Positions 1-64,000 of a stretch of DNA of 64,000 nucleotides are shown piece after piece. The position numbers and the translations under genes were made by a program. Under the pieces are notes generated by a model. That model was not told the DNA's origin. It saw only the letters and a list, made by a program, of their open reading frames with translations, and searched no databases. The DNA is from Mycobacterium sp. UM_CSW (lineage in GTDB: Bacteria; Actinomycetota; Actinomycetes; Mycobacteriales; Mycobacteriaceae), in assembly GCF_000455205.1 (NCBI RefSeq), contig NZ_AUWQ01000001.1, forward strand, positions 167,837 to 231,836. Direction: 5' to 3'. Each line of letters opens with the position of its first letter. Within the stretch, counting starts at the first letter, position 1.

Positions 1-1
1 C

Positions 2-1942
2 GGCGCGACCTTCTGCCTCACATTCACCCGGCTGAATTATTTCAATACATGCGGGATCCCCTGCGCTGTGGCCATGCTCACCGCAGTCGCCGCTGCTCTG
101 ACCTTCGGTCCGGCCGTACTGGCGCTGAGCATCCGCTTCGGTATCTTCGAACCGAAGCGCGCTGCGAGAGCGGGTATCTGGCGCAAAGTTGGCGCCCTGG
201 TGGTGCGCTGGCCGGGACGGCTCCTCTTCGCCAGTTGCGTGGTCGTACTGGTGGGGTCGATCACGCTGCCCAGCTACCACCCCAATTACGATGACCGGCT
301 CTACGTCTCCGATGACGTCCCGTCGAAACAAGGCTATGCCGCGAGCGACAGGCACTTCCCGGTCAGCAAGCTGAACAGTGACATGCTGGCGGTCGAATCC
401 GATCACGACATGCGCAATAGCACAGACATGCTTGCGCTGGATCGGGTGGCGCGCAACGTTTTTCACACTCCCGGTGTCGGAATGATCCAGAGCACAACCA
501 GGCCGCTGGGCACGCCGCTGGAGCATTCGTCGTTCACCTACACGATCGGCACGATGGGGACGAAGATCAAAGAACTGTTGCCGTTCCTCACCGACCTGAA
601 CAACCGGCTCACGGACACGGCGAGCATCACCGGCCGCATGGCGGGCCTCTTGCGTCGCCAGCAGGAGTTGACGTCACAACAGGCGGGCGCGGCGCATATT
701 GCCGCCGACGCCGCCCGAGGCATGAAAGAGGTCACCGACTCGATACGGGACAACGTGGCCGACTTCGACGACTTCTGGCGCCCGATTCGTAGCTACTTCT
801 ATTGGGAGAAACACTGTTTCGATATCCCGTTGTGCTGGTCGCTGCGATCGCTGTTCGACGCCACCGACAAGATCGACCAGCTGGATGAGCAGTTGGACAG
901 GAACCTGAAAGCCGCGTTGATTCAGGATGCCGTGACGCCGCAACTCGTCGAGCTCATCGGTCAGAGCGCTGATCAACTCGATAACTTGCACCAGATCATT
1001 CTGACCGACCACAGTACGATTCAACCTCAGTTGACTCAGCTGGATGAGCTGAGCCGCCAGATGATGGATCTGGGCTACGCCTTCGACAGTTCGAAGAACG
1101 ACGACTTCTTCTATCTGCCGCCAGATGCGTTCAGCAATCCGTCTTTTCAGATCGATCTCAGATACTTCATGTCCCCGGACGGCAGAACCGCGCGATACAT
1201 GATCTTCCACGACGGAGAGGCACTCACCCCCGAAGGGATCAAGCAAGACCAGATCTATCTACCCGCCGCCAAAGAAGCGCTGAAGGGCACGACGCTCGCA
1301 GGAGCACGGGTCTATCTGGGCGGCGCCGCGGCCACTTACTGGGACATCCAGGATGCGGCGAGAACAGACCTGATCATCGCGGCCACAGCAGCTTTCGCGT
1401 TGATCTTCCTGGTGATGCTGCTGATCACCAGGAGCATCGTCGCAGCATTGGTCATAATCGGGACGGTGGCGTTCTCCTATTCCGGGGCGTTCGGTCTGGC
1501 GGTCCTGTTCTGGCAGCACTTGGTCGGCGTCCCCATGAGCTGGCTGAACCTGCCCCTCACCTTCATCATCTTGGTGGCGGTCGGTTCGGACTACAACTTG
1601 TTGCTGATCGCCCGCTACCTCGAAGAGAGCAAGGCGGGGCTGAACACCGGTCTGCTCAGAGCGGTTGCCAATTCCGGCAAAGTCGTCACGACCGCGGGGT
1701 TGGTATTCGCCGTCACCATGATGGCGATGCTTTCCAGTGACTTGCTCAACATCGGCCAGATGGGCACCACCATCGGCTTCGGACTTCTGCTCGACACGCT
1801 GATCGTGCGTTCGTTCATCACTCCCGCGATCGCGCGCTTGCTCGGTCCGTTCTTCTGGTGGCCCCGAGTGATCCGTTCCAGGCCGCTGCGTACGAGTACC
1901 AGACGGCACGCCGCCCTGGTCGGCGCGAGTGTCGATCAGTGA
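2..1942 (+). CDS. MmpL-family RND lipid transporter, 5' end cut off by window
   Basis: This is the C-terminal two thirds of an MmpL (mycobacterial membrane protein large) transporter, which exports lipids or siderophores across the inner membrane. The reading frame is open from base 2, and the first codons already read like an MmpL membrane segment, so the start lies left of the window. A long periplasmic domain (about 300-1330) contains the MmpL-typical stretch YFYWEKHCFDIPLCWSLRSLFD and a coiled helical part. Five or so membrane helices follow, with the RND motif GSDYNLLLIARY. The last helix block (IGFGLLLDTLIVRSF) is complete. It overlaps or abuts the next gene. The substrate cannot be read from the sequence. 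Confidence 0.9.
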   Translation, partial: GATFCLTFTRLNYFNTCGIPCAVAMLTAVAAALTFGPAVLALSIRFGIFEPKRAARAGIWRKVGALVVRWPGRLLFASCVVVLVGSITLPSYHPNYDDRLYVSDDVPSKQGYAASDRHFPVSKLNSDMLAVESDHDMRNSTDMLALDRVARNVFHTPGVGMIQSTTRPLGTPLEHSSFTYTIGTMGTKIKELLPFLTDLNNRLTDTASITGRMAGLLRRQQELTSQQAGAAHIAADAARGMKEVTDSIRDNVADFDDFWRPIRSYFYWEKHCFDIPLCWSLRSLFDATDKIDQLDEQLDRNLKAALIQDAVTPQLVELIGQSADQLDNLHQIILTDHSTIQPQLTQLDELSRQMMDLGYAFDSSKNDDFFYLPPDAFSNPSFQIDLRYFMSPDGRTARYMIFHDGEALTPEGIKQDQIYLPAAKEALKGTTLAGARVYLGGAAATYWDIQDAARTDLIIAATAAFALIFLVMLLITRSIVAALVIIGTVAFSYSGAFGLAVLFWQHLVGVPMSWLNLPLTFIILVAVGSDYNLLLIARYLEESKAGLNTGLLRAVANSGKVVTTAGLVFAVTMMAMLSSDLLNIGQMGTTIGFGLLLDTLIVRSFITPAIARLLGPFFWWPRVIRSRPLRTSTRRHAALVGASVDQ

Positions 1943-1979
1943 CGCCCATAGAGGGCACTACGAAAGGGGGATGTTGGCT

Positions 1980-3383
1980 GTGAATTTCCATGATTCGCAT
2001 CTGCCGCCCGTGCGGCCCGAGGATGCCGCAGCCCTGGCAAAGACGGTCGGGGGTTCGGTTCTGCTGACGGGTGACGCGGGATACGACGAGGAACGCGCGG
2101 TCTTCAACCTCAATCACGAGCTCATGCCCGCGGTGATTGTGGTGGCGCAGAGCGCAATCGACGTCAAGGCGGCAGTTGCCTTCGCGGCGGCACAGCACCG
2201 ACCGGTCCTGGTGAAGACGACCGGCCACCAGATCGTGGGCACGGCACAGGGTGCCGTGCTGATCACTACCCACCGGATGAATGACGTCGACATCGACGCG
2301 ATCGGCCGCACTGCCCGAGTCGGCGCGGGAGCGGTATGGGGCGACGTTGTCCAGAAAGCAGCCGAGGCGGGGCTGGCACCGCTGAACGGGTCGAACCCCA
2401 CGGTGGGAGTCACCGGTTACACCCTGGGTGGCGGTCTCAGCCCGACCCTCGGGCGCTCCCACGGTTACGCCGCCGACCACGTCCGCTGGCTCGACGTGGT
2501 GACAGCGGACGGCGAATTGCGGCATGTCGACGCGGAATCCGAGCCCGAACTGTTCTGGGCGTTACGCGGCGGCAAGGGCAACTTCGGGGTGGTCACGACG
2601 CTCGAATTCGACTTGTTCCCGGTTGCTCGCCTCTACGGCGGTGGCCTCTACTTCCCCGGTGAGCGAATGACCGACGTGCTGCGAGCCTGGACTGCCTGGC
2701 ACCCGAACACGCCGGAAACCATGGTCTCTTCATTCGCGGCGCTGCGGCTGCCGCCGCTGCCCGAATTACCCGAACCGCTTCGCGGCGTGTTCACGGTGGC
2801 TGTGCGGATCGCCTACAACGGCACAACTGACGACGGCGAACGGATGATCGCACCGCTGCGGGAAGTGGCGCCGCCAATCCTGGACACCGTGGCGGACATG
2901 CCGTACGCCGCGGTCGCATCGATCCACGACGAGCCGACCGAACCGTTGCCGTACTACGAGCGCAGCATCATGCTGCGGGAGTTCCCCCTGGAGGCGCAGG
3001 ACAAGCTGGTCGAACTAGTCGGCCCTGGATCCGACACCACTATGTGGATCGCCGAAATGCGGGCCCTTGGCGGAGCCTGGGACCGAGATCCGTTGGTGCC
3101 CAACGCCGTGGCGACCCGAGGCCTGCCGTATGTCCTGTTGGGTGTCGAGGTTGGACCGCTGTCGGAGGAACGGCGGCTCAAGGAGTCGATCGCTGCCTTG
3201 CTTGACGGCATGGCGCCATGGCGGGGCGACCGACTGCTGGTGAACAATCTCGCCCCCGAAGAAGCAACGGACACCCTAGCGATCTATGGCCCCGAATGCC
3301 ACGAGCGCCTGGCGCGTGTCAAGAAGGCGTACGACCCGACCAACATGTTCCGCCTTAACCACAACGTGGTGCCCGCCGGCTGA
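1980..3383 (+). CDS. FAD-linked oxidoreductase, berberine-bridge-enzyme type
   Basis: A 467-residue flavoprotein of the PCMH/VAO fold. The FAD-binding domain is N-terminal: the His-containing KTTGHQI loop stands where such enzymes bind FAD covalently, and the GKGNFGVVT element is typical. A BBE C-terminal domain ends in the usual YDPTNMFRLNHNV. Relatives oxidise sugars, alkaloids or secondary metabolites; the substrate here is unknown. I chose GTG 1980 because the purine run AAAGGGGG ends 9 bases before it. In-frame ATG 1971 and GTG 1929 (the latter inside mmpL) are possible. It is co-directional with mmpL, so export and oxidation of one metabolite is a guess. Convergent with the next gene. 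Confidence 0.85.
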   Translation: MNFHDSHLPPVRPEDAAALAKTVGGSVLLTGDAGYDEERAVFNLNHELMPAVIVVAQSAIDVKAAVAFAAAQHRPVLVKTTGHQIVGTAQGAVLITTHRMNDVDIDAIGRTARVGAGAVWGDVVQKAAEAGLAPLNGSNPTVGVTGYTLGGGLSPTLGRSHGYAADHVRWLDVVTADGELRHVDAESEPELFWALRGGKGNFGVVTTLEFDLFPVARLYGGGLYFPGERMTDVLRAWTAWHPNTPETMVSSFAALRLPPLPELPEPLRGVFTVAVRIAYNGTTDDGERMIAPLREVAPPILDTVADMPYAAVASIHDEPTEPLPYYERSIMLREFPLEAQDKLVELVGPGSDTTMWIAEMRALGGAWDRDPLVPNAVATRGLPYVLLGVEVGPLSEERRLKESIAALLDGMAPWRGDRLLVNNLAPEEATDTLAIYGPECHERLARVKKAYDPTNMFRLNHNVVPAG

Positions 3384-3496
3384 GCACCGACGGTCGTCTG
3401 GATGCGACATGCCGGGTGCTCGCTACGGCCGCGTGCGCCCGGTCGTCGCAGCGATATGTTCACTGGGCGGGGCCCCGTCACAATCGCCGGCGCTGG

Positions 3497-4318
3497 CTAG
3501 CGAACATCGGAGTCGAAATCCAGTACCGCCCGGACGATCTGTTGAGGGTCGTAGTCGACCGCCTGGTGCCCCTGGCCGCGCAAAGCGACGACCGTAGCGC
3601 CGGTTATTCGCGCAGCGACGGCCTGAGTGGCCGCCCGCAAATACGCGGGGCTCTCGGTCCCGAGCAACAGACGGACCGGGACGGTGATCTTGGCGAGCCG
3701 CTCTGTCGCGCGGTAGGTGCTGGCTTCCGCGAGTTCGCGGCCGGCGGTATGTCCGATCGAGTCGGCGAGATACGAGAACTCGCGATCCGCAAGGTCCTTG
3801 ATGTCTGACGGGGACAGGTGGAGCGTCACACGATAGAACGCTTCGAGGATGTCGCGGGGGTCGGACGTCCTGGTAATGCGGGCCATGCCCTCCGGCGAGA
3901 CGACGTCGAAGCCTGGCGACGATATCGGTGGGTCGTACAGCATCACCCGGCGGAAAGCCGGTGTGATCAAGGCCGCTTCGAGAACCGCCAGGGCGCCGTA
4001 GGAATGGCCGAACACGTAGACGTTTCCGCCGAGGGCTTCGGCAACGGCTGCGACATCCTCGGCTTCGCGGGCCAGGCTGTAAGGCTCGACCTCGGCGGTG
4101 CTCAGCCCGCGGCCGCGGCGGTCCATCGCGTGGACGGTGTAGTGTTTCGCCAGCGCCGGTAGTAGCGGGGACCAGCGGGCACGCGTGCCGGTGCTGCCGT
4201 GCACAAGCAGCAAGGGTGGCCCGGCACCGACCGATTCATAACCGATCCGCGTTCCGTCGGGGGAGATCACGGTAGTCATGTCGAATGCAACACCGCCGCT
4301 TTTTCTGGACGCCTGCAC
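3497..4318 (-). CDS. Alpha/beta hydrolase
   Basis: A 273-residue alpha/beta-hydrolase. Seen: the oxyanion-loop motif LLVHGSTG, the nucleophile elbow GHSYG, an acid after strand 7 (LLLGTESPAY region) and a catalytic His in GQGHQAVDYDP near the C-terminus, so the catalytic triad looks intact. No signal peptide, so it is cytoplasmic. GTG 4318 has an AAGG ribosome site about 7 bases upstream; ATG 4279 (MTTVISPDG) is the alternative and would match the usual family N-terminus. It is divergent from the AraC regulator across 221 bases in which I see no other gene, so the regulator may control it. The substrate is unknown. Confidence 0.87.
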   Translation of the reverse strand: MQASRKSGGVAFDMTTVISPDGTRIGYESVGAGPPLLLVHGSTGTRARWSPLLPALAKHYTVHAMDRRGRGLSTAEVEPYSLAREAEDVAAVAEALGGNVYVFGHSYGALAVLEAALITPAFRRVMLYDPPISSPGFDVVSPEGMARITRTSDPRDILEAFYRVTLHLSPSDIKDLADREFSYLADSIGHTAGRELAEASTYRATERLAKITVPVRLLLGTESPAYLRAATQAVAARITGATVVALRGQGHQAVDYDPQQIVRAVLDFDSDVR

Positions 4319-4539
4319 ATAGTGCCTTGATTCCCACAGAATGCGCCATGGCCGAGTAGGCAGACTCCGAACATCTGTCTATCGCTCGTAATGCGCCATC
4401 TTTTCCACGGAAACCGACGCCTCGGCTTTCAGGCGGCACACGCGACGTGGGGTCGTCGTTGTCCTTATCGAACGCCATAACTCGATGAAAGGTATCGAAT
4501 GAGTCGTACGCTGCCGCCCCACCATCGGGCCACAGTCGC

Positions 4540-5517
4540 ATGATCGACGTGCTGCGTATCCGTCTCGACACGTCGGACCCCGATCACGCGTGCACCCGCA
4601 TGGCCGCTCTCTACTGTCCCCACCGGCTCACCCTCGAAGGCGGCAAGGCCTCTTTCCGTGCCAGGCATGCCGAAGGGGGTACCAGCGGGCTCGGCGTCTA
4701 CTCGCTGACTTACGGTGCGGGGACTACGGTGCTGGACTCGTTTGCCTTCGATGACTTTGTGCTGGTGTCCCAACAAGTCAGCGGTCGGTTGCTGGTCAGC
4801 ACGGACACCGGCGAACGGTTGCTGGTGCCCGGCGAGCACATTGTGTTGGATGCCCACACCGCCTATCGACTGCGCTGGGAGGAGAACTGCAGCATCTTCC
4901 ACGCGCGGATCCCTCGTAGGGCACTCGAGACGACGGTCGCTGAGTTCACCGGCGCGAGTCAGCTGAATTCCGTTCGCTTCCCGCTGAGTTGGCGTCCATC
5001 CAAGCCGGGTGCGGCTGCCGTGGCGAAGGCGATGCACGTGCTGCTCCGAAATGCCGGTCCGAACGGCCTCTTGGCGTCCGGACCGCTAGTGTCGGCCCAG
5101 ATGCGTCGCATTTTGATAGCAAGCATCGTCGAGGCATACCCTGCGGTTCATCGCGCGGCCGAGGATGAACTCCGCGGCCGCGTAAGACCCCCGGCCGTGC
5201 GTCGTGCAATCGCCTACCTCGAGGACAGGGCGGCCGAGGACGTCCGGATCCACGACGTGGCGGCCGCAGCACGGGTGAGCACCCGCGCCCTCCAGGAGGC
5301 GTTCCGTAACCATTTGGACACGACCCCGATGGCCTATCTGAAGTCGATCCGTCTCGCGCGCGCACATGCCGACCTGTGCCGGGCGTCCGCCGAGGACGGA
5401 GCGACCGTGGCAGCCGTCGCGTACCGCTGGGGGTTCGCCAACCTCGGCCGTTTCGCGGCCGACTACCGCCGGGAGTTTGGCCGCACTCCCAGCGAGACAC
5501 TGCGCGCACTGTCCTGA
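4540..5517 (+). CDS. AraC/XylS-family transcriptional regulator
   Basis: A 325-residue regulator. The N-terminal half (about 1-200) is the AraC-binding-like domain found in regulators of aromatic or alkane catabolism. The C-terminal 100 residues carry two helix-turn-helix motifs: VRIHDVAAAARVSTRALQ and VAAVAYRWGFANLGRFAADYRREFGRTPSE, the second being the classical AraC signature. It is divergent from the alpha/beta hydrolase, its most likely target. The effector cannot be predicted. It marks the right edge of the accessory block; the M. tuberculosis-like order starts with the next gene. Confidence 0.9.
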   Translation: MIDVLRIRLDTSDPDHACTRMAALYCPHRLTLEGGKASFRARHAEGGTSGLGVYSLTYGAGTTVLDSFAFDDFVLVSQQVSGRLLVSTDTGERLLVPGEHIVLDAHTAYRLRWEENCSIFHARIPRRALETTVAEFTGASQLNSVRFPLSWRPSKPGAAAVAKAMHVLLRNAGPNGLLASGPLVSAQMRRILIASIVEAYPAVHRAAEDELRGRVRPPAVRRAIAYLEDRAAEDVRIHDVAAAARVSTRALQEAFRNHLDTTPMAYLKSIRLARAHADLCRASAEDGATVAAVAYRWGFANLGRFAADYRREFGRTPSETLRALS

Positions 5518-5568
5518 CAAGTGGTGACCCTCGCAGCGGTCTGCCCAGGTCAGCAGGCATCACGCGGT

Positions 5569-6312
5569 ATGGTGCTTGATGTGGTGAGAATTCCTCGACC
5601 CCCCCATCCGAGCGTGAAGCCCGGGGTGAAGGTCGACGCGCGCAGCGAACGGTGGCGCGAACACCGCAAGAAGGTGCGCGGTGAAATCGTGGACGCCGCG
5701 TTCCGCGCCATTGACCGCCTGGGCCCCGAGCTGAGCGTGCGGGAGATCGCCGAGGAGGCCGGCACCGCCAAGCCCAAGATTTACCGGCACTTCCACGACA
5801 AATCCGATCTGTTTCAGGCGATCGGCGAGCGGCTGCGCGACATGTTGTGGGCGGCGATCTTCCCGTCGATCGACCTCAAGACCGATTCGGCCCGCGAGGT
5901 GATCCGCCGCGCCGTCGAGGAGTACGTCAACCTGGTCGACCAGCACCCCAACGTGCTGCGGGTCTTCATCCAGGGCCGGTCCGCGGCGAGCCCCAAGATC
6001 CTGGAGGAGGGCCGCGGGATCACCCTGGCCGTGGCCGACATGTTCGACAACGAGCTGCGGGAGATGGAGCTGGACCACGCGGCGATCGAACTGGCCGGGC
6101 ACGCGGCCTTCGGATCGGCCGCGTCGGCCACCGAATGGTGGCTGGGCCCCGACGCCGACAGCCCGCGGCGCATGCCGCGCGAGCAGTTCGTCGCCCACCT
6201 GACGACCATCATGATGGGCGTCCTCGTCGGCACGGCCGACGCGCTGGGCATCGCAATGGACCCCGACCAGCCGATTCACAGCGTGGTGCCCAGCAACCCC
6301 GCCGCCAGCTGA
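5569..6312 (+). CDS. TetR-family regulator, Rv3050c-like
   Basis: A 247-residue TetR-type repressor. The helix-turn-helix LSVREIAEEAGTAKPKIYRHFHDKSDLF lies at about residues 60-90, after a Pro-rich N-terminus. The C-terminal ligand domain contains ATEWWLGPDADS. I chose ATG 5569 because it gives about the length recalled for M. tuberculosis Rv3050c; GTG 5521 and GTG 5584 are in frame. The flavin monooxygenase follows after 115 bases that contain a palindromic operator candidate (6377-6396), so it probably represses that gene. Rv3050c has at times been labelled AsnC-like, but the fold seen here is TetR. Confidence 0.88.
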   Translation: MVLDVVRIPRPPHPSVKPGVKVDARSERWREHRKKVRGEIVDAAFRAIDRLGPELSVREIAEEAGTAKPKIYRHFHDKSDLFQAIGERLRDMLWAAIFPSIDLKTDSAREVIRRAVEEYVNLVDQHPNVLRVFIQGRSAASPKILEEGRGITLAVADMFDNELREMELDHAAIELAGHAAFGSAASATEWWLGPDADSPRRMPREQFVAHLTTIMMGVLVGTADALGIAMDPDQPIHSVVPSNPAAS

Positions 6313-6376
6313 AGACCGCTGGAGGACTCTGCCACGTTGACATGGTCCCGGCGATCGTCAACACTCGCCCTATCCG

Positions 6377-6396
6377 ATACCCTGGGTACTGGGTAT
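6377..6396. promoter_or_regulatory. Palindromic operator candidate before the monooxygenase
   Basis: ATACCC, an 8-base spacer and GGGTAT form an inverted repeat. A nested TACCC-T-GGGTA repeat lies in the left part, so GGGTA occurs twice in direct order. It sits 32 bases before the monooxygenase start and 65 bases after the TetR gene. Size and position suit a TetR dimer site. Another pair of half-sites, GTTGAC (6336-6341) and GTCAAC (6357-6362), lies just upstream. Confidence 0.5.
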
Positions 6397-6427
6397 TTGC
6401 GCTAACCAACAGGAAGACCGATCCGCC

Positions 6428-7981
6428 GTGACCGATGCCATGACACAAGCCGATCCGACACAACAGGCGCAGGAGCCGGTGCACACCCGCGCCCTGATCA
6501 TCGGGACCGGATTCTCCGGCCTGGGCATGGGCATCAAGCTGCAACAGCAGGGCGTGGACTTCGTCATCCTGGAGAAGGCCGACGACGTCGGCGGCACCTG
6601 GCGCGACAACAGCTATCCCGGCTGTGCCTGCGACATCCCCTCGCACCTGTACTCCTTCTCCTTCGAGCCCAAGCCCGACTGGAAGAACCCGTTCTCGTAT
6701 CAGCCCGAGATCTGGGACTACCTCAAGGGGGTCACCGAGAAATACGGCCTGCGCCGCCACATCGTGTTCAACTCGCTGGTCGACCGGGGCCACTGGGACG
6801 ACGACGAGAACCGCTGGCACGTCTTCACCACCGACGGGCGCGAGTACGTCGCGCAGTTCCTGATCTCCGGGGCCGGCGCGCTGCATATTCCGTCGTTCCC
6901 CGACATCGAGGGCCGCGACGAATTCGCCGGTCCCGCTTTCCATTCCGCGGAGTGGGACCACAGCGTCGACCTGACCGGCAAGCGGGTGGCCGTGATCGGC
7001 ACCGGCGCCAGCGCGATCCAGATCGTGCCCGAGATCGTCGGGAAGGTCGCCGAACTTCAGCTCTACCAACGCACCCCGCCGTGGGTGGTGCCGCGGTCCA
7101 ACCCCGAGCTGCCCGTGGCGCTACGCCGGGCCATGGAGAATGTTCCCGGCCTGCGCGCGGCGGTACGCCTGGCGATCTACTGGGGCCAGGAGGCGCTGGC
7201 CTTCGGCATGACCAAGCGGCCGAACGCGCTGAAGATCATCGAGGCCTACGCGAAATACAACATCCGGCGCTCGGTCAAGGACCGCGAGCTACGCCGCAAG
7301 CTGACCCCGCACTACCGGATCGGTTGCAAGCGAATCCTGAACTCCTCCACGTACTACGGCGCGGTCGCCGACCCCAAGACCGAGCTGGTCACCGACGGCA
7401 TCACCCGGATCACGCGCGACGGCATCGTCACGGCGGACGGCAAGGAGCGCAAGGTGGACGTGATCGTCTACGGCACCGGCTTCCACGTCACCGACTCTTA
7501 CACCTACGTCCAGATCAAGGGGCGGAACGGCGAGGACCTGGTCGACCGCTGGAACCGGGAGGGCATCGGCGCGCACCGGGGCATCACCGTGGCCGACGTG
7601 CCGAACCTGTTCTTCCTGCTGGGGCCCAACACGGGGCTCGGCCACAACTCTGTGGTGTTCATGATCGAATCCCAGATCCATTACGTCGCCGACGCGATCG
7701 CGAAATGCGACAAGCTGGGCGCCCAGGCGCTGGCCCCGACCCGCGCCGCGCAGGACCGGTTCAACGACGAACTGCAGCAAAGGCTTTCGCAGTCGGTGTG
7801 GAACAGCGGCGGCTGCAGCAGCTGGTACCTCGATGAGCATGGCAAGAACACCGTGCTGTGGGGCGGCTACACCTGGGAGTACTGGCGAGCGACCCGCGCG
7901 GTGAAGCCGGAGGAATACCAGTTCTTCGGGGTCAAGACGGGCTCAGGCGCCAACCGCCGCGCGGCGGCCGTTGGGGGCTGA
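6428..7981 (+). CDS. Flavin-containing (Baeyer-Villiger type) monooxygenase, Rv3049c-like
   Basis: A 517-residue class B flavoprotein monooxygenase, using FAD and NADPH to insert oxygen into a ketone or to oxygenate N/S atoms. Two Rossmann motifs flank the Baeyer-Villiger fingerprint: GTGFSGLGMG near residue 26 for FAD, FAGPAFHSAEWDH near 166-178 (pattern FxGxxxHxxxW), and GTGASA near 191 for NADPH. Further family marks are GGTWRDNSYPGCACDIPSH and the C-terminal LLGPNTGLGHNS. The GTG start at 6428 follows a putative TetR operator. It corresponds by position to M. tuberculosis Rv3049c. The last 39 bases overlap the convergent SDR gene. The substrate is unknown. Confidence 0.92.
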   Translation: MTDAMTQADPTQQAQEPVHTRALIIGTGFSGLGMGIKLQQQGVDFVILEKADDVGGTWRDNSYPGCACDIPSHLYSFSFEPKPDWKNPFSYQPEIWDYLKGVTEKYGLRRHIVFNSLVDRGHWDDDENRWHVFTTDGREYVAQFLISGAGALHIPSFPDIEGRDEFAGPAFHSAEWDHSVDLTGKRVAVIGTGASAIQIVPEIVGKVAELQLYQRTPPWVVPRSNPELPVALRRAMENVPGLRAAVRLAIYWGQEALAFGMTKRPNALKIIEAYAKYNIRRSVKDRELRRKLTPHYRIGCKRILNSSTYYGAVADPKTELVTDGITRITRDGIVTADGKERKVDVIVYGTGFHVTDSYTYVQIKGRNGEDLVDRWNREGIGAHRGITVADVPNLFFLLGPNTGLGHNSVVFMIESQIHYVADAIAKCDKLGAQALAPTRAAQDRFNDELQQRLSQSVWNSGGCSSWYLDEHGKNTVLWGGYTWEYWRATRAVKPEEYQFFGVKTGSGANRRAAAVGG

Positions 7982-8851
7982 GCTTTTTGCGAAGGACCGA
8001 AGGTTCAGGCGCACAATGCGATCCAGGACCCGGTCCGATACGACACGGCTGATCCGCAGCAGGACCGCGGCGTCCCGGCCGATCGTGTAGCGAGTCCGCG
8101 GGCGCGACGCAGTCGCGGCCTTGACGATCACTTTGGCGGCGTGCTCGACCGAAACGCCGTCCTCGCCGAACGATCGGGCTTGGGCGGTGACGGCCGCGGC
8201 GAGATCCTCATAGCGTGCGAGCTGTGCGGCGGTCATGTTGGCCATCAGCCCCTCCGCGGTGGCGATCCCACGCTCCGCCATCTCGGTTTTGACGGCGCCG
8301 GGTTCGACGACGACGACCTTGATACCGAGCTCGCCGACCTCTCGGCGCAGGGCATCGCTGACCGCCTCCAGCGCGAACTTCGAGCCGGCATATGCGCCGT
8401 ACGTCGGCAACACGACCTTCCCGCCGATGGAACTGATGTTCACGACGGTGCCCGAGCTGAGCAGCAGCGCCGGCAACAACGCCTGGGTCATCGCGATGTG
8501 GCCGAACAGGTTGACCTCAAACTGCTTGCGCCACTGGTCCATTGGCAGCGCTTCCACCGGGGCGTTGATCGCGATCCCGGCGTTGTTGATCAGCGCGCGC
8601 AGCGGACGGCGCAGCGGATCGTTCGCGACGCGTTCGGCGATCGCGGCGACGTCCGATTCGACGGTGATGTCCAGGATGCGCGGCTCCAGCCCGTCGGCCG
8701 CCAGCGCTACGGCGTCGGCTTCGCGGCGTACGCCGGCGAGCACGTGAAAACCCTTGCGCGCCAGTTCACGAGCCGTCGCCGCGCCCATCCCCGTCGACGC
8801 GCCGGTGACGACGATCAGCTCGTTGCGGTCGGCGCGATTCGAGGAATTCAT
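7943..8851 (-). CDS. Short-chain dehydrogenase/reductase
   Basis: A 302-residue classical SDR. TGASTGMGAATA binds the dinucleotide, NNAG stabilises the fold, and the catalytic set is Ser in VVNISSIGG and Tyr/Lys in YAGSKFALE. A basic-residue-rich C-terminal extension (after about residue 255) could hold a membrane-associated helix. ATG 8851 has GGAG 6 bases upstream; ATG 8863 is in frame. It is divergent from a TetR gene across two strong palindromes, so it is very likely repressed by that TetR. Substrate unknown, perhaps a hydroxy- or keto-lipid. Confidence 0.9.
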   Translation of the reverse strand: MNSSNRADRNELIVVTGASTGMGAATARELARKGFHVLAGVRREADAVALAADGLEPRILDITVESDVAAIAERVANDPLRRPLRALINNAGIAINAPVEALPMDQWRKQFEVNLFGHIAMTQALLPALLLSSGTVVNISSIGGKVVLPTYGAYAGSKFALEAVSDALRREVGELGIKVVVVEPGAVKTEMAERGIATAEGLMANMTAAQLARYEDLAAAVTAQARSFGEDGVSVEHAAKVIVKAATASRPRTRYTIGRDAAVLLRISRVVSDRVLDRIVRLNLRSFAKSSAPNGRRAAVGA

Positions 8852-8879
8852 GGCTGTCTCCATCCGGTGAATGCATCTG

Positions 8880-8928
8880 AGTTGACGTTGTCAACTGAAG
8901 CTAGGCGTTTGAGTTGACATTGTCAACT
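8880..8928. promoter_or_regulatory. Twin TetR operators between SDR and tetR
   Basis: Two near-identical palindromes, AGTTGAC-GTT-GTCAACT (8880-8896) and AGTTGAC-ATT-GTCAACT (8912-8928). Each has perfect 7-base arms, and their centres are 32 bases (about three helical turns) apart. The right site covers TTGACA. A TATGCT -10-like element at 8941 lies 7 bases before the tetR GTG at 8953, which suggests a leaderless tetR transcript repressed by its own product. The left site faces the SDR promoter. Confidence 0.75.
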
Positions 8929-8952
8929 GGGCGTCGGGCTTATGCTCTGCGG

Positions 8953-9525
8953 GTGACGAGTCGAGCGGAGAGCGCTGCGGCGACACGTCGTTCGCTGCTC
9001 GAGGCCGCCGAGGTCTTGCTGGATCTCGGCGGAGTCGAGGCGGTGACGCTGCGCGAGGTGGGTGCGCGCAGCGGCGTGTCGCGTTCGGCGGCGTATCGCC
9101 ACTTCGCCGACAAGGAGGCTCTGCTCGCGGTTGTCGCGACCAACGCCTTGACCGACCTGGGCGATGCGCTGGAGGCGTTGGCCAACAGCGGGGACCCGCC
9201 GGAGGAGTCGTTGCGATCCGGCCTGCTTTCCCTGATCGCCATCGGCCGAACCCGGCCTCACCTGTATCGCTTGATGTTCACCCCGCCGGCGGGTGATCCG
9301 GCCGCGGCGATGCGGGCGGCCGAACGCGCGCAGGATCTGTTCCTCGACATCATGGGCCGCATTGTCGGACCACAGCAGGCGCGCCGCTATGGTGCCCTGG
9401 TGCTGACCAGCGCCCACGGCATCACTGGCCTGGATCTGAGCGGCCACATGGATTTGGACAAGTGGCACACCAACGCCGAGGAACTCGTCGACACGCTCAT
9501 CGCGCTGTTGCCAAAAGCTCGATGA
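8953..9525 (+). CDS. TetR-family regulator
   Basis: A 190-residue TetR protein with the helix-turn-helix VTLREVGARSGVSRSAAYRHFADKEALL at about 35-63 and a TetR_C-like ligand domain. I start at GTG 8953 because the upstream in-frame TTG 8914 lies inside the second operator and the -10-like TATGCT ends 6 bases before the GTG. Divergent from the SDR, its presumed target. Its 3' end overlaps the convergent next TetR gene by 29 bases. Confidence 0.88.
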   Translation: MTSRAESAAATRRSLLEAAEVLLDLGGVEAVTLREVGARSGVSRSAAYRHFADKEALLAVVATNALTDLGDALEALANSGDPPEESLRSGLLSLIAIGRTRPHLYRLMFTPPAGDPAAAMRAAERAQDLFLDIMGRIVGPQQARRYGALVLTSAHGITGLDLSGHMDLDKWHTNAEELVDTLIALLPKAR

Positions 9526-10045
9526 ACGCTTGCGCGGCCGCGTCGACGCCGGCCTCGTCTTCGGTGGCCACCAGGTCCAGCAGCAGCCCACGGGTGACGG
9601 CCAGCCCGAGCCTCGCCATCGCGCCGTCGTAGGCAACACCGGCGGCGGCCGATTCCACCTCGCGCAGCCAGCCGTCGACGGCGCCGGGAACCATTCGCGT
9701 AAAAGGCTTTTCGCCCTGGGCGGCCCGCGAATAGCACTCGAAGAAAAGGCGCTCCAGTTGGCGCAATTCGGGTCGACGGAGGTCGGCCCACATCGCGGCG
9801 AAGCCCTCGGCCGGGTTCTGCGGCAGGTCGGGGACGAGGGCCATCTGGCGACGCTCGGCCTCCTCGACGATCGCAATCAGCAGGTCTTCGCGAGAACCGA
9901 AGTGGTGCAACAGCATCCGGTGGCTGGTGCCGATTGCGGCGGCGACATCGCGAAGCGACCGATCGCCGATGCCGTTCGCGGCGAACTCGTCGAAGAGCGC
10001 ATCCAGTAGTTCGCGGCGCCGCTGACGGTCAGGCGTGCGGGCCAT
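9497..10045 (-). CDS. TetR-family regulator, co-transcribed with an SRPBCC protein
   Basis: A 182-residue TetR protein. The N-terminal HTH reads SLRDVAAAIGTSHRMLLHHFGSREDLL, and the C-terminal domain is short. The gene starts 17 bases inside the end of the upstream SRPBCC gene, so both are probably translated from one mRNA starting near 10490. That mRNA would be controlled by the 24-base palindrome at 10471-10494, probably this protein's own operator. Ligand unknown; the SRPBCC partner suggests a hydrophobic small molecule. Confidence 0.88.
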   Translation of the reverse strand: MARTPDRQRRRELLDALFDEFAANGIGDRSLRDVAAAIGTSHRMLLHHFGSREDLLIAIVEEAERRQMALVPDLPQNPAEGFAAMWADLRRPELRQLERLFFECYSRAAQGEKPFTRMVPGAVDGWLREVESAAAGVAYDGAMARLGLAVTRGLLLDLVATEDEAGVDAAAQAFIELLATAR

Positions 10046-10475
10046 TGGCGCGGCTGACCTGTTCAGACCGCGCCTTGAGGCCCTTGGCCTCCATCTCGAG
10101 GAAGCGCTGGGTCCGCTTGACCGTCAACCGCCCGACCAGCGTGCCGAGGAAGCCCCGCTGGTCGAGTTCCTGGCGCACCAGGGTGCGGCCGCCGGGCAGG
10201 GCGGTGACGTAGTGGCGCGCGGTCACCTGCACGCCGGGGGAGCGGGTCACCCAGGTCCAGGAGGTGCCGGGATCGATCTCGGCGACCTTCCAGATCAGCT
10301 TCTGCAGGCCGGGTTGCTTGATCGCGAACCGCCTGCCCGCGGCCAGGGCGGAACCGTCGCGCCCGGTCAGGGAGGTGACCGACGCGGTCCACTCGGGCCA
10401 GCGTTCGACGTCGCTGAAGACGTCCCAGACGACCTGCGGCGGCGCGTCGATCTCAATGCTGTCTTCGGTAAACAT
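10029..10475 (-). CDS. SRPBCC (START/Bet v 1-like) domain protein
   Basis: A 148-residue single-domain protein of the polyketide cyclase/SRPBCC superfamily. The start IEIDAPPQVVWDVFSDVERWPEW is the family signature, and a C-terminal helix lines the cavity. Such proteins bind or modify hydrophobic ligands; no catalytic residue can be named here. ATG 10475 lies inside a perfect palindrome. It is first in a two-gene unit with the TetR gene and is divergent from nothing: the FAD oxidoreductase upstream ends at 10509 on the same strand, so read-through is possible. Confidence 0.85.
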   Translation of the reverse strand: MFTEDSIEIDAPPQVVWDVFSDVERWPEWTASVTSLTGRDGSALAAGRRFAIKQPGLQKLIWKVAEIDPGTSWTWVTRSPGVQVTARHYVTALPGGRTLVRQELDQRGFLGTLVGRLTVKRTQRFLEMEAKGLKARSEQVSRANGPHA

Positions 10476-10494
10476 GTACCAAATGGTACATGTT
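10471..10494. promoter_or_regulatory. 24-base palindrome over the SRPBCC start codon
   Basis: AACATGTACC, the 4-base spacer AAAT and GGTACATGTT give perfect 10-base arms. The SRPBCC start codon (10475-10473 on the minus strand) is inside the left arm, so a bound TetR dimer would block both a start-proximal promoter and the start site. Length and symmetry match TetR operators, and the TetR gene is the second gene of the controlled unit. Confidence 0.7.
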
Positions 10495-10508
10495 AGTTCC
10501 GGCTTTGC

Positions 10509-12089
10509 CTATGCCCTTGCGACGCGGGCGTTGAGGTGCTTGAGGGCAGCCTCGGCGCCGTTCCAGCCGGGGATGCCCGTCACCCCCGGCCCGGGGTGCG
10601 TGCACTGGCCGCACAGGAAGAGCCCGTCGACCGGGGTGGCGAACTTGTCGGCGCCCTCGACGACGCGGCCGGTCCACAGCTGGTTGGGCTGCAGCAGGCC
10701 GTGCGAGTAGTCGCCGGCGTGCGCGCTGAAGGTGCTGCCGAAGTAGCGGTTGGAGAACACGACGCGGTTCGTGACGGAGTCGGCGAACCCGGGCGCGAAG
10801 CTGTCGAAGATGCGTACGCAGGTGTCGGCGTATTGCTCCTTCCAGCTTCGGTTTTCGTCGGCGTCCAGGCCAGTGGGGAAGTACGGGGTGAAGATGGTCG
10901 CGCTGTGCTTGCCCGCCGGCGCCAGCGACGAGTCGACCATGCTGGGGATGTACAGGTAGGTGGGCGGCGCGTCGGGAAGCTGCCCCTTGCGGTATTGCTC
11001 CCACGCGTCGCTGATGTACTCCGGCGACGGGGCATAGGCGACGGTGGGACACCATTGGCCGTTGTCGTGCATGTAGGGCTGCAGCCGCTCGATCCATTGG
11101 GGCGCTTGGTCGATGGTGAGATGCGCCTGGATGTAACCCAGGTTGAAGTTGATCTCCTTGATCTTGCGGATGTAGTCGGGCGGAAAGTTCTGCGCCCCGG
11201 CCAGATTCACGAAGGTGGTGTACGGGTCGAGCGACGAGAGCACCGCATCGGCGGAAATCGTTGTGCCGTCGCGCAATTGGACCCCAGTGGCGCGCCCGTC
11301 GGTGACCAGGATGTCCTTGACGTGCTGCTTCATCTGCACCTCGGCGCCCAGTGACTCGGCGCGCCGGCACAGCGCGGCGCTCAGCGAGCCGATGCCCCCG
11401 CGCGGCATGATGTATTCGACGTTGCCGCCGCCGATCAGGTAGTGGTACAAGGTCGACGCGTTCGAACCGGGGGTCCAGGGTCCGCCGTCGAACGCGTCGA
11501 TCGACATCGCCGCCAGCGAGCCCTGGATGCAGCGGGCCTGGTCGGGCGCCAGGAATCGCCGGACCGTGTCCATCGTGCTGCCGTACCACATCTGGGCGAA
11601 ATCGTGGCGGTCCTCCGGCGTCGGCTGGGAGGCGATCACCTCGATGATGTCCAGCGGCGGGCCGAACGCAGAGTCGACGAAATACGGTGCGAACCGGCCG
11701 ATGTGGGCGAACAGGGACCCCAGCGCCGCCGCCGTGTCGGCGCCGTGGTCGTCGAGCAGGTGGCGCGCCATGCGCTCGAGGTCGTTGTACATCACGAACG
11801 GGGTGTCCGCGGCATCGCCGAACGTGCACGTCGAGGTCCACTGATCCATCAGCTCGAAGCCCCACTTGGTGAGCTCGAGCCGTTCGGTCATCTCTTGCCG
11901 CCAGATCAGCACGGCCCATGCGCCGACGCTGTGCTTGTATCCGTCGAAGAGTTCGCGGGTGGCGGCCATCCCGCCGAGGAAGTGTGCCCGTTCCAGGACA
12001 AGCACTTTCGCGCCGCCCTTCGCCAGCACGTTGGCGGCGACCAGACCGTTGTGGCCGGCCCCGATGATGATCGCGTCGTAGTCCGACAT
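10509..12089 (-). CDS. FAD-dependent phytoene-desaturase-like oxidoreductase (PYROXD2-type)
   Basis: A 526-residue flavoprotein with the N-terminal FAD motif IIIGAGHNGLVAANVLAKGG followed by VLERAHFLGG. The C-terminal FAD site GLFLCGQCTHPGPGVTGIPGWNGA is typical of the CrtI/PYROXD2 family. Despite its CrtI-like fold it is not next to carotenoid genes, and it is much closer to the bacterial PYROXD2-like group than to the CrtI at 45-46 kb, so a lipid or retinoid-like substrate is more likely than phytoene. It is divergent from a TetR gene across a 16-base perfect palindrome, which suggests TetR control. Confidence 0.88.
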   Translation of the reverse strand: MSDYDAIIIGAGHNGLVAANVLAKGGAKVLVLERAHFLGGMAATRELFDGYKHSVGAWAVLIWRQEMTERLELTKWGFELMDQWTSTCTFGDAADTPFVMYNDLERMARHLLDDHGADTAAALGSLFAHIGRFAPYFVDSAFGPPLDIIEVIASQPTPEDRHDFAQMWYGSTMDTVRRFLAPDQARCIQGSLAAMSIDAFDGGPWTPGSNASTLYHYLIGGGNVEYIMPRGGIGSLSAALCRRAESLGAEVQMKQHVKDILVTDGRATGVQLRDGTTISADAVLSSLDPYTTFVNLAGAQNFPPDYIRKIKEINFNLGYIQAHLTIDQAPQWIERLQPYMHDNGQWCPTVAYAPSPEYISDAWEQYRKGQLPDAPPTYLYIPSMVDSSLAPAGKHSATIFTPYFPTGLDADENRSWKEQYADTCVRIFDSFAPGFADSVTNRVVFSNRYFGSTFSAHAGDYSHGLLQPNQLWTGRVVEGADKFATPVDGLFLCGQCTHPGPGVTGIPGWNGAEAALKHLNARVARA

Positions 12090-12128
12090 GCCGGCTCCTT
12101 CGGTGGTGATCCGTCGACAGAAGGCACA

Positions 12129-12144
12129 ATGTCACATGTGACAT
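12129..12144. promoter_or_regulatory. TetR operator candidate between oxidoreductase and tetR
   Basis: ATGTCACATGTGACAT is a perfect 16-base palindrome. A degraded second copy of the half-site (GGTGACAT, 12157-12164) lies 20 bases further right, next to the tetR start. It is placed between the divergent PYROXD2-like oxidoreductase (start 12089) and the TetR gene, as expected for an autoregulating TetR that also represses its divergent neighbour. Confidence 0.65.
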
Positions 12145-12167
12145 ATTTGCGTCAATGGTGACATTTG

Positions 12168-12797
12168 GTGTCTGCTTACAGCGTGCAATCTCGGAGCCAG
12201 CGCACACGCCAGGCGCTGCAACAGGCGGCGATGAAGCGCTTCGTCGCCGATGGCGTGCACCAGACCAGCGTCTCGGACATCGCCGCCGACGTCGGCGTCA
12301 CCGAGCGAACCTTCTATCGGCACTTCCCGTCCAAGCACGCGGTGATCTTCGCCGACTACGACATCGGCTTCGAATGGTTCGCCCGCGCGCTGGCGTTGCG
12401 CCCCCACGGCGAACCCATCACGGCGTCGGTGCGAAAAGCCGTGGACGCCTTCCCCTTTGATTTCGCGATGGTCCGCGAAGCGGCCACCATCCGGTCGCGG
12501 GACCTCGACCAGGACATCATCACCACGCACATTCGCCGGATGCGCGATCAGGTCGCCGACGAGATCGCCCGCTTCATCCACGAACGATCGGCGCCCACCG
12601 CGGACGGCGCGATGATCGCCGACATCGCCGCGCACAGCCTGGCCACCGCCGTGTTCGCGTCGCTCGAAGCCTGGATGAGCAACGGCGGAGACGGCTCGGA
12701 CCTAGAACAAGACGAACTCAGTCGCCTCACCGACATCGCGTTGCGGGCCCTCGAGGACGGCCTCACGCATACTTTGCGGGAGGTCGGGTTGGACTGA
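12168..12797 (+). CDS. TetR-family regulator
   Basis: A 209-residue TetR protein. The HTH TSVSDIAADVGVTERTFYRHFPSKHAVI is near residues 32-60, and the C-terminal domain is of the type with many Ala/Asp-rich helices. Possible starts are TTG 12165, GTG 12168 and GTG 12183; the last would give the shortest arm before helix 1. Divergent from the PYROXD2-like oxidoreductase and next to a perfect palindrome. An NrdR-type box and nrdF follow; nothing suggests this TetR controls nrdF. Confidence 0.86.
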   Translation: MSAYSVQSRSQRTRQALQQAAMKRFVADGVHQTSVSDIAADVGVTERTFYRHFPSKHAVIFADYDIGFEWFARALALRPHGEPITASVRKAVDAFPFDFAMVREAATIRSRDLDQDIITTHIRRMRDQVADEIARFIHERSAPTADGAMIADIAAHSLATAVFASLEAWMSNGGDGSDLEQDELSRLTDIALRALEDGLTHTLREVGLD

Positions 12798-12812
12798 CGG
12801 CGCGACACGCAA

Positions 12813-12860
12813 ACACAACTTATTGTGTTGCCGCGGGTTGTCGGACCCCAGGGGTAGTGT
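12813..12860 (+). promoter_or_regulatory. NrdR boxes upstream of nrdF
   Basis: ACACAACTTATTGTGT (12813-12828) matches the known NrdR box consensus (ACACWATATATWGTGT) at 14 of 16 positions. A weaker copy, ACCCCAGGGGTAGTGT (12845-12860), starts exactly 32 bases later and keeps the right half-site TAGTGT. NrdR boxes commonly occur in pairs set a whole number of helical turns apart. NrdR represses ribonucleotide reductase genes when dATP is plentiful. Confidence 0.7.
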
Positions 12861-12897
12861 TTGTGGCCTAGACATCGAAGTCAAAACCGGCTGGTGA

Positions 12898-13884
<987 letters not shown>

Positions 13885-14081
13885 AGCTGCGTTGTCAGCG
13901 AAACGGCGACGCTGCGAGGCCCACAAGGCCCCAAAAGTTCACGGGGTTGGAGTCAACTAAAACTCCCCAAAAACAAACTTTTGCCCTCCTTTATCTGGTC
14001 TACTCATGACGTCGGGCCCAAAGTTCTCCTACGACTTCTCGCGCTGTGAGCGGCGACGTTTTTTGGGGGGTTTGCCGACCG
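13885..14081. other. A-rich spacer after nrdF
   Basis: A 197-base non-coding stretch with unusual runs of A and T for this genome (around 13931-13990). It contains a weak hairpin (GGAGT 13949-13953 with ACTCC 13962-13966) that could help end nrdF transcription, and T6 then G6 (14059-14070) just before the cyclase start. I see no gene. It begins directly after the nrdF stop codon, the boundary of the inserted segment. Confidence 0.5.
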
Positions 14082-15218
14082 ATGTCCGGGGCGAGGTATC
14101 GGCCGAATAGGCCCGACAAGTACGAGCGGATCAAGGCCTTGCTATGCCAGCGGGGACGGTTACGCGCCGCACAGCGGATCATGGCCGTTGTCTGCGCGGC
14201 GGCGGCGTTGCCGCCGTTGACCGTGTTGATCAGCCAGCGCCGGCCGAGCGCAGCCGCGGTGGTCATAGGCGTGCTCACCGCCGCGTTTGCCATCGGCATG
14301 ACGGCTTTCTGGCTGACGCGTTGGCCAACGCGACGGCAGTCAGAGGCCGTCGCCGCCGCTGGCGTGCTGTTGGTCGGCGGATGGAGCTTGGTCCAGCCCA
14401 CTGCGGCGCTCTCCGCCCTGGCCTGCACCGCCACGACGGTCACGGGGGCCTACAGCGCAATCTTTCACCGTCAAAAGGTGGTGGTGTTCCATTCCGCGGT
14501 GGCAGTCGCAGTCGCGCTGGCGGCGCTGGCGCGGCTGGCCGGTGACGTCGGCATCGCCGCGGCGATAGCGGCGTTCTGGCTGATCACATTCGTCAATGTG
14601 TCTACGGTGCTTGGCGCTTGGGGCATGTCGCAGGCGATGGGAGGGTACGCGCAGCGCTCGGAAGAGGATGCGCTCACCGGCCTGCTGAACCGGCGCGCAT
14701 TCGTCGAGACGGTCGGTAATCGGGTTGCGAACCCGTCGCGTGCGCACACCCATCTGACCGTGGTGATGCTCGATCTCGACAACTTCAAACGCATCAACGA
14801 CACCCACGGTCATTGCGTTGGCGACGATGCGCTCCGAGCGGTGAGCGGGCTGCTGATCGAGCACACCCCTCCCGACGCCGTCGTCTGCCGCGCCGGCGGC
14901 GAAGAGTTTCTCATCGCGCTGACGTGCGAGACTTCCGAGATAGAACCGCTGGCGGCGCGGATTTGCGCTGCCCTGACGGGCCTTTCCCCGAAGATGACGG
15001 CGAGCATCGGCACTGCCAGCGCCGAGTTGACATCGTTGAGCGTTCGCGAGAGTCACGCCCGCATCGAGGAGCTGATCGCGATCGCTGACGGCGCGATGTA
15101 CGCCGCCAAACGCAGCGGCGGGAACCAGGCTCGCCACGCGAGCCGGGTAGCCGGGCCGAGCACGGCCCGTCCGACGCGAAGCGCCACTTCGTCGGCGGCT
15201 CCGGCTCGCGGTGCGTGA
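14082..15218 (+). CDS. Membrane diguanylate cyclase (GGDEF)
   Basis: A 378-residue protein. About six predicted membrane helices occupy residues 30-185, and a GGDEF domain fills 195-355. Seen: DALTGLLNRRAF at the domain start, the metal-binding DLDNFKRINDTHGH, and the signature GGEEF at 272-276, so it should make cyclic di-GMP. The RxxD product-inhibition site expected just before GGEEF is missing (TPPDAVVC). ATG 14082 follows GGGGGG by 11 bases; GTG 14046 is in frame. Its last 15 codons run, in a shifted frame, through sequence resembling the nrdF 3' end, so it was probably inserted here. Confidence 0.88.
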   Translation: MSGARYRPNRPDKYERIKALLCQRGRLRAAQRIMAVVCAAAALPPLTVLISQRRPSAAAVVIGVLTAAFAIGMTAFWLTRWPTRRQSEAVAAAGVLLVGGWSLVQPTAALSALACTATTVTGAYSAIFHRQKVVVFHSAVAVAVALAALARLAGDVGIAAAIAAFWLITFVNVSTVLGAWGMSQAMGGYAQRSEEDALTGLLNRRAFVETVGNRVANPSRAHTHLTVVMLDLDNFKRINDTHGHCVGDDALRAVSGLLIEHTPPDAVVCRAGGEEFLIALTCETSEIEPLAARICAALTGLSPKMTASIGTASAELTSLSVRESHARIEELIAIADGAMYAAKRSGGNQARHASRVAGPSTARPTRSATSSAAPARGA

Positions 15219-15238
15219 TCGGCAAGGCCCTGGTCGCG
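15173..15238 (+). pseudogene. Fragment of a second nrdF 3' end
   Basis: Bases 15173-15238 align without gaps to nrdF 13795-13860 at roughly three quarters identity by eye. This includes an identical run CGTGATCGGCAAGGCC and, in the nrdF frame, GSGSRCVIGKALV against [13 protein letters not shown]. The continuation of nrdF (its last 21 bases) reappears only at 15751-15771, beyond the 162-residue gene. The copy therefore looks like an nrdF tail split by an insertion. Confidence 0.7.
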
Positions 15239-15256
15239 GTCGGCAGAATGTGTGGA

Positions 15257-15745
15257 ATGAGCAGTGACGACAGTGTGGGCGCGGCGGACTTCCGTCGCGC
15301 ATTGGCGCTCATCCAACACGGCGAGCGCGGCGACGAAGCGGGCATGCGCGTCATCGTCGACGATGAGGTCATCCCGGCTGGCCGGCTGCCACAGCTGATC
15401 CGGGCCACCGTGTCGATCCTGTGGCAACTGGTGGCTCAGCTCTGCGACCCGGACGAAGTCGCGGAAATCGGCGAAACCCTGGCCTTGGCGTCGACCGACG
15501 ACGAGATCGGTCTCGACCGTGACAACCGGCTCGTGGCCCGGATGTCCATGGCACAACATTCGGGGGATCCCAACGCCGAGTATGCGGTGCTCCGCGACGC
15601 CGCCACGGCGCCCGACGGTCTGGTACGCCTCGCGCTCACCGCCGCCGGTGTCGTCTCCGCGATGCTGCCTCAGTTACGCACAGCTGCCGGCCGCCAGTTG
15701 ATCAACAACTTGGCGATGCAAGCCCTGCGCGAGGAGAACAGTTGA
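15257..15745 (+). CDS. Hypothetical protein, 162 aa, inside split nrdF tail copy
   Basis: I do not recognise this protein. It is acidic and mostly helical, starts MSSDDSVGAADFRRALAL, and has no signal peptide or membrane segment. Candidate starts are ATG 15257, ATG 15248 and GTG 15215; the last two would add residues that come from the nrdF-like fragment. Its coding region sits between the two parts of a duplicated nrdF 3' end, 39 bases after the cyclase stop codon and in the same direction. Co-transfer with the cyclase and a role as its partner are possible but unproven. Confidence 0.6.
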   Translation: MSSDDSVGAADFRRALALIQHGERGDEAGMRVIVDDEVIPAGRLPQLIRATVSILWQLVAQLCDPDEVAEIGETLALASTDDEIGLDRDNRLVARMSMAQHSGDPNAEYAVLRDAATAPDGLVRLALTAAGVVSAMLPQLRTAAGRQLINNLAMQALREENS

Positions 15746-15750
15746 CCTAG

Positions 15751-15771
15751 GACGAGGACTGGGACTTCTAA
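15751..15771 (+). repeat. Second copy of the last 21 bases of nrdF
   Basis: GACGAGGACTGGGACTTCTA is identical to nrdF 13864-13883 and would encode the docking tail DEDWDF followed by TAA instead of TAG. It forms a 20-base perfect direct repeat bracketing the 1.87-kb segment with the cyclase and the 162-residue gene. Confidence 0.8.
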
Positions 15772-15812
15772 ATCCGCTGGCGCGCAACGTAACCGAGAGC
15801 GAGCGCCAGGGA

Positions 15813-16049
15813 TCAATCGGGGTTCAGCCCGTCCTCTTCAAGGCGCTGGAAGGCCCGCACGGGGTCGTTATGGCGGACTACCTCCTCGGCGACCTGCCAC
15901 ATGGGCAGCTTGCAGCGCTGCGACATTCGGCGGAGCACGTCCAGGGCTTGCTCGGTGTCGAGATCGAAGCGGTTCATGATGATGCCCGTCGCCTGCCAGA
16001 CAACGGAATCCGCGGGCCAGACCGGGCGCGGGTGGGCGGTGGCAATCAT
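15813..16049 (-). CDS. Small ANTAR-domain protein
   Basis: A 78-residue protein that is essentially a single ANTAR RNA-binding domain. The pattern VVWQATGIIMNRFDLDTEQALDVLRRMSQRCKLPMWQVAEEVV has the conserved Ala, Gly, Ile-Met, Leu and Ser positions. ANTAR proteins bind paired hairpins in mRNA to prevent termination; mycobacterial stand-alone ANTAR proteins are known for lipid and redox genes. No GAF or receiver domain is fused. ATG 16049 is preferred; TTG 16061 is in frame. Confidence 0.75.
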   Translation of the reverse strand: MIATAHPRPVWPADSVVWQATGIIMNRFDLDTEQALDVLRRMSQRCKLPMWQVAEEVVRHNDPVRAFQRLEEDGLNPD

Positions 16050-16200
16050 TAAGTTGACCAATCAATTCAAAGCCGCCCCTGCAGACACCCCATTGTCCTC
16101 TGCCGATGTCACGAATGGAAGCCCCGGGTGGGCCGGACCGAAAAGGGGTAACCGCGTCTTAGCGCACGATTCGGAAACCTGGAAGAGTAAGGACACGCCA

Positions 16201-16413
16201 GTGAGCGGTGCGAATAAAGCCCGGAACAAAGTCGACCAGATCACCGGCAAGGCCAAGGCGGCAATCGGCCGTGTGATGAACGATCCAGCGCTGGAAGCCG
16301 AGGGCAGGGCCGATCAGCGCGCGGCCCACCTGCGAGACGCCGGCGAAAAGGTCAAGGACGCCTTCCGACCGCGACGCCGTCGGGCGACGGTGCGACGGCG
16401 TCGGCAGGTCTAG
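16201..16413 (+). CDS. CsbD-family stress protein
   Basis: A 70-residue, highly charged protein of the CsbD family: NKVDQITGKAKAAIGRVMNDP and EAEGRADQ are the family core. The Arg-rich C-terminus (RPRRRRATVRRRR) is extra and could bind nucleic acid. CsbD proteins are general-stress induced, with biochemical function unknown. GTG 16201 is chosen because AAGGA lies 9 bases upstream and the family begins here. The following 215 bases (16414-16628) show no gene I can support. Confidence 0.85.
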   Translation: MSGANKARNKVDQITGKAKAAIGRVMNDPALEAEGRADQRAAHLRDAGEKVKDAFRPRRRRATVRRRRQV

Positions 16414-16628
16414 CGCGATCGGCGTCGCTGGCGCGCGTCGGTTCTTGATACCACGCACCCGGCTGCACCATCGCGCACTCCCATTCGTACCTCGACTGCG
16501 AAAACGCCATCCCCGTCGAGGCCCCATAAAAAGTGGAGTGAAAGGGCAAGATGTTCGCGTCGTGAACGGCGCATGAATTGTGGGTCGGCTGCGACGCCCC
16601 CGAAGCGCGCCAACGTGAGACTTATTGG

Positions 16629-17045
16629 GTGACTTCAACCCACGCGAACCACAAGCACGCCAAGTTTCTCAAGTCAGTGATCCGTTGGCTGGACGTCGGG
16701 TACCCGCAGGGCGTTCCCGGGCCGGACCAGGTGGCCCTGTTCGCCCTGCTCAGGAGCACACCGCTGACCCAGGATCAGCTGGAGGAAGTGGTGGAAAACG
16801 TCATCGCCAAGCACCGCGCCGAAGGCGACGGGCCCATCAGCAAGGACGAGATCTCCGAGTTCATCACCAAGACCACCCACCACGACCCCGGCCGGGAGAA
16901 CATCATCCGGGTGGCGGCCACGTTGGCCGCCGCAGGCTGGCCGCTGGCCGGAATCGACGTCAGCGAAGTTTGCCCCGGCGACGAGCACGGGGAGGCCGCC
17001 GAGGAGGTCGCCTGCCGGCGAGAAGAGGCCGCATCACAGGGTTGA
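16629..17045 (+). CDS. DUF3349 protein, Rv3046c-like
   Basis: A 138-residue protein of the mycobacterial DUF3349 family (M. tuberculosis Rv3046c by position). The core [18 protein letters not shown] and the repeat of [14 protein letters not shown] are typical; these proteins form small helical bundles of unknown role. The C-terminus is acidic and ends in a short Glu/Arg tail. GTG 16629 is used. It is convergent with adhC, overlapping it by 12 bases. Confidence 0.85.
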
Positions 17046-18074
17046 GATGTCGATGACGAAGCGGTAGCGCACGTCGCTGGCGAGCACCCGCTCGTAGGCC
17101 TCGTTGACGTAGGCCGCCTCGATCACCTCGATCTCGGGCGTCACGTCGTGCTCGGCGCAGAAGTCCAGCATCTCCTGCGTCTCGGCGATCCCGCCGATGT
17201 TGGAACCGGACAGGCTGCGCCGCGCCAGCGCCAATGGGAAAGCGTGCACCTGCATCGGGTGTTCGGGGATGCCGAGCTCGACCAGCGTGCCGTCGACGTC
17301 GAGCAAGTTCACGTAGTCGTCGAGCGGCAGGTTCGCCGACACCGTGTTCAGGATCAGGTCGAAGCTGCCGCGCAGGTTGCGGAAGGTGTCGGGATCGGCC
17401 GTCGCGTAGTAGTGGCTGGCGCCCAGACGAAGGCCGTCCTCCATCTTCTTCAGCGACTGGGACAGCACACTCACCTCGGCGCCCATCGCGGCGCCCAGCT
17501 TGACGCCCATGTGCCCCAGGCCGCCGAGGCCGATGATCGCCAGGCGGGTGTCCTTGCCGGCCTTCCAGTGCCGCAGCGGCGAGAACAGCGTGATGCCGGC
17601 GCACAGCAGCGGCGCGGCCTTGTCCAGCGGCAGCGAGTCGGGGATGCGCAGGACGAAGTTCTCGTCGACGACGATCGCCTGGCTATAGCCGCCCTGCGTC
17701 GGCGTGCCGTCCTTGTCGATGGAGTTATAGGTGAAGGTCGCGCCCGGCTTGCAGTACTGCTCGAGCCCGGCCTTGCAGCTGCTGCACTGGCCGCAGGAGT
17801 TCACCATGCAGCCCACGCCGACGTGGTCGCCCACCTTGTACTTCGTGACCTCGGCGCCCACGTCGGTCACCACGCCGGCGATCTCGTGGCCGACGACCAC
17901 GGGGTAATTCGGCACGCCCCATTCGCCTTTGGCGGTGTGGATGTCCGAGTGGCAGATCCCGGCAAACTTGATGTCGATGGCGACGTCGTGCGGGCCGGGC
18001 TCGCGGCGCTCGATGGTGGTCTTGGTCAGCGGTGCGGTCGCCGAGGTGGCGGCGTACGCCGAAACAGTGCTCAT
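17034..18074 (-). CDS. adhC: Zinc-containing NADP-dependent alcohol dehydrogenase
   Basis: A 346-residue medium-chain dehydrogenase, orthologous by position and sequence to M. tuberculosis adhC (Rv3045). Catalytic zinc ligands are visible in GICHSDIH and GHEIAG, structural zinc ligands in [15 protein letters not shown], and the cofactor motif is GLGGLGHMG. It belongs to the cinnamyl-alcohol dehydrogenase type that reduces aldehydes with NADPH. ATG 18074 is used. It is transcribed in the same direction as fecB, 78 bases behind it. Its 3' end overlaps the DUF3349 gene on the other strand. Confidence 0.94.
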
Positions 18075-18152
18075 GAATATCCCTCTTCGAGTTTCGATGC
18101 GTCCTACAGAAGTTTAGCTAAGGTAAAGTTCTCGGGCCAATTGGCGGGCGGG

Positions 18153-19280
18153 CTAGTTGATCGGGGCGTTGAGCAGGCGCAGGTCGTCGACGATGCCGCG
18201 GGCCGCGATCAGGCCCTCGCCGGTCTGCCATACCTCGTCGTTAACGACGTAGACCCGGTTGTCGTGGTTGGCGGACAGCTTGCGCCAGGGGTTGCTATCC
18301 AGGACGGCGGCGGCGCGATCCGCGGCGGCCGGGGTGGCGCATGACACATAGACCACGTCGGCGTCCGCGGCGGCGAGATCCGGGTTTTTGGCGAGGTCGG
18401 CGTCGGTGGCGCCGATCTCGATGTAGGGCTTGTCGGTGAACCGCTGGGCGGCCGGCCGGTCCACCCCGACGGCCCCGAGCACGCTGGCCGGAAAGTTGTT
18501 GGCCCCGTACACCCGGATGGCGGTGGTGGTCAGCTGCACGATCGACGCCTGGAAGTGGGACGCGTCGTGCGCCGTGCCGATCTGGGTGGCCCGCTGCGTG
18601 AACCCGGCGATCAGGGCGTCGACGGCGCCGGTGCGCGCGGTGGCGGCGCCGACGCCGCGCAGGTTGGCCTCCCAAGCCGCGCCGGGCGCCGCGGTGAACA
18701 CGGTCGGGGCGATGGCGGCGAGCTGCGGGTAGAGCTTTGGGGTCAGGCCCTGCGATCCCAGGATCAGGTCGGGGTGGGCGGCGGCGATGCCGCCCAGGTC
18801 GGGATTGGTGCGGGTACCGACGCCCGGCAGGCCGTGCACCGCACCGCCGAGGTACGACGGCTGGCCGGACGACCCGTCCGGGAGCGCGGCGGCGACCACC
18901 CGCGATTGCAGGCCGAGCGCGCACAGGGCGTCGAGCTGGTCACCGGAGAGCACCACGATGCGCTGCGGCTCCGCGGGGACGGCGACCGTGTCGGGGGTGA
19001 CGCCGGCGGCGTTGCGGGCCTGGCGGGTGGGCGGCCCGGGATCGGCCGCGGCGGCGTCGCGCGGGCACGACTCGTCGGGCTTGCGGTCGTTTCCCAGCAC
19101 ACCGGCGCCCGCGATCTGGGTGGTGGGCGTGATCAAGGACCGGGTCGATGCGTTGCTGCCCGAGCCGCCGGCACCGCATGCGCCGCAGGCCAGGACGGCC
19201 ACGGCCAGAACCGCTGCGGCCACGGTCGATCGCCTTCCCAGCACGGGTCCGACGCTAACATCCGGCGACTTCGCAGCCAT
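18153..19280 (-). CDS. fecB: Iron-siderophore binding lipoprotein
   Basis: A 375-residue periplasmic binding protein of the FecB/BtuF fold, matching M. tuberculosis FecB (Rv3044), which binds carboxymycobactin-type or heme iron. A lipoprotein signal with lipobox VLAC puts the modified Cys at about residue 32. The binding domain then has QRIVVLSGDQLDALCALGL and HPDLILGSQGLTPKLYP, and ends in NHDNRVYVVNDEVWQTGEGL. It is divergent from ctaD, an arrangement kept in M. tuberculosis. Confidence 0.92.
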   Translation of the reverse strand: MAAKSPDVSVGPVLGRRSTVAAAVLAVAVLACGACGAGGSGSNASTRSLITPTTQIAGAGVLGNDRKPDESCPRDAAAADPGPPTRQARNAAGVTPDTVAVPAEPQRIVVLSGDQLDALCALGLQSRVVAAALPDGSSGQPSYLGGAVHGLPGVGTRTNPDLGGIAAAHPDLILGSQGLTPKLYPQLAAIAPTVFTAAPGAAWEANLRGVGAATARTGAVDALIAGFTQRATQIGTAHDASHFQASIVQLTTTAIRVYGANNFPASVLGAVGVDRPAAQRFTDKPYIEIGATDADLAKNPDLAAADADVVYVSCATPAAADRAAAVLDSNPWRKLSANHDNRVYVVNDEVWQTGEGLIAARGIVDDLRLLNAPIN

Positions 19281-19308
19281 TTACGACAGTTTGTAGGACT
19301 GCCCCTGA

Positions 19309-22398
<3,090 letters not shown>

Positions 22399-22450
22399 TG
22401 GTGACCGCGGTACGGCACGATGAGCGGGTGCCCGAAAACGGAAATCGGAG

Positions 22451-23326
22451 GTGAAGCCCGAGGATTCGAGAGAATCCGAGGGTGGAACCGACCAAGCTAA
22501 CGAGGCGGCGGACCCGGATCTGCTGATCGACTTCAGGAACGTCTCGCTGCAGCGCGATGGACGTACCCTGGTCGGACCGCTGGATTGGGCCGTGGAACTC
22601 GACGAACGCTGGGTGATCATCGGGCCCAACGGCGCCGGCAAGACGTCGTTGCTGCGCATCGCCGCCGCGAGCGAGCACCCGTCGTCGGGTGTGGCGTTCG
22701 TGCTCGGCGAGCGGCTGGGCCGGGTCGACGTGTCGGAGCTGCGGTCGCGGATCGGGCTGAGCTCGTCGGCGTTGGCGCAGCGGATCCCCACCGACGAAGT
22801 CGTGCGCGACCTCGTCGTCTCGGCGGGCTACGCGGTGCTGGGTCGTTGGCGCGAGCGCTACGAGGACGTCGACTACCGCCGGGCGATCGACATGCTGGAA
22901 AGCCTTGGCGCCGAGCACCTCGCGGAGCGCACCTACGGCACGCTGTCGGAGGGGGAGCGCAAGCGGGTGCTGATCGCACGCGCCTTAATGACCGACCCGG
23001 AACTGCTGCTGCTCGACGAGCCCGCCGCCGGCCTGGACCTGGGCGGCCGGGAGGAGCTGGTGGCCCGGCTGGCCGATCTGGCCGCCGACCCCGATGCGCC
23101 CGCGCTGGTGCTGGTCACCCACCACGTCGAGGAGGTGCCGCCCGGCTTCAGCCACTGCATGCTGCTGTCGGAGGCCCGGGTGGTCGCGGCGGGTCTGCTG
23201 TCCGACGTGCTGACCGCCGAGAACCTGTCCGCGGCGTTCGGCCAGTCGATCGCCCTGGACGTCGTCGACGGGCGCTATTTCGCTCGGCGAGTCCGCACCC
23301 GCGCGGCCCACCGGAGGCAGCTATGA
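22451..23326 (+). CDS. ABC transporter ATP-binding protein, Rv3041c-like
   Basis: A 291-residue stand-alone ATPase. Walker A GPNGAGKTS is near residues 58-66, the signature LSEGERKRVLIARAL is typical though it has E for the usual GQ, and Walker B is LLLLDEPAAGLD, with a switch His in TFHH-like VTHHVEEV. No permease gene is nearby, so its transport partner is unknown; it is related to ModF/YlmA-type ATPases. GTG 22451 follows AGGTGAAG-type purines. Its stop overlaps the NUDIX start in ATGA, indicating coupling. Confidence 0.9.
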   Translation: MKPEDSRESEGGTDQANEAADPDLLIDFRNVSLQRDGRTLVGPLDWAVELDERWVIIGPNGAGKTSLLRIAAASEHPSSGVAFVLGERLGRVDVSELRSRIGLSSSALAQRIPTDEVVRDLVVSAGYAVLGRWRERYEDVDYRRAIDMLESLGAEHLAERTYGTLSEGERKRVLIARALMTDPELLLLDEPAAGLDLGGREELVARLADLAADPDAPALVLVTHHVEEVPPGFSHCMLLSEARVVAAGLLSDVLTAENLSAAFGQSIALDVVDGRYFARRVRTRAAHRRQL

Positions 23327-24156
23327 GTACACCGCAGGATCCGCCACCGCTGGTCCCGCGACCGGCGGCAACCGTGATGCTGGTCCGCGATGACCCGAAG
23401 GGCTCAGAAACCGGGTTAGAGGTCTTCCTGATGCGCCGGCACGCCAAGATGGAGTTCGCCGCGGGGACGATGGTGTTCCCCGGCGGCGGCGTCGACGACC
23501 GCGACCGCAACGCCGATATCGCGTGGGCGGGGCCGTCGCCGCAGTGGTGGGCGCAGCGGTTCGGCATCGAACCCGACCTGGCCGAGGCGCTGGTCTGCGC
23601 CGCCGCGCGGGAGACGTTCGAGGAATCGGGGGTGCTGTTTGCGGGGCCGGCCGGAGACCCGGACGGGATCGTGGGCGACGCCTCGGTGTACGGCGAGGCG
23701 CGCCGCGCGCTGGCCGACGGCACGCTGTCCTTCGCCGACTTCCTGCGCCGCGAGAACCTGGAACTGCGATCGGACCTGCTGCGGCCGTGGGCCAACTGGG
23801 TGACCCCGGAGGCCGAGCGCACCCGCCGCTACGACACCTACTTCTTTGTGGGGGCGCTGCCGGAGGGGCAGCGGGCCGACGGGCGCAACACCGAGTCCGA
23901 CCGCGCGGGCTGGACGACGCCGCAGGCCGCCATCGACGACTTCGCCCACGGCCGGTGCTTTCTGCTGCCGCCGACCTGGACGCAGTTGGACTCGCTGGCC
24001 GGCCGCACGGTCGCCGACGTGCTGGCCGTCGAGCGCCAGATCGTCACGGTGCAGCCGCACCTCGAAATCCAGGGCGACAACTGGATTTTCGAGTTCTTCG
24101 ACTCCGACCGCTACCACCAGGCCCGCGAGGCGGGCGGCATGGGGTGGCGGCATTGA
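23323..24156 (+). CDS. NUDIX hydrolase, Rv3040c-like
   Basis: A 277-residue NUDIX protein. The NUDIX box is split by an insertion: [10 protein letters not shown] is separated from [14 protein letters not shown] by about 30 residues, as in the eukaryotic NUDT19-type enzymes that hydrolyse CoA derivatives. The catalytic Glu pair is present in ETFEES. ATG 23323 is set by GGAGG upstream and by the ATGA overlap with the ABC gene. The reading frame also stays open far upstream, but that part is a shadow of the ABC gene. It may turn over acyl-CoA, fitting its enoyl-CoA hydratase neighbour. Confidence 0.9.
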
Positions 24157-24836
24157 GGGAATTCGTCAGCGTCGTGGTCAGCGACGGGTCGCGCGACGCC
24201 GGCCTGGCGATGTTGCTGCTGTCGCGGCCGCCCACCAACGCGATGACGCGGCAGGTCTACCGCGAGATCGTGTCCGCGGCCGAGGAGCTGGGGCGCCGCG
24301 ACGACGTCGCCGTCGTGATCCTGTTCGGCGGCCACGAAATCTTCTCCGCCGGCGACGACGAGCCCGAGCTGCAAACGCTGACCGCGGCCGAGGCCGAGAC
24401 CGCGGCCCGGGTGCGGCAGGAAGCCCTGGACGCCGTCGCGGCGATCCCCAAGCCGACCGTGGCCGCGATCACCGGCTACGCGCTGGGCGCCGGCCTGGCC
24501 CTGGCCCTGGTCGCCGACTGGCGGGTCAGCGGCGACAACGTCAAGTTCGGCGCCACCGAGATCCTGGCCGGCCTGGTCCCCGGCGGCGGGGCGATGACCC
24601 GGCTGGCCCGCGTCACCGGCGCGAGCCGCGCCAAGGAGCTGGTGTTCAGCGGTCGCTTCTTCGACGCCGAGGAGGCCCTGGCGCTGGGCCTGATCGACGA
24701 GATGGTGGCCCCCGACGACGTCTACGACGCCGCGGCGGCGTGGGCGCGCCGCTTCCTCGACGGGCCGGCGCAGGCGATCGCTGTGGCCAAGGCCAGAATC
24801 AACGCCGTTTTCGATCGGTTACCCGACGCCGATTAG
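24153..24836 (+). CDS. echA17: Enoyl-CoA hydratase/isomerase, EchA17-like
   Basis: A 227-residue crotonase. Oxyanion-hole elements [11 protein letters not shown] and [13 protein letters not shown] are present, with Glu in ATEIL and Glu in AKELVFSG at the usual acid-base positions, so it should hydrate enoyl-CoA or isomerise. It is orthologous by position to M. tuberculosis echA17 (Rv3039c). TTG 24153 overlaps the NUDIX stop and gives the expected start [11 protein letters not shown] 24144 is possible. The C-terminus stops soon after the AKARINAVF helix and is shorter by about 25 residues than recalled for the M. tuberculosis protein. Confidence 0.88.
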
Positions 24837-24846
24837 GCTGCCCTGC

Positions 24847-25830
24847 ATGACGACGAGTACCGGGATCTCAGGCGACGCCGTTCCCAACCCGCATGCCACC
24901 GCCGAGCAGGTGGAGGCGGCGCGGCATGACAGCAAGCTGGCCCAGGTTCTCTACCACGACTGGGAAGCGGAGAACTACGACGAGAAATGGTCGATCTCCT
25001 ATGACCAGCGGTGCGTCGAGTACGCCCGGGACTGCTTCGACGCCACCGTGCCGGACCAGGTGCTCAGGGAGCTGCCCTACGATCGGGCGCTCGAATTAGG
25101 TTGCGGGACAGGCTTTTTCCTGCTCAACCTGATCCAGTCCGGGGTGGCGCGGCGCGGGTCGGTCACCGACCTGTCGCCCGGCATGGTCAAGGTAGCGACC
25201 CGCAACGGCAAATCGCTGGGCCTGGACATCGACGGCCGCGTCGCCGACGCCGAGGGCATCCCGTACGAGGACAACACCTTCGACCTGGTCGTCGGCCACG
25301 CGGTGCTGCACCACATCCCCGACGTCGAGCTCTCGCTGCGCGAGGTGGTCCGGGTGCTGCGTCCCGGCGGCCGGTTCGTCTTCGCCGGTGAGCCGAGCAA
25401 TGCCGGCGAGGTCTACGCCCGTGCCCTCTCGACGCTGACCTGGCGGGTCGTCACCAACGTCACCCGGTTGCCCGGCCTGGGCGGCTGGCGGCGCCCGCAG
25501 ACCGAGCTGGACGAGTCGTCGCGCGCGGCGGCGCTGGAGGCGCTCGTCGACCTGCACACGTTCGCGCCGGAAGACCTGGAGCGGATGGCGGAGGGCGCCG
25601 GCGCCGTCGACGTCCGGACCGCCACCGTCGAGTTCACCGCCGCGATGCTGGGCTGGCCGCTTCGCACGTTCGAGTGCGCGGTCCCGCCGGGGCGGCTGGG
25701 CTGGGGCTGGGCGAAATTCGCCTTCAACGGGTGGAAGACGCTGAGCTGGGTGGACGCCAACGTGTGGCGGCACGTGGTGCCGAAGGGCTGGTTCTACAAC
25801 GTGATGGTCACCGGGGTCAAACCCTCCTGA
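24847..25830 (+). CDS. SAM-dependent methyltransferase, Rv3038c-like
   Basis: A 327-residue class I methyltransferase. The N-terminal 70 residues (LYHDWEAENYDEKWSIS) precede motif I LELGCGTGFFLL; VGHAVLHHIPDVELSLREVVRVLRPGG gives motifs II and III. The C-terminal third (PPGRLGWGWAKFAFNGWKT) is specific to this actinobacterial group. Substrate unknown; the gene sits in the conserved echA17-Rv3037c run. ATG 24847 is 10 bases after echA17. Confidence 0.88.
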   Translation: MTTSTGISGDAVPNPHATAEQVEAARHDSKLAQVLYHDWEAENYDEKWSISYDQRCVEYARDCFDATVPDQVLRELPYDRALELGCGTGFFLLNLIQSGVARRGSVTDLSPGMVKVATRNGKSLGLDIDGRVADAEGIPYEDNTFDLVVGHAVLHHIPDVELSLREVVRVLRPGGRFVFAGEPSNAGEVYARALSTLTWRVVTNVTRLPGLGGWRRPQTELDESSRAAALEALVDLHTFAPEDLERMAEGAGAVDVRTATVEFTAAMLGWPLRTFECAVPPGRLGWGWAKFAFNGWKTLSWVDANVWRHVVPKGWFYNVMVTGVKPS

Positions 25831-25869
25831 GTGGGCGCCGCCCGGCGACGATGCAGGCCGCGCAGCGGC

Positions 25870-27066
25870 GTGAGGAGGAGTCGGGCGATCAGAATCAGCA
25901 CCGACGACGTCAGCTACCTGCGCTCGGAACCGGGTGCCGCGGCGCTGGCCGCCGTCGCCGAATTCGAGCTGACCGACGCGACGCGGGTCGCGGACATCGC
26001 GGCCGTGCGCACCCGCTTCGGCGACCGGGCGCCGGTGCTGGTCGAGACGACGCTGCTGCGCCGGCGCGCCTTGGACAAACTCGGGCAGCTGGAGGTCTCC
26101 GGCTGGCTGTTCACCGACGAAGCGCTGCAGCAGGCCACCGCCGCGCCGGTGGCGTTGCACCGGGCGTCGCGGCTGGCCCAGGCGGGCGTGACGGTGCACG
26201 ACGCGACCTGTTCGATCGGCACCGAGCTGGCCGCGCTGCGCGCCGCGGGCGTGCGCGCGGTGGGCAGCGACACCGACGCGGTGCGCCTCGCGATGGCGCG
26301 GCACAACCTGGGCGCGGCGACCGCCCTGTGCCGCGCCGACGCGCTGCACCCGGTGACCCGCGACGCGGTGGTGCTGGTCGACCCGGCGCGCCGCCTCGGG
26401 GGACGGCGGCAGATGCGCGTCGACGACTACGCACCCGCCCTGGGCCGGGTGCTGGACACCTACGCCGACCGCGACCTCGTCGTAAAGTGCGCCCCCGGAA
26501 TAGATTTCGACGAACTGAGCCGTCTCGGTTTCGTAGGCGAAATCGAGGTGACGTCGTATCAGGGGTCGGTGCGGGAAGCGTGCCTGTGGTCGGCCGGGCT
26601 GTCGCGGGCGGGGGTGCGCCGGCGGGCGAGCGTCCTCGATCGCGGGGAACAGCTGACCGACGCCGAACCGGACGACTGCCCGGTGGGCCCGCCCGGGCGG
26701 TGGATCGTCGACCCCGACGGAGCCGTCGTGCGGGCCGGTCTGGTGCGCCACTACGCCGCCCGGCACGGGCTGTGGCAACTCGACCCCGACATCGCGTACC
26801 TGTCCGGGGATCGGCTGCCGCCGGGGGTCCGGGGTTTCGAGGTGCTCGAGCAGCTGGCGTTCGACGAGCGCCGGCTGCGGCAGGCCCTGGCGGCGCTGGG
26901 CTGCGGGCCGCTCGAGATCCTGGTCCGCGGGGTGCGCGTCGACCCCGACGCGCTGCGGCGCCGGCTGCGTCCGCGCGGAGACCGGCCGCTATCGGTAATC
27001 ATCACGCGCATCGGCGCCGGGGCCGCCGGCCGTGCGACGGCCTTCGTCTGCCGGGCGTCCCGGTAG
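25870..27066 (+). CDS. THUMP-like, SAM-binding domain protein, Rv3037c-like
   Basis: A 398-residue class I SAM-fold protein of the conserved mycobacterial Rv3037c family. Visible: VHDATCSIGTELAALRAAGVRAVGSDTD as the SAM motif, VVLVDPARR as motif IV, and a C-terminal THUMP-like domain ending LSVIITRIG. The likely role is methylation of RNA or of a sugar. The frame extends to GTG 25831, directly after the preceding stop; M. tuberculosis Rv3037c is recalled to be shorter, so the true start may lie later still, near 25888, where GAGGAGGAG precedes it. Start confidence is low. Confidence 0.85.
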   Translation: MRRSRAIRISTDDVSYLRSEPGAAALAAVAEFELTDATRVADIAAVRTRFGDRAPVLVETTLLRRRALDKLGQLEVSGWLFTDEALQQATAAPVALHRASRLAQAGVTVHDATCSIGTELAALRAAGVRAVGSDTDAVRLAMARHNLGAATALCRADALHPVTRDAVVLVDPARRLGGRRQMRVDDYAPALGRVLDTYADRDLVVKCAPGIDFDELSRLGFVGEIEVTSYQGSVREACLWSAGLSRAGVRRRASVLDRGEQLTDAEPDDCPVGPPGRWIVDPDGAVVRAGLVRHYAARHGLWQLDPDIAYLSGDRLPPGVRGFEVLEQLAFDERRLRQALAALGCGPLEILVRGVRVDPDALRRRLRPRGDRPLSVIITRIGAGAAGRATAFVCRASR

Positions 27067-27123
27067 GCTGGCTGCGTCACACCTGGTAGGCGCCCCGCCC
27101 TAAATCCGCGAGGACAATTCACG

Positions 27124-27819
27124 ATGCGTTACCTGATAGCGGCCGCGGTGCTGGCTGCCGCGGTGGCTTTTATGGTCCCGGCGGGCTGGCCGGCGGGCGG
27201 AGAACCGGCGTCGTGCGCCAGCCTGGGCGGCACCGTGGAGGCCGGCCAGATGTGTCAGGTGCACGCCACCGGCCCCACCTACATGCTGAACATGACGTTC
27301 CCCGCCGACTACCCCGACGAGCAGGCGCTGGTCGACTACATCACGCAGAACCGCGACGGGTTCGTCAACGTCGCGCAGGGGTCCGGCACGCGCGACCAGC
27401 CATACCAAATGGAGGCCACCACCGAGCAACACACCGCCGGACAGCCGCCGCACAACACCCGCAGCGTCGTGCTGAAGTTCTTCCAGGACCTGGGCGGTTC
27501 CCGGCCGACCACCTGGTACAAGGCGTTCAACTACAACCTAGGGACCAAACAGCCGATCACGTTCGACAACCTGTTCGCCCCGGGCACGACGCCGCTGGAC
27601 AGCATCTTTCCCATCGTCCAGCGCGACCTGAACCGGCAAAACCCGCTGGGCGCAGTGATATTGCCGTCGACCGGGCTTGACCCGTCGCACTACCAGAACT
27701 TCGCGATCACCGACGACCAGCTGATCTTCTACTTCGCCCCCGGCGAGATGCTGCCGTCGTTCGGCGGCCCCACCCAGGCGCAGGTGCCGCGCAGCGCCAT
27801 CCCGCCGCTCGCCGTGTGA
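27124..27819 (+). CDS. Secreted protein of the TB22.2/MPT63-neighbour type, Rv3036c-like (DUF3298/RsiV-like)
   Basis: A 231-residue exported protein: Sec signal peptide MRYLIAAAVLAAAVAFMVPAGWPAGG, then a domain related to RsiV/DUF3298 with YMLNMTFPADYPDEQALVDYI and an internal AITDDQLIFYFAPGE. The corresponding M. tuberculosis protein, TB22.2 (Rv3036c), is secreted and has been reported as an esterase; no classical Ser-His-Asp site can be picked out here. ATG 27124 with GAGGAC upstream. Confidence 0.88.
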   Translation: MRYLIAAAVLAAAVAFMVPAGWPAGGEPASCASLGGTVEAGQMCQVHATGPTYMLNMTFPADYPDEQALVDYITQNRDGFVNVAQGSGTRDQPYQMEATTEQHTAGQPPHNTRSVVLKFFQDLGGSRPTTWYKAFNYNLGTKQPITFDNLFAPGTTPLDSIFPIVQRDLNRQNPLGAVILPSTGLDPSHYQNFAITDDQLIFYFAPGEMLPSFGGPTQAQVPRSAIPPLAV

Positions 27820-27902
27820 GTCCTGGGCGGCAACACGCCGACGAGCTCCGCCCCAGCCGCACAAAGCAAAGCCGCGAATTCACATTCAGACGCGTAGCCG
27901 GC

Positions 27903-28241
27903 TCAGACGGGCCCGGCCAGCGTCTCGATCGCCGCGGCGCCGATCGCCAGCCCGACCTGCGCCACACAACCGACGATCGGGACGAAAAAGGCCGTTCGGC
28001 GCCGGAGGAGCAGGGCCACCGCGACGGCGACGTCGGCGACCAGGACGGCGGCGCCACCCCAGACCCCCAGCATCATGGCGCGGTCGATCCAGGCGGGGTC
28101 GCCGCACTTGACGGCGCCGCACGGGTCGGTGCCCATTACGAACAGGCCCAGCAGCACATAAGTCGCCGCCAGTAGGAATCCGTGGACGATGAGCAGGACG
28201 ACGGTCGCGACGACGTCGGCGGGGCGGCTGCGCGCGCTCAT
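27903..28241 (-). CDS. Small membrane protein, four predicted helices
   Basis: A 112-residue protein with four hydrophobic segments (about 10-37, 55-80, 84-100 and the end) and two Cys in GTDPCGAVKCGDP on the outer side between helices 1 and 2, which could form a disulfide. I do not recognise a named family beyond hypothetical mycobacterial membrane proteins. ATG 28241 overlaps the stop of the PQQ-propeller lipoprotein gene (ATGA), so the two are translated together and the protein may help that lipoprotein at the membrane. Confidence 0.75.
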   Translation of the reverse strand: MSARSRPADVVATVVLLIVHGFLLAATYVLLGLFVMGTDPCGAVKCGDPAWIDRAMMLGVWGGAAVLVADVAVAVALLLRRRTAFFVPIVGCVAQVGLAIGAAAIETLAGPV

Positions 28242-29560
28242 GCCGGCCCGAATCCATAGACCTGACCGTCGCTGGTGGCGGCCACCACCCGGCGATCGTT
28301 GCCCACCGACACGCCGACGGGATACCCGCTGGCCGCCGGAAGCGGATAGCTGCCCAGCGTGTGCCCGTTGCCCGGATCGAACACCAGCACCGACATCCCG
28401 GGTGCGCCGTCCGCGGGTGGACCGCCGACGACCACATATCCGGCGCCGCCGCCGGCCAGGCTCGACGACGACAGCGGCGTCGCGTCGTCGCGGCGCCACG
28501 CCGGGTCGGCGTGATCCCCGGCGTCCTTGAACGCCGCCAGCCGCGTGTCGGGGCCGCCGCCCGACACGATCAGCCCCTGCGGGGTGACCGCGGGCGGCGT
28601 CTGCGCCAGAAAGCCAAGTGGCGCAGACCATTTCGGTTTCCCGTCGGCCGCGTGCAGGGCCCACAGCCGTTGGTCGCGGCCGTTTACGTAGACGGTCGAG
28701 CCGTCGGCGGACAGCACCGGGCTGGCGATGACACCGGCGCCGACGGCGTCGCTGGTCCAGTCCCGGGTGAGGAGCGGCGTCTGGCCCGGGTGGTACCTCA
28801 GCCCGACCAGCCCGGCGGCCGGGGCGCCGGGCTGCCAGACGCCCAGCACCGCGGTCCCGTTGACCGGTGAGTAGGCCGGCGCCGCGGCGACCGGGCAGCC
28901 CGGCCGGGCGGGCGCGCAATCGGCCAACCCGCGGGTCGCGTCGGTGGGGTCGACGCCCTCCACCAGATCGAGTGGGCTGCCGACCACCTCGCCGCGGTGC
29001 GAGTCGAAAACCAGCACCTGGCCCAGGTGCGTGGTGACGAGCAGCTGGCCGTGGCCCAGAAACCTTGGGGTGGTGGGCATCCCGATCACAGGCTGGCGCC
29101 ACCGCGTCCACTGGGTCACCGGAAACGAGAAGAAGGTGCCCGGCTGGCCGACGTACAGGTTGTCGAAGCCGTCGAACAGCGGGCCGGCGAAGCCGCCGCC
29201 CTGCACCAGCCGCACACACCAGCGTTGGCGGCCGTTGTCATTGGCCTCCCACTCCATCAGCGAACAGCCGGCCGGGGTCTGCGCGTTCAGCGCGAGATAG
29301 CTGCGCGCGCTCAGCGCCGCGCCCGACCCGAGGCTGCCCTTGACCGACCGCGTCCACTGCAGCGACAGCTTGGTCGCGCCGCCGGTCGCGGTGTAGCTGC
29401 TGTTGGCGGCGTCGCCGTATTGCGCCGGCCAGCCCTGCGCTGGCGAGGCGTCCACCCACGAGTCGGTGTTGCCGCAGCCGCCGAGCCCGACCGCGAGCCC
29501 GGCCGCCAAGGCGGCGCACGAGCCACGCCGAAGCCCACGCAGGAGATGTCGGGCAAGCAC
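28238..29560 (-). CDS. PQQ-like beta-propeller lipoprotein, Rv3035-like
   Basis: A 440-residue exported protein. The lipobox LGGC has its Cys near residue 29, followed by repeated beta-propeller blades (VFDSHRGEVVG, STVYVNGRDQRLWALHAADGKPKW, VLVFDPGNGHTLGSYPL). These resemble BamB/PQQ dehydrogenase propellers but lack recognisable catalytic residues, so a scaffolding or binding role at the membrane face is likely. Orthologous in position to M. tuberculosis Rv3035, in the MGLP region. Divergent from the acyltransferase-like gene 89 bases away. Confidence 0.88.
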   Translation of the reverse strand: MLARHLLRGLRRGSCAALAAGLAVGLGGCGNTDSWVDASPAQGWPAQYGDAANSSYTATGGATKLSLQWTRSVKGSLGSGAALSARSYLALNAQTPAGCSLMEWEANDNGRQRWCVRLVQGGGFAGPLFDGFDNLYVGQPGTFFSFPVTQWTRWRQPVIGMPTTPRFLGHGQLLVTTHLGQVLVFDSHRGEVVGSPLDLVEGVDPTDATRGLADCAPARPGCPVAAAPAYSPVNGTAVLGVWQPGAPAAGLVGLRYHPGQTPLLTRDWTSDAVGAGVIASPVLSADGSTVYVNGRDQRLWALHAADGKPKWSAPLGFLAQTPPAVTPQGLIVSGGGPDTRLAAFKDAGDHADPAWRRDDATPLSSSSLAGGGAGYVVVGGPPADGAPGMSVLVFDPGNGHTLGSYPLPAASGYPVGVSVGNDRRVVAATSDGQVYGFGPA

Positions 29561-29649
29561 CTCGGGTTTCCAAGTCCTTCTACGTTGCGGGGGCAGCGAG
29601 CGAGTACAGGTGAGGGTAACCCCTGACGGCTCCGATAGGCTTTCCGGCC

Positions 29650-30387
29650 ATGACGAGCATGTGGAATGCTCCGCTTCACCGCCGCTGGCGTGGATCGAAC
29701 CTGCGCGACCCCCGCCAGGCCAAGTTCCTCACGCTGGCCTCGCTGAAGTGGGTGCTGGCCAACCGGGCCTACACCCCGTGGTACCTGGTGCGCTACTGGC
29801 GGCTGCTGAAATTCAAGCTGGCCAACCCGCACATCATCACCCGCGGGATGGTGTTTTTGGGCAAGGGCGTGGAGATCCACGCGACACCGGAACTGTCGGA
29901 GATGGAGATCGGCCGCTGGGTGCACATCGGCGACAAGAACACCATCCGCGCGCACGAGGGCTCGCTGCGGTTCGGCGACAAGGTGGTGCTCGGCCGCGAC
30001 AACGTCATCAACACCTACCTCGATATCGAGCTCGGCGATTCAGTGTTGATGGCCGACTGGTGCTATGTCTGCGATTTCGATCACCGGATGGACGACATCA
30101 ACCTGCCGATCAAGGATCAGGGCATCGTCAAGTCCCCGGTCCGGATCGGGCCGGACACCTGGGTCGGGGTCAAGGTCACCGTGCTGCGCGGCACCTCCAT
30201 CGGGCGCGGCTGTGTGCTGGGGTCGCACGCGGTGGTGCGCGGCGTCATCCCCGATTACTCGATCGCGGTCGGCGCACCGGCCAAGGTGGTCAAGAACCGC
30301 CAGCTGTCCTGGGAGAGCTCGGCCGCGCAGCGCGCCGAACTGGCGGCCGCGCTGGCCGATATCGAACGCAAGAAGGCGGCGCGTTAG
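29650..30387 (+). CDS. Left-handed beta-helix acyltransferase, Rv3034c-like
   Basis: A 245-residue hexapeptide-repeat transferase (WcaF/NodL type). Repeats of [LIV]-G-x4 run from about residue 75 to 215, e.g. IGRWVHIGDKNTIRAHEGS and VKVTVLRGTSIGRGCVLGSHAVV. A catalytic His lies in CDFDHRMDD. Such enzymes acetylate or acylate sugars. In M. tuberculosis the equivalent Rv3034c sits among MGLP genes, so acylation of methylglucose lipopolysaccharide is a context-based idea. ATG 29650. Confidence 0.87.
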   Translation: MTSMWNAPLHRRWRGSNLRDPRQAKFLTLASLKWVLANRAYTPWYLVRYWRLLKFKLANPHIITRGMVFLGKGVEIHATPELSEMEIGRWVHIGDKNTIRAHEGSLRFGDKVVLGRDNVINTYLDIELGDSVLMADWCYVCDFDHRMDDINLPIKDQGIVKSPVRIGPDTWVGVKVTVLRGTSIGRGCVLGSHAVVRGVIPDYSIAVGAPAKVVKNRQLSWESSAAQRAELAAALADIERKKAAR

Positions 30388-30393
30388 CCCGCT

Positions 30394-30936
30394 TTATTCG
30401 GGATGATCGTCGACCTTGTAGTCGAAGCTGACGTCGCCCGCGTCGACGCCGGTGACGGTGACGGCAATGCCGTACTTCTGCGTGCCGTCGGTGAGCTCGC
30501 AGCGCAGCGTCGCGCCCTCGACGCCCTTCAGGTTGTCCGGGCACGTCACGGAGTCGGGCTTGCGGCCGACTTGCTGGGTCAGCTTGTTGCTGAGGATTTT
30601 CGCGACCTGGTTCTTGTCGACCGTCTCGACCATGTCGAACTTGACGTCGTTGCCGTTGACGCTGGTCACGGTGACGTTGACATTGAAGGTCTGGTCTTTG
30701 ACCTTCATCGTGCAGTTCAGCTGCGCGCCGACCGAGGCCGGCAGGTCGTTCGGGCAGTCGACCGATTCGGGCTTGTTGCCGGCGGCGTCGGTCAGCTTGG
30801 CGGTGATCTGGTTGGCGACGTCGCCCTTGCTCACCGCGTGCTTCGAAGACACCGAACACGAACAGGCGCCGGCACTGGCCATGAGCCCGACGGCCGCGCC
30901 CGCCACCAACAACGTCCGAACGATCGAGCGAGCCAT
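30394..30936 (-). CDS. Lipoprotein with two DUF4333 domains, Rv3033-like
   Basis: A 180-residue exported protein. A signal peptide ends at a lipobox-like SAGAC (Cys about 25). Two similar DUF4333 units follow, each with the pattern KP[ED]SV[DT]CP[ND]L and a second Cys (CTMKV, CELTDG), so each unit has one disulfide. Function unknown; corresponds to M. tuberculosis Rv3033. ATG 30936; the longer frame upstream of it is antisense shadow. It is convergent with the acyltransferase gene and marks the left edge of the island inserted before the Rv3032-like gene. Confidence 0.85.
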   Translation of the reverse strand: MARSIVRTLLVAGAAVGLMASAGACSCSVSSKHAVSKGDVANQITAKLTDAAGNKPESVDCPNDLPASVGAQLNCTMKVKDQTFNVNVTVTSVNGNDVKFDMVETVDKNQVAKILSNKLTQQVGRKPDSVTCPDNLKGVEGATLRCELTDGTQKYGIAVTVTGVDAGDVSFDYKVDDHPE

Positions 30937-31019
30937 GGCGCCTCCCGTGGGCGAAATCGACGACAACTGTGAGTCGGCTGATAATTGCATGCCAACCAGC
31001 TTCGGGTCCAAGGAATCGC

Positions 31020-32351
31020 TCAGATGCTGTGATAGCGGCGCAACGCTTCGGCGCGTTCGGCTCCGTGGTCGACGATCGGTGCCGGGTATCCCTGCGGCCG
31101 TTCGCCTTTCCTCAGGTGCGGGTCGTCGACTCCGCGCAATTCTGGAACCCAGCGCCGGATGTAGTCGCCGGACGGATCGAACTTCTCGCCCTGCGTGGTC
31201 GGGTTGAAGACCCGGAAGTACGGCGCCGCGTCGGTGCCCGATCCGGCGCACCACTGCCAGCCGTGCTGGTTGTTGGCCATGTCGCCGTCGACGAGCTGAT
31301 CCAGGAACCATTCGGCGCCCCACTGCCACGGCAGGTGAAGGTCCTTGACCAGAAACGACGCGGTGATCATCCGCACCCGGTTGTGCATGAAGCCGGTCTC
31401 GCGAAGCTGACGCATCCCGGCGTCGACGAAGGGAAACCCGGTTTGGCCGGCCTTCCAGGCCTCGAAGCGGCGCTTGGCGTCGGGCCCAGTGTCGGTGGGG
31501 ATGTCGTTGAACCGGCCGTTCCAGTTGTGCCACGCGCTGGCCGGCCGGTGATGCAGCACGTCGGCGTAGAAGTCGCGAAATGCCAACTCCCGCAGGAAGG
31601 CTTGCGCGCCGGCATCACGCAGGTCGAGGTCGGCGACCATGGTGCGGGGATGGATGCAGCCGAATTTCAGGTACGCCGACATCCGGCTGGTGCCCGCCCG
31701 GTCCGGCCGGTCGCGGTCCTGCCCGTAGCGCTGTAATCCGTTGTCCAAGAACGACTTCCAGAGCCGGCGTGCCGATGCCTCGCCCGCTGCCACGTCGAGC
31801 GCGGCGCCGGGGTCGGGGATCTGGCACTGCTCGATCCCCAGCCGCCCCGGATCGAGCCAGCGCGCGGAGGCGGCGCCCGATTTCGCCGGCGCCCGCCAGC
31901 CGACGTCGCGCCACTGGCGCAGAAACGGGGTGAACACCTGATAGGGGGAGCCGTCCTGCTTTGTGACGCGCCCGGGTGAAACCAGGTACGGCGAGCCCGT
32001 CGCCACCAACGGCACGGAATCCAGTGCGGCGCCGACACGTTGGTCGCGGCGCCTTCCATAGGGCGCGAAATCCTCCGAGATGTGCACCGACGACGCGCCG
32101 ATCTCCTTGGCAATGCGCGGGATCCACGTCTCGGGCCGTCCGCGGGTCATTAGTAGCCGACCGTCGAGGTCGTCGCGCAGGCGGCGCAGCGAGTCACCCA
32201 GGAATTGCAGCCGGCGCCGCCCCGACGAGGCCTCCAGCCTCGGATCGAGGACGAAGCAGGCGAGCACTTCCTCGCCGCTTTGGGCGGCGGCGGCCAGTGC
32301 GGGGTGATCGCGCAACCGCAGGTCGCGGCGAAACCATAACAGCGTCGGCAT
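31020..32351 (-). CDS. phr: Deoxyribodipyrimidine photolyase
   Basis: A 443-residue class I CPD photolyase, repairing UV pyrimidine dimers with blue light. The N-terminal antenna domain begins LLWFRRDLRLRDHPAL. The C-terminal FAD domain contains GTSRMSAYLKFG, WHNWNGRF, FPFVDAGMRQLRETGFMHNRVRMI and the signature DGDMANNQHGWQWCAGSGTDAAPYFRVFNP. All core FAD and dimer-binding elements are present. M. tuberculosis lacks this gene here. It lies 3 bases after tspO on the same strand, so one mRNA carries both. The control region is shared with marR. Confidence 0.95.
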   Translation of the reverse strand: MPTLLWFRRDLRLRDHPALAAAAQSGEEVLACFVLDPRLEASSGRRRLQFLGDSLRRLRDDLDGRLLMTRGRPETWIPRIAKEIGASSVHISEDFAPYGRRRDQRVGAALDSVPLVATGSPYLVSPGRVTKQDGSPYQVFTPFLRQWRDVGWRAPAKSGAASARWLDPGRLGIEQCQIPDPGAALDVAAGEASARRLWKSFLDNGLQRYGQDRDRPDRAGTSRMSAYLKFGCIHPRTMVADLDLRDAGAQAFLRELAFRDFYADVLHHRPASAWHNWNGRFNDIPTDTGPDAKRRFEAWKAGQTGFPFVDAGMRQLRETGFMHNRVRMITASFLVKDLHLPWQWGAEWFLDQLVDGDMANNQHGWQWCAGSGTDAAPYFRVFNPTTQGEKFDPSGDYIRRWVPELRGVDDPHLRKGERPQGYPAPIVDHGAERAEALRRYHSI

Positions 32352-32354
32352 GAT

Positions 32355-32834
32355 TCAGCGGTTGAGCCGCCAGATGTGGGTGGACAGGGCGGTGGCGAAG
32401 GCGCACCACAACGGGTAGGGGGCCAGGGCGGCGCCGGCCTTTCCGTCCGCCTGCGCGGCCCGGCGCGCGAGGTCGGCGCTGCTGACTGCCAGCGCCGCGG
32501 CGCCGAGCGCGGAGGCGCCGAGCTTGTGATAGCGGAAGAACAGCCAGCTCCATCCGGCGTTCAGCGACAGGTTCAGCCCGAGCGCCGCGGCGTAGCGGCG
32601 CGCCTCGTCGTGCCGCCCGGACGCGCGCAACCGGTCGATGACCACCGCGGACGTCGCCGCGATATCGGTGTAGAGCGCGGTCCAGACGACGGGGAAGGCG
32701 ACGCCGGGCGGCTGATAGGGCGGCTTGCGAAGCCGGGAATACCAGGCGGGCACGCGGCTTGGGCTGGCGACGCTTCCGGTGCCGGCGGCAACGGCGACGG
32801 CGAGGGTGGTCGCGGCCACGATCGACGGTTTCAC
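32355..32834 (-). CDS. tspO: TspO/MBR family protein (copy 1)
   Basis: A 159-residue five-helix membrane protein of the TspO/peripheral benzodiazepine receptor family, which binds porphyrins and can degrade protoporphyrin in light. Core motifs: WYSRLRKPPYQPPGVAFPVVWTALY, NLSLNAGWSWLFFRYHKLG and PYPLWCAFATALSTHIWRLN. GTG 32834 has GGAAG upstream and overlaps the stop of an mmpL remnant (GTGA). It is followed by phr. A second tspO lies at 36.5 kb. Confidence 0.93.
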   Translation of the reverse strand: MKPSIVAATTLAVAVAAGTGSVASPSRVPAWYSRLRKPPYQPPGVAFPVVWTALYTDIAATSAVVIDRLRASGRHDEARRYAAALGLNLSLNAGWSWLFFRYHKLGASALGAAALAVSSADLARRAAQADGKAGAALAPYPLWCAFATALSTHIWRLNR

Positions 32835-32998
32835 GCTCTGCTTCCTTTCGATTGGGTGGGATCGGTGGGCCACCAGATGCGGTCGCCGATGAGGGTGAAC
32901 AGCGCGGGGATGACCAGGGTGCGCACGACGAAGGCGTCGAGCAGGATGCCGAGGCCGACGATGATGCCCAGCTGCGTCAGCGGATCGTCCCAACTCAC
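32831..32998 (-). pseudogene. C-terminal remnant of an mmpL gene, coupled to tspO
   Basis: A 55-codon open frame starting GTG 32998 reads QLGIIVGLGILLDAFVVRT, then LVIPALFTLIGDRIWWPTDP, which is the final membrane helix and end of an MMPL transporter. No transporter sequence precedes it: an in-frame stop lies five codons upstream and then comes the marR promoter. It is therefore a leftover 3' end whose stop overlaps the tspO start, and it may now serve as a leader that couples tspO translation. Confidence 0.8.
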
Positions 32999-33014
32999 GC
33001 TACAAGTATTTCAG

Positions 33015-33038
33015 TGATTTAACCATTAATCAAGTTAA
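33015..33038. promoter_or_regulatory. MarR operator candidate (marR1 / tspO-phr)
   Basis: Interlocked inverted repeats: TGATT (33015-33019) with AATCA (33028-33032), and TTAAC (33019-33023) with GTTAA (33034-33038). The TTAACCATT...CAAGT segment recurs near the mmpL promoter (35812-35825). It lies between the marR gene and the divergent mmpL-remnant/tspO/phr unit. A TATGCT -10-like element (33058-33063) precedes marR closely, which would give a nearly leaderless marR mRNA. Confidence 0.6.
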
Positions 33039-33072
33039 CAATCTTGGTTTGGCGCGGTATGCTGCGATTCTG

Positions 33073-33546
33073 ATGGAAGCCACCACCGACCGTGTTCGGC
33101 TCGAGGCGCTGATCGCGGCCGACGCGCGTGCCCTGACCGCCGAATCCGACCAGATGGGTCGCGTCTTCGCCGCGGCGCACCAGTTGGGCCCCAGCGACTT
33201 TCGCGCCTTGCTGCATATTCTGGTGGCCGAAACGGCGGGAGCCCCGCTGACCTCGGGCGAGTTACGTCAGAAGATGGGCCTGTCGGCAGCGGCGATCACC
33301 TACCTGGTGGAGCGGATGATTAATTCCGGGCACATCCGCCGCGACACCCACGCCGAGGACCGCCGAAAGGTCATCCTGCGCTACTCGGATCCCGGGCTGG
33401 ACACCGCCCGCTCGTTCTTCACCCCACTGGGACTGCACACCCGAACCGCGCTCAACGACCTGCCCGACGAGGATTTGGCCGCGGCCCACCGGGTTTTCAC
33501 TGCGCTGATTGCCGCGATGCGCCACTTTCAGAGCGAATTGAGTTGA
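33073..33546 (+). CDS. MarR-family regulator 1
   Basis: A 157-residue winged-helix protein. The recognition region is LTSGELRQKMGLSAAAITYLVERMINSGHI, the wing is DRRKVILRYSD. It resembles MarR regulator 2 of the same island in length, helix order and sequence, so the two are paralogs. ATG 33073 is 10 bases after a TATGCT element. Divergent from tspO-phr and convergent with mmpL (50-base overlap), it is the best candidate to bind the TTAAC/GTTAA sites in this island. Ligand unknown; oxidised lipids or porphyrins are possible. Confidence 0.9.
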   Translation: MEATTDRVRLEALIAADARALTAESDQMGRVFAAAHQLGPSDFRALLHILVAETAGAPLTSGELRQKMGLSAAAITYLVERMINSGHIRRDTHAEDRRKVILRYSDPGLDTARSFFTPLGLHTRTALNDLPDEDLAAAHRVFTALIAAMRHFQSELS

Positions 33547-35740
33547 CCTCACTGAACGTTCGACGGTGCCATCGCGCCAGCCAGTCGGGCGCCCACCAGT
33601 TCCGGCCGCCGAGCACGTGCATGAAGGCCGGCACCAGCAGCATCCGCACCAGCGTCGCGTCGACCAGGACCGCGATGGTCAGGCCCAGTCCGAACATGCG
33701 CATGAAGGACACCCCGGCGGAAGTCAGGGCCGCGAACGAGATCGACATCAGCAACGCCGCGGCGGTGATCACCCGGCCGGTGCGCGCCAGCCCCAGCGCG
33801 ATGCTTTCGTCGTTGTCCGCGCGCGTTCGGGGCGAGTCCAGCCAGTACTCGCGGATCCGGGAAAGCAGGAAGACTTCGTAGTCCATCGACAGCCCGAACG
33901 CGATGCAGAACATCAGCACCGGGACGTTCGCCGCCAGCGTGCCGGTCGGCGTGGTGCCGGCCGCGCCCAGGTGCCCGTCTTGAAAGATCCACACCAGGGC
34001 GCCGAACGCGGCCGTCAGCGAGACCATGTTGAGCAGTACCGCCTTGATCGGCAGCAGCACGCTGCCGGTGAGGAGGAAGAGCAGCACCAGCGTCACGACG
34101 GCAATGAATCCGAACACCAACGGCAAGCGACTCGTAATGCCGCGCACGCAATCACGATTCGTTTGGGCCATCCCGGTGAACCGCGCCGGTTGGTTTCGCG
34201 GCGGTTCGATCGCGTGCAGCCGGTCCAATTGCGCCTCGGACGCCTCGGTGTAAAGGGGCGCGGCGCTGTCAATGGTCAGATAGGCGCTGCCGGTTGCCAT
34301 TCCGGTCGGGGCCGACGGCGGGCCGCTCGGCTTCCCGGCGACGAAGGTGCCGGTCGGCGCGGATACCGCCGCGACATCGGCAACGAGGGACAACCGCATG
34401 GTGTAGTCGTCCAGGTCGCTGGTGGTGAGGCCGGCTGCGTCGGGCAGGACAACCTTGATCTCATTACCGGTGCGAAAGTCGCTGCGGATTCGGTCGCTCA
34501 CGGCCCGCGCCGACGAGGACGTCGGCAGTACCCGATCGTCCGGATAGCCCCACCTGACGCCCAGGAACGGTGCGCCGAGGGCGAGCAGGACGGCGCTGAT
34601 CGCCAGACCGACCGGGATTGCCTGCCGCATCACCGCTTTGGCAATCCGATACCAGGAGCTGTGTTCCAAGGTCCGCGCCGGGGGTGCGGGGCGCCGGAGG
34701 AGCCGGCGGCCCAGCGTCCACATGTTGAGCGCGTCCAGACGGTCACCGAGCAACGCGATCGTCGCCGGCGCCAGGACCGTCGCCGCCAAGGCGGCAAACG
34801 CGACCACCGCGGTGCCGGCGTAGGCGAACGACTTGAGGAAGTACATCGGGAACAGCGCGGTTGCGGCCAATGCCAGGGCCACCGTGATCGCCGAGAACAG
34901 GACGGTGCGGCCGGCGGTCGTCACGGTCTTCACCAGCGCCTCGTCGTGGCCTACCCCCTGCGCCAGCTCGTCCCGGTACCGGCTGATGATCAGCAACGTG
35001 TAGTCGACGGCCAGGGCGAATCCCAACGCCGCCGTCACGTTGAGAGCGAAGATCGACACGTTGGTGACCAGGGCGATCGCGCGCAGCATGGCGAGCGAAC
35101 CCAAGATCGCGACTCCGCCCACCGCCACGGGCAGTGCCGCCGCGAGTATTCCGCCGAAGACCCACACCAGCGCGACGAAGCTCAGCGGTATCGCGATCAT
35201 TTCCATCCGCAGCAGGTCTTTTTCGGTCTGCTGGTTGACTTGTTGATAAACCAGCGCCGACCCTCCCGCTCGCACCGTGACGCCCTGATGGTCGCGCGTG
35301 AAACGCTCCGCCAGCGTCCGGGCGTGGTCGGGTGCACTGTTTTCGTCGCCCTTGAGTGCCGCCAGGATCATCGCGGTCTTTCCGTCGGCGCTGAACAAGC
35401 CCGGATTGGCCTGCGCGGCCCAGGGTGAGGTCACCTGTGCGACGAAAGGCGATTGGGAAAGCTGCTGGACAATGTCGGTGCCGACGGCCTGTGCGGCCCC
35501 GTCTCTGGCGCCGTCCGACGAACTCACCAGCAGAACCAAATCCATGCCGCCCTGGTCGAACTTCTCGGCCAGCGTCGCGGCGGCGCGGGCCGATTCGGAT
35601 GCCGGATCGAGAAATCCTCCGGCGGACAGCCTGGATGCGGCCGGTATGCCGAAAACCGCTGCGGCAATCACGAATACGACGGTGATGCCGATGATCCGTC
35701 TTGGCGCGGTGACGGCGAGTCGGGCGATTCGCGTTAGCAT
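33497..35740 (-). CDS. MMPL-family RND transporter
   Basis: A 747-residue transporter with two RND halves, each with one helix, a large outer loop and five helices. RND marks: ALAVDYTLLIISRYRDEL in half one and GLSMDYEVFLLSRIREYW in half two, with the final helix block GLTIAVLVDATLVRMLLVPAFM. It lacks the long coiled insert of siderophore-type MmpLs and resembles MmpL11-like and actinobacterial MMPL proteins. In the carotenoid island it could move pigment or a lipid to the outer envelope. It is divergent from the SOUL-tspO-idi unit and overlaps marR1 at the 3' end. Confidence 0.9.
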   Translation of the reverse strand: MLTRIARLAVTAPRRIIGITVVFVIAAAVFGIPAASRLSAGGFLDPASESARAAATLAEKFDQGGMDLVLLVSSSDGARDGAAQAVGTDIVQQLSQSPFVAQVTSPWAAQANPGLFSADGKTAMILAALKGDENSAPDHARTLAERFTRDHQGVTVRAGGSALVYQQVNQQTEKDLLRMEMIAIPLSFVALVWVFGGILAAALPVAVGGVAILGSLAMLRAIALVTNVSIFALNVTAALGFALAVDYTLLIISRYRDELAQGVGHDEALVKTVTTAGRTVLFSAITVALALAATALFPMYFLKSFAYAGTAVVAFAALAATVLAPATIALLGDRLDALNMWTLGRRLLRRPAPPARTLEHSSWYRIAKAVMRQAIPVGLAISAVLLALGAPFLGVRWGYPDDRVLPTSSSARAVSDRIRSDFRTGNEIKVVLPDAAGLTTSDLDDYTMRLSLVADVAAVSAPTGTFVAGKPSGPPSAPTGMATGSAYLTIDSAAPLYTEASEAQLDRLHAIEPPRNQPARFTGMAQTNRDCVRGITSRLPLVFGFIAVVTLVLLFLLTGSVLLPIKAVLLNMVSLTAAFGALVWIFQDGHLGAAGTTPTGTLAANVPVLMFCIAFGLSMDYEVFLLSRIREYWLDSPRTRADNDESIALGLARTGRVITAAALLMSISFAALTSAGVSFMRMFGLGLTIAVLVDATLVRMLLVPAFMHVLGGRNWWAPDWLARWHRRTFSEVNSIRSESGASRQSAQ

Positions 35741-35801
35741 CTACCGCCTCATGGTGATCCGCGCTGAATGGCGTGGGCCGGCGCTCCCTACTCGAGATTA
35801 C

Positions 35802-35831
35802 GTTAAGATTCTTAACCATTCAAGTACTTAA
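35802..35831. promoter_or_regulatory. TTAAC/GTTAA sites between mmpL and the SOUL operon
   Basis: GTTAA (35802-35806) and TTAAC (35812-35816) are inverted around 5 bases. They are followed by CCATTCAAGT shared with the marR1 operator region, and by AGTACT. The sites sit 62 bases upstream of the mmpL start and about 90 bases upstream of the SOUL gene, so a MarR bound here could control both directions. Otherwise 35741-35921 shows no gene. Confidence 0.55.
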
Positions 35832-35921
35832 ATAAATTCGGAAGTTGCACTAGGCTGGCGGCCGGGAAATGGCGGATTGACCGGCGTGGGCCTGGGTACC
35901 ACCCGATAAGCAAGGAACGAG

Positions 35922-36521
35922 GTGAGCAGTGTGTTCGGGTCGATGGGAGCCATGATCGGCGGGGTGATCGATGCGGCGGGGTCGGTGGTCGGCTACCGCC
36001 ACCGCACCGAGGAGCCGGACTACACCGCGGAGCCGCTGACCCGGGATGTCGAGCTCCGGCACTACGGTGCCCGGATCGCCGCGGAGACGACCGTCGTCGC
36101 GGACGAAGAGGCCGCCCGCTATGCCGGGTTTCGCCGACTCGCCGGTTACATATTCGGTGGCAACCGCGTCCACGAGAAGATCGCCATGACCGCCCCGGTG
36201 GCCCAGGAGGCGGCGGGCGAGCGCCGTTGGGTGATCCGATTTTTCATGCCTGCCGAAAAGACGCTGGACTCACTGCCCCAGCCTGACGACGGAGAAGTCA
36301 GGCTGGCGACCGTGCCGCCGGAGACGGTTGCGGTGCACCGCTTCACGGGCAGCCGCAGCCGGCGTGCCGTCGCTGCGCACACCGCCAGATTGCTGACCGC
36401 GCTGCGCGAGACCGGATTCGCCGCCGTCGACACGCCGACCGCCTGGTTCTACGATCCGCCCTGGACCGTTCCGGCGCTGCGCCGCAACGAGATTGCCGTC
36501 CCGGTGGAGCCGACGGCCTGA
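35922..36521 (+). CDS. SOUL-family heme-binding protein
   Basis: A 199-residue SOUL/HBP protein. The core [40 protein letters not shown] and a C-terminal [24 protein letters not shown] define the family, which binds heme or other tetrapyrroles. An N-terminal hydrophobic helix ([20 protein letters not shown]) may attach it to membrane. GTG 35922 with AAGGAACGAG upstream. It is first in a unit followed by tspO (2-base gap), idi and the glycosyltransferase. Confidence 0.9.
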
Positions 36522-36523
36522 CC

Positions 36524-37027
36524 ATGCGCCCATCGACACTTCTTGCCTCCGCCGCGGCGGTGATCGCGACGTCAACGGTGGGCGGCCTCGCGACCCGCCC
36601 GGCGGCCCAGTCGGTGTGGTACCGCCAACTGCGCAAACCCACCTATCAGCCGCCGCGGTCGGTGTTTCCCGTCATCTGGCCGGCGTTGTACGCCGACATC
36701 GCGGCGGTGTCCGCGGTCACCCTCGACCGGCTGCGCGACGGCGGGAACGCGCCGGCGGCCCGCTCCTACCTCGGTGCTCTGGTGATCAACCTCCTGCTGA
36801 ATGCCGGCTGGTCATGGGTGTTCTTCAATCGACGCCACCTCGGGGCTGCGGTCGCGGTGAACGCCGCGCTGACCGCGAGCAGCGCCGACCTGACCCGGCG
36901 CGCCATCGCCGTGCGCGGGCGGCGCGCGGTGTGGCTGTCGGCGTATCCCGCCTGGTGCGCGTTCGCCTTCGCCCTGTCCGCCCACATCTGGCTGCTGAAT
37001 CGCCGCCGCAGGATCGACGCGCCGTGA
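36524..37027 (+). CDS. tspO: TspO/MBR family protein (copy 2)
   Basis: A 167-residue TspO paralog. [34 protein letters not shown] matches copy 1 closely, as does [19 protein letters not shown] and [16 protein letters not shown]. All five helices are present. It lies between the SOUL gene and idi, with a GTGA overlap to idi. Two TspO proteins and one SOUL protein in one island strongly suggest tetrapyrrole sensing or disposal linked to pigment genes; in Rhodobacter TspO controls carotenoid and photosystem genes. Confidence 0.93.
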
Positions 37028-38070
37028 CGGCCGACCGCGGCGAGATGGCCACCCGCAAGCGCCGCCACATCGACGTGTGCCTCGACGGCGACGTCGGCTA
37101 TCACGGCCTGACGACCGGCCTGGAACGCTACGCCCTGCCCTACAACGCCCTGACCCAGACCAACCTTGCCGACATCGACCTGCGCACCGAATTTCTCGGC
37201 GCGCGGTTGCGGGCCCCGATTCTGATCGGCGCCATGACCGGCGGGGCGAAGCTGTCTGGCACCATCAACCGCAACCTGGCCACGGCCGCGCAACGGCTCG
37301 GCATCGGAATGATGCTGGGCTCGCAGCGGGTGATGCTGGACAGCGCGCTGGGGGAGCAGGCCGCCTCCAGCTTCACCGTGCGCGACATGGCGCCGGACGT
37401 GCTGTTGCTGGGCAACATCGGCCTTTCCCAGTTCACCAAGGACGCGGTGCCGGACATCGTTCGAGCTCTCGACCGGGTGGGGGCGAATGCGCTTGCGGTG
37501 CATACCAATCCGCTGCAGGAGGCCATCCAGCGCGATGGCGACACGGACTTCGCCGGATCGCTGGACCGGTTGCACGACGTGGCCGGCATGCTGGGCTACC
37601 CGGTGCTGTTGAAGGAGGTCGGTCACGGGATTGGCGGCGCCGCGATCGGCCAGCTGCTGCGCTCGTCCGGGGAGCTGCCGGTGGCGGCCATCGATGTGGC
37701 CGGCGCCGGCGGCACCTCGTGGTCGCGCGTCGAGCAATTGGTCCGGTACGGCGAAGTGCGCTACCCCGACCTGGCGGACTGGGGCATACCCACCGCGCAG
37801 GCGATTGGGGAGGTGCGCGCGGCGCTGCCCGAGATCCCGCTGGTCGCCTCGGGCGGTATCCGGACCGGCATGGACGCGGCCAAGGCGCTGGCGCTGGGCG
37901 CCGACGTGGTGGCCGTCGCCCGGCCGCTGTTGCCGGCGGCGATCGAGTCGGCGGCCGCGGCGACCGCCTGGCTGCAGCGATTCATCGACGAGTTCCGCAT
38001 CTGCCTGCACGGGTGCGGCGCGGCGGAGGTGAAGGCGCTGCGAGACGTTGGCCTGACGCCTCTTTCGTAG
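37024..38070 (+). CDS. fni: Type 2 isopentenyl-diphosphate delta-isomerase
   Basis: A 348-residue FMN-dependent isomerase interconverting IPP and DMAPP. Marks: [10 protein letters not shown] at the N-terminus, [18 protein letters not shown], the phosphate/FMN loop [24 protein letters not shown] and [23 protein letters not shown]. It supplies DMAPP for GGPP synthesis. GTG 37024 overlaps the tspO stop, so translation is coupled. This enzyme type is unrelated to type I Idi and is commonly found in actinobacterial carotenoid clusters. Confidence 0.93.
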
Positions 38071-38080
38071 CGGCGACGGC

Positions 38081-39343
38081 ATGGCGGTGATACTGGCGTA
38101 CGGATCGCCCGCGCTCGGTCATGCGTACCCCATGGCGGCGCTGTTGACCGAGTTGGTCGGGCGGGGCCATCGAGTTCACCTGCTGACCCTGGCCGGCGGG
38201 GTTTCCGCCCTGCGCGCCGCCGGCATCGACGCCGAGGCCGTTGATTCGCGAATCGAGGCCATCGCGGGCCGGGATTGGCTGGCGCCCAACGCGTTAGGGG
38301 TCCTCAAGGAGACGATCGAGGTGCTGTGCCGACGCGCGGTGATCGAGGTCGATGATCTTCGTCGCGCGCTGGCGCGGGTCCGTCCCGACGCGGTGTTGGT
38401 CGACGCGAACTGCTGGGGAGCCATGGCGATGGCCGAGGCGAGTAGCGTTCCGTGGCTGGTGTTTTCGCCGTTCACGCCCTACCTGAGGTCTCGCTCGGCG
38501 CCGCCGTTCGGCCCTGGCCTGCGCCCGCTGCCCGGCCCGGTCGGGATGGTCCGAGACGCGTCCATGCGCCCATTCGTGCGCCACCTGTTCGACCGCCGGA
38601 TCGTGCCCCGGGTCAACGCCGTCCGCGCGGAACTCGGGTTGCCGCGGGTGAAGTCGGTGGATGGGCTGATGCGCCGCGCGCCGCTGATGCTGGCGGTCGG
38701 TGGCGAGCCGTTCGAGTATCCGCATCCCGATTGGGGCCACGTGCATTTCATCGGTGCGTGCGAGTTCGAGCCCGCCCCCGCCGCCGCGCCGGAGTGGATC
38801 ACCGGCATCGACCGGCCCATCGTTTTGGTCAGCACCTCCTCGATCGCACAGGCCGACGCCAAACTGGGCCGAATCGCCTTGCAGGCGTTGGCCGCTGAAC
38901 CGGTCCACGTCGTCGCGACGTTCCCCGCGGGTGTGCCCGACGGGCTCCCGCAAACCTCCAACGCCACGGTGTGCCGCTTTGCGCCCCACGGCGCGGTCCT
39001 CGACCGTGCGGTCTGCGCCGTCACCCACGGCGGGATGGGCACCACGGTGAAGGCCCTGGGCCGGGGTGTCCCGGTCTGCGCGGTGCCCTTCGCCCGCGAT
39101 CAGGCCGAAGTGGCGCGCCGCGTACAGGTGGCCCGCTGCGGGACGCGACTGCCGGCCAAGAGGCTGACCGCGGCGCGCCTGCGCTTCGCCGTGCGCGAGG
39201 CGACGGCCATGGCGGCGGGCGCGCGCCGGGTGGCCGCCGGTTTCGCCGCGACCGGCGGCGTGGCCCGTGGTGCGGACCTCATCGAACAGCGGCTACTGCA
39301 CGGGGTGCTACGGCGCGGCCTTTTGCCGCCGGGCGGCCGCTGA
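38081..39343 (+). CDS. UDP-glycosyltransferase-like (GT1) protein
   Basis: A 420-residue GT-B enzyme. N-terminal acceptor domain starts VILAYGSPALGHAYPMAALL. The C-terminal donor domain has VLVSTSSIAQADAKLGRIALQAL and the family signature CRFAPHGAVLDRAVCAVTHGGMGTTVKALGRGVPVCAVPFARDQAEVARR, with the His-Gly-Gly nucleotide-sugar site. It resembles MGT/CrtX-type enzymes, so glycosylation of a hydroxylated carotenoid is the natural guess. It follows fni by 10 bases. Its last 36 bases overlap the convergent marR2. Confidence 0.88.
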   Translation: MAVILAYGSPALGHAYPMAALLTELVGRGHRVHLLTLAGGVSALRAAGIDAEAVDSRIEAIAGRDWLAPNALGVLKETIEVLCRRAVIEVDDLRRALARVRPDAVLVDANCWGAMAMAEASSVPWLVFSPFTPYLRSRSAPPFGPGLRPLPGPVGMVRDASMRPFVRHLFDRRIVPRVNAVRAELGLPRVKSVDGLMRRAPLMLAVGGEPFEYPHPDWGHVHFIGACEFEPAPAAAPEWITGIDRPIVLVSTSSIAQADAKLGRIALQALAAEPVHVVATFPAGVPDGLPQTSNATVCRFAPHGAVLDRAVCAVTHGGMGTTVKALGRGVPVCAVPFARDQAEVARRVQVARCGTRLPAKRLTAARLRFAVREATAMAAGARRVAAGFAATGGVARGADLIEQRLLHGVLRRGLLPPGGR

Positions 39344-39850
39344 CGGTCTGGCCGGCCGGTCGGAAAGCTCATCCTCGAATGTCGACATCGCCCCGATCAT
39401 CGCCGTGAAAACCCGATGAGCGGCGATCAAATCCTTGTCGCTCAGGTCCGCCATGGCCTTGCTGAGGTGAAGACCGAGCGGCCGGAAGAAAGCGTGCGCC
39501 AGCGTCATGCCGCTTTCCTCGTAGCGCAGCAACCACTTTCGTCGGTCCTCAGGGTCCGCCTCGCGCCGAATGTGGCCCGCTTCGATCATCCGATCGACGA
39601 GATAGGTGATCGCCGCGGGGGAGACGTCCATGCGCTGCCGCAATTCGGCCAGGGTCAACGGTTTTCCCGCGGTCTCGCTGACCATGATGTGCAGGAGGGC
39701 GTGAAAATCGCTGCTGCCGACCTCGTTCGTGCGCGCGAAGTGGCGGCCGATGCGATCCGATTGCGCCGTGATCGCTCGCATGTCGGCCGACAACTGTCTT
39801 TCCAGCTCAGCCCGGCCGGGCGGCGGATCTTGCGCGCGGCGCTTGCTCAC
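39308..39850 (-). CDS. MarR-family regulator 2
   Basis: A 180-residue MarR protein closely related to regulator 1: ELERQLSADMRAITAQSDRIGRHFA, SDFHALLHIMVSETAGKPLT and SPAAITYLVDRMIEAGHIRRE align without gaps by eye. The C-terminal extension is Arg/Ala-rich. It is last in the long crtE-to-DUF2784 transcription unit, 52 bases after DUF2784, so it is expected to be made together with the pigment enzymes and may feed back on them. No TTAAC site is seen directly before it. Confidence 0.88.
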   Translation of the reverse strand: MSKRRAQDPPPGRAELERQLSADMRAITAQSDRIGRHFARTNEVGSSDFHALLHIMVSETAGKPLTLAELRQRMDVSPAAITYLVDRMIEAGHIRREADPEDRRKWLLRYEESGMTLAHAFFRPLGLHLSKAMADLSDKDLIAAHRVFTAMIGAMSTFEDELSDRPARPSAAARRQKAAP

Positions 39851-39902
39851 CTACCCGCATCCTTCATCAGACCACCAGCGTATCCGTGCCCCTGTCGGGG
39901 AC

Positions 39903-40334
39903 CTAGCGCGACGTGCTGCGCGCCGGAAAAGAACCTACCCGAGCCGTCGCATGACCACTTCTCGAGTTCCGCCGCCTTTTCGCCAGGGCGATCCATGACG
40001 TCACGGCGGCGAGGAAGGCGATGGTCTGCACGGTACCGGTTCGGCCGGCCGGGTAGACCACACCCGCGACGTAACGGTCGACGAACCCGGTGCTGGGCAG
40101 TGGCGTCATGCCGGCTCGTAATCGTGCCCAATCTTCCAGGGAAGTCAGCGGACACGGCACGGGCAGCGTCACGACCGCCACGCCCCAGCACACGCTCGCC
40201 AGGTGCAGCCAGATGGTGCGGGGCCACCGCAGCGCGAGGAAACCACCGCAGGGCACGTAGCAGAGGTAGGCGAAGTGCGCGCCCACGCTGAGCGTCACGA
40301 GGCACTTAAAGCAGGCGAAATGCGCTTTCGTCAT
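39903..40334 (-). CDS. DUF2784 membrane protein
   Basis: A 143-residue protein with four predicted helices. CPLTSLEDWARLRAG, TGFVDRYVAGVVYP is the DUF2784 signature, found in small membrane proteins of unknown role. ATG 40334 lies 47 bases after the Rieske gene. Placed in the carotenoid transcription unit, it may help membrane insertion of pigment enzymes, but nothing in the sequence proves that. The C-terminal tail (RSGHATARVGSFPARSTSR) is hydrophilic. Confidence 0.8.
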   Translation of the reverse strand: MTKAHFACFKCLVTLSVGAHFAYLCYVPCGGFLALRWPRTIWLHLASVCWGVAVVTLPVPCPLTSLEDWARLRAGMTPLPSTGFVDRYVAGVVYPAGRTGTVQTIAFLAAVTSWIALAKRRRNSRSGHATARVGSFPARSTSR

Positions 40335-40381
40335 CGTCGGTTCGGACTTCCGCTGGCGGCCCGTGCTGAGGTAGGTCCATG

Positions 40382-41374
40382 CTAGCCACCCGTGCGAAGT
40401 CGATACCGGCGTTCGGCGTAGGCCAGGTCGTCGCGCCACAGCCGGTTCGAGGCGTAGCGCATCAGCGGTGTGATCAACGGGGCCGCCCGGCGCGCCGTCT
40501 TGAAACCCGGGCGTTGCGACGTCGCGACAGTGGCCTCCAGGACGGCAACGCGCGGCATGCCGTCGTGTCCCAAACCCATTGGCGTCGCGTGGGTTTCGAC
40601 GACACTTCCCGTCCCCTCGCCCTCGATGATGCGCATGACGACCGTGCGCGCGTCGGGGGTGGTGAATTCGGCGATGACGGGCACGCCGAGGCGACCCATC
40701 CGGAAGGTGACCGAGACCAGGAAGCGGTCGTCTTCCTCGGTCGGGGTGGTGAGCACCTCCAGTCGGGTGAACGAGTAGGGGTGGAACCACGCACCGTGCC
40801 AGGGATCGAGCCGGTTGGCGAGGACGTCGGACGGTTCGCAGCGACCGACCACGCGGGTGACCGCCGTCAAGGTGTCAACGGAAGGCCTAGGCACCACGAC
40901 CGGCCGATCCGTCGGAGCCTCTGCACCAACCGAATCGAGACGCACCCACGCCAGCGCGCCGTCGTCGTGGCTGGGAAACGGCTGCCAACGCAATTCGCAT
41001 GTTTTGCCGTCGAGCGCCAGCCCGTGCCATCGGCAGTACAGGACGCCCTTGCGCACCAGGCCGGTCGCCAGGTCGGCGCCCAGGTGCGGGCAGGTTGCGG
41101 GACCGACCAGCAGCCGGCCGTGCTCGTCGCGCCAGGCAACCAGGTCAATGCCGCCGACCCGCGCCCCGTGGGCGTGACCGGTGCGCACGTCGCGGCTCGC
41201 GGCAAACGCGAACCAGTTTCCGGTCGCCCGGCGCCCCGACCGCGCCAACGCGGCGTTGATGATGCCCGGCTGCGCGTCGCGGTAAGTCGGGCGCTGCTGT
41301 GTCCATGAGACACGCGGGATTACGCCGACCGGCCAGTCTTTCCAGCGCCGGCGCAAGCGGTCGCCGACGCTCAT
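40382..41374 (-). CDS. Rieske [2Fe-2S] protein with DUF5914-like domain
   Basis: A 330-residue protein. The Rieske cluster ligands are Cys95-x-His97 and Cys114-x2-His117 (CPHLG, CRWHG). A C-terminal domain (about 150-320) contains DPWHGAWFHPYSFTRLEV and a lipid-binding-like fold. Such proteins are common beside crtU in actinobacterial carotenoid clusters; the oxygenase would hydroxylate or ketolate a ring or aromatic carotenoid. The second-domain iron ligands cannot be confirmed by eye. ATG 41374 overlaps the crtU stop (ATGA). Confidence 0.85.
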   Translation of the reverse strand: MSVGDRLRRRWKDWPVGVIPRVSWTQQRPTYRDAQPGIINAALARSGRRATGNWFAFAASRDVRTGHAHGARVGGIDLVAWRDEHGRLLVGPATCPHLGADLATGLVRKGVLYCRWHGLALDGKTCELRWQPFPSHDDGALAWVRLDSVGAEAPTDRPVVVPRPSVDTLTAVTRVVGRCEPSDVLANRLDPWHGAWFHPYSFTRLEVLTTPTEEDDRFLVSVTFRMGRLGVPVIAEFTTPDARTVVMRIIEGEGTGSVVETHATPMGLGHDGMPRVAVLEATVATSQRPGFKTARRAAPLITPLMRYASNRLWRDDLAYAERRYRLRTGG

Positions 41375-42879
41375 CGCGGCCGCGCCAGTGACCGCAGCAG
41401 CGCGGACCGCCCGCGGGTGGGGACGGTGCACAGCGCGTGGCCGGCAATGCCCCACGATGCCAGCAGCTGGTTGGCGGCCGACCATCCGGTGGTGGCCGCC
41501 CGTTCCATCAGCGCGACCGGCAGGTCGACACGGATCCCGTCGCCGGCCAGCACCAGCCCGGGCTGCGGGGTGGCCACCGTCGGCCGTTGCGGGAAGGTTC
41601 CCGGTGCGAACAGGGGGCAGTCGTCGCGGCGCAGCACGCGTTCGTAAGCGACCCGGGCCCCGGCCGTTTCGGGATACAACTGGTGCAGCCGGCCGATCGC
41701 GGCCCGATCGGGGGATTGGGAACTGGCCGCGTAAGAGTGCAATTCGACGACCGACCCGCGGTGTTGGCGTGCCCACACCGCGGCCTCCCGTTCGTAACGC
41801 TCCAGCACGCTGATGTTGTCGACGGGCGGATGACCGGCCGTGCCGAGAAAAGCGGGCCGGTCCGAATCGACGGCCTTCTCCAGCCATAGCCGGTGCACCA
41901 CGAAGGACGGCGCGGTGCGCAACCGGCGTATCCGGGCGCGCCACGGATCGTCGCCAAGGCCGGCAGACGCCGCCACCACGCGCTGCAGGCCGCCCACGTC
42001 GAGCGCCAGCACCACCGCGTCCGCGTCGTAGCGATCGCCCGACTCGGTATGGACGTCAAAGGTTTTCGTGGTTCCGGGCGTGACACAGGACGCTTGCGTG
42101 CCGAGGTGCATCCGAACTCCCCGCTCGCGCAGGTAGTCCCCCAGCGGATTCCACAGGCTCACTTGAAAGTTCGCGGTGGCGACGTCGAAGATCAGGCCCT
42201 CGCTGGAACCGAGGAAATAAATGTGGAACATGGTCGCCAGCTCCGCGGCGGACAATTGTGCCGGCTCGGCGAAGAAGCTGCGGGAGAACACCTCGAACGC
42301 CAGGTGGCGCGCGGACTCGGGAAAGTTGATGCTCTTCAGGAAGGTTTCCGCGTCGATGTGGTCGAGCCGCCGGTAGATGTCGGGCACCGACACCGCCGCC
42401 AGCGGCGCGGCGGCCCGGCCGTTGATGCGCACCAGGTCGCCGAGTGAAAATGTCGGGCTGCGCAATGCGAATGCCAGTGCGTTCCAGGGCGGGGTGCGTG
42501 GCAGTCCGCGAAAGGTGTCGCGCCGTCCTGCGCCGTCGATCAGTGGGTAGTCGCTGACCGGGGCGAGCATGCGCAGCCGCGGATCGACCCGGCGGAGCAG
42601 CGCGCGCAGGTTGTAGTACTGGCGGAAGAAGGCGTGGAATCCGCGGTTCATCGCGAACTCGGCGCCGTCGTGGTGTTCGGTCCAGCCGCCCACCCGGCCG
42701 CCCAGGTAGTCCTCGCGTTCGACGACGTCCACCGAGACGCCGCGTTCGGCGAGCGCGGTGGCGGCCGTCAGGCCGGCGATCCCGGCGCCCACCACGACGG
42801 CGCGCGGCCGCGACGACAGCGCGCCCGCGTCGGCCAGGCCGGCTGTGGCGGGGTGAACGCGCCGTCTCCGGTCGGTCAT
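41371..42879 (-). CDS. crtU: Carotenoid desaturase/methyltransferase (isorenieratene-synthase type)
   Basis: A 502-residue FAD-dependent protein. FAD motif AVVVGAGIAGLTAATALAERG is at about residue 27. Marks of CrtU are EFAMNRGFHAFFRQYYNLRALLRRVDPRLRML, MFHIYFLGSSEGLIFDV and the C-terminal GLVLAGDGIRVDLPVALMERAATTGWSAANQLL. CrtU turns beta-ionone rings of beta-carotene into aromatic rings (isorenieratene). ATG 42879 overlaps the methyltransferase gene stop. Order crtT-crtU downstream of the cyclase genes resembles the Streptomyces crtTUY group. Confidence 0.88.
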   Translation of the reverse strand: MTDRRRRVHPATAGLADAGALSSRPRAVVVGAGIAGLTAATALAERGVSVDVVEREDYLGGRVGGWTEHHDGAEFAMNRGFHAFFRQYYNLRALLRRVDPRLRMLAPVSDYPLIDGAGRRDTFRGLPRTPPWNALAFALRSPTFSLGDLVRINGRAAAPLAAVSVPDIYRRLDHIDAETFLKSINFPESARHLAFEVFSRSFFAEPAQLSAAELATMFHIYFLGSSEGLIFDVATANFQVSLWNPLGDYLRERGVRMHLGTQASCVTPGTTKTFDVHTESGDRYDADAVVLALDVGGLQRVVAASAGLGDDPWRARIRRLRTAPSFVVHRLWLEKAVDSDRPAFLGTAGHPPVDNISVLERYEREAAVWARQHRGSVVELHSYAASSQSPDRAAIGRLHQLYPETAGARVAYERVLRRDDCPLFAPGTFPQRPTVATPQPGLVLAGDGIRVDLPVALMERAATTGWSAANQLLASWGIAGHALCTVPTRGRSALLRSLARPR

Positions 42880-43601
42880 CGCGGCGCCTCCCCGAGGAAC
42901 GTGTGGACGACGTTGCGCTCCCAGCCCGGCATCGTCTCGCTGCGCACCCGGGTGAAGCCGGCGTCGCGCATCCGGCGCCGCAACCGCGCCGCCCCGTCGA
43001 ACGCGAGGACGCTGCGCCACAGGTGCCGGTAGAGCGCCGTGTCCCGGGTATGCCACCAGCCGGCGGGGACGATGATGCCCCAACACACCGCGTGCCAGAC
43101 CAACCTCGCCGCGATCGAATCGCGCACCGAGTATTCGTGCATCGCCAGTGTCGCGCCGGGGGCGAGCAGGGCGCGAAACGCTCGCAGCTGGCCGTCCGGA
43201 TCCGCGAGATTGCGCAGCAGGTAGGCGGCCAGGATGCCGTCGAACGGTCCGGTGACGCCGCATTCCTCCAGTTCTTCGACGCGCGCGTGCACGAACCGCA
43301 CCGACGGCGGCCACGCCTTCGCCCGTGCCACATCGAGCATTCCGTTCGCGGCGTCAACCGCGACGATCTCCGCCTCGGGCGCCGCCGCCAGCAGCGCGGC
43401 CGTCGACGCGCCGGTGCCGCAGCCCGCGTCGAGCAGACGTAGGCCCCGGCCGCGTCCGGGCAGCCGCATGCGGCGCGCCGACAACGCCAGGTTCGCGTGG
43501 TAGTACGGGTTGGCGCCGACCAGCCGGTCGTATGCCGCGGCGCCGGCGTCGAAGGCGCCGGGCACCTCGTTGCGGGGCAGACCCGCCTTATCGGCGCGCA
43601 C
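42876..43601 (-). CDS. crtT: SAM methyltransferase of the carotenoid operon (CrtT-like)
   Basis: A 241-residue class I methyltransferase. Motif I LRLLDAGCGTGAS is followed by AEIVAVDAANGMLDVARAKAWP and GILAAYLLRNLADPDGQLRAFRALLAPGATLAMHEYSV, as in UbiE-like enzymes. The end REDVVHTF-like GWERNVVHTFLG is typical of the Streptomyces CrtT group beside crtU. GTG 43601 overlaps the 3' end of crtYd; the frame is open to 43691 but that part is out-of-family. Its substrate is unproven; CrtU itself does the ring methyl shift, so this enzyme may methylate another position or a quinone. Confidence 0.85.
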   Translation of the reverse strand: MRADKAGLPRNEVPGAFDAGAAAYDRLVGANPYYHANLALSARRMRLPGRGRGLRLLDAGCGTGASTAALLAAAPEAEIVAVDAANGMLDVARAKAWPPSVRFVHARVEELEECGVTGPFDGILAAYLLRNLADPDGQLRAFRALLAPGATLAMHEYSVRDSIAARLVWHAVCWGIIVPAGWWHTRDTALYRHLWRSVLAFDGAARLRRRMRDAGFTRVRSETMPGWERNVVHTFLGEAPR

Positions 43602-43899
43602 GTTGTCGCTCCCACAGCAGCAGCACCGCGGTGACCAGCGCGAAGCCGAACAAGAAGTCCTCGACGGGAATGTCGAACGGAAACCGCACACCGCCGGTGT
43701 GCCGCTCGTTGTAGATCACGATCGGGGCGCTGCGTTTCGTCAGCCAACCGTCGACCAAAACCTGAAAGCCGAGCACGATCACCATCGACACCCAGTAGGC
43801 CGGCCGCCGAAACAGGTTGGTGCGCAACAGCGCAAACTCCAGCGCGACGACGACCAGGACGGCCGCCACGGCCGGCACCGTATAGCCGAGCCCGGTCAT
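43588..43899 (-). CDS. crtYd: Lycopene cyclase, subunit CrtYd
   Basis: A 103-residue protein with three predicted helices, one half of the actinobacterial heterodimeric lycopene cyclase. FRRPAYWVSMVIVLGFQVLVDGWLTKRSAPIVIYN, FPFDIPVEDFLFGFALV carries the conserved acidic PVEDF motif also seen in CrtYc as PIEEV. ATG 43899 overlaps the stop of crtYc, and its own end overlaps the methyltransferase start, so both are translated in a tight chain. Confidence 0.9.
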   Translation of the reverse strand: MTGLGYTVPAVAAVLVVVALEFALLRTNLFRRPAYWVSMVIVLGFQVLVDGWLTKRSAPIVIYNERHTGGVRFPFDIPVEDFLFGFALVTAVLLLWERQRARR

Positions 43900-44219
43900 C
43901 GGCGTCTGCCCCTTTCGAGGATGGTGGTCACCGCGTTGTAGGTCAGCACGGCGCACACCGGAATCACCAGGAAGAACAGCACTTCCTCGATCGGCACCCC
44001 GAACGGAATGTGCAGGCCGGTGATGTATTCGCAGTTGTACGTCCACACGCCGTTGGCGACGGCCACCGCGTCCCAGACGAGGAACACCGCCGCGACCGGA
44101 ATGACCGCGCGGGCCAGGCGGCGCGGTTGGCGGTAGACACCGGCGCCGAACAGCTCGAGCGGCGCGGTGATCGCGAGGCACAGGCCCAGGACGATCAGGT
44201 ACTGCCAACGGTCGCTCAT
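43896..44219 (-). CDS. crtYc: Lycopene cyclase, subunit CrtYc
   Basis: A 107-residue membrane protein with three predicted helices, partner of CrtYd. WDAVAVANGVWTYNCEYITGLHIPFGVPIEEVLFFLVIPV is the family core with PIEEV. Together the two subunits cyclise lycopene to beta-carotene. ATG 44219 overlaps the crtB stop. Confidence 0.9.
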   Translation of the reverse strand: MSDRWQYLIVLGLCLAITAPLELFGAGVYRQPRRLARAVIPVAAVFLVWDAVAVANGVWTYNCEYITGLHIPFGVPIEEVLFFLVIPVCAVLTYNAVTTILERGRRR

Positions 44220-45157
44220 GACGCGGTCTTCATCCGGGCCCGCCACGACCGCACCAGCGCGCCACCGGCGACCCGAAGCCGCCGCGCCGTGCCGACGGTG
44301 GCCCGCTGCGTGAACACCGAGAAATCGCTGGCCTCAATGCGATCCAGGATTTCGGAGTACAGCGTCAACGCGGTCGCCACGCACGGCCGGGACCGGGGCG
44401 CCAGCAGGGCGATCCCGTCGGCGGCGAAACGGTAGATCTCGCGAGTGATCTGGTGCTGAGCCGCCAGGGCGGAGCGGACTTTAGCGTCGGTGCGCCGGTG
44501 CACGTGGCACCACATCATGAGGTCGCGGTCCACGCCGAAGGCGGCGAGTTCGTCGGTCGGCAGGTAGATCCTGTTCCGCGCCAAGTCTTCGTCGACGTCG
44601 CGTAGGAAGTTGGTGAGCTGAAACGCGCGGCCCAGCGCCGCCGCGTACGGCGCGGCGTCGTCGGCGGTGACGGCCGGGCCGGCGGTCCCAAGCACCGGAA
44701 GCATCTGCAGGCCAATGACTTCCGCGGAGCCACGCATGTATCGGTTCAACGCCGCCCGGTCGGGATAGTCGGTGACGGTGAGATCCATGCGCATGGAGTC
44801 CAGAAAATCCGCGAACAGGTCCGCGGGAATCCCGTAGCGACGCGCGGTGTCGGTGACGGCAGCGAGGATGGGCTCGTCGTGGTGGTCGCCCCCGTCGAAG
44901 AAGCGATCCGATAGCCGCTGCAGCCGGTCCGCCCGCTCGGAGACGTCCAGGGCCGGGTTGAGCTCGTCGAGGATGTCGTCGGCGTGGCGGGCGAAGCCGT
45001 ACAACGCGTGCACGGCCGGGCGCTGGTCGGGGGCGAGCAACCGGGTGGCGAGGAAGTAGGTGCGGCCGTTCTCGGCGGCGATCCGCCGGCACCGCCGATA
45101 GGCCGCGCGCAGCCGGTCTTCGTCGATTCCGGCGGCGTCCAATTCGGTCCGGATCAT
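44216..45157 (-). CDS. crtB: Phytoene synthase
   Basis: A 313-residue squalene/phytoene synthase joining two GGPP to phytoene. The two Asp-rich Mg sites are ARHADDILDEL and LRDVDEDLARNRIYLP; YFLATRLLAPDQRPAVHALYGFARHADD is the N-terminal signature. ATG 45157 overlaps the crtI stop in ATGA. All catalytic motifs are intact, so the pathway should be active. Confidence 0.95.
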   Translation of the reverse strand: MIRTELDAAGIDEDRLRAAYRRCRRIAAENGRTYFLATRLLAPDQRPAVHALYGFARHADDILDELNPALDVSERADRLQRLSDRFFDGGDHHDEPILAAVTDTARRYGIPADLFADFLDSMRMDLTVTDYPDRAALNRYMRGSAEVIGLQMLPVLGTAGPAVTADDAAPYAAALGRAFQLTNFLRDVDEDLARNRIYLPTDELAAFGVDRDLMMWCHVHRRTDAKVRSALAAQHQITREIYRFAADGIALLAPRSRPCVATALTLYSEILDRIEASDFSVFTQRATVGTARRLRVAGGALVRSWRARMKTAS

Positions 45158-46683
45158 CGCGATCCCGCTTTCAGGTCGAGCGTTCGGGTCGTCGTCCGCG
45201 TTGCGGCGCCGGTGATGCGGTCGGCGGCCAACCGCCCGGAGATCAGCGTGGTCGGCACGCCGACCCCGGGCAGGGTCGACGACCCGGCCAGCACCGCGTT
45301 CTCGATGCCGCGCACGGTGTTCGCCGGCCGGAAGGGCCCGGTCTGGGCGAACGTGTGGGCCCACGCGAACGGCGTGCCCGCCGCCATGCCCTGGCGGGCC
45401 CAGTCGGCCGGGGTGTCGACGTGCAGCAGCTGGGCGTCGTCGCGCACGCCCGGCAAGAGCCGGTCCTGCACGATGTCGAGGAGGGAGTCCGCGTATGCGC
45501 CCCCGGTGGCCGACCAGTCGATCTCACCGCGCGACAGGTTGGGGGCCGGCGCCAGCACGTAGAGCAAATCGCGGCCGGCGGGGGCCAGACTCGGGTCGCC
45601 GGCCGTCGGCCGGGTCACCAGCAGCGAGGGGTCGGCCATCAGCCGGCCGTCGCGGATGATGTCGGTGAACGTCTGCTCCCACGCCGAGCCGAAAAGGATG
45701 CTGTGGTGGGCGTTTTGCGACGCCACGGCGCGGCAGCCCAGGTGTAGCACTACCGCCGAGGGCGCCGCGCGCAGTGGAAGGATCCGGCGCGGTTGCCGGC
45801 CCAGCAGGCGGTACGCCTGCGGCAGTTCGGTCGTCAGTACCACCGCGTCGCAGTCGATGCGCGCATCCCGGTCGGTGTGGACGGCGGTGATCCGCTGTCC
45901 GCTGCGCTCCAGCCGGGTGACCGTCGACCCGTAGCGGAACCGCACCCCGGCGTCGGCGGCCGCGGCCGCCAGGGCATCTGGCAGCGCCCGCACGCCCCCG
46001 CGCGGGAAGAACACCCCGGCGACCGTGTCCATGTACGCGATCACCGCATACACCGCCAGGGCGTGTTGCGGCGCGACACCGGCGTAGAGCGACTGGAAGG
46101 TGAACACCCGGCGCAACCGGGGATCGCTGATGTGGCGCTTGACCATCGTGTCCCACCGGCGGAACCCGCCGAGTGCGGCCAACCGCGCGAGCTGGGGAGT
46201 CAGCAGCGACAGCGGGGAGTCGAAGTTGGCGGCGATGAAGCCGTCGAATTCCGTGCGATACAGCCGGTTCAACCAGTCGCGCAGCCGCCGGTAGCCGTCG
46301 GCCTGCTGTGGTCCGGCGAACTCGCTCACCGCGGCGGCCATCCGGTCGGCGTCGGTGTGCACGTCGATGGCGCTGCCGTCGGCGAACAGCGCCCGGTAGG
46401 CCGGGTCGACCGGGAGCAATTCGACTCTGTCCGAGGCGGTTTCGCCCACTGCGGCGAACGCCTCGTCGATGATGTCGGGCATCGTGAGCACCGTCGGGCC
46501 GGTGTCGATGTGGTAGCCGTCGACATCGCGCCGGCCTGCCCGGCCGCCGGGCCAGGCTTGGCGCTCAACCACGGTGACCTGACGGCCTCGGCCGGCGAGG
46601 TGCAGCGCGGCGGCAAGCCCCGCGAATCCCGCGCCGACCACGACGACGTGGTCGGTGCGCCCGGACACCGTGCGGATGCTCAT
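45154..46683 (-). CDS. crtI: Phytoene desaturase
   Basis: A 509-residue CrtI enzyme converting phytoene to lycopene. FAD motif VVVVGAGFAGLAAALHLAGRG is at about residue 13, followed by ERQAWPGGRAG. The C-terminal desaturase signature is present as NTVRGIENAVLAGSSTLPGVGVPTTLISGRLAADRI. ATG 46683 overlaps the crtE stop. The CrtI-like protein at 10.5-12.1 kb is a distant relative with a different context. Confidence 0.95.
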   Translation of the reverse strand: MSIRTVSGRTDHVVVVGAGFAGLAAALHLAGRGRQVTVVERQAWPGGRAGRRDVDGYHIDTGPTVLTMPDIIDEAFAAVGETASDRVELLPVDPAYRALFADGSAIDVHTDADRMAAAVSEFAGPQQADGYRRLRDWLNRLYRTEFDGFIAANFDSPLSLLTPQLARLAALGGFRRWDTMVKRHISDPRLRRVFTFQSLYAGVAPQHALAVYAVIAYMDTVAGVFFPRGGVRALPDALAAAAADAGVRFRYGSTVTRLERSGQRITAVHTDRDARIDCDAVVLTTELPQAYRLLGRQPRRILPLRAAPSAVVLHLGCRAVASQNAHHSILFGSAWEQTFTDIIRDGRLMADPSLLVTRPTAGDPSLAPAGRDLLYVLAPAPNLSRGEIDWSATGGAYADSLLDIVQDRLLPGVRDDAQLLHVDTPADWARQGMAAGTPFAWAHTFAQTGPFRPANTVRGIENAVLAGSSTLPGVGVPTTLISGRLAADRITGAATRTTTRTLDLKAGSR

Positions 46684-47816
46684 GCGGCGCGCCGGGTGCA
46701 CAGGGCCGCCATGTCGACGAGCGCGGCGGTGAGCGCGCCGTCGACGATGTTGCCGTCCAATGCCTTGAGAGCCGCCTCGACGCGATCGGCGATCAGTTCT
46801 TCGATCAGCCGCACCGCCCCGGTGGCCAGGATGAGGTTCCGCCACTGGTCCAGTGCGGAATCGTCGAGCCGATCACCGCTCATGAATTGGCGAAACTGCC
46901 GACGGGTCGACGCGTCGGCCAACTCGTGCGCGGCCACCACGACGCTGGTGGCCTTGCGCTCGATCAGGTCCCCACCGTTGGGCTTCCCGGTCACCGCGGG
47001 CGACCCGAAGATGCCCAGGATGTCGTCGCGCAGCTGGAAGGCTTCGCCGATGGCGGTGCCGTAGTCGCCTAACGCGTCGAGCACCCGGACGTCGCACCCG
47101 GCCATCGCGGCGCCGATCTCCAGCGGTCGGCGCACGGTGTAGTTACCGGACTTGCGCCGCGCCACCTCCAGAACGGCCTGCATCGTCGGTAGGTCCCGCA
47201 TATCGGTTGCCAGGTCGGCGAACTGGCCCACCGCCAGCTCGGTACGCATGGCGTCGTAGCGTGGCCACGCCTTGAGCAGGTGGTGGCGCTCGAGGCCGCT
47301 GTCGCGCAGCATCTGCTCGGCCCAGATCAAACACAGATCGCCGAGCAGGACGGCGGCCGATTCGCCGAACCGCCGTGAGGAGCCGGACAGTCCGCGGCGG
47401 CGATGCCAGGTGGCGAATTGCAGGTGCGCGGCCGGGCGCCCTCGCCGCGATGGCGAATTGTCCATGACATCGTCTTGCAGCAGCGCAAACGCGTGCAGCA
47501 ACTCGAGGCTGGCGGTAGCCGACAGTGCCGCATGGCTGGGCCGTTGGCCGCACAACCAGCCCAGATACATGAACATCGACCGCAGGCACTTGCCGCCGTT
47601 GACGAACTCCAGCAAGATGTCGCCGGCCACGTCGACCCCGCAGTCACCCAGGGCGTCGTGGCATCGCTCCGCGACGAATCCGGTGACTTGATCCAGCACC
47701 GCCCGCCGCAGACTCGTACGCCAGGCGTCCAATTGGTCTTTGTCGGGCAGGCACATCGGGCCGACCGCCTCCCACGAAACGTCCGTCAGCCGCCGGCTCG
47801 AAAGGCTCGGATTCAC
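46680..47816 (-). CDS. crtE: Geranylgeranyl diphosphate synthase
   Basis: A 378-residue polyprenyl synthase making GGPP. First Asp-rich motif LLQDDVMDNSPSRRG and second motif FQLRDDILGIFG are intact, with GGKCLRSMFMYLG earlier. GTG 47816 has GAGGGG 8-9 bases upstream; GTG 47849 is in frame. It is first of a ten-gene chain (crtE-I-B-Yc-Yd-T-U-Rieske-DUF2784-marR2) in which nearly every junction overlaps by 4-14 bases. Its promoter region carries a strong inverted repeat at 47882-47913. Confidence 0.93.
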   Translation of the reverse strand: MNPSLSSRRLTDVSWEAVGPMCLPDKDQLDAWRTSLRRAVLDQVTGFVAERCHDALGDCGVDVAGDILLEFVNGGKCLRSMFMYLGWLCGQRPSHAALSATASLELLHAFALLQDDVMDNSPSRRGRPAAHLQFATWHRRRGLSGSSRRFGESAAVLLGDLCLIWAEQMLRDSGLERHHLLKAWPRYDAMRTELAVGQFADLATDMRDLPTMQAVLEVARRKSGNYTVRRPLEIGAAMAGCDVRVLDALGDYGTAIGEAFQLRDDILGIFGSPAVTGKPNGGDLIERKATSVVVAAHELADASTRRQFRQFMSGDRLDDSALDQWRNLILATGAVRLIEELIADRVEAALKALDGNIVDGALTAALVDMAALCTRRAA

Positions 47817-47881
47817 GCGTTGATACCCCTCTGGTGACGAAACAAACACCGGGCGACGGCCAACGACTCGGCCGGCGCCGC

Positions 47882-47913
47882 TCAGTTAAGTTATTGAAAC
47901 ATTAACTTACTGA
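47882..47913. promoter_or_regulatory. Operator candidate upstream of crtE
   Basis: TCAGT-T-AAGTTA and TAACTTACTGA are an inverted repeat around the 9-base spacer TTGAAACAT, with a single bulged T. Within it GTTAA (47885-47889) and TTAAC (47902-47906) repeat the half-sites seen at the marR1 and mmpL promoters. It lies 66 bases upstream of the crtE start in a strikingly AT-rich patch. The rest of 47817-48003 shows no gene. Confidence 0.65.
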
Positions 47914-48003
47914 ATGATCGAGCGGTACGCCAGTGCTGGCGGACATGCGCTGTGCTGTCGCTAGCCCGTGCGGTGAGGTGCGTCGCCCGACGCCGTTATG
48001 GCC

Positions 48004-48501
48004 TCAGGAGGGGATGGCGGCGGGTTGCGCCGGCTCGTGCCGGTGTCGCCGATCCGCGACGATGCCCGAGAGCAACTGGCGCCTGGCCTTGACGATGTCG
48101 TCGAGGAGCTGCAGGGCTTCGGCCACCGATCCCACCACCTGCAAACCGTGGTCGGTGATGATGTGCAGCAGCGGGCGCATCGCAGGGCCGGCGACCACGC
48201 TGCAGTGCACCCGCGCCTGGCGATGCTCGTGGTTGAGCGACAGCAGCGCCCGGAAACCGTCGAGGCTCAAAAATTCCAGCTGGCTCAGGTCGAGGATCAA
48301 CGGGGTTTTCAGGCGGGAGAAACGACGGATCGTCTGGGCGAACTGGTCGGCATTCGACGCGTCGATCTCGCCATCGACGCGCAGGACGGTGCCCAGGCTG
48401 CGCGCATAAACGTAGAGCCGCGCGCCGTCGAAGTCGGCCATGTAGCGGCAGCTGGCGGGTTGTTTGTTCTGGGGTAGATCCATGGAACGGTGAGCAGTCA
48501 T
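48004..48501 (-). CDS. STAS-domain protein (anti-sigma factor antagonist-like)
   Basis: A 165-residue protein with one STAS domain at about 30-130: LRVDGEIDASNADQFAQTIRRF and PLILDLSQLEFLSLDGFRALLSL, where the Ser in LSLDG stands at the phosphorylation position. Such proteins free sigma factors from anti-sigma factors in stress responses. It lies 187 bases upstream of crtE on the same strand, so it might link stress signalling to pigment, although no partner anti-sigma gene is present. ATG 48501 is preferred; starts at 48510 and 48579 are in frame. Confidence 0.8.
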   Translation of the reverse strand: MTAHRSMDLPQNKQPASCRYMADFDGARLYVYARSLGTVLRVDGEIDASNADQFAQTIRRFSRLKTPLILDLSQLEFLSLDGFRALLSLNHEHRQARVHCSVVAGPAMRPLLHIITDHGLQVVGSVAEALQLLDDIVKARRQLLSGIVADRRHRHEPAQPAAIPS

Positions 48502-48793
48502 CTCGTGCACCAATCGGCTGGTGAGGGGGAGCGGCAGGTGCGCCGTGCACCGCGCTCGAAAAAGAAGCTGTGAACTCAACCTGGTTTACATGCTAGCCGC
48601 CGCGGCGCACAGCCGTGGCGAAATGGGAGTGCGGGTTTTCGGGGCCGGCCCGCGGGCCAGGTGGGACGGGGGACGTGGCGCGGCAACCTGCATTGAACAT
48701 TCGTTTTCTGGCCGGGATGCATCCGCCTCCCGTTCGCTTTCGGGCCCCTTGCGGCCGGGGTTTCTCGCCGGCAAGAACGGGAACCCGGCGCCG

Positions 48794-49468
48794 GTGGACG
48801 TTTCTGATCTTCTGGCCAAGCCCTTTCAATGGGGATCCGCACTGCGCGGTCGCCGGTTTTTCCATCCGGTCGGCGTACTCGCCGAGGGCTCGCTCGAACG
48901 TGTCGCCCCCGCGGCCGACGGCCTGCCCGTCCCGTCCTCCCGCGTTGTCGCCCGAATCTCCAAAGCCGCCGGCACCCCAGGGGTGCTGCCCGACTTCATC
49001 GGCCTGGCGCTCCGCGTCGCACCCCAGCAGGTGGCGGCGTCACCGTGGGACATCCTGCTGGTCTCGGCGGGTTCGGGTGTGCTGGCCCGGGCCGTGGCGC
49101 TGCGCCCGACCACGTCCTGGTCCGGCCAGACCCTGACCAGCCTGATGCCCTTTCGCTATCAGGGCAGCGTCTGGTGGCTGAGGGCGCGAATCATCAGTGA
49201 TGTCAATGGCTTTGGACTGTCGCTGGACACCGTCGAGCAGGCCATCGGCAATACCGGCATCGACTTTGCGATTGACCAGGCCTGCGGCCGGGGCGATTTC
49301 ACGCCACTGGCGCGGCTGAGCTTGACCGGCGTCCTTGACCCCGAGCCGGACGTGTCGTTCGATCCGGTCGCCAACACCGCGCCCGGGGTGAGCCTCTACC
49401 CCGATTGGCTCGCCGATCTGCGGGGCCGCGCCTACCGGCGCAGCCGCGACGGCAGGGACGCCGAGTGA
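48794..49468 (+). CDS. Catalase-fold protein of the mycobacterial 'phosphodiesterase' group
   Basis: A 224-residue protein. LLAKPFQWGSALRGRRFFHPVGVLAEGSLERVAP, RVVARISKAAGTPGVLPDFIGLALRV resembles the heme-binding first domain of catalase-like proteins, but I see no catalase active-site His-Asn pair. Mycobacterial relatives are often named phosphodiesterase on weak grounds. The frame is open to 48521, yet the composition before 48794 (Arg/Gly/Ser-rich) looks non-coding, so I use GTG 48794. The interval 48502-48793 to the divergent STAS gene shows nothing else. Confidence 0.7.
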   Translation: MDVSDLLAKPFQWGSALRGRRFFHPVGVLAEGSLERVAPAADGLPVPSSRVVARISKAAGTPGVLPDFIGLALRVAPQQVAASPWDILLVSAGSGVLARAVALRPTTSWSGQTLTSLMPFRYQGSVWWLRARIISDVNGFGLSLDTVEQAIGNTGIDFAIDQACGRGDFTPLARLSLTGVLDPEPDVSFDPVANTAPGVSLYPDWLADLRGRAYRRSRDGRDAE

Positions 49469-49477
49469 GGCCCTGAA

Positions 49478-50833
49478 CTACCGGACGCGCCCGAGCAGGT
49501 GCCGCAGGGCGGTGTCGAGGTCGGGTTGACGAAACCGGTGCCCGGCCGCCGTGAGCTTGTGGGGAACCACTTTCTGGCTGGCGCACGCGAGTTCGCGGGC
49601 GCCCTGCTCGCCCAACAGCAGGCGCGGCCCCAGGGATGGCACGGGCAGCAGTGCCGGCCGGCGCACGACATGGGCGAGGGTGCGGGTGTACTCGCTGTTG
49701 CGGACGGGTTGCGGCGCAACGGCATTCACCGCGCCCGACAGGCCGGTGTCCCACACCGCACGGTGGTAGACGTCGACCAGATCGTCGATCGCGATCCAGG
49801 ACAACCACTGCCGGCCGTCGCCGAGCCGTCCGCCCAATCCCGCGCCGAACAGCGGACGCATCAACTTCAGGGTGCCGCCGCGGGGTGACTGCACGATGCC
49901 GGTGCGCACCCGCACCACCCGCGCACCGGCCGCCTCCGCGGGCGCCGTCGCGTCCTCCCACTCGGCGACGACGTCCGCCAAGAACCCGTCCCCGCGATCG
50001 CTGTCCTCGGTCAGGGATTCGTCGCCGCGGTCGTAGCCGTAGAACCCGATCGCCGAAGCCGAGACGAATGCGGCGGGCGCGGGGTGGGTTCGGGCCACCA
50101 GTTCGGCCAATCGCCGGGTCGGGCCGATCCTGCTGTCGCGAATCGCATTTCGGTGGGCGTCGGTGAACCGGCCGGCGATCGAGGCGCCGGCGAGATGGAT
50201 TACCGCGTCGACCCCGTCCAGCAGGTTCGGATCCGGGTCGTCGGGATTCCACCGACGCTCGTCGCCGCCGCCGGCAGTCCTGCGGACCAGCGTGATGACG
50301 CGGTGGCCGCCCGTGCGCAGGAACGCGGTCAGTGCCGAACCGACCAGCCCCGACGCCCCCGTGACGGCAAAGGTTGCGGCGCCGAGACCGGCCTCGCGGG
50401 CCAGCCGGTGCGCGGCCAGGTCGTCGGCCAGCTGGCGGTGCCGGTAGGCGAACATGGGACGCAGCAACGACCCCGGCACCGGCGTGTCGACCCGGTCGAT
50501 GACCTTGGTGCGGTTGCCGCCGACATCCTCGAAGTCATGGGTGTGTCGCCACCGCACCGCGATCCGCGCCGGCAGGGCCGCCGGCCCGCCGCCGGCGATG
50601 GCGTCGACGAATCGTCTTGGCGGATCATAGGAGTCGGCTTGGTGCTCGGCCACCCAGCGCAGCCCCCCGGGCAGCGCGAGCGTGGCGCGCCCGTTCTCGA
50701 GCGAGTCGGCCTCGGTGAGGATGCGCATGGGCTGCCACGGCGGCGAGAGCCGGTTGAAGGCACCCGGCCTGGCGTGCCAGGCGAACACCTCGTCGCGCGG
50801 TGCGTCGATGACGCTCGAATACTGCAGCCCCAT
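49478..50833 (-). CDS. SRPBCC-TIGR01777 fusion: epimerase-like SDR
   Basis: A 451-residue two-domain protein. Residues 1-150 form an SRPBCC domain (SVIDAPRDEVFAWHARPGAFNRL). Residues 155-450 are a TIGR01777 epimerase: FAVTGASGLVGSALTAFLRTGGHRV, DAVIHLAGASIAGRFTDAHRNAIRDSRIGPTR, FVSASAIGFYGYDRGDESLTED and the C-terminal NAVAPQPVRNSEYTRTLA. The SDR tyrosine is YGYD. Role unknown; in other bacteria relatives affect cell division or cofactor use. It is the last gene of the island; the backbone resumes with the next gene, 10 bases away. Confidence 0.9.
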   Translation of the reverse strand: MGLQYSSVIDAPRDEVFAWHARPGAFNRLSPPWQPMRILTEADSLENGRATLALPGGLRWVAEHQADSYDPPRRFVDAIAGGGPAALPARIAVRWRHTHDFEDVGGNRTKVIDRVDTPVPGSLLRPMFAYRHRQLADDLAAHRLAREAGLGAATFAVTGASGLVGSALTAFLRTGGHRVITLVRRTAGGGDERRWNPDDPDPNLLDGVDAVIHLAGASIAGRFTDAHRNAIRDSRIGPTRRLAELVARTHPAPAAFVSASAIGFYGYDRGDESLTEDSDRGDGFLADVVAEWEDATAPAEAAGARVVRVRTGIVQSPRGGTLKLMRPLFGAGLGGRLGDGRQWLSWIAIDDLVDVYHRAVWDTGLSGAVNAVAPQPVRNSEYTRTLAHVVRRPALLPVPSLGPRLLLGEQGARELACASQKVVPHKLTAAGHRFRQPDLDTALRHLLGRVR

Positions 50834-50843
50834 CGCTCGAACG

Positions 50844-52088
50844 TTAGCGGTCCGGCAGTGCGTGCTCCACGATGGGCAGGCGCGGCTGCGGCTGCCGCTC
50901 GCCGCGCTTGGCCGCCAGGTAGACGTGCGCGGTCTCCGTTGCCACCGTCCGCCAGTCGAAGTTGGAGGTGAGCCGTTCGCGGGCCGCGCGGGCCCGCCGC
51001 TGCGCGGCGTCGGGATCGTCGAGCACGGTGCGGACGGCCGCGGCCAGCGCCGCCACGTCGCGGGGCGGGAACGACACCCCGGTCTGGCCGTTGATCACGG
51101 CCTCGCCGAGGCCGCCGATGTTCGAGGTCACCAGCGGAGTGCCGGCCGCCGCGGCCTCCAGGGCGACGAGCCCGAACGGCTCGTAGTGGCTGGGCAGCAC
51201 AGCCGCGTCGGCCCGGTGCAGCAGCGCGAGCAGCTCGGCGTGCTCGAGGTGTCCGACGAAGCGGATCGCCTTGAGCACCCGGTGTTTACGGGCCTGCTCG
51301 ATCAGCCAGTCCTGCTGGGTGCCCTCCCCGGCGATGGTCAGGGTGGTGCCCGGGTGGCTGCGCCGGATCCGCGGCAGTGCCGCGATGGCGTCGTGCACGC
51401 CCTTCTCGTACTCCAGGCGCCCGAGGTAGAGCAGCTCGGCCGGGCCGGTGCGCGGCCGGCGGGGCGCGAAGGGCCAGCGCGCCGCGTCAATGCCGTTGCG
51501 GATCACCGTGATCTCGGCCAGGCCGGGACCGAACAGCTCGGTGATCTCGTCGGCCATCGACGCCGAACACGTGATCAGCGAATCGGATTCGCGCACCAGC
51601 CACGACTCGACCGCGTGCACCTGTCGGCTGATCGCGCCGCTGACCCAGCCCGAATGCCGGCCCGCCTCGGTCGCGTGAATCGTGGAAACTATTGGCGCGT
51701 CGTAGAACTGGGCAAGGGCGACGGCCGGGTGGGCGACCAGCCAGTCGTGCGCGTGCACGACGTCGGGACGCCACGGCCGGTCGCTGCCGTATTTCTTGAG
51801 CGACAGCCCGGCGCGGATCATCGAGTGACCCATCGCCAGGGTCCAGGCCATCATGTCGTTGCTGAACGTGAATTCGTGCGGATCGTGTGCGGCCGCGATG
51901 ACGCGGACGCCCTCGCTGATCTCGTCGCAGGACGGGTGGGTGCTGGGATCGGTGCCCGTCGGCCGGCGCGACAGGACGACGACGTCGTGGCCGGCGGCGG
52001 CCAGCGCGGTCGAGAGGTGATGCACATGCCGCCCCAGCCCGCCGATCACCACCGGCGGGTATTCCCACGACACCAGCAGGATCTTCAC
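50844..52088 (-). CDS. Alpha-(1-4)-glucosyltransferase of MGLP/glycogen synthesis, Rv3032-like
   Basis: A 414-residue GT4 enzyme, near-identical in sequence to M. tuberculosis Rv3032, which elongates methylglucose lipopolysaccharide and contributes to glycogen. Starts VKILLVSWEYPPVVIGGLGRHVHHL; donor motif SHYEPFGLVALEAAAAGTPLVTSNIGGLGEAV contains the EX7E retaining signature. GTG 52088 follows a 97-base spacer with a long hairpin. It is downstream of the GH57 enzyme and the methyltransferase on the same strand. Confidence 0.95.
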   Translation of the reverse strand: MKILLVSWEYPPVVIGGLGRHVHHLSTALAAAGHDVVVLSRRPTGTDPSTHPSCDEISEGVRVIAAAHDPHEFTFSNDMMAWTLAMGHSMIRAGLSLKKYGSDRPWRPDVVHAHDWLVAHPAVALAQFYDAPIVSTIHATEAGRHSGWVSGAISRQVHAVESWLVRESDSLITCSASMADEITELFGPGLAEITVIRNGIDAARWPFAPRRPRTGPAELLYLGRLEYEKGVHDAIAALPRIRRSHPGTTLTIAGEGTQQDWLIEQARKHRVLKAIRFVGHLEHAELLALLHRADAAVLPSHYEPFGLVALEAAAAGTPLVTSNIGGLGEAVINGQTGVSFPPRDVAALAAAVRTVLDDPDAAQRRARAARERLTSNFDWRTVATETAHVYLAAKRGERQPQPRLPIVEHALPDR

Positions 52089-52110
52089 GCGTGGGCCCCC
52101 CTTCGGTGGC

Positions 52111-52170
52111 GCGAGGGGCCCCAAAATGCCGCACACACCGGCGTGTCGCCGTACATTTGGGGACCCTCGC
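52111..52170. repeat. Long hairpin between GH57 and glucosyltransferase genes
   Basis: GCGAGGGGCCCCAAAATG (52111-52128) pairs with CATTTGGGGACCCTCGC (52154-52170), with one mismatch and one bulge. ACAC/GTGT in the loop can add a second stem, and CCCCTT/AAGGGG flanks extend it outwards. In the minus-strand mRNA this 60-80 base structure stands between two cotranscribed genes and just before the glucosyltransferase start. It could be a mRNA-processing or attenuation element. Confidence 0.65.
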
Positions 52171-52185
52171 GGCAAGGGGAGGCGC

Positions 52186-53772
52186 TCACCGGGGCAGCCT
52201 ACGCGCATCCAGGGCACCGAACAGGCCGTCGGCGCGGTTCCAGCCGTCGGCCAGCCGCTGCGCGGTGTCGCGCCGGCCCGACGCCAGCGCGCCGGCGATC
52301 TCGCGGGTGGCGTGCGCGTGCAGGTGCGCGCGGTAGCGGGCGTAGTCGGCGGCCGAGTCCTTGCTGACCATGAACGGCCAGTCGCTGGACACGGTGAGCA
52401 GGGTCTCGCGCAGGATCTGGTCGGCGACGTGATCGCGGGGCACTGGGCCGTCCAGCGACGCCGGCTGCGACCCCGTTTGTGACAAGGCCTTGTCGACCGT
52501 GCTCAGCGCCGTGTCGACCACCTCGTTGTTGAGCTGCACCAGGTCGGCCACCTTCTCGCCGGCCCACACCTGCCAGTCCTTGCCCGAGCCCCACGAGCTG
52601 GGCGGCAGCGCGACCGCGTCGCCGACGAATCCGCCGTCGATCGCGTCGCTCAGCGTGCCGACGCGCACGCCGGCGGCGGGCAGGGCCCGCAGCACCCGCG
52701 CCAGCCACGTGGGGCCCTCGTACCACCAGTGGCCGAACAGCTCGGTGTCGAAGGCGGCGACGACGTGGGCGGGGCGCCCAATGCGCTCGGATTCGCTGCA
52801 CAGCCGGCTGCGGACCACCTCGACGAAGTCGGCGACGTGGGCGTCGACGGCGCGGTCGGCGCGCTCGGGATCGTAGGGCGCCTTGCCTTCCGACGGCACG
52901 TTGCGCCCGGTGACCCGGGCCGGCTTGAGGCCGGTCAGGTGGTCGTAGGTGTGGAAGTCGCGGTAGGCGGCGTGGCCGGGGTAGCCGGATTTCGGCGACC
53001 ACACCCGGTAGCTGACCTGCAGGTCGCGCCCGAACGCGACCACGTCGGTGTCGCCGACGGGCCGGCCCAGGGCGGTGTCGCCGTGCAGTGACGGGCCGTC
53101 GACCATGAAGTGCGTGACCCCGGCGGCGGCGTAGTCGTGTTCCATGCCGGGGGCGTAGGCGCATTCGGGGGCCCAGATGCCGGTCGGGAAGTGTGCCAGG
53201 CGCTGCTGCGCATCGGCGAGGCCCTCGCGCAGCGCGAACTCGCGCAGCCGCGGGTTCAGCAGCGGCTGGAACGGGTGGGCCAACGGGCCGCCGAGCAACT
53301 CCACCGTGCCCGCGTCGATCAGGGCGCGTAGCAGCGGGCTGGCGCCGTGCCGCCACAGGGTGGCGTAGTCGTCCAGCGCCTGGTCGGCCTCGGCGCATTC
53401 GCGAATTCCGAAGGCCCGCAACGCTTCTGGGGTGCAGGATTGGTAGTCCGCCGACTTCGAGCCGCGGGCCGTGCGCACGCTGGCGGCTTCGGTTGCCCGC
53501 AGCCGCCAGTTCGCGAGCCAGTGATGCATGCCGTCGAGGCAGTACGGGTCGTCGAGCTGGGCGTTGACCACCGGCGTGACGCCCAGCGTGACGAGGCGGT
53601 GGCGATCCTCGTCGGCCAGCGGGCGCAGCACCCGCAGCAGCGGGAGGTAGGCCGCCGCCCAGGACTGGTAGAGCCATTCCTCGCCGACCGGCCAGCGGCC
53701 GTGGTGGGCCAGCCACGGCAGGTGGGTGTGCAGCACCAGCGTGAACATGCCGGGAACGTGCGGGGCGCTCAC
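52186..53772 (-). CDS. GH57 1,4-alpha-glucan branching enzyme, Rv3031-like
   Basis: A 528-residue glycoside hydrolase family 57 enzyme. LVLHTHLPW opens the barrel; the catalytic nucleophile is Glu203 in WAPECAYAPG and the acid Asp342 in AFDTELFGHWWYEG. A C-terminal helical domain (DUF1957) holds WGSGKDWQVW. It corresponds to M. tuberculosis Rv3031, the proposed branching enzyme for MGLP. The GTG start at 53772 overlaps the methyltransferase stop in GTGA. Confidence 0.93.
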   Translation of the reverse strand: MSAPHVPGMFTLVLHTHLPWLAHHGRWPVGEEWLYQSWAAAYLPLLRVLRPLADEDRHRLVTLGVTPVVNAQLDDPYCLDGMHHWLANWRLRATEAASVRTARGSKSADYQSCTPEALRAFGIRECAEADQALDDYATLWRHGASPLLRALIDAGTVELLGGPLAHPFQPLLNPRLREFALREGLADAQQRLAHFPTGIWAPECAYAPGMEHDYAAAGVTHFMVDGPSLHGDTALGRPVGDTDVVAFGRDLQVSYRVWSPKSGYPGHAAYRDFHTYDHLTGLKPARVTGRNVPSEGKAPYDPERADRAVDAHVADFVEVVRSRLCSESERIGRPAHVVAAFDTELFGHWWYEGPTWLARVLRALPAAGVRVGTLSDAIDGGFVGDAVALPPSSWGSGKDWQVWAGEKVADLVQLNNEVVDTALSTVDKALSQTGSQPASLDGPVPRDHVADQILRETLLTVSSDWPFMVSKDSAADYARYRAHLHAHATREIAGALASGRRDTAQRLADGWNRADGLFGALDARRLPR

Positions 53773-54587
53773 GGCCGCACCGCGATCGCGATCAGGTCCA
53801 GGCTTTCATCTATGTCGCGGTCGCCGGCGTCGAGGAGGTCGAAGTCGTCACAGGTGACCGCGGCGACGTCGGCGGCCAGTTCGGGCGGCCACGGCGCGTC
53901 TGCAACCGCCCGCCGGATCTGCGCGTCGATGATCGACCCGCCGTGGCGCGCGTCCATTTCGCGCAGGCGCGGGCCGTGAAACAGCCCGCGGACCGCGACA
54001 TCGCGGAAGCCCGCGTCGACGAGCAGCTCGGTCAGCTCGTCGGCGTTGAGTTCGCGGGTGTGGAACGGGTTGACCGGGGTATCGCGCCCGGGTGAGAACG
54101 TGATCCGGTTGGGGGTGGACACCATCAGCAGCCCCGAAGGCCGCAGCACCCGGGCGCACTCGGCGACGAATTGTGGCTGATCCCACAGGTGCTCGATGAC
54201 TTGGAAGTTCACCACAACATCCGTCGACGCGTCGGGCAGCGGCAGCTCCGCGAGGTTGGCCTGCATGACCTCGACGCGGGGGTAGCGGTTGCGGACGTGG
54301 GCCACCGCGGCCGCGTCGTAGTCCACCGCGACGACCCGGCGCGCGAAGGCCGCGATCAGGTCGGCGCCGTAACCCTCGCCGCAGCCCGCCTCGAGCACCT
54401 CCCGGCCCGCGCAGCGCGGCGCAAGCCGCTGGTAGACGACCTGATGCCGGCGAAACCAGTAGTTCTCGATGTCCAGGTCCGGGATGGTGCGCTCGCCCGT
54501 CAGCGTCAATACCGCGTCGACCGCTGCAGGGCCCGATGCCTGCGGGCCGGGCGCGTCCGAGGGGACGTCGGGGAGGAATGCGCTCAT
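53769..54587 (-). CDS. SAM-dependent methyltransferase, Rv3030-like
   Basis: A 272-residue class I methyltransferase: motif I REVLEAGCGEGYGADLIAAFA, motif II NFQVIEHLWDQPQFVAECARVLRPSGLLMVSTPN. The N-terminus has TGERTIPDLDIENYWFRRHQVVYQ. In M. tuberculosis Rv3030 belongs to the MGLP locus, so sugar O-methylation is likely. It heads the Rv3030-3031-3032 transcription unit and is divergent from etfB. Confidence 0.9.
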   Translation of the reverse strand: MSAFLPDVPSDAPGPQASGPAAVDAVLTLTGERTIPDLDIENYWFRRHQVVYQRLAPRCAGREVLEAGCGEGYGADLIAAFARRVVAVDYDAAAVAHVRNRYPRVEVMQANLAELPLPDASTDVVVNFQVIEHLWDQPQFVAECARVLRPSGLLMVSTPNRITFSPGRDTPVNPFHTRELNADELTELLVDAGFRDVAVRGLFHGPRLREMDARHGGSIIDAQIRRAVADAPWPPELAADVAAVTCDDFDLLDAGDRDIDESLDLIAIAVRP

Positions 54588-54716
54588 TGAATAGGCAGGC
54601 TAACGCGAAGTGTCCGATTCGCGAACCGGCGAAGTGGGCACCCCGGCCGAGATGGACAGACGGGCCGAAAGAACCTGCACTACGACCCGCTATGGTGTGA
54701 GAGCAGACCGCACAAA

Positions 54717-54732
54717 GTTACCCGCCGGTAAC
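54717..54732. promoter_or_regulatory. Palindromic operator candidate upstream of etfBA
   Basis: GTTACC, the spacer CGCC and GGTAAC form a perfect 6+4+6 palindrome, 84 bases before the etfB start and 129 bases before the divergent methyltransferase. The form is that of a TetR-type site. No regulator gene adjoins it. Confidence 0.5.
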
Positions 54733-54815
54733 ACGCCGTGCAGTCTTTTAATGTGCGTGGCCGAGGTCCGCAGTCGAGCGCTGTGTGACCCCTTCGAGGA
54801 GGACGAACCAGACTC

Positions 54816-55616
54816 ATGACGAACATCGTGGTCCTGATCAAGCAGGTCCCAGACACCTGGTCGGAGCGCAAGCTCACCGACGGCGATTACACGCTGGACC
54901 GCGAGGCCGCCGACGCGGTGCTGGACGAGATCAACGAGCGCGCCGTGGAAGAGGCGCTGCAGATCAGGGAGAAGGAAACCGCCGACGGCGTCGACGGGTC
55001 CGTGACCGTGCTGACCGCCGGGCCCGAGCGGGCCACCGAGGCGATCCGCAAGGCCCTTTCGATGGGCGCCGACAAGGCCGTCCACCTCAAGGACGACGGC
55101 ATGCACGGCTCGGACTTGATCCAGACCGCCTGGGCACTGGCGCGCGCGCTGGGCACCATCGAGGGCACCGAGCTCGTCATCGCGGGCAACGAGGCCACCG
55201 ACGGCACGGGCGGCGCGGTGCCGGCCGTCATCGCCGAGTACCTCGGCCTGCCGCAGCTGACCCACCTGCGCAAGCTGTCCATCGAGGGCGGCAAGGTCAC
55301 CGGCGAACGGGAGACCGACGACGGCGTGTTCACGCTTGAGGCGACACTGCCCGCGGTGGTCAGCGTGACGGAGAAGATCAACGAGCCGCGCTTCCCGTCC
55401 TTCAAGGGCATCATGGCCGCCAAGAAGAAAGAGGTCACGGTGCTGACCCTGGCCGAGATCGGCGTCGAGAGCGACGAGGTGGGCCTGGCCAACGCCGGCT
55501 CGACCGTGCTGTCGTCGACGCCGAAGCCGCCGAAGACCGCGGGCGAGAAGGTCACCGACGAGGGCGAGGGCGGCAACCAGGTCGCGCAGTACCTGGTCGC
55601 CCAGAAAATCATCTAG
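54816..55616 (+). CDS. etfB: Electron transfer flavoprotein beta subunit
   Basis: A 266-residue ETF beta subunit (FixA; M. tuberculosis Rv3029c), taking electrons from acyl-CoA dehydrogenases. NIVVLIKQVPDTW at the start, DREAADAVLDEINERAVEEAL, and the AMP/FAD-binding VIAGNEATDGTGGAVPAVIAEYLGLPQLT are family marks. ATG 54816 with GAGGAGG upstream. The alpha subunit follows 41 bases later. Confidence 0.95.
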   Translation: MTNIVVLIKQVPDTWSERKLTDGDYTLDREAADAVLDEINERAVEEALQIREKETADGVDGSVTVLTAGPERATEAIRKALSMGADKAVHLKDDGMHGSDLIQTAWALARALGTIEGTELVIAGNEATDGTGGAVPAVIAEYLGLPQLTHLRKLSIEGGKVTGERETDDGVFTLEATLPAVVSVTEKINEPRFPSFKGIMAAKKKEVTVLTLAEIGVESDEVGLANAGSTVLSSTPKPPKTAGEKVTDEGEGGNQVAQYLVAQKII

Positions 55617-55657
55617 CACGAGCACGAAACCCACAGACGAGAAGAGCGAAATAACCC

Positions 55658-56614
55658 ATGGCTGAAGTACTGGTGTTGGTCGAGCACGCCGAAGGCGCGC
55701 TGAAGAAGGTCACGTCCGAACTGATCACCGCCGCCCGCGTGCTGGGCGAGCCCTCCGCCGTCGTGGTCGGCGCGCCGGGCACGGCGGCGCCGCTGGTCGA
55801 CGGCCTGAAGGAGGCGGGCGCCGCCAAGATCTACGTCGCCGAATCCGACGACGTCGACAAGTACCTGCTCACCCCGGTCATCGACGTGCTGGCGTCGATT
55901 GCCGAATCCAGTTCGCCGGCGGCCGTGCTGCTGGCCGCCAACGCCGACGGCAAGGAGATCGCTGGCCGGCTCGCGGCCCGGCTCGGCTCCGGCCTGCTGG
56001 TCGACGTGGTCGAGGTCAAGGAAGGCAACAAGGCCACCTACTCCATCTTCGGTGGCGCGTTCACCGTCGAGGCGCAGGCCAACGGTGACACCCCGATCAT
56101 CACGGTGCGTGCCGGTGCGGTCGACGCCGAGCCGCAGGCCGGCGCCGGTGAAGAGGTCACCGTCGAGGTGCCCGCGCCCGCGGAGAACGCCACCAAGGTC
56201 ACCTCTCGCGAGCCCGCGGTTGCCGGTGACCGCCCGGAGCTGACGGAGGCCACCATCGTGGTCTCTGGCGGTCGCGGCGTCGGCAGCGCGGAGAACTTCA
56301 GCGTGGTCGAGGCGCTGGCCGACTCGCTGGGTGCCGCCGTCGGCGCGTCGCGCGCCGCGGTCGACTCCGGCTACTACCCGGGCCAGTTCCAGGTCGGCCA
56401 GACCGGCAAGACGGTGTCGCCGCAGCTCTACATCGCGCTGGGCATCTCCGGGGCGATCCAGCACCGCGCGGGCATGCAGACCTCGAAGACCATCGTCGCG
56501 GTCAACAAGGACGAAGAGGCACCGATCTTCGAGATCGCCGACTACGGCGTGGTGGGCGACCTGTTCAAGGTCGCCCCGCAGCTGACCGACGCGATCAAGG
56601 CGCGCAAGGGCTGA
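55658..56614 (+). CDS. etfA: Electron transfer flavoprotein alpha subunit
   Basis: A 318-residue ETF alpha subunit (FixB; Rv3028c). The C-terminal FAD domain is clear: [65 protein letters not shown] and [31 protein letters not shown]. With EtfB it passes electrons to the membrane ETF dehydrogenase during fatty-acid beta-oxidation. ATG 55658. A hairpin after the stop probably ends the transcript. Confidence 0.95.
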
Positions 56615-56623
56615 TTTCGCCCG

Positions 56624-56645
56624 CGGCCGGGTCCATCCCCGGCCG
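56624..56645 (+). terminator. Hairpin after etfA
   Basis: CGGCCGGG and CCCGGCCG (8-base perfect stem, 6-base loop TCCATC), 10 bases after the etfA stop. No T-run follows, which is usual in mycobacteria. A second structure, GCAAGCGA (56660-56667) with TCGCTTGC (56690-56697), contains ATCCCGGGAT and may act with it. Confidence 0.5.
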
Positions 56646-56794
56646 AGAACCTAAGCGCGGCAAGCGATCCCGGGATGACGCCCGGCGTTTCGCTTGCGGT
56701 GACGAGTAATTCGTGCCGCTGCGGCGGCACCCGCGGTCCTGCGTCCGTTAACCGCGCGGTCAATTAGGGCCAAATTTCGCGATATTTCGTCATC

Positions 56795-56814
56795 TGACGT
56801 GCACCGACACGTCA
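56795..56814. promoter_or_regulatory. Inverted repeat before the OlsB-like gene
   Basis: TGACGTG (56795-56801) and CACGTCA (56808-56814) are perfect 7-base arms around CACCGA, 47 bases before the ATG of the N-acyltransferase-like gene. This is a plausible operator. The rest of 56698-56860 shows no gene. Confidence 0.45.
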
Positions 56815-56860
56815 CAGCGTCGATGCCGACTAGCTCATCGGTTGCGCCACGTTGTTTCCC

Positions 56861-57709
56861 ATGAGCATTGCTTCTGTCCTGATAGCCGCCGACGCGCCGG
56901 ACGGCGCGGCGACCAGCTCGGCCGGGCCGCGCTATTCGCTGTTGCTGTCCACCGATCCCACCTTGATCGAGGCGGCGCAGCGGCTCCGGTACGACGTATT
57001 CACCAGCACGCCGGGTTTCGCCCTGCCGACCGCCGGTGCCGAGGGCCTCGACGTCGACAGGTTCGACGAATACTGCGACCACCTGCTGGTGCGCGACGAC
57101 GACACCGGCGAGCTGGTGGGTTGCTACCGGATGCTGGCGCCCACCGGAGCCATCGCGGCCGGAGGGCTTTACACCGCAACGGAATTCGACGTCCGCGCCT
57201 TCGACCCGCTGCGGCCGTCGTTGGTGGAGATGGGACGTGCGGTGGTTCGCGACGGTCACCGCAACGGTGGCGTCGTGCTGCTGATGTGGGCAGGCATCCT
57301 GGCCTACCTGGACCGCTACGGCTACGACTACGTGACCGGCTGCGTGTCGGTGCCGATCGGCGACGAGTCGGACGGGGACACTCCCGGCAGCCAACTGCGC
57401 GGGGTGCGCGACTTCATCCTGAACCGCCACGCCGCGCCGCCGGAGTACCGGGTGCACCCCCACCGCCCCGTCCGGGTGGCCGGGCGGGCCCTCGACGACA
57501 TCCCCGCGCCGCCGCGGCCCTCGGTGCCGCCGCTGATGCGCGGCTACCTGAGGCTGGGCGCCCAGGTCTGCGGTGAGCCCGCGCACGACCCGGACTTCGG
57601 CGTCGGCGACTTCTGCGTGCTGCTGGACAAGCGACGCGCCGATACCCGATATCTCAAGCGGCTGCGGTCGGTGTCGGCGGCTTCCGAAATGGTGGGCGGC
57701 GCGCAGTGA
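56861..57709 (+). CDS. Ornithine N-acyltransferase-like (OlsB/GNAT) protein, Rv3027c-like
   Basis: A 282-residue protein of the GNAT-fold OlsB/hemolysin-type family: LRYDVFTSTPGF, DRFDEYCDHLLVRDD, LVEMGRAVVRDGHRNGGVVLLMWAGILAYL and DFILNRHAAPPEYRVHPHRP are family positions. OlsB transfers a 3-hydroxyacyl chain to ornithine. Next door is an OlsA-like O-acyltransferase with a GTGA overlap, the usual pair for ornithine-lipid synthesis. ATG 56861 is used; TTG 56852 is in frame. M. tuberculosis Rv3027c is its positional equivalent. Confidence 0.85.
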   Translation: MSIASVLIAADAPDGAATSSAGPRYSLLLSTDPTLIEAAQRLRYDVFTSTPGFALPTAGAEGLDVDRFDEYCDHLLVRDDDTGELVGCYRMLAPTGAIAAGGLYTATEFDVRAFDPLRPSLVEMGRAVVRDGHRNGGVVLLMWAGILAYLDRYGYDYVTGCVSVPIGDESDGDTPGSQLRGVRDFILNRHAAPPEYRVHPHRPVRVAGRALDDIPAPPRPSVPPLMRGYLRLGAQVCGEPAHDPDFGVGDFCVLLDKRRADTRYLKRLRSVSAASEMVGGAQ

Positions 57710-58527
57710 ACGCCCCCGCCGCCCACGCCTGGCTGCCCCGCGCGACGTGTGACAGCAGCTGTGTGCGGGTCGGCCCCGCGTCGTCGCGGTGGCGGGTGGT
57801 GCTGCGGGTGACGCTTCGGATCATGCTGGCGCTGCTGTTGGCGGCGGTGGTGCCGCTGGCGCTGGTGCCGCTGCCGGGCCAGATGCGGGTGCAACGGTTC
57901 TGCTGCCGGGTGCTGCTGCGCTGCTTCGGTGTCCGGATCAGCGTGTCCGGCAGTCCGATCCGCAACCTGCGCGGGGTCCTCGTGGTCAGTCCCCACATGT
58001 CCTGGCTGGACGTGTTCGCCATCGGCTCGGTGTTGCCCGGCTCGTTCGTGGCCCGCGCCGATTTGTTCGGTGAGCTCGCGGTGCGCCTGCTCAAGATCAT
58101 TCCCATCGAGCGGGCCAACCTGCGGCGGCTGCCCTGGGTGGTCGAAACGGCCGCCCGGCGGCTGCGCGCGGGTCAGACCGTGGTGGCATTCCCGGAGGGC
58201 ACCACGTGGTGCGGGGTGGCCTGTGGCTCGTTCTACCCGGCGATGTTCCAGGCCGCGATAGATGCCGGCCGCCCGGTGCAGCCGCTCCGGTTGACCTACC
58301 ACCACGTCGACGGCGGCGTCTCGACCGCTCCCGCCTTCGTGGGTGACGACACCCTGTGGCGCTCGATGTGCCGGTTGCTGGCGGTGCGCCGCACCTTGGC
58401 GCACGTGCACGTCGAATCCCTGCAGCTGCCGGGCACCGACCGGCGGGCGCTAGCCCGCCGCTGCGAGTCGGCGGTGGGTGTGGGAGTGCCGCAGCGCCCC
58501 CGGCGCCGCCACGTGCTGGTGGGTTAG
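57706..58527 (+). CDS. 1-acyl-glycerol-phosphate/lyso-lipid acyltransferase (PlsC/OlsA-like), Rv3026c-like
   Basis: A 273-residue membrane acyltransferase. One N-terminal membrane segment (VTLRIMLALLLAAVVPLALVPL) precedes the HX4D catalytic motif HMSWLD and the glycerol-P motif FPEGTT. With its coupled OlsB-like partner it would O-acylate lyso-ornithine lipid; classical phosphatidic-acid synthesis is the alternative. GTG 57706 overlaps the previous stop. Confidence 0.87.
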   Translation: MNAPAAHAWLPRATCDSSCVRVGPASSRWRVVLRVTLRIMLALLLAAVVPLALVPLPGQMRVQRFCCRVLLRCFGVRISVSGSPIRNLRGVLVVSPHMSWLDVFAIGSVLPGSFVARADLFGELAVRLLKIIPIERANLRRLPWVVETAARRLRAGQTVVAFPEGTTWCGVACGSFYPAMFQAAIDAGRPVQPLRLTYHHVDGGVSTAPAFVGDDTLWRSMCRLLAVRRTLAHVHVESLQLPGTDRRALARRCESAVGVGVPQRPRRRHVLVG

Positions 58528-58560
58528 CCACAAAGACCTGCAGGTATCGTGGGGCGCGTC

Positions 58561-59739
58561 ATGGTTTATCTCGACCACGCTGCCACCACCCCGATGCACC
58601 CCGCCGCCATCGAGGCGATGACGGCCGCGCTCGGCACCGTCGGCAACGCGTCCTCGCTGCACACCAGCGGACGGGCGGCGCGGCGGCGCATCGAGGAATC
58701 GCGGGAGCTGATCGCCGACAAACTGGGCGCGCGCCCGTCGGAGGTCATCTTCACCGCGGGCGGCACGGAGAGCGACAACCTGGCCGTCAAGGGCATCTAT
58801 TGGGCCCGCCGCGGCGCCGAACCGTCGCGCCGGCGCATCATCGCCAGCGAGGTGGAACACCACGCGGTGCTGGACTCGGTGAACTGGCTCGTCGAGCACG
58901 AGGGCGCCGAGGTGACCTGGCTGCCCACCGCCGCGGACGGGTCGGTGTCGGCGGCCGCGCTGCGCGAGGCGCTGCAGAGCCACGATGACGTCGCGCTCGT
59001 GTCGGTGATGTGGGCCAACAATGAGGTCGGCACCGTGATGCCGGTCGCGGAACTCGCCTCCGTCGCAGCCGAATTCGGCGTTCCGATGCACAGCGACGCC
59101 GTTCAGGCGGTGGGGCAGTTGCCCGTCGACTTCGCGGCCAGCGGTCTCTCGGCGATGAGCGTGACAGCGCACAAGTTTGGTGGTCCGCCCGCCGTGGGGG
59201 CGCTGCTGCTGCGCCGCGACGTCGCCTGCGTGCCGCTGTCGCACGGCGGTGGACAGGAGCGCGACATCCGTTCCGGCACACCGGATGTCGCTGGCGCCGT
59301 CGGCATGGCGGCGGCAGCCCGGATCGCGGTGGACGGCCTCGAGCCGAACAGCGCGCGGCTGCGGGTGTTGCGCGATCGCCTGGTCGAGGGCGTCCTGGCC
59401 GGCATCGACGACGTCAGCCTCAACGGCGCCCGCGACCCGTTGCGGCTGCCGGGCAACGCGCACTTCACCTTCCGCGGCTGCGAGGGCGATGCGCTGTTGA
59501 TGCTGTTGGACGCCAACGGGATTGAGTGCTCGACCGGCTCGGCCTGCACCGCCGGTGTGGCGCAGGCGTCGCACGTGCTGGTCGCGATGGGCGCCGACCC
59601 GGCGAGCGCGCGGGGGTCGTTGCGACTGTCGTTGGGGCACACCAGCGTTGATGCCGACGTGGATGCGGTGCTGCGGGTGCTGCCCGGCGCCGTGGACCGC
59701 GCCCGGCGGGCCGCGCTGGCCGCCGCGGGGGCGCCGTAA
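58561..59739 (+). CDS. iscS: Cysteine desulfurase (IscS/NifS type), Rv3025c-like
   Basis: A 392-residue PLP enzyme. [12 protein letters not shown] at the start, the PLP Lys in [11 protein letters not shown], and the active Cys in STGSACTAG on the short-loop-like segment define a class I IscS/NifS desulfurase. In M. tuberculosis Rv3025c is the IscS; here, too, no isc operon is present and mnmA follows directly, so it supplies sulfur for tRNA thiolation and Fe-S assembly. ATG 58561 is used; GTG 58549 is in frame. Confidence 0.93.
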
Positions 59740-60816
59740 GTGAAGGTCCTCGCCGCGATGAGTGGCGGCGTCGATTCGTCCGTCGCCGCCGCCCGCATGG
59801 TCGACGCCGGGCACGACGTGGTCGGCGTGCACTTGGCGCTGTCCTCGGCACCGGGCACGCTGCGCACCGGTTCGCGGGGCTGCTGTTCCAAAGAAGACGC
59901 CTCGGATGCGCGCCGCGTCGCCGACGTGCTCGGAATCCCCTTCTACGTATGGGATTTCGCGGAGAGGTTCAAGGCGGACGTGATCGACGACTTTGTCGAG
60001 TCGTACGCGCGCGGTGAGACCCCTAACCCGTGCGTGCGGTGTAATCAGCGGATCAAGTTCTCGGCGCTGTCGGCGAAGGCCGTCGCGCTGGGCTTCGACA
60101 CCGTGGCCACCGGCCACTACGCTCGGCTGTCCGGCGGGCGGCTGCGCCGCGCCGTCGACCGGGACAAGGACCAGTCCTACGTGCTGGCCGTGCTGACCGC
60201 CGAGCAGTTGCGGCACGCGGCGTTCCCGATCGGGGACACCCCCAAGCCCGAAATCCGGGCCGAGGCGGCCCGGCGCGGGTTGGCCGTCGCCGACAAGCCG
60301 GACAGCCACGACATCTGCTTCATCCCGTCCGGGGACACCCGGGCCTTCCTGGGGGAGCGCATCGGGGTGCGCCGCGGCGCCGTCGTCACCGCCGACGGGG
60401 CGGTGCTGGCCAGCCACGACGGGGTGCACGGTTTCACCATCGGGCAACGCAAGGGGCTGGGCATCGCCGGTCCGGGGCCCGACGGCCGCCCGCGCTATGT
60501 GACTTCGATCGACGCCGAGACGGGGACGGTCGAAGTCGGGGAGGCGGCCGACCTCGACGTGCGCGGCCTGGTCGGGCGGTCGCCGGTGTTCACCGGGGGA
60601 GCCCCGCTGGACGGGCCCGTCGAGTGCGTGGTCCAGGTGCGCGCGCACGGCGAGACGGTCGGCGCCGTGGCCGAACTGGTCGGCGACGAGCTCGTCGTAC
60701 GGCTGCGCGCCCCGCTGCGTGGCGTGGCGCCCGGGCAGACGCTGGTGCTGTACCGCCCGGATCCCGACGGCGACGAGGTGCTGGGCAGCGCCACGATCGC
60801 CGGCACTTCTCGCTGA
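59740..60816 (+). CDS. mnmA: tRNA 2-thiouridylase MnmA
   Basis: A 358-residue PP-loop enzyme making 2-thiouridine at tRNA position 34. The ATP loop is [13 protein letters not shown], the catalytic Cys lies in NPCVRCN with the second in DICFIPSG, and the C-terminal beta-barrel starts near [11 protein letters not shown]. The GTG start at 59740 directly follows the iscS stop, so sulfur donor and acceptor are made together. M. tuberculosis equivalent: trmU/Rv3024c. A tandem repeat and hairpin follow. Confidence 0.95.
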
Positions 60817-60822
60817 TTCCGC

Positions 60823-60887
60823 GCGCTGAGCGCCCGCGCTGAGCGCCCGCGCTGAGCGCCCGCGCTGAGCGCCCGCGCTGAGCGCCT
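60823..60887. repeat. Five 13-base tandem repeats (VNTR-like)
   Basis: Five head-to-tail units of GCGCTGAGCGCCC, the last ending in T. Each unit holds the palindrome GCGCT-G-AGCGC, so the RNA could form a row of small hairpins. It starts 7 bases after the mnmA stop. Perfect units in an untranslated spacer point to copy-number variation between strains. Confidence 0.9.
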
Positions 60888-60899
60888 CAAGGATTCATT

Positions 60900-60930
60900 A
60901 AGGATCCGCCAAGGGCGGTTTCCGATCCTT
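60900..60930 (+). terminator. Hairpin downstream of mnmA
   Basis: AAGGATC (60900-60906) pairs with GATCCTT (60924-60930), and CCGCC-AAG-GGCGG lies within. It is a terminator candidate for mnmA located before the next gene's ribosome site. Confidence 0.5.
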
Positions 60931-60961
60931 TCCGTGACAGCCAGGAAAGGAGCCAACGGAG

Positions 60962-61246
60962 ATGAGCACCCAGCAAGTCGCGGCCCGTGAGGAATCGTCC
61001 GTCCAGACCAACGCTTTGGCTATCGCGGCGTTCGTGCTGAGCCTCATGGGCATGTACGGCAGCCCGCTGCTGAGCAGCATCTTTGCCGTCGTCGCGCTGC
61101 ATCAGGTCAAGCACCGCGGGCAGAACGGCTTCGGGTTGGCGATCGCGGCCCTGGCGGTCTCGGCGGCCATGACGGCCCTGCACGTGGCGATGTGGGTCAA
61201 GTACGGCCACCCCAACTTCGAGCTGATGGCGACGGCGCACTGGTGA
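60962..61246 (+). CDS. DUF4190 small membrane protein
   Basis: A 94-residue protein with two predicted helices (ALAIAAFVLSLMGMYGSPLLSSIFAVVAL and GLAIAALAVSAAMTALHVAMWV), as in DUF4190 proteins of actinobacteria. ATG 60962 has AGGAAAGGAG and CGGAG upstream. Function unknown. It lies where M. tuberculosis carries IS1081 and esx/PPE genes, and is convergent with the lipoprotein gene, 4 bases apart. Confidence 0.82.
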   Translation: MSTQQVAAREESSVQTNALAIAAFVLSLMGMYGSPLLSSIFAVVALHQVKHRGQNGFGLAIAALAVSAAMTALHVAMWVKYGHPNFELMATAHW

Positions 61247-61250
61247 GGAG

Positions 61251-61904
61251 TTAGCCCGGGATGTTGGCCGCGATGTTCGTCATCACGATGTCCGACACCG
61301 ATTGCGCGAAGCCGCAGAACGTGACCTCCACCATGGCCACCTTCAGCACCCGGTAGTCGCGGCCGCACCCGCCGGGTCCGAGGTGCAGCGATGTCGCGTC
61401 GGCGGTCCACCCGCCGACCAACGACTCGCCCGCCGAGCCGCCCGCGCAGCCTCTGACGGCGCCGACCAGGGCGCTGAACGCCCGGCGCGCGGTGTCGACG
61501 TCCTGGTAGGCGGCGGCGCCCTCGGAGATCAGCGCTCCGTCGGGCGGGTCCTGGAAGGTGGTCTTGTGGAACTCCTCGATGTCGGGGCCAAAGGTCGCGG
61601 TCTCGGCATAGAGGAACCGGCATTCGGCGGGCGTCGCCTCAGCGAGCGCGTCGATGTCCACCGGGCGGGTGCCGTCCATCGAGGGGATGATCGTCAGGTG
61701 CTCGCCCGCGCCGGTGATGGCCCGCATCCGTGACTGGTCCAGCAGGATCGTGTCGACGTTGACGCCCTGGACGCCCTTCGCGGCGGGCCCGAATCCCGGA
61801 AGCGCGGTGCCGCCCACCACCCGGGTGCACGCCGCCGCCAGCAACACCGCGCCCACCAACAGCAGCGGCCTGGTGAACCTCGCTCTACGCCCCACCGTTT
61901 GCAC
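61251..61904 (-). CDS. lpqA: Lipoprotein with PknH-like sensor domain, LpqA-like (Rv3016)
   Basis: A 217-residue exported protein. Signal peptide PLLLVGAVLLAAAC with the lipid Cys about residue 26. The domain resembles the extracellular sensor of PknH: GVNVDTILLDQSRMRAITGAGEHLTIIPSMDGTRPVDIDALAEATPAECRFLYAETA, with Cys pairs (CRF, CAGG, CGRD, CGFAQ). By position it equals M. tuberculosis lpqA (Rv3016). GTG 61904 with GAGAAGGG upstream; GTG 61895 is in frame. It is divergent from the MetE-like gene. Confidence 0.86.
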   Translation of the reverse strand: MQTVGRRARFTRPLLLVGAVLLAAACTRVVGGTALPGFGPAAKGVQGVNVDTILLDQSRMRAITGAGEHLTIIPSMDGTRPVDIDALAEATPAECRFLYAETATFGPDIEEFHKTTFQDPPDGALISEGAAAYQDVDTARRAFSALVGAVRGCAGGSAGESLVGGWTADATSLHLGPGGCGRDYRVLKVAMVEVTFCGFAQSVSDIVMTNIAANIPG

Positions 61905-61981
61905 CCTTCTCGGCTAGAACCTACCCCGCCGCAACACCCCTCGCGACCGGCGCGCTGGGCGACGTCGAATACGGTTGGCCG

Positions 61982-63010
61982 GTGAGTGTTTTGGCGCATC
62001 CGTTCGCGACGGGCAGCGGCGTCGGATCGTGGCCCGGCACCGCGGCGCGCGAGGCCGCCGCGGTGGTGGTCGGCGAGCTGGCGGGCGCGTTGGCCCACAT
62101 CGTCGAGCTACCCGCCCGCGGAGTCGGTGCCGACCTGGTCGGACGGGCCGGCGCGCTGCTGGTCGACGTCGCGATCGACACGGTGCCGCGCGGCTATCGC
62201 ATCGTGGCCCGGCCCGGCGCCGTGACGCGCCGCGCCGTCAGCCTGCTCGACGAGGACATGGACGCGCTGGAGGAGGCCTGGGAGACGGCGGGCCTGCGCG
62301 GCGGTGAGCGCGTTGTCAAGGTGCAGGCCCCCGGGCCGATCACCCTGGCCGCCGGGCTCGAGCTGGCCAACGGGCACCGGGCCATCACCGACCCTGGGGC
62401 CGTGCGCGACCTGGCGGCGTCGCTTGCCGAAGGCGTTGCGGCGCACCGTGCTTCGCTCGCTCGGCGCCTCGATACGCCGGTAGTGGTGCAGTTCGACGAG
62501 CCGTCGCTGCCGGAGGCATTGGGCGGGCAGCTGAGCGGGGTGACGGCGCTGAGCCCGGTCGCCGCGCTCGACGAGGCCGTTGCCCTGGGACTGCTCGACA
62601 CGTGCGCCGCTACCGTCGGCGCCGACGTGCTGGTGCACAGCTGCGCTTCTGGGCTGCCGTGGGATCTGTTGCAGCGCAGCGGGATTGGCGGCGTATCCGT
62701 GGACGCCGGCACCCTGCGCGCCGAGGACCTGGACGGCATCGCCGCATTCGTGGAGTCGGGCCGCACCGTCGCGCTGGGCGTGGTCCCGGCGACGGCGCCG
62801 CCCAAGCGGCCGTCGGCCGAAGAGGTCGCCACCGCCGTCGTCGCAGTGACCGATCGGCTCGGATTCGGCCGCTCGGCGCTGCGCGACCGCATCGGCGTGA
62901 CCCCGGCGTGCGGCCTGGCGGGCGCGACGCCGCAGTGGGCCCGGACCGCGATCGAGCTCGCCCGCAAAGCCGCCGAGGCGTTCGCCGAAGACCCGGACGC
63001 CATCGATTAG
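61982..63010 (+). CDS. MetE C-terminal-like/UROD-fold protein, Rv3015c-like
   Basis: A 342-residue TIM-barrel protein related to the zinc domain of cobalamin-independent methionine synthase. The N-terminal half has TGVGSWPGT-like GSGVGSWPG. Zinc ligands are recognisable in VLVHSCASG (His and Cys) and TPACGLAG (Cys), so methyl transfer to or from a thiol is plausible. M. tuberculosis Rv3015c is the positional equivalent, there followed by ligA. Here ligA is not seen: an SRPBCC/ArsR pair follows. Confidence 0.88.
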   Translation: MSVLAHPFATGSGVGSWPGTAAREAAAVVVGELAGALAHIVELPARGVGADLVGRAGALLVDVAIDTVPRGYRIVARPGAVTRRAVSLLDEDMDALEEAWETAGLRGGERVVKVQAPGPITLAAGLELANGHRAITDPGAVRDLAASLAEGVAAHRASLARRLDTPVVVQFDEPSLPEALGGQLSGVTALSPVAALDEAVALGLLDTCAATVGADVLVHSCASGLPWDLLQRSGIGGVSVDAGTLRAEDLDGIAAFVESGRTVALGVVPATAPPKRPSAEEVATAVVAVTDRLGFGRSALRDRIGVTPACGLAGATPQWARTAIELARKAAEAFAEDPDAID

Positions 63011-63072
63011 GCAACCAGCTGGTTGCGTTTCCCTGAAGGATGTGCTGAACTAAAAGGCAACCAGGAGGTTGC
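63011..63072. promoter_or_regulatory. Two ArsR-type operators, one containing the ribosome site
   Basis: GCAACCAGCTGGTTGC (63011-63026) is a perfect 16-base palindrome starting at the base after the upstream stop codon. GCAACC-AGGA-GGTTGC (63057-63072) repeats the same arms and contains AGGAGG, the ribosome binding site of the SRPBCC gene (ATG 63075). Both lie before the SRPBCC-arsR pair, so the ArsR protein very probably represses its own unit. Confidence 0.8.
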
Positions 63073-63074
63073 AT

Positions 63075-63560
63075 ATGAGTACTGATCAAATCCAGAAACA
63101 AGTCGTGTTGCGCGCGCCGCTGGACCGGGTGTGGCGAGCCATCACGGACGCCGAGCAGTTCGGGCGCTGGTTCGGCGTCCGCTTCGACGGGCCATTCGTC
63201 GCAGGGCGGCCGGTCGCCGCGACCATCACCCCGACCACCGTCGACGACGAGGTGGCCAAGCGCCAGGAGCCACACGCCGGCGTGACGACCACGTGGGAGA
63301 TCGTCGCGATCGAGCCCCGACGGCGATTCGCCTACCGCTGGCAGCCGTGCGCGGGCGAGCCGGATGCGGACGATGAGCCGACCACGCTGGTCGAGTTCAC
63401 CCTCGCCGAGACGCCCGACGGCGTGCTGCTCACCATCACCGAATCGGGTTTCGACGCCATCCCGGCGGCGCGTCGCGCTTCCGCGTTCGAGGCGAACTCC
63501 GAGGGCTGGGCCATGCAGACCGACCTCGTGCGCCGGTATCTGGAGGGCACCCGGGTATGA
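63075..63560 (+). CDS. AHSA1-type SRPBCC protein
   Basis: A 161-residue START/AHSA1 protein: QKQVVLRAPLDRVWRAITDAEQFGRWFGV and EIVAIEPRRRFAYRW, then LVEFTLAETPDGVLLTITESGFDAIP. It has the hydrophobic cavity of the family and a C-terminal helix. AHSA1/ArsR pairs are common in actinobacteria; the bound ligand is unknown. ATG 63075 follows AGGAGG by 8 bases. Stop and arsR start overlap as ATGA. Confidence 0.92.
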   Translation: MSTDQIQKQVVLRAPLDRVWRAITDAEQFGRWFGVRFDGPFVAGRPVAATITPTTVDDEVAKRQEPHAGVTTTWEIVAIEPRRRFAYRWQPCAGEPDADDEPTTLVEFTLAETPDGVLLTITESGFDAIPAARRASAFEANSEGWAMQTDLVRRYLEGTRV

Positions 63561-63874
63561 GCGCCGTCGGCGCGCCGCTGTTCGACGCGCTGGGGGACGC
63601 GAATCGGCTACGCATCGTCGTCCGGCTCTGCGACGTCGGGCCGTGCTCGACATCGCAAGTCACGCAAGCCATTCCGGTCACCCGGCAGGCGGCCAGCAAG
63701 CACCTGGCGCTGCTCGAATCCGCGGGAGTGGTCACCAGCGCCCGCCGGGGTCGCGAGCGGGTCTGGACGGTGCGGACCGAACCGCTAGCCCAGGCCAGCG
63801 ACTACCTCGACCAGCTGTCGCGGCGCTGGGATGCCGCGGTGGAGCGGTTGCGGGCGTACGTGGAAGAGGAGTGA
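63557..63874 (+). CDS. ArsR-family transcriptional regulator
   Basis: A 105-residue winged-helix regulator: FDALGDANRLRIVVRLCDVG, the recognition helix VTRQAASKHLALLESAGVV and the wing RRGRERVW. No ArsR metal-binding ELCVCDL motif is present, so it is not a metal sensor of that type. It is translationally coupled to the SRPBCC gene and probably binds the two GCAACC/GGTTGC palindromes upstream. Confidence 0.92.
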   Translation: MSAVGAPLFDALGDANRLRIVVRLCDVGPCSTSQVTQAIPVTRQAASKHLALLESAGVVTSARRGRERVWTVRTEPLAQASDYLDQLSRRWDAAVERLRAYVEEE

Positions 63875-63909
63875 GTCACTCCGGTCACAGCTCGGAGGGA
63901 TGTGCCGTA

Positions 63910-63979
63910 GTGCCCGCCTCACAGCGACTACTGACTCGGCCGGCGTCGGGCTCGCGAATTGTCGCTATGAGGCGGGCAC
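63910..63979. repeat. 19-base inverted repeat in the terminal non-coding region
   Basis: GTGCCCGCCTCACAGCGAC (63910-63928) and GTCGCTATGAGGCGGGCAC (63961-63979) are complementary at 18 of 19 positions around a 32-base loop. 63875-64000 otherwise contains no gene. It may be a transcription terminator for the SRPBCC-arsR unit, or a mobile-element end; the window edge prevents a decision. Confidence 0.7.
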
Positions 63980-64000
63980 AAGGGGTGCCGCTTGTTGCCT

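Follow-up and report, generated by a model that had tools for sequence, protein, structure and literature searches.

The analysed stretch of Mycobacterium sp. UM_CSW DNA (64,000 nucleotides, hereafter the window, whose numbering is used throughout) harbored an island of photolyase, tspO, SOUL, marR, mmpL, fni, glycosyltransferase and crt genes. Domain and profile matches confirmed the gene set named in a preliminary description, at or near the places assigned there. On the reverse strand, phr (31020..32351), encoding a class I photolyase, was followed by tspO1 (32355..32834, start inferred) and a 44-codon remnant of the mmpL2 C-terminus (32849..32980; 88.6% identity to a relative). On the forward strand lay marR1 (33049..33546, likely start ATG at 33073), and mmpL1 (33497..35740), encoding an MMPL transporter with about 67-73% identity to the crt-adjoining mmpL of kansasii-like genomes, was on the reverse strand. 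Four forward-strand genes followed, encoding a SOUL heme-binding family protein (35922..36521), a second TspO (tspO2; 36524..37027), a type 2 IPP isomerase (fni; 37051..38070, start approximate) and, based on profile matches, an MGT-like GT1 glycosyltransferase (38081..39343). The remainder of the island was encoded on the reverse strand, and included marR2 (39308..39850), genes with Pfam matches for a DUF2784 membrane protein (39903..40334) and a Rieske-DUF5914 protein (40382..41380), and genes for a CrtU-like amine-oxidase-fold protein (41371..42876) and a CrtT-like methyltransferase (42876..43691), both assigned by fold and position. Profile matches identified the lycopene cyclase subunits crtYd (43588..43905) and crtYc (43896..44246), the squalene/phytoene synthase family gene crtB (44216..45154), the phytoene desaturase family gene crtI (45154..46659; TIGR02734, 533 bits, cut-off 238) and the polyprenyl synthetase family gene crtE (46680..47816, start approximate). 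The island was flanked on one side by DUF4333 and hexapeptide genes, and on the other by genes for a DUF1731 epimerase and, beyond it, a GT4 glycosyltransferase and a GH57 branching enzyme. The preliminary description had named the flanking backbone genes Rv3033-like and Rv3032-like.

The phr product possessed both photolyase and FAD domains (PF03441 and PF00875, above cut-off), and its best PDB sequence matches were class I photolyases. As it scored below the cut-offs of two curated NCBIfam equivalogs for CPD photolyases (340.7 vs 884.6 bits for TIGR03556; 312.6 vs 506 for NF007955), it was assigned to the class I photolyase family only. Both TspO proteins exceeded the PF03073 cut-off of 24 (121 bits for TspO1 and 98.8 bits for TspO2), and they were the only matches to this family in the genome. 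The SOUL protein (PF04832; 145 bits, cut-off 27) had heme-binding proteins 2 and 1 as PDB relatives, and fni exceeded the TIGR02151 cut-off (337 bits, cut-off 281.3). The CrtU candidate had an amine-oxidase fold and was located inside the crt chain; no CrtU model appeared among the matches listed (25 of 65), the top one being HpnE, below its own cut-off. Sensing or removal of porphyrins and an aromatic carotenoid end product, both proposed in the preliminary description, are putative. A 212-aa open reading frame suggestive of a TspO-MmpL fusion was rejected, since the MmpL remnant sits in another frame; the extension is thus open by chance, and the start of TspO1 lies near 32834. This remnant, placed between tspO1 and the first of three shared operators, had gone unnoticed in the preliminary description, as had the operators.

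A 29-bp palindrome with the consensus TTCAGTnnnTTAAnnnTTAAnnnACTGAA, a predicted operator carrying TTAA cores, was present in one copy at each of the three control regions of the island. Operator A (33010..33038) lies between tspO1-phr and marR1, operator B (35803..35831) between mmpL1 and SOUL-tspO2-fni-GT1, and operator C (47886..47914) upstream of crtE, with 18, 16 and 18 of 20 consensus positions, respectively. In its degenerate form, which was derived from the sites already seen, the palindrome had just three matches across the 6.39-Mb genome, each of them inside the island. The next best score in the window was 12, and the best score per Markov shuffle ranged from 11 to 13 (30 shuffles). 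A search allowing two mismatches added one distant place but was discarded, as the backwards control gave nine matches. Sigma-70 promoter and terminator scans of the sequence hardly exceeded their shuffles (3 vs a mean of 1.3, and 11 vs 8.8, respectively), and from these scans only one promoter-like element was used, TTAACA-17-TATGCT at 33035-33063, which overlaps the end of operator A.

A chance motif was rejected on the basis of controls with the backwards pattern: the exact operator was found in 73 genomes vs one for its backwards form. In 81 loci, 106 sites scored at least 16 vs none for the backwards control, and in a further scan 168 sites scored at least 15 vs 8. A search of 401 genomes returned backwards matches in five. 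Sites scoring 14-15 in the 81 loci (20 vs 25 backwards) showed no excess and therefore carry no weight alone.

Both marR products exceeded the Pfam MarR_2 and MarR cut-offs, as expected of winged-helix proteins, and were paralogues with 60% identity. In the MarR tree they fell into two clades, each with 100/100 support; only this split was kept, and a test of groups on the tree was discarded because many genes had been entered twice under both labels. The marR2 gene occupies the position of crtR, at the end of the crt chain and facing fni-GT1, and the gene order in the kansasii-like L056 and L058 is mmpL1-marR2-fni. Its product shared 62-63% identity with the MarR encoded next to mmpL1 and fni in these two loci, of which L056 (like L189) comes from M. 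ostraviense, a kansasii-complex species; MarR2 is a probable CrtR orthologue on this sequence evidence. Neither MarR of the window contained cysteine, at least one was present in 11 of 80 MarR rows (some rows being one gene with an alternative start), and none was invariant in the MarR alignments, which disfavours thiol-based sensing.

The palindrome recurred at equivalent promoters of relatives, with some exceptions at crtE. The exact operator was present in 73 of the 148 sampled genomes (complete per-genome table), and a CrtR-family MarR was found in 72 of these vs 27 of the 75 others, as raw counts that ignore kinship. Among 37 crtE upstream regions, 28 had a site scoring at least 16, four had only sites of 14-15, the level of the backwards control, and five had no palindrome (L039, L054, L068, L070, L072). 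In kansasii-like genomes, a clear site was present at mmpL2-tspO1-phr (scores 15-18), the crtE site was weak or absent (15, 14, 15 and none), and the fni site scored 14 in one genome and was not listed in another (L056). In the window, marR1 was divergent from tspO1, and in ten relatives its divergent partner was crtE; the palindrome separated the two genes in every case. Where the units have split apart, the palindrome still marked them: of 25 motif-picked loci, 23 had regulon genes next to the site, with marR1, MmpL, fni or crtE adjoining it in 18/20 and 5/5 loci of the two batches, these loci being a hand-chosen part of the listed off-island places that left out, for example, G019, G027, G035, G039, G054 and G146. 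For the other loci, the nearness of site and genes is partly built in, since gene content was the criterion for choosing L033-L092, and similarity to MarR2 that for L113-L191.

The photolyase, TspO and crt Rieske proteins were encoded within 15 kb in at least 25 of the 148 genomes sampled from the genus, the present one included, and SOUL too in 11 of these 25. The inputs to this count were the matches for SOUL in 100 genomes, DUF5914 in 97, TspO in 130 of 136 and photolyase in 127 of 128, weak fragment rows being left out for the latter; as contigs end inside islands (e.g. G059, G061, G103, G118), 25 of 148 is possibly an underestimate. The joined phr-tspO-crt arrangement is thus not one whose parts relatives carry only separately, and it is more than chance.

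Light responses of similar gene sets have been described. Exposure of M. kansasii to light for 20 min induced crtEIBYcYd, mmpL1, crtR, fni, phrB, tspO and mmpL2, and CrtR represses crtE, mmpL1 and fni; crtR transposon mutants of this species have been described (PMC9861118). The core genes crt, mmpL, MarR, fni, phr and tspO are common to both organisms, whereas in M. kansasii they form a CRT locus (crtEIBYcYd-mmpL1-crtR, fni) separate from a photolyase locus (phrB-tspO-mmpL2), and here a single island (PMC9861118). The island additionally possessed a second MarR, a second TspO, SOUL, GT1 and CrtT/CrtU/Rieske proteins, and retained mmpL2 only as a remnant. The M. kansasii report describes one MarR and no operator, and the words 'motif' and 'palindrome' do not occur in its text (PMC9861118). 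Corynebacterium glutamicum also has a MarR repressor, CrtR, adjoining a light-responsive crt operon with an mmpL gene (crtR / crtE-mmpL-crtBIYeYfEb), and its AT-rich site requires a TTAA core, but the authors found no long palindrome (PMC5401885, PMC6739363, PMC7432914) and phrB was neither light-induced nor under CrtR (PMC6739363). Thermus LitR/LdrP and Rhodobacter RpoE with crtIB-tspO likewise join carotenoid genes with photolyase or TspO in one light or singlet-oxygen response, but through MerR-B12, CRP-type and sigma-factor regulators (PMC5401885, PMC7074977), families that were absent among the matches listed for the scanned island ORFs.

The proposal of one control network in the preliminary description is well supported by sequence, because the operator is exclusive to the island and kept in relatives, and because the two MarRs are paralogues; its interpretation as a whole held in part. 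The island is probably one light-protection regulon, in which two paralogous CrtR-family MarRs would act on a common operator. In the model that we infer, MarR1 and MarR2 (CrtR) would bind the palindrome at the three control regions and, in the dark, silence three units: tspO1-phr with the divergent marR1; mmpL1 with the divergent SOUL-tspO2-fni-GT1; and crtE-I-B-Yc-Yd-T-U-Rieske-DUF2784-marR2. Illumination would free both MarRs, the likeliest mediator being a small molecule that light makes or oxidises, and the joint output would comprise a carotenoid quencher, photolyase, isoprenoid precursor, tetrapyrrole-binding proteins and an exporter. As each marR gene sits in a unit under its control, negative feedback would be expected. 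Several observations count against this model: the crtE upstream regions with no site (5 of 37) or only a background-level one (4 of 37), the weak or absent kansasii-group sites at crtE and fni, although CrtR acts on both genes in M. kansasii (PMC9861118), the 27 of 148 genomes with a MarR but without the exact operator, and the independence of phrB from CrtR in C. glutamicum (PMC6739363). More speculatively, the cysteine-free MarR pair might be a light switch without its own chromophore, freed from one genus-specific operator by a porphyrin- or isoprenoid-derived photoproduct; induced TspO and SOUL might clear the photosensitiser from which this signal arises, and so complete a feedback loop that would also turn on DNA repair, carotenoid synthesis and export. 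In one or more species, fasciclin genes might come under the operator as well, like the third light-induced locus of M. kansasii. We regard this extended scheme as doubtful.

The separation of the MarR clades, the divergence of operator B, the most deviant of the three (16/20), and the departure of kansasii-like crtE sites from the consensus would also suit two side-by-side circuits, each with its own signal, with MarR1 controlling tspO1-phr and mmpL1/SOUL, and MarR2 only crt and fni. Such a division appears improbable, as the identical palindrome occurs at the units concerned, marR1 adjoins crtE in ten relatives, and both sets are induced by one brief illumination of M. kansasii (PMC9861118). 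The palindrome could instead be the site of another regulator, such as a global factor, with the MarRs as bystanders: no published binding test of a mycobacterial CrtR was found, SigF has an effect on carotenoid production in M. smegmatis (as cited in PMC5401885), and one operator genome (G147) had no MarR match. This reading is very unlikely given the MarR in the 72 other operator genomes, the location of the site mostly within 50 bases of the marR1 match in motif-picked loci, its occurrence between a MarR and an MmpL2 gene in a neighbouring genus (L204, L205), and the TTAA cores, which recall the TTAA required by C. glutamicum CrtR.

Many motif-picked loci, like those of the neighbouring genus, have the site between divergent marR and mmpL2 genes and no other unit under it. 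This pattern would also fit a different origin, in which the MarR-operator system was at first an MmpL exporter switch, with light as one of several sources of its ligand, and captured pigment and repair genes later. We consider this history possible but tentative, as the captured units in the island are all light-related and the signal known from M. kansasii is light (PMC9861118). It is compatible with the light-protection regulon as the explanation of the present-day island.

The view that these genes form an undescribed system holds only in part, because joint induction by light has already been measured for crt, mmpL, marR, fni, phr and tspO of M. kansasii (PMC9861118). What is probably new is the joined island, together with its operator, its second MarR and the probable membership of SOUL and TspO2. 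In the open-access literature, no report of a palindromic operator or of a second mycobacterial MarR was found, nor a published test of MarR1 as a regulator. Photochromogenicity, the development of colour on light exposure, has long been used in mycobacterial classification. The operator would offer a testable answer on CrtR control of the photolyase and further light genes in M. kansasii, which PMC9861118 leaves as a question, and it predicts regulon members from sequence in the 73 of 148 sampled genomes. Moving with marR-mmpL, crt, fni and tspO-phr as these units join and split, it would illustrate clearly how a regulon gathers into one island.

Based on gene direction and spacing, the island comprised two divergent arrangements, tspO1-phr (minus strand) against marR1 (plus strand) around 33.0 kb and mmpL1 (minus strand) against SOUL-tspO2-fni-GT1 (plus strand) around 35.8 kb, together with a single minus-strand chain, crtE-I-B-Yc-Yd-T-U-Rieske-DUF2784-marR2, in which all gaps were ≤52 bases for the chosen gene starts. 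The genes named in the preliminary description were confirmed to be present by Pfam/NCBIfam scans, together with ORF lists and codon-position base composition. The host genome is a 6.39-Mb Mycobacterium, and its closest named records by MarR2 protein were Mycobacterium sp. E796 (98%), M. interjectum (93 and 95%) and M. paraense (93%). A tRNA-His called by ARAGORN within fni (37875-37961) is probably spurious.

For crtE, tspO1, fni, mmpL1 and SOUL, the 40-base upstream stretch richest in AT was compared across the window and those of 60 fetched loci that held any of these genes, and one 29-bp palindrome recurred, with the consensus TTCAGTnnnTTAAnnnTTAAnnnACTGAA. In 167 distinct sites matching at least 16 of the 20 consensus positions, almost no variation was seen at the outer TT, at the A of position 4 or across most of the inner TTAA, a uniformity favoured by the selection of sites on score. 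The window contained operator A between tspO1-phr and marR1 (33010-33038; score 18/20), operator B between mmpL1 and the SOUL unit (35803-35831; 16/20), and operator C upstream of crtE (47886-47914; 18/20), while the runner-up place in the 64 kb scored 12 and the best places in 30 Markov shuffles scored 11-13. A degenerate form, TTNANNNNNTTAANNNTTNANNNNNTNAA, matched three places in the 6.39-Mb genome, which were operators A, B and C. As this form was drawn after the sites had been seen, the fit of the three is by construction, but the absence of further fits in 6.39 Mb is not. A remnant of the end of mmpL2 (44 codons, 32849-32980) lay between operator A and tspO1, and mmpL2 headed the tspO-phr unit in most fetched joined islands; by descent, operator A is thus the marR1-mmpL2 operator.

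The exact operator form occurred in 73 of 148 genomes of the genus (1 for the control, the same pattern read backwards) and in 28 of 401 genomes of the family, namely 24 of 52 within the genus and 4 of 349 outside it (backwards match in 5 genomes). Two of the four out-of-genus matches were good palindromes between a MarR gene and an MmpL2-like gene in one neighbouring genus (G148:C17:228613 and G178:C258:4676; loci L204 and L205), perhaps an older form of the switch, and the remaining two resembled simple AT sequence. In a set of 81 loci that included the window (1.06 Mb in all), 106 sites scored ≥16/20, compared to 0 for the backwards control, and none of the listed sites lay within matched genes; at scores of 14-15 there was no excess (20 vs 25 backwards). 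Similarity to MarR2 was used to fetch 79 named loci, in which 168 sites scored ≥15/20 (backwards control, 8). Within a distance of 400 bases, 157 of these sites faced the start of a gene match and the other 11 faced none; one site was inside a match. Since loci fetched by gene content partly build in the nearness of sites to regulon genes, motif-chosen loci provide a sharper test, and marR1, MmpL, fni or crtE adjoined the site in 18 of 20 and 5 of 5 of these. The exceptions were L107, flanked by genes of unknown function, and L108 (genome G134), where operators at 3001-3029 and 5314-5342 each preceded a 216-codon gene by about 36 bases, the first of which, the one scanned, encoded a fasciclin-domain protein. 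This operator-fasciclin case comes from one genome, and the fasciclin proteins mpk83 and mpk70 are among the light-induced gene products of M. kansasii (PMC9861118). Separate mmpL1 copies with an operator were found at L101:3501-3529 and L109:3501-3529, in genomes whose main island had no mmpL1; the copy in L109 sat behind a second crtE-like gene.

MarR1 and MarR2, the latter a probable CrtR orthologue, shared about 60% identity in the window and fell into two separate clades (support 100/100). MarR2 was 62-63% identical to the MarR adjoining mmpL1 and fni in the kansasii-like genome G074, which had one match only to CrtR-family MarR. This family was detected in 99 (MarR1 query) or 100 (MarR2 query) of the 148 genomes. 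With the MarR1-query set, it was present in 72 of the 73 operator genomes, 27 genomes had the MarR without the exact operator and 48 had neither (Fisher p = 3.4e-18, ignoring descent). The marR1 gene stood beside tspO1 in the window and its near kin, and was divergent from crtE in L033, L044, L048, L050, L052, L083, L086 and L090-L092, each time with the palindrome between them.

A search for the same gene set in other genomes, proposed as a check in the preliminary description, found photolyase, TspO and the crt Rieske joined within 15 kb in at least 25 of 148 genomes, at least 11 of them also with SOUL; photolyase and Rieske were within 15 kb in 29 of the 93 genomes having both. At the same chromosomal site (DUF4333/hexapeptide to epimerase/GT4), L064 carried the marR1-mmpL2-tspO1-phr part alone. 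In the kansasii-like genomes G026, G057, G074 and G091, phr, tspO1 and SOUL lay together near the epimerase or GT4, with crt and mmpL1 elsewhere. Adjacent TspO-SOUL pairs away from phr and crt were seen in another part of the genus (G040, G079, G102, G104, G114, G125, G133, G138, G146 and others), so that the TspO-SOUL link is wider than the island.

Among 37 crtE upstream regions, 28 had a site scoring ≥16, four reached only 14-15 (L056, L058, L060, L087) and five had no operator site (L039, L054, L068, L070, L072). In G074, G091, G057 and G026, the mmpL2-tspO1-phr site scored 17, 17, 15 and 18, and the crtE site 14, 15, 15 and none, respectively; the fni site scored 14 in G091, with none ≥14 in G074. 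Given these weak or missing crtE and fni sites, the operator alone does not yet explain the known CrtR control of these two genes in the kansasii-like group.

In M. kansasii, a 20-minute exposure to light induces just 14 genes, comprising crtE, I, B, Yc, Yd, mmpL1, crtR and fni, phrB, tspO and mmpL2, two fasciclin genes and one PE gene, and crtR disruption strongly raises crtE, mmpL1 and fni (PMC9861118). The CrtR of C. glutamicum is light-responsive and requires a TTAA core, whereas phrB of that species is described as not largely affected by light or CrtR loss (PMC6739363, PMC7432914). The island had been proposed to form one control network not previously described as a system. At the level of sequence, such a network is well supported by the shared operator and its conservation, but a light regulon was already known in M. 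kansasii (PMC9861118), and what can be claimed as new is limited to the operator, a second MarR, the joining into one island and the additional members. In the main text of PMC9861118, neither "motif" nor "palindrome" appears.

The island is best read as a derepression regulon, in which the MarRs would occupy the operators in the dark and leave them in the light; operator A overlaps a promoter-like sequence whose end lies 10 bases ahead of the probable marR1 start codon (ATG, 33073). A light-made or light-oxidised diffusible ligand has been proposed for CrtR (PMC9861118). Photolyase was the sole scanned island ORF with a domain associated with a light-absorbing cofactor, and neither window MarR contains cysteine, which favours such a ligand over a built-in photosensor or a thiol switch. 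As the TspO and SOUL families bind tetrapyrroles, a porphyrin photoproduct may be a fair candidate for the MarR ligand; isoprenoid pyrophosphates would be another. CrtR control of light genes beyond carotenoid metabolism was stated to be unknown by the authors of PMC9861118, and this question on the reach of CrtR becomes directly testable.
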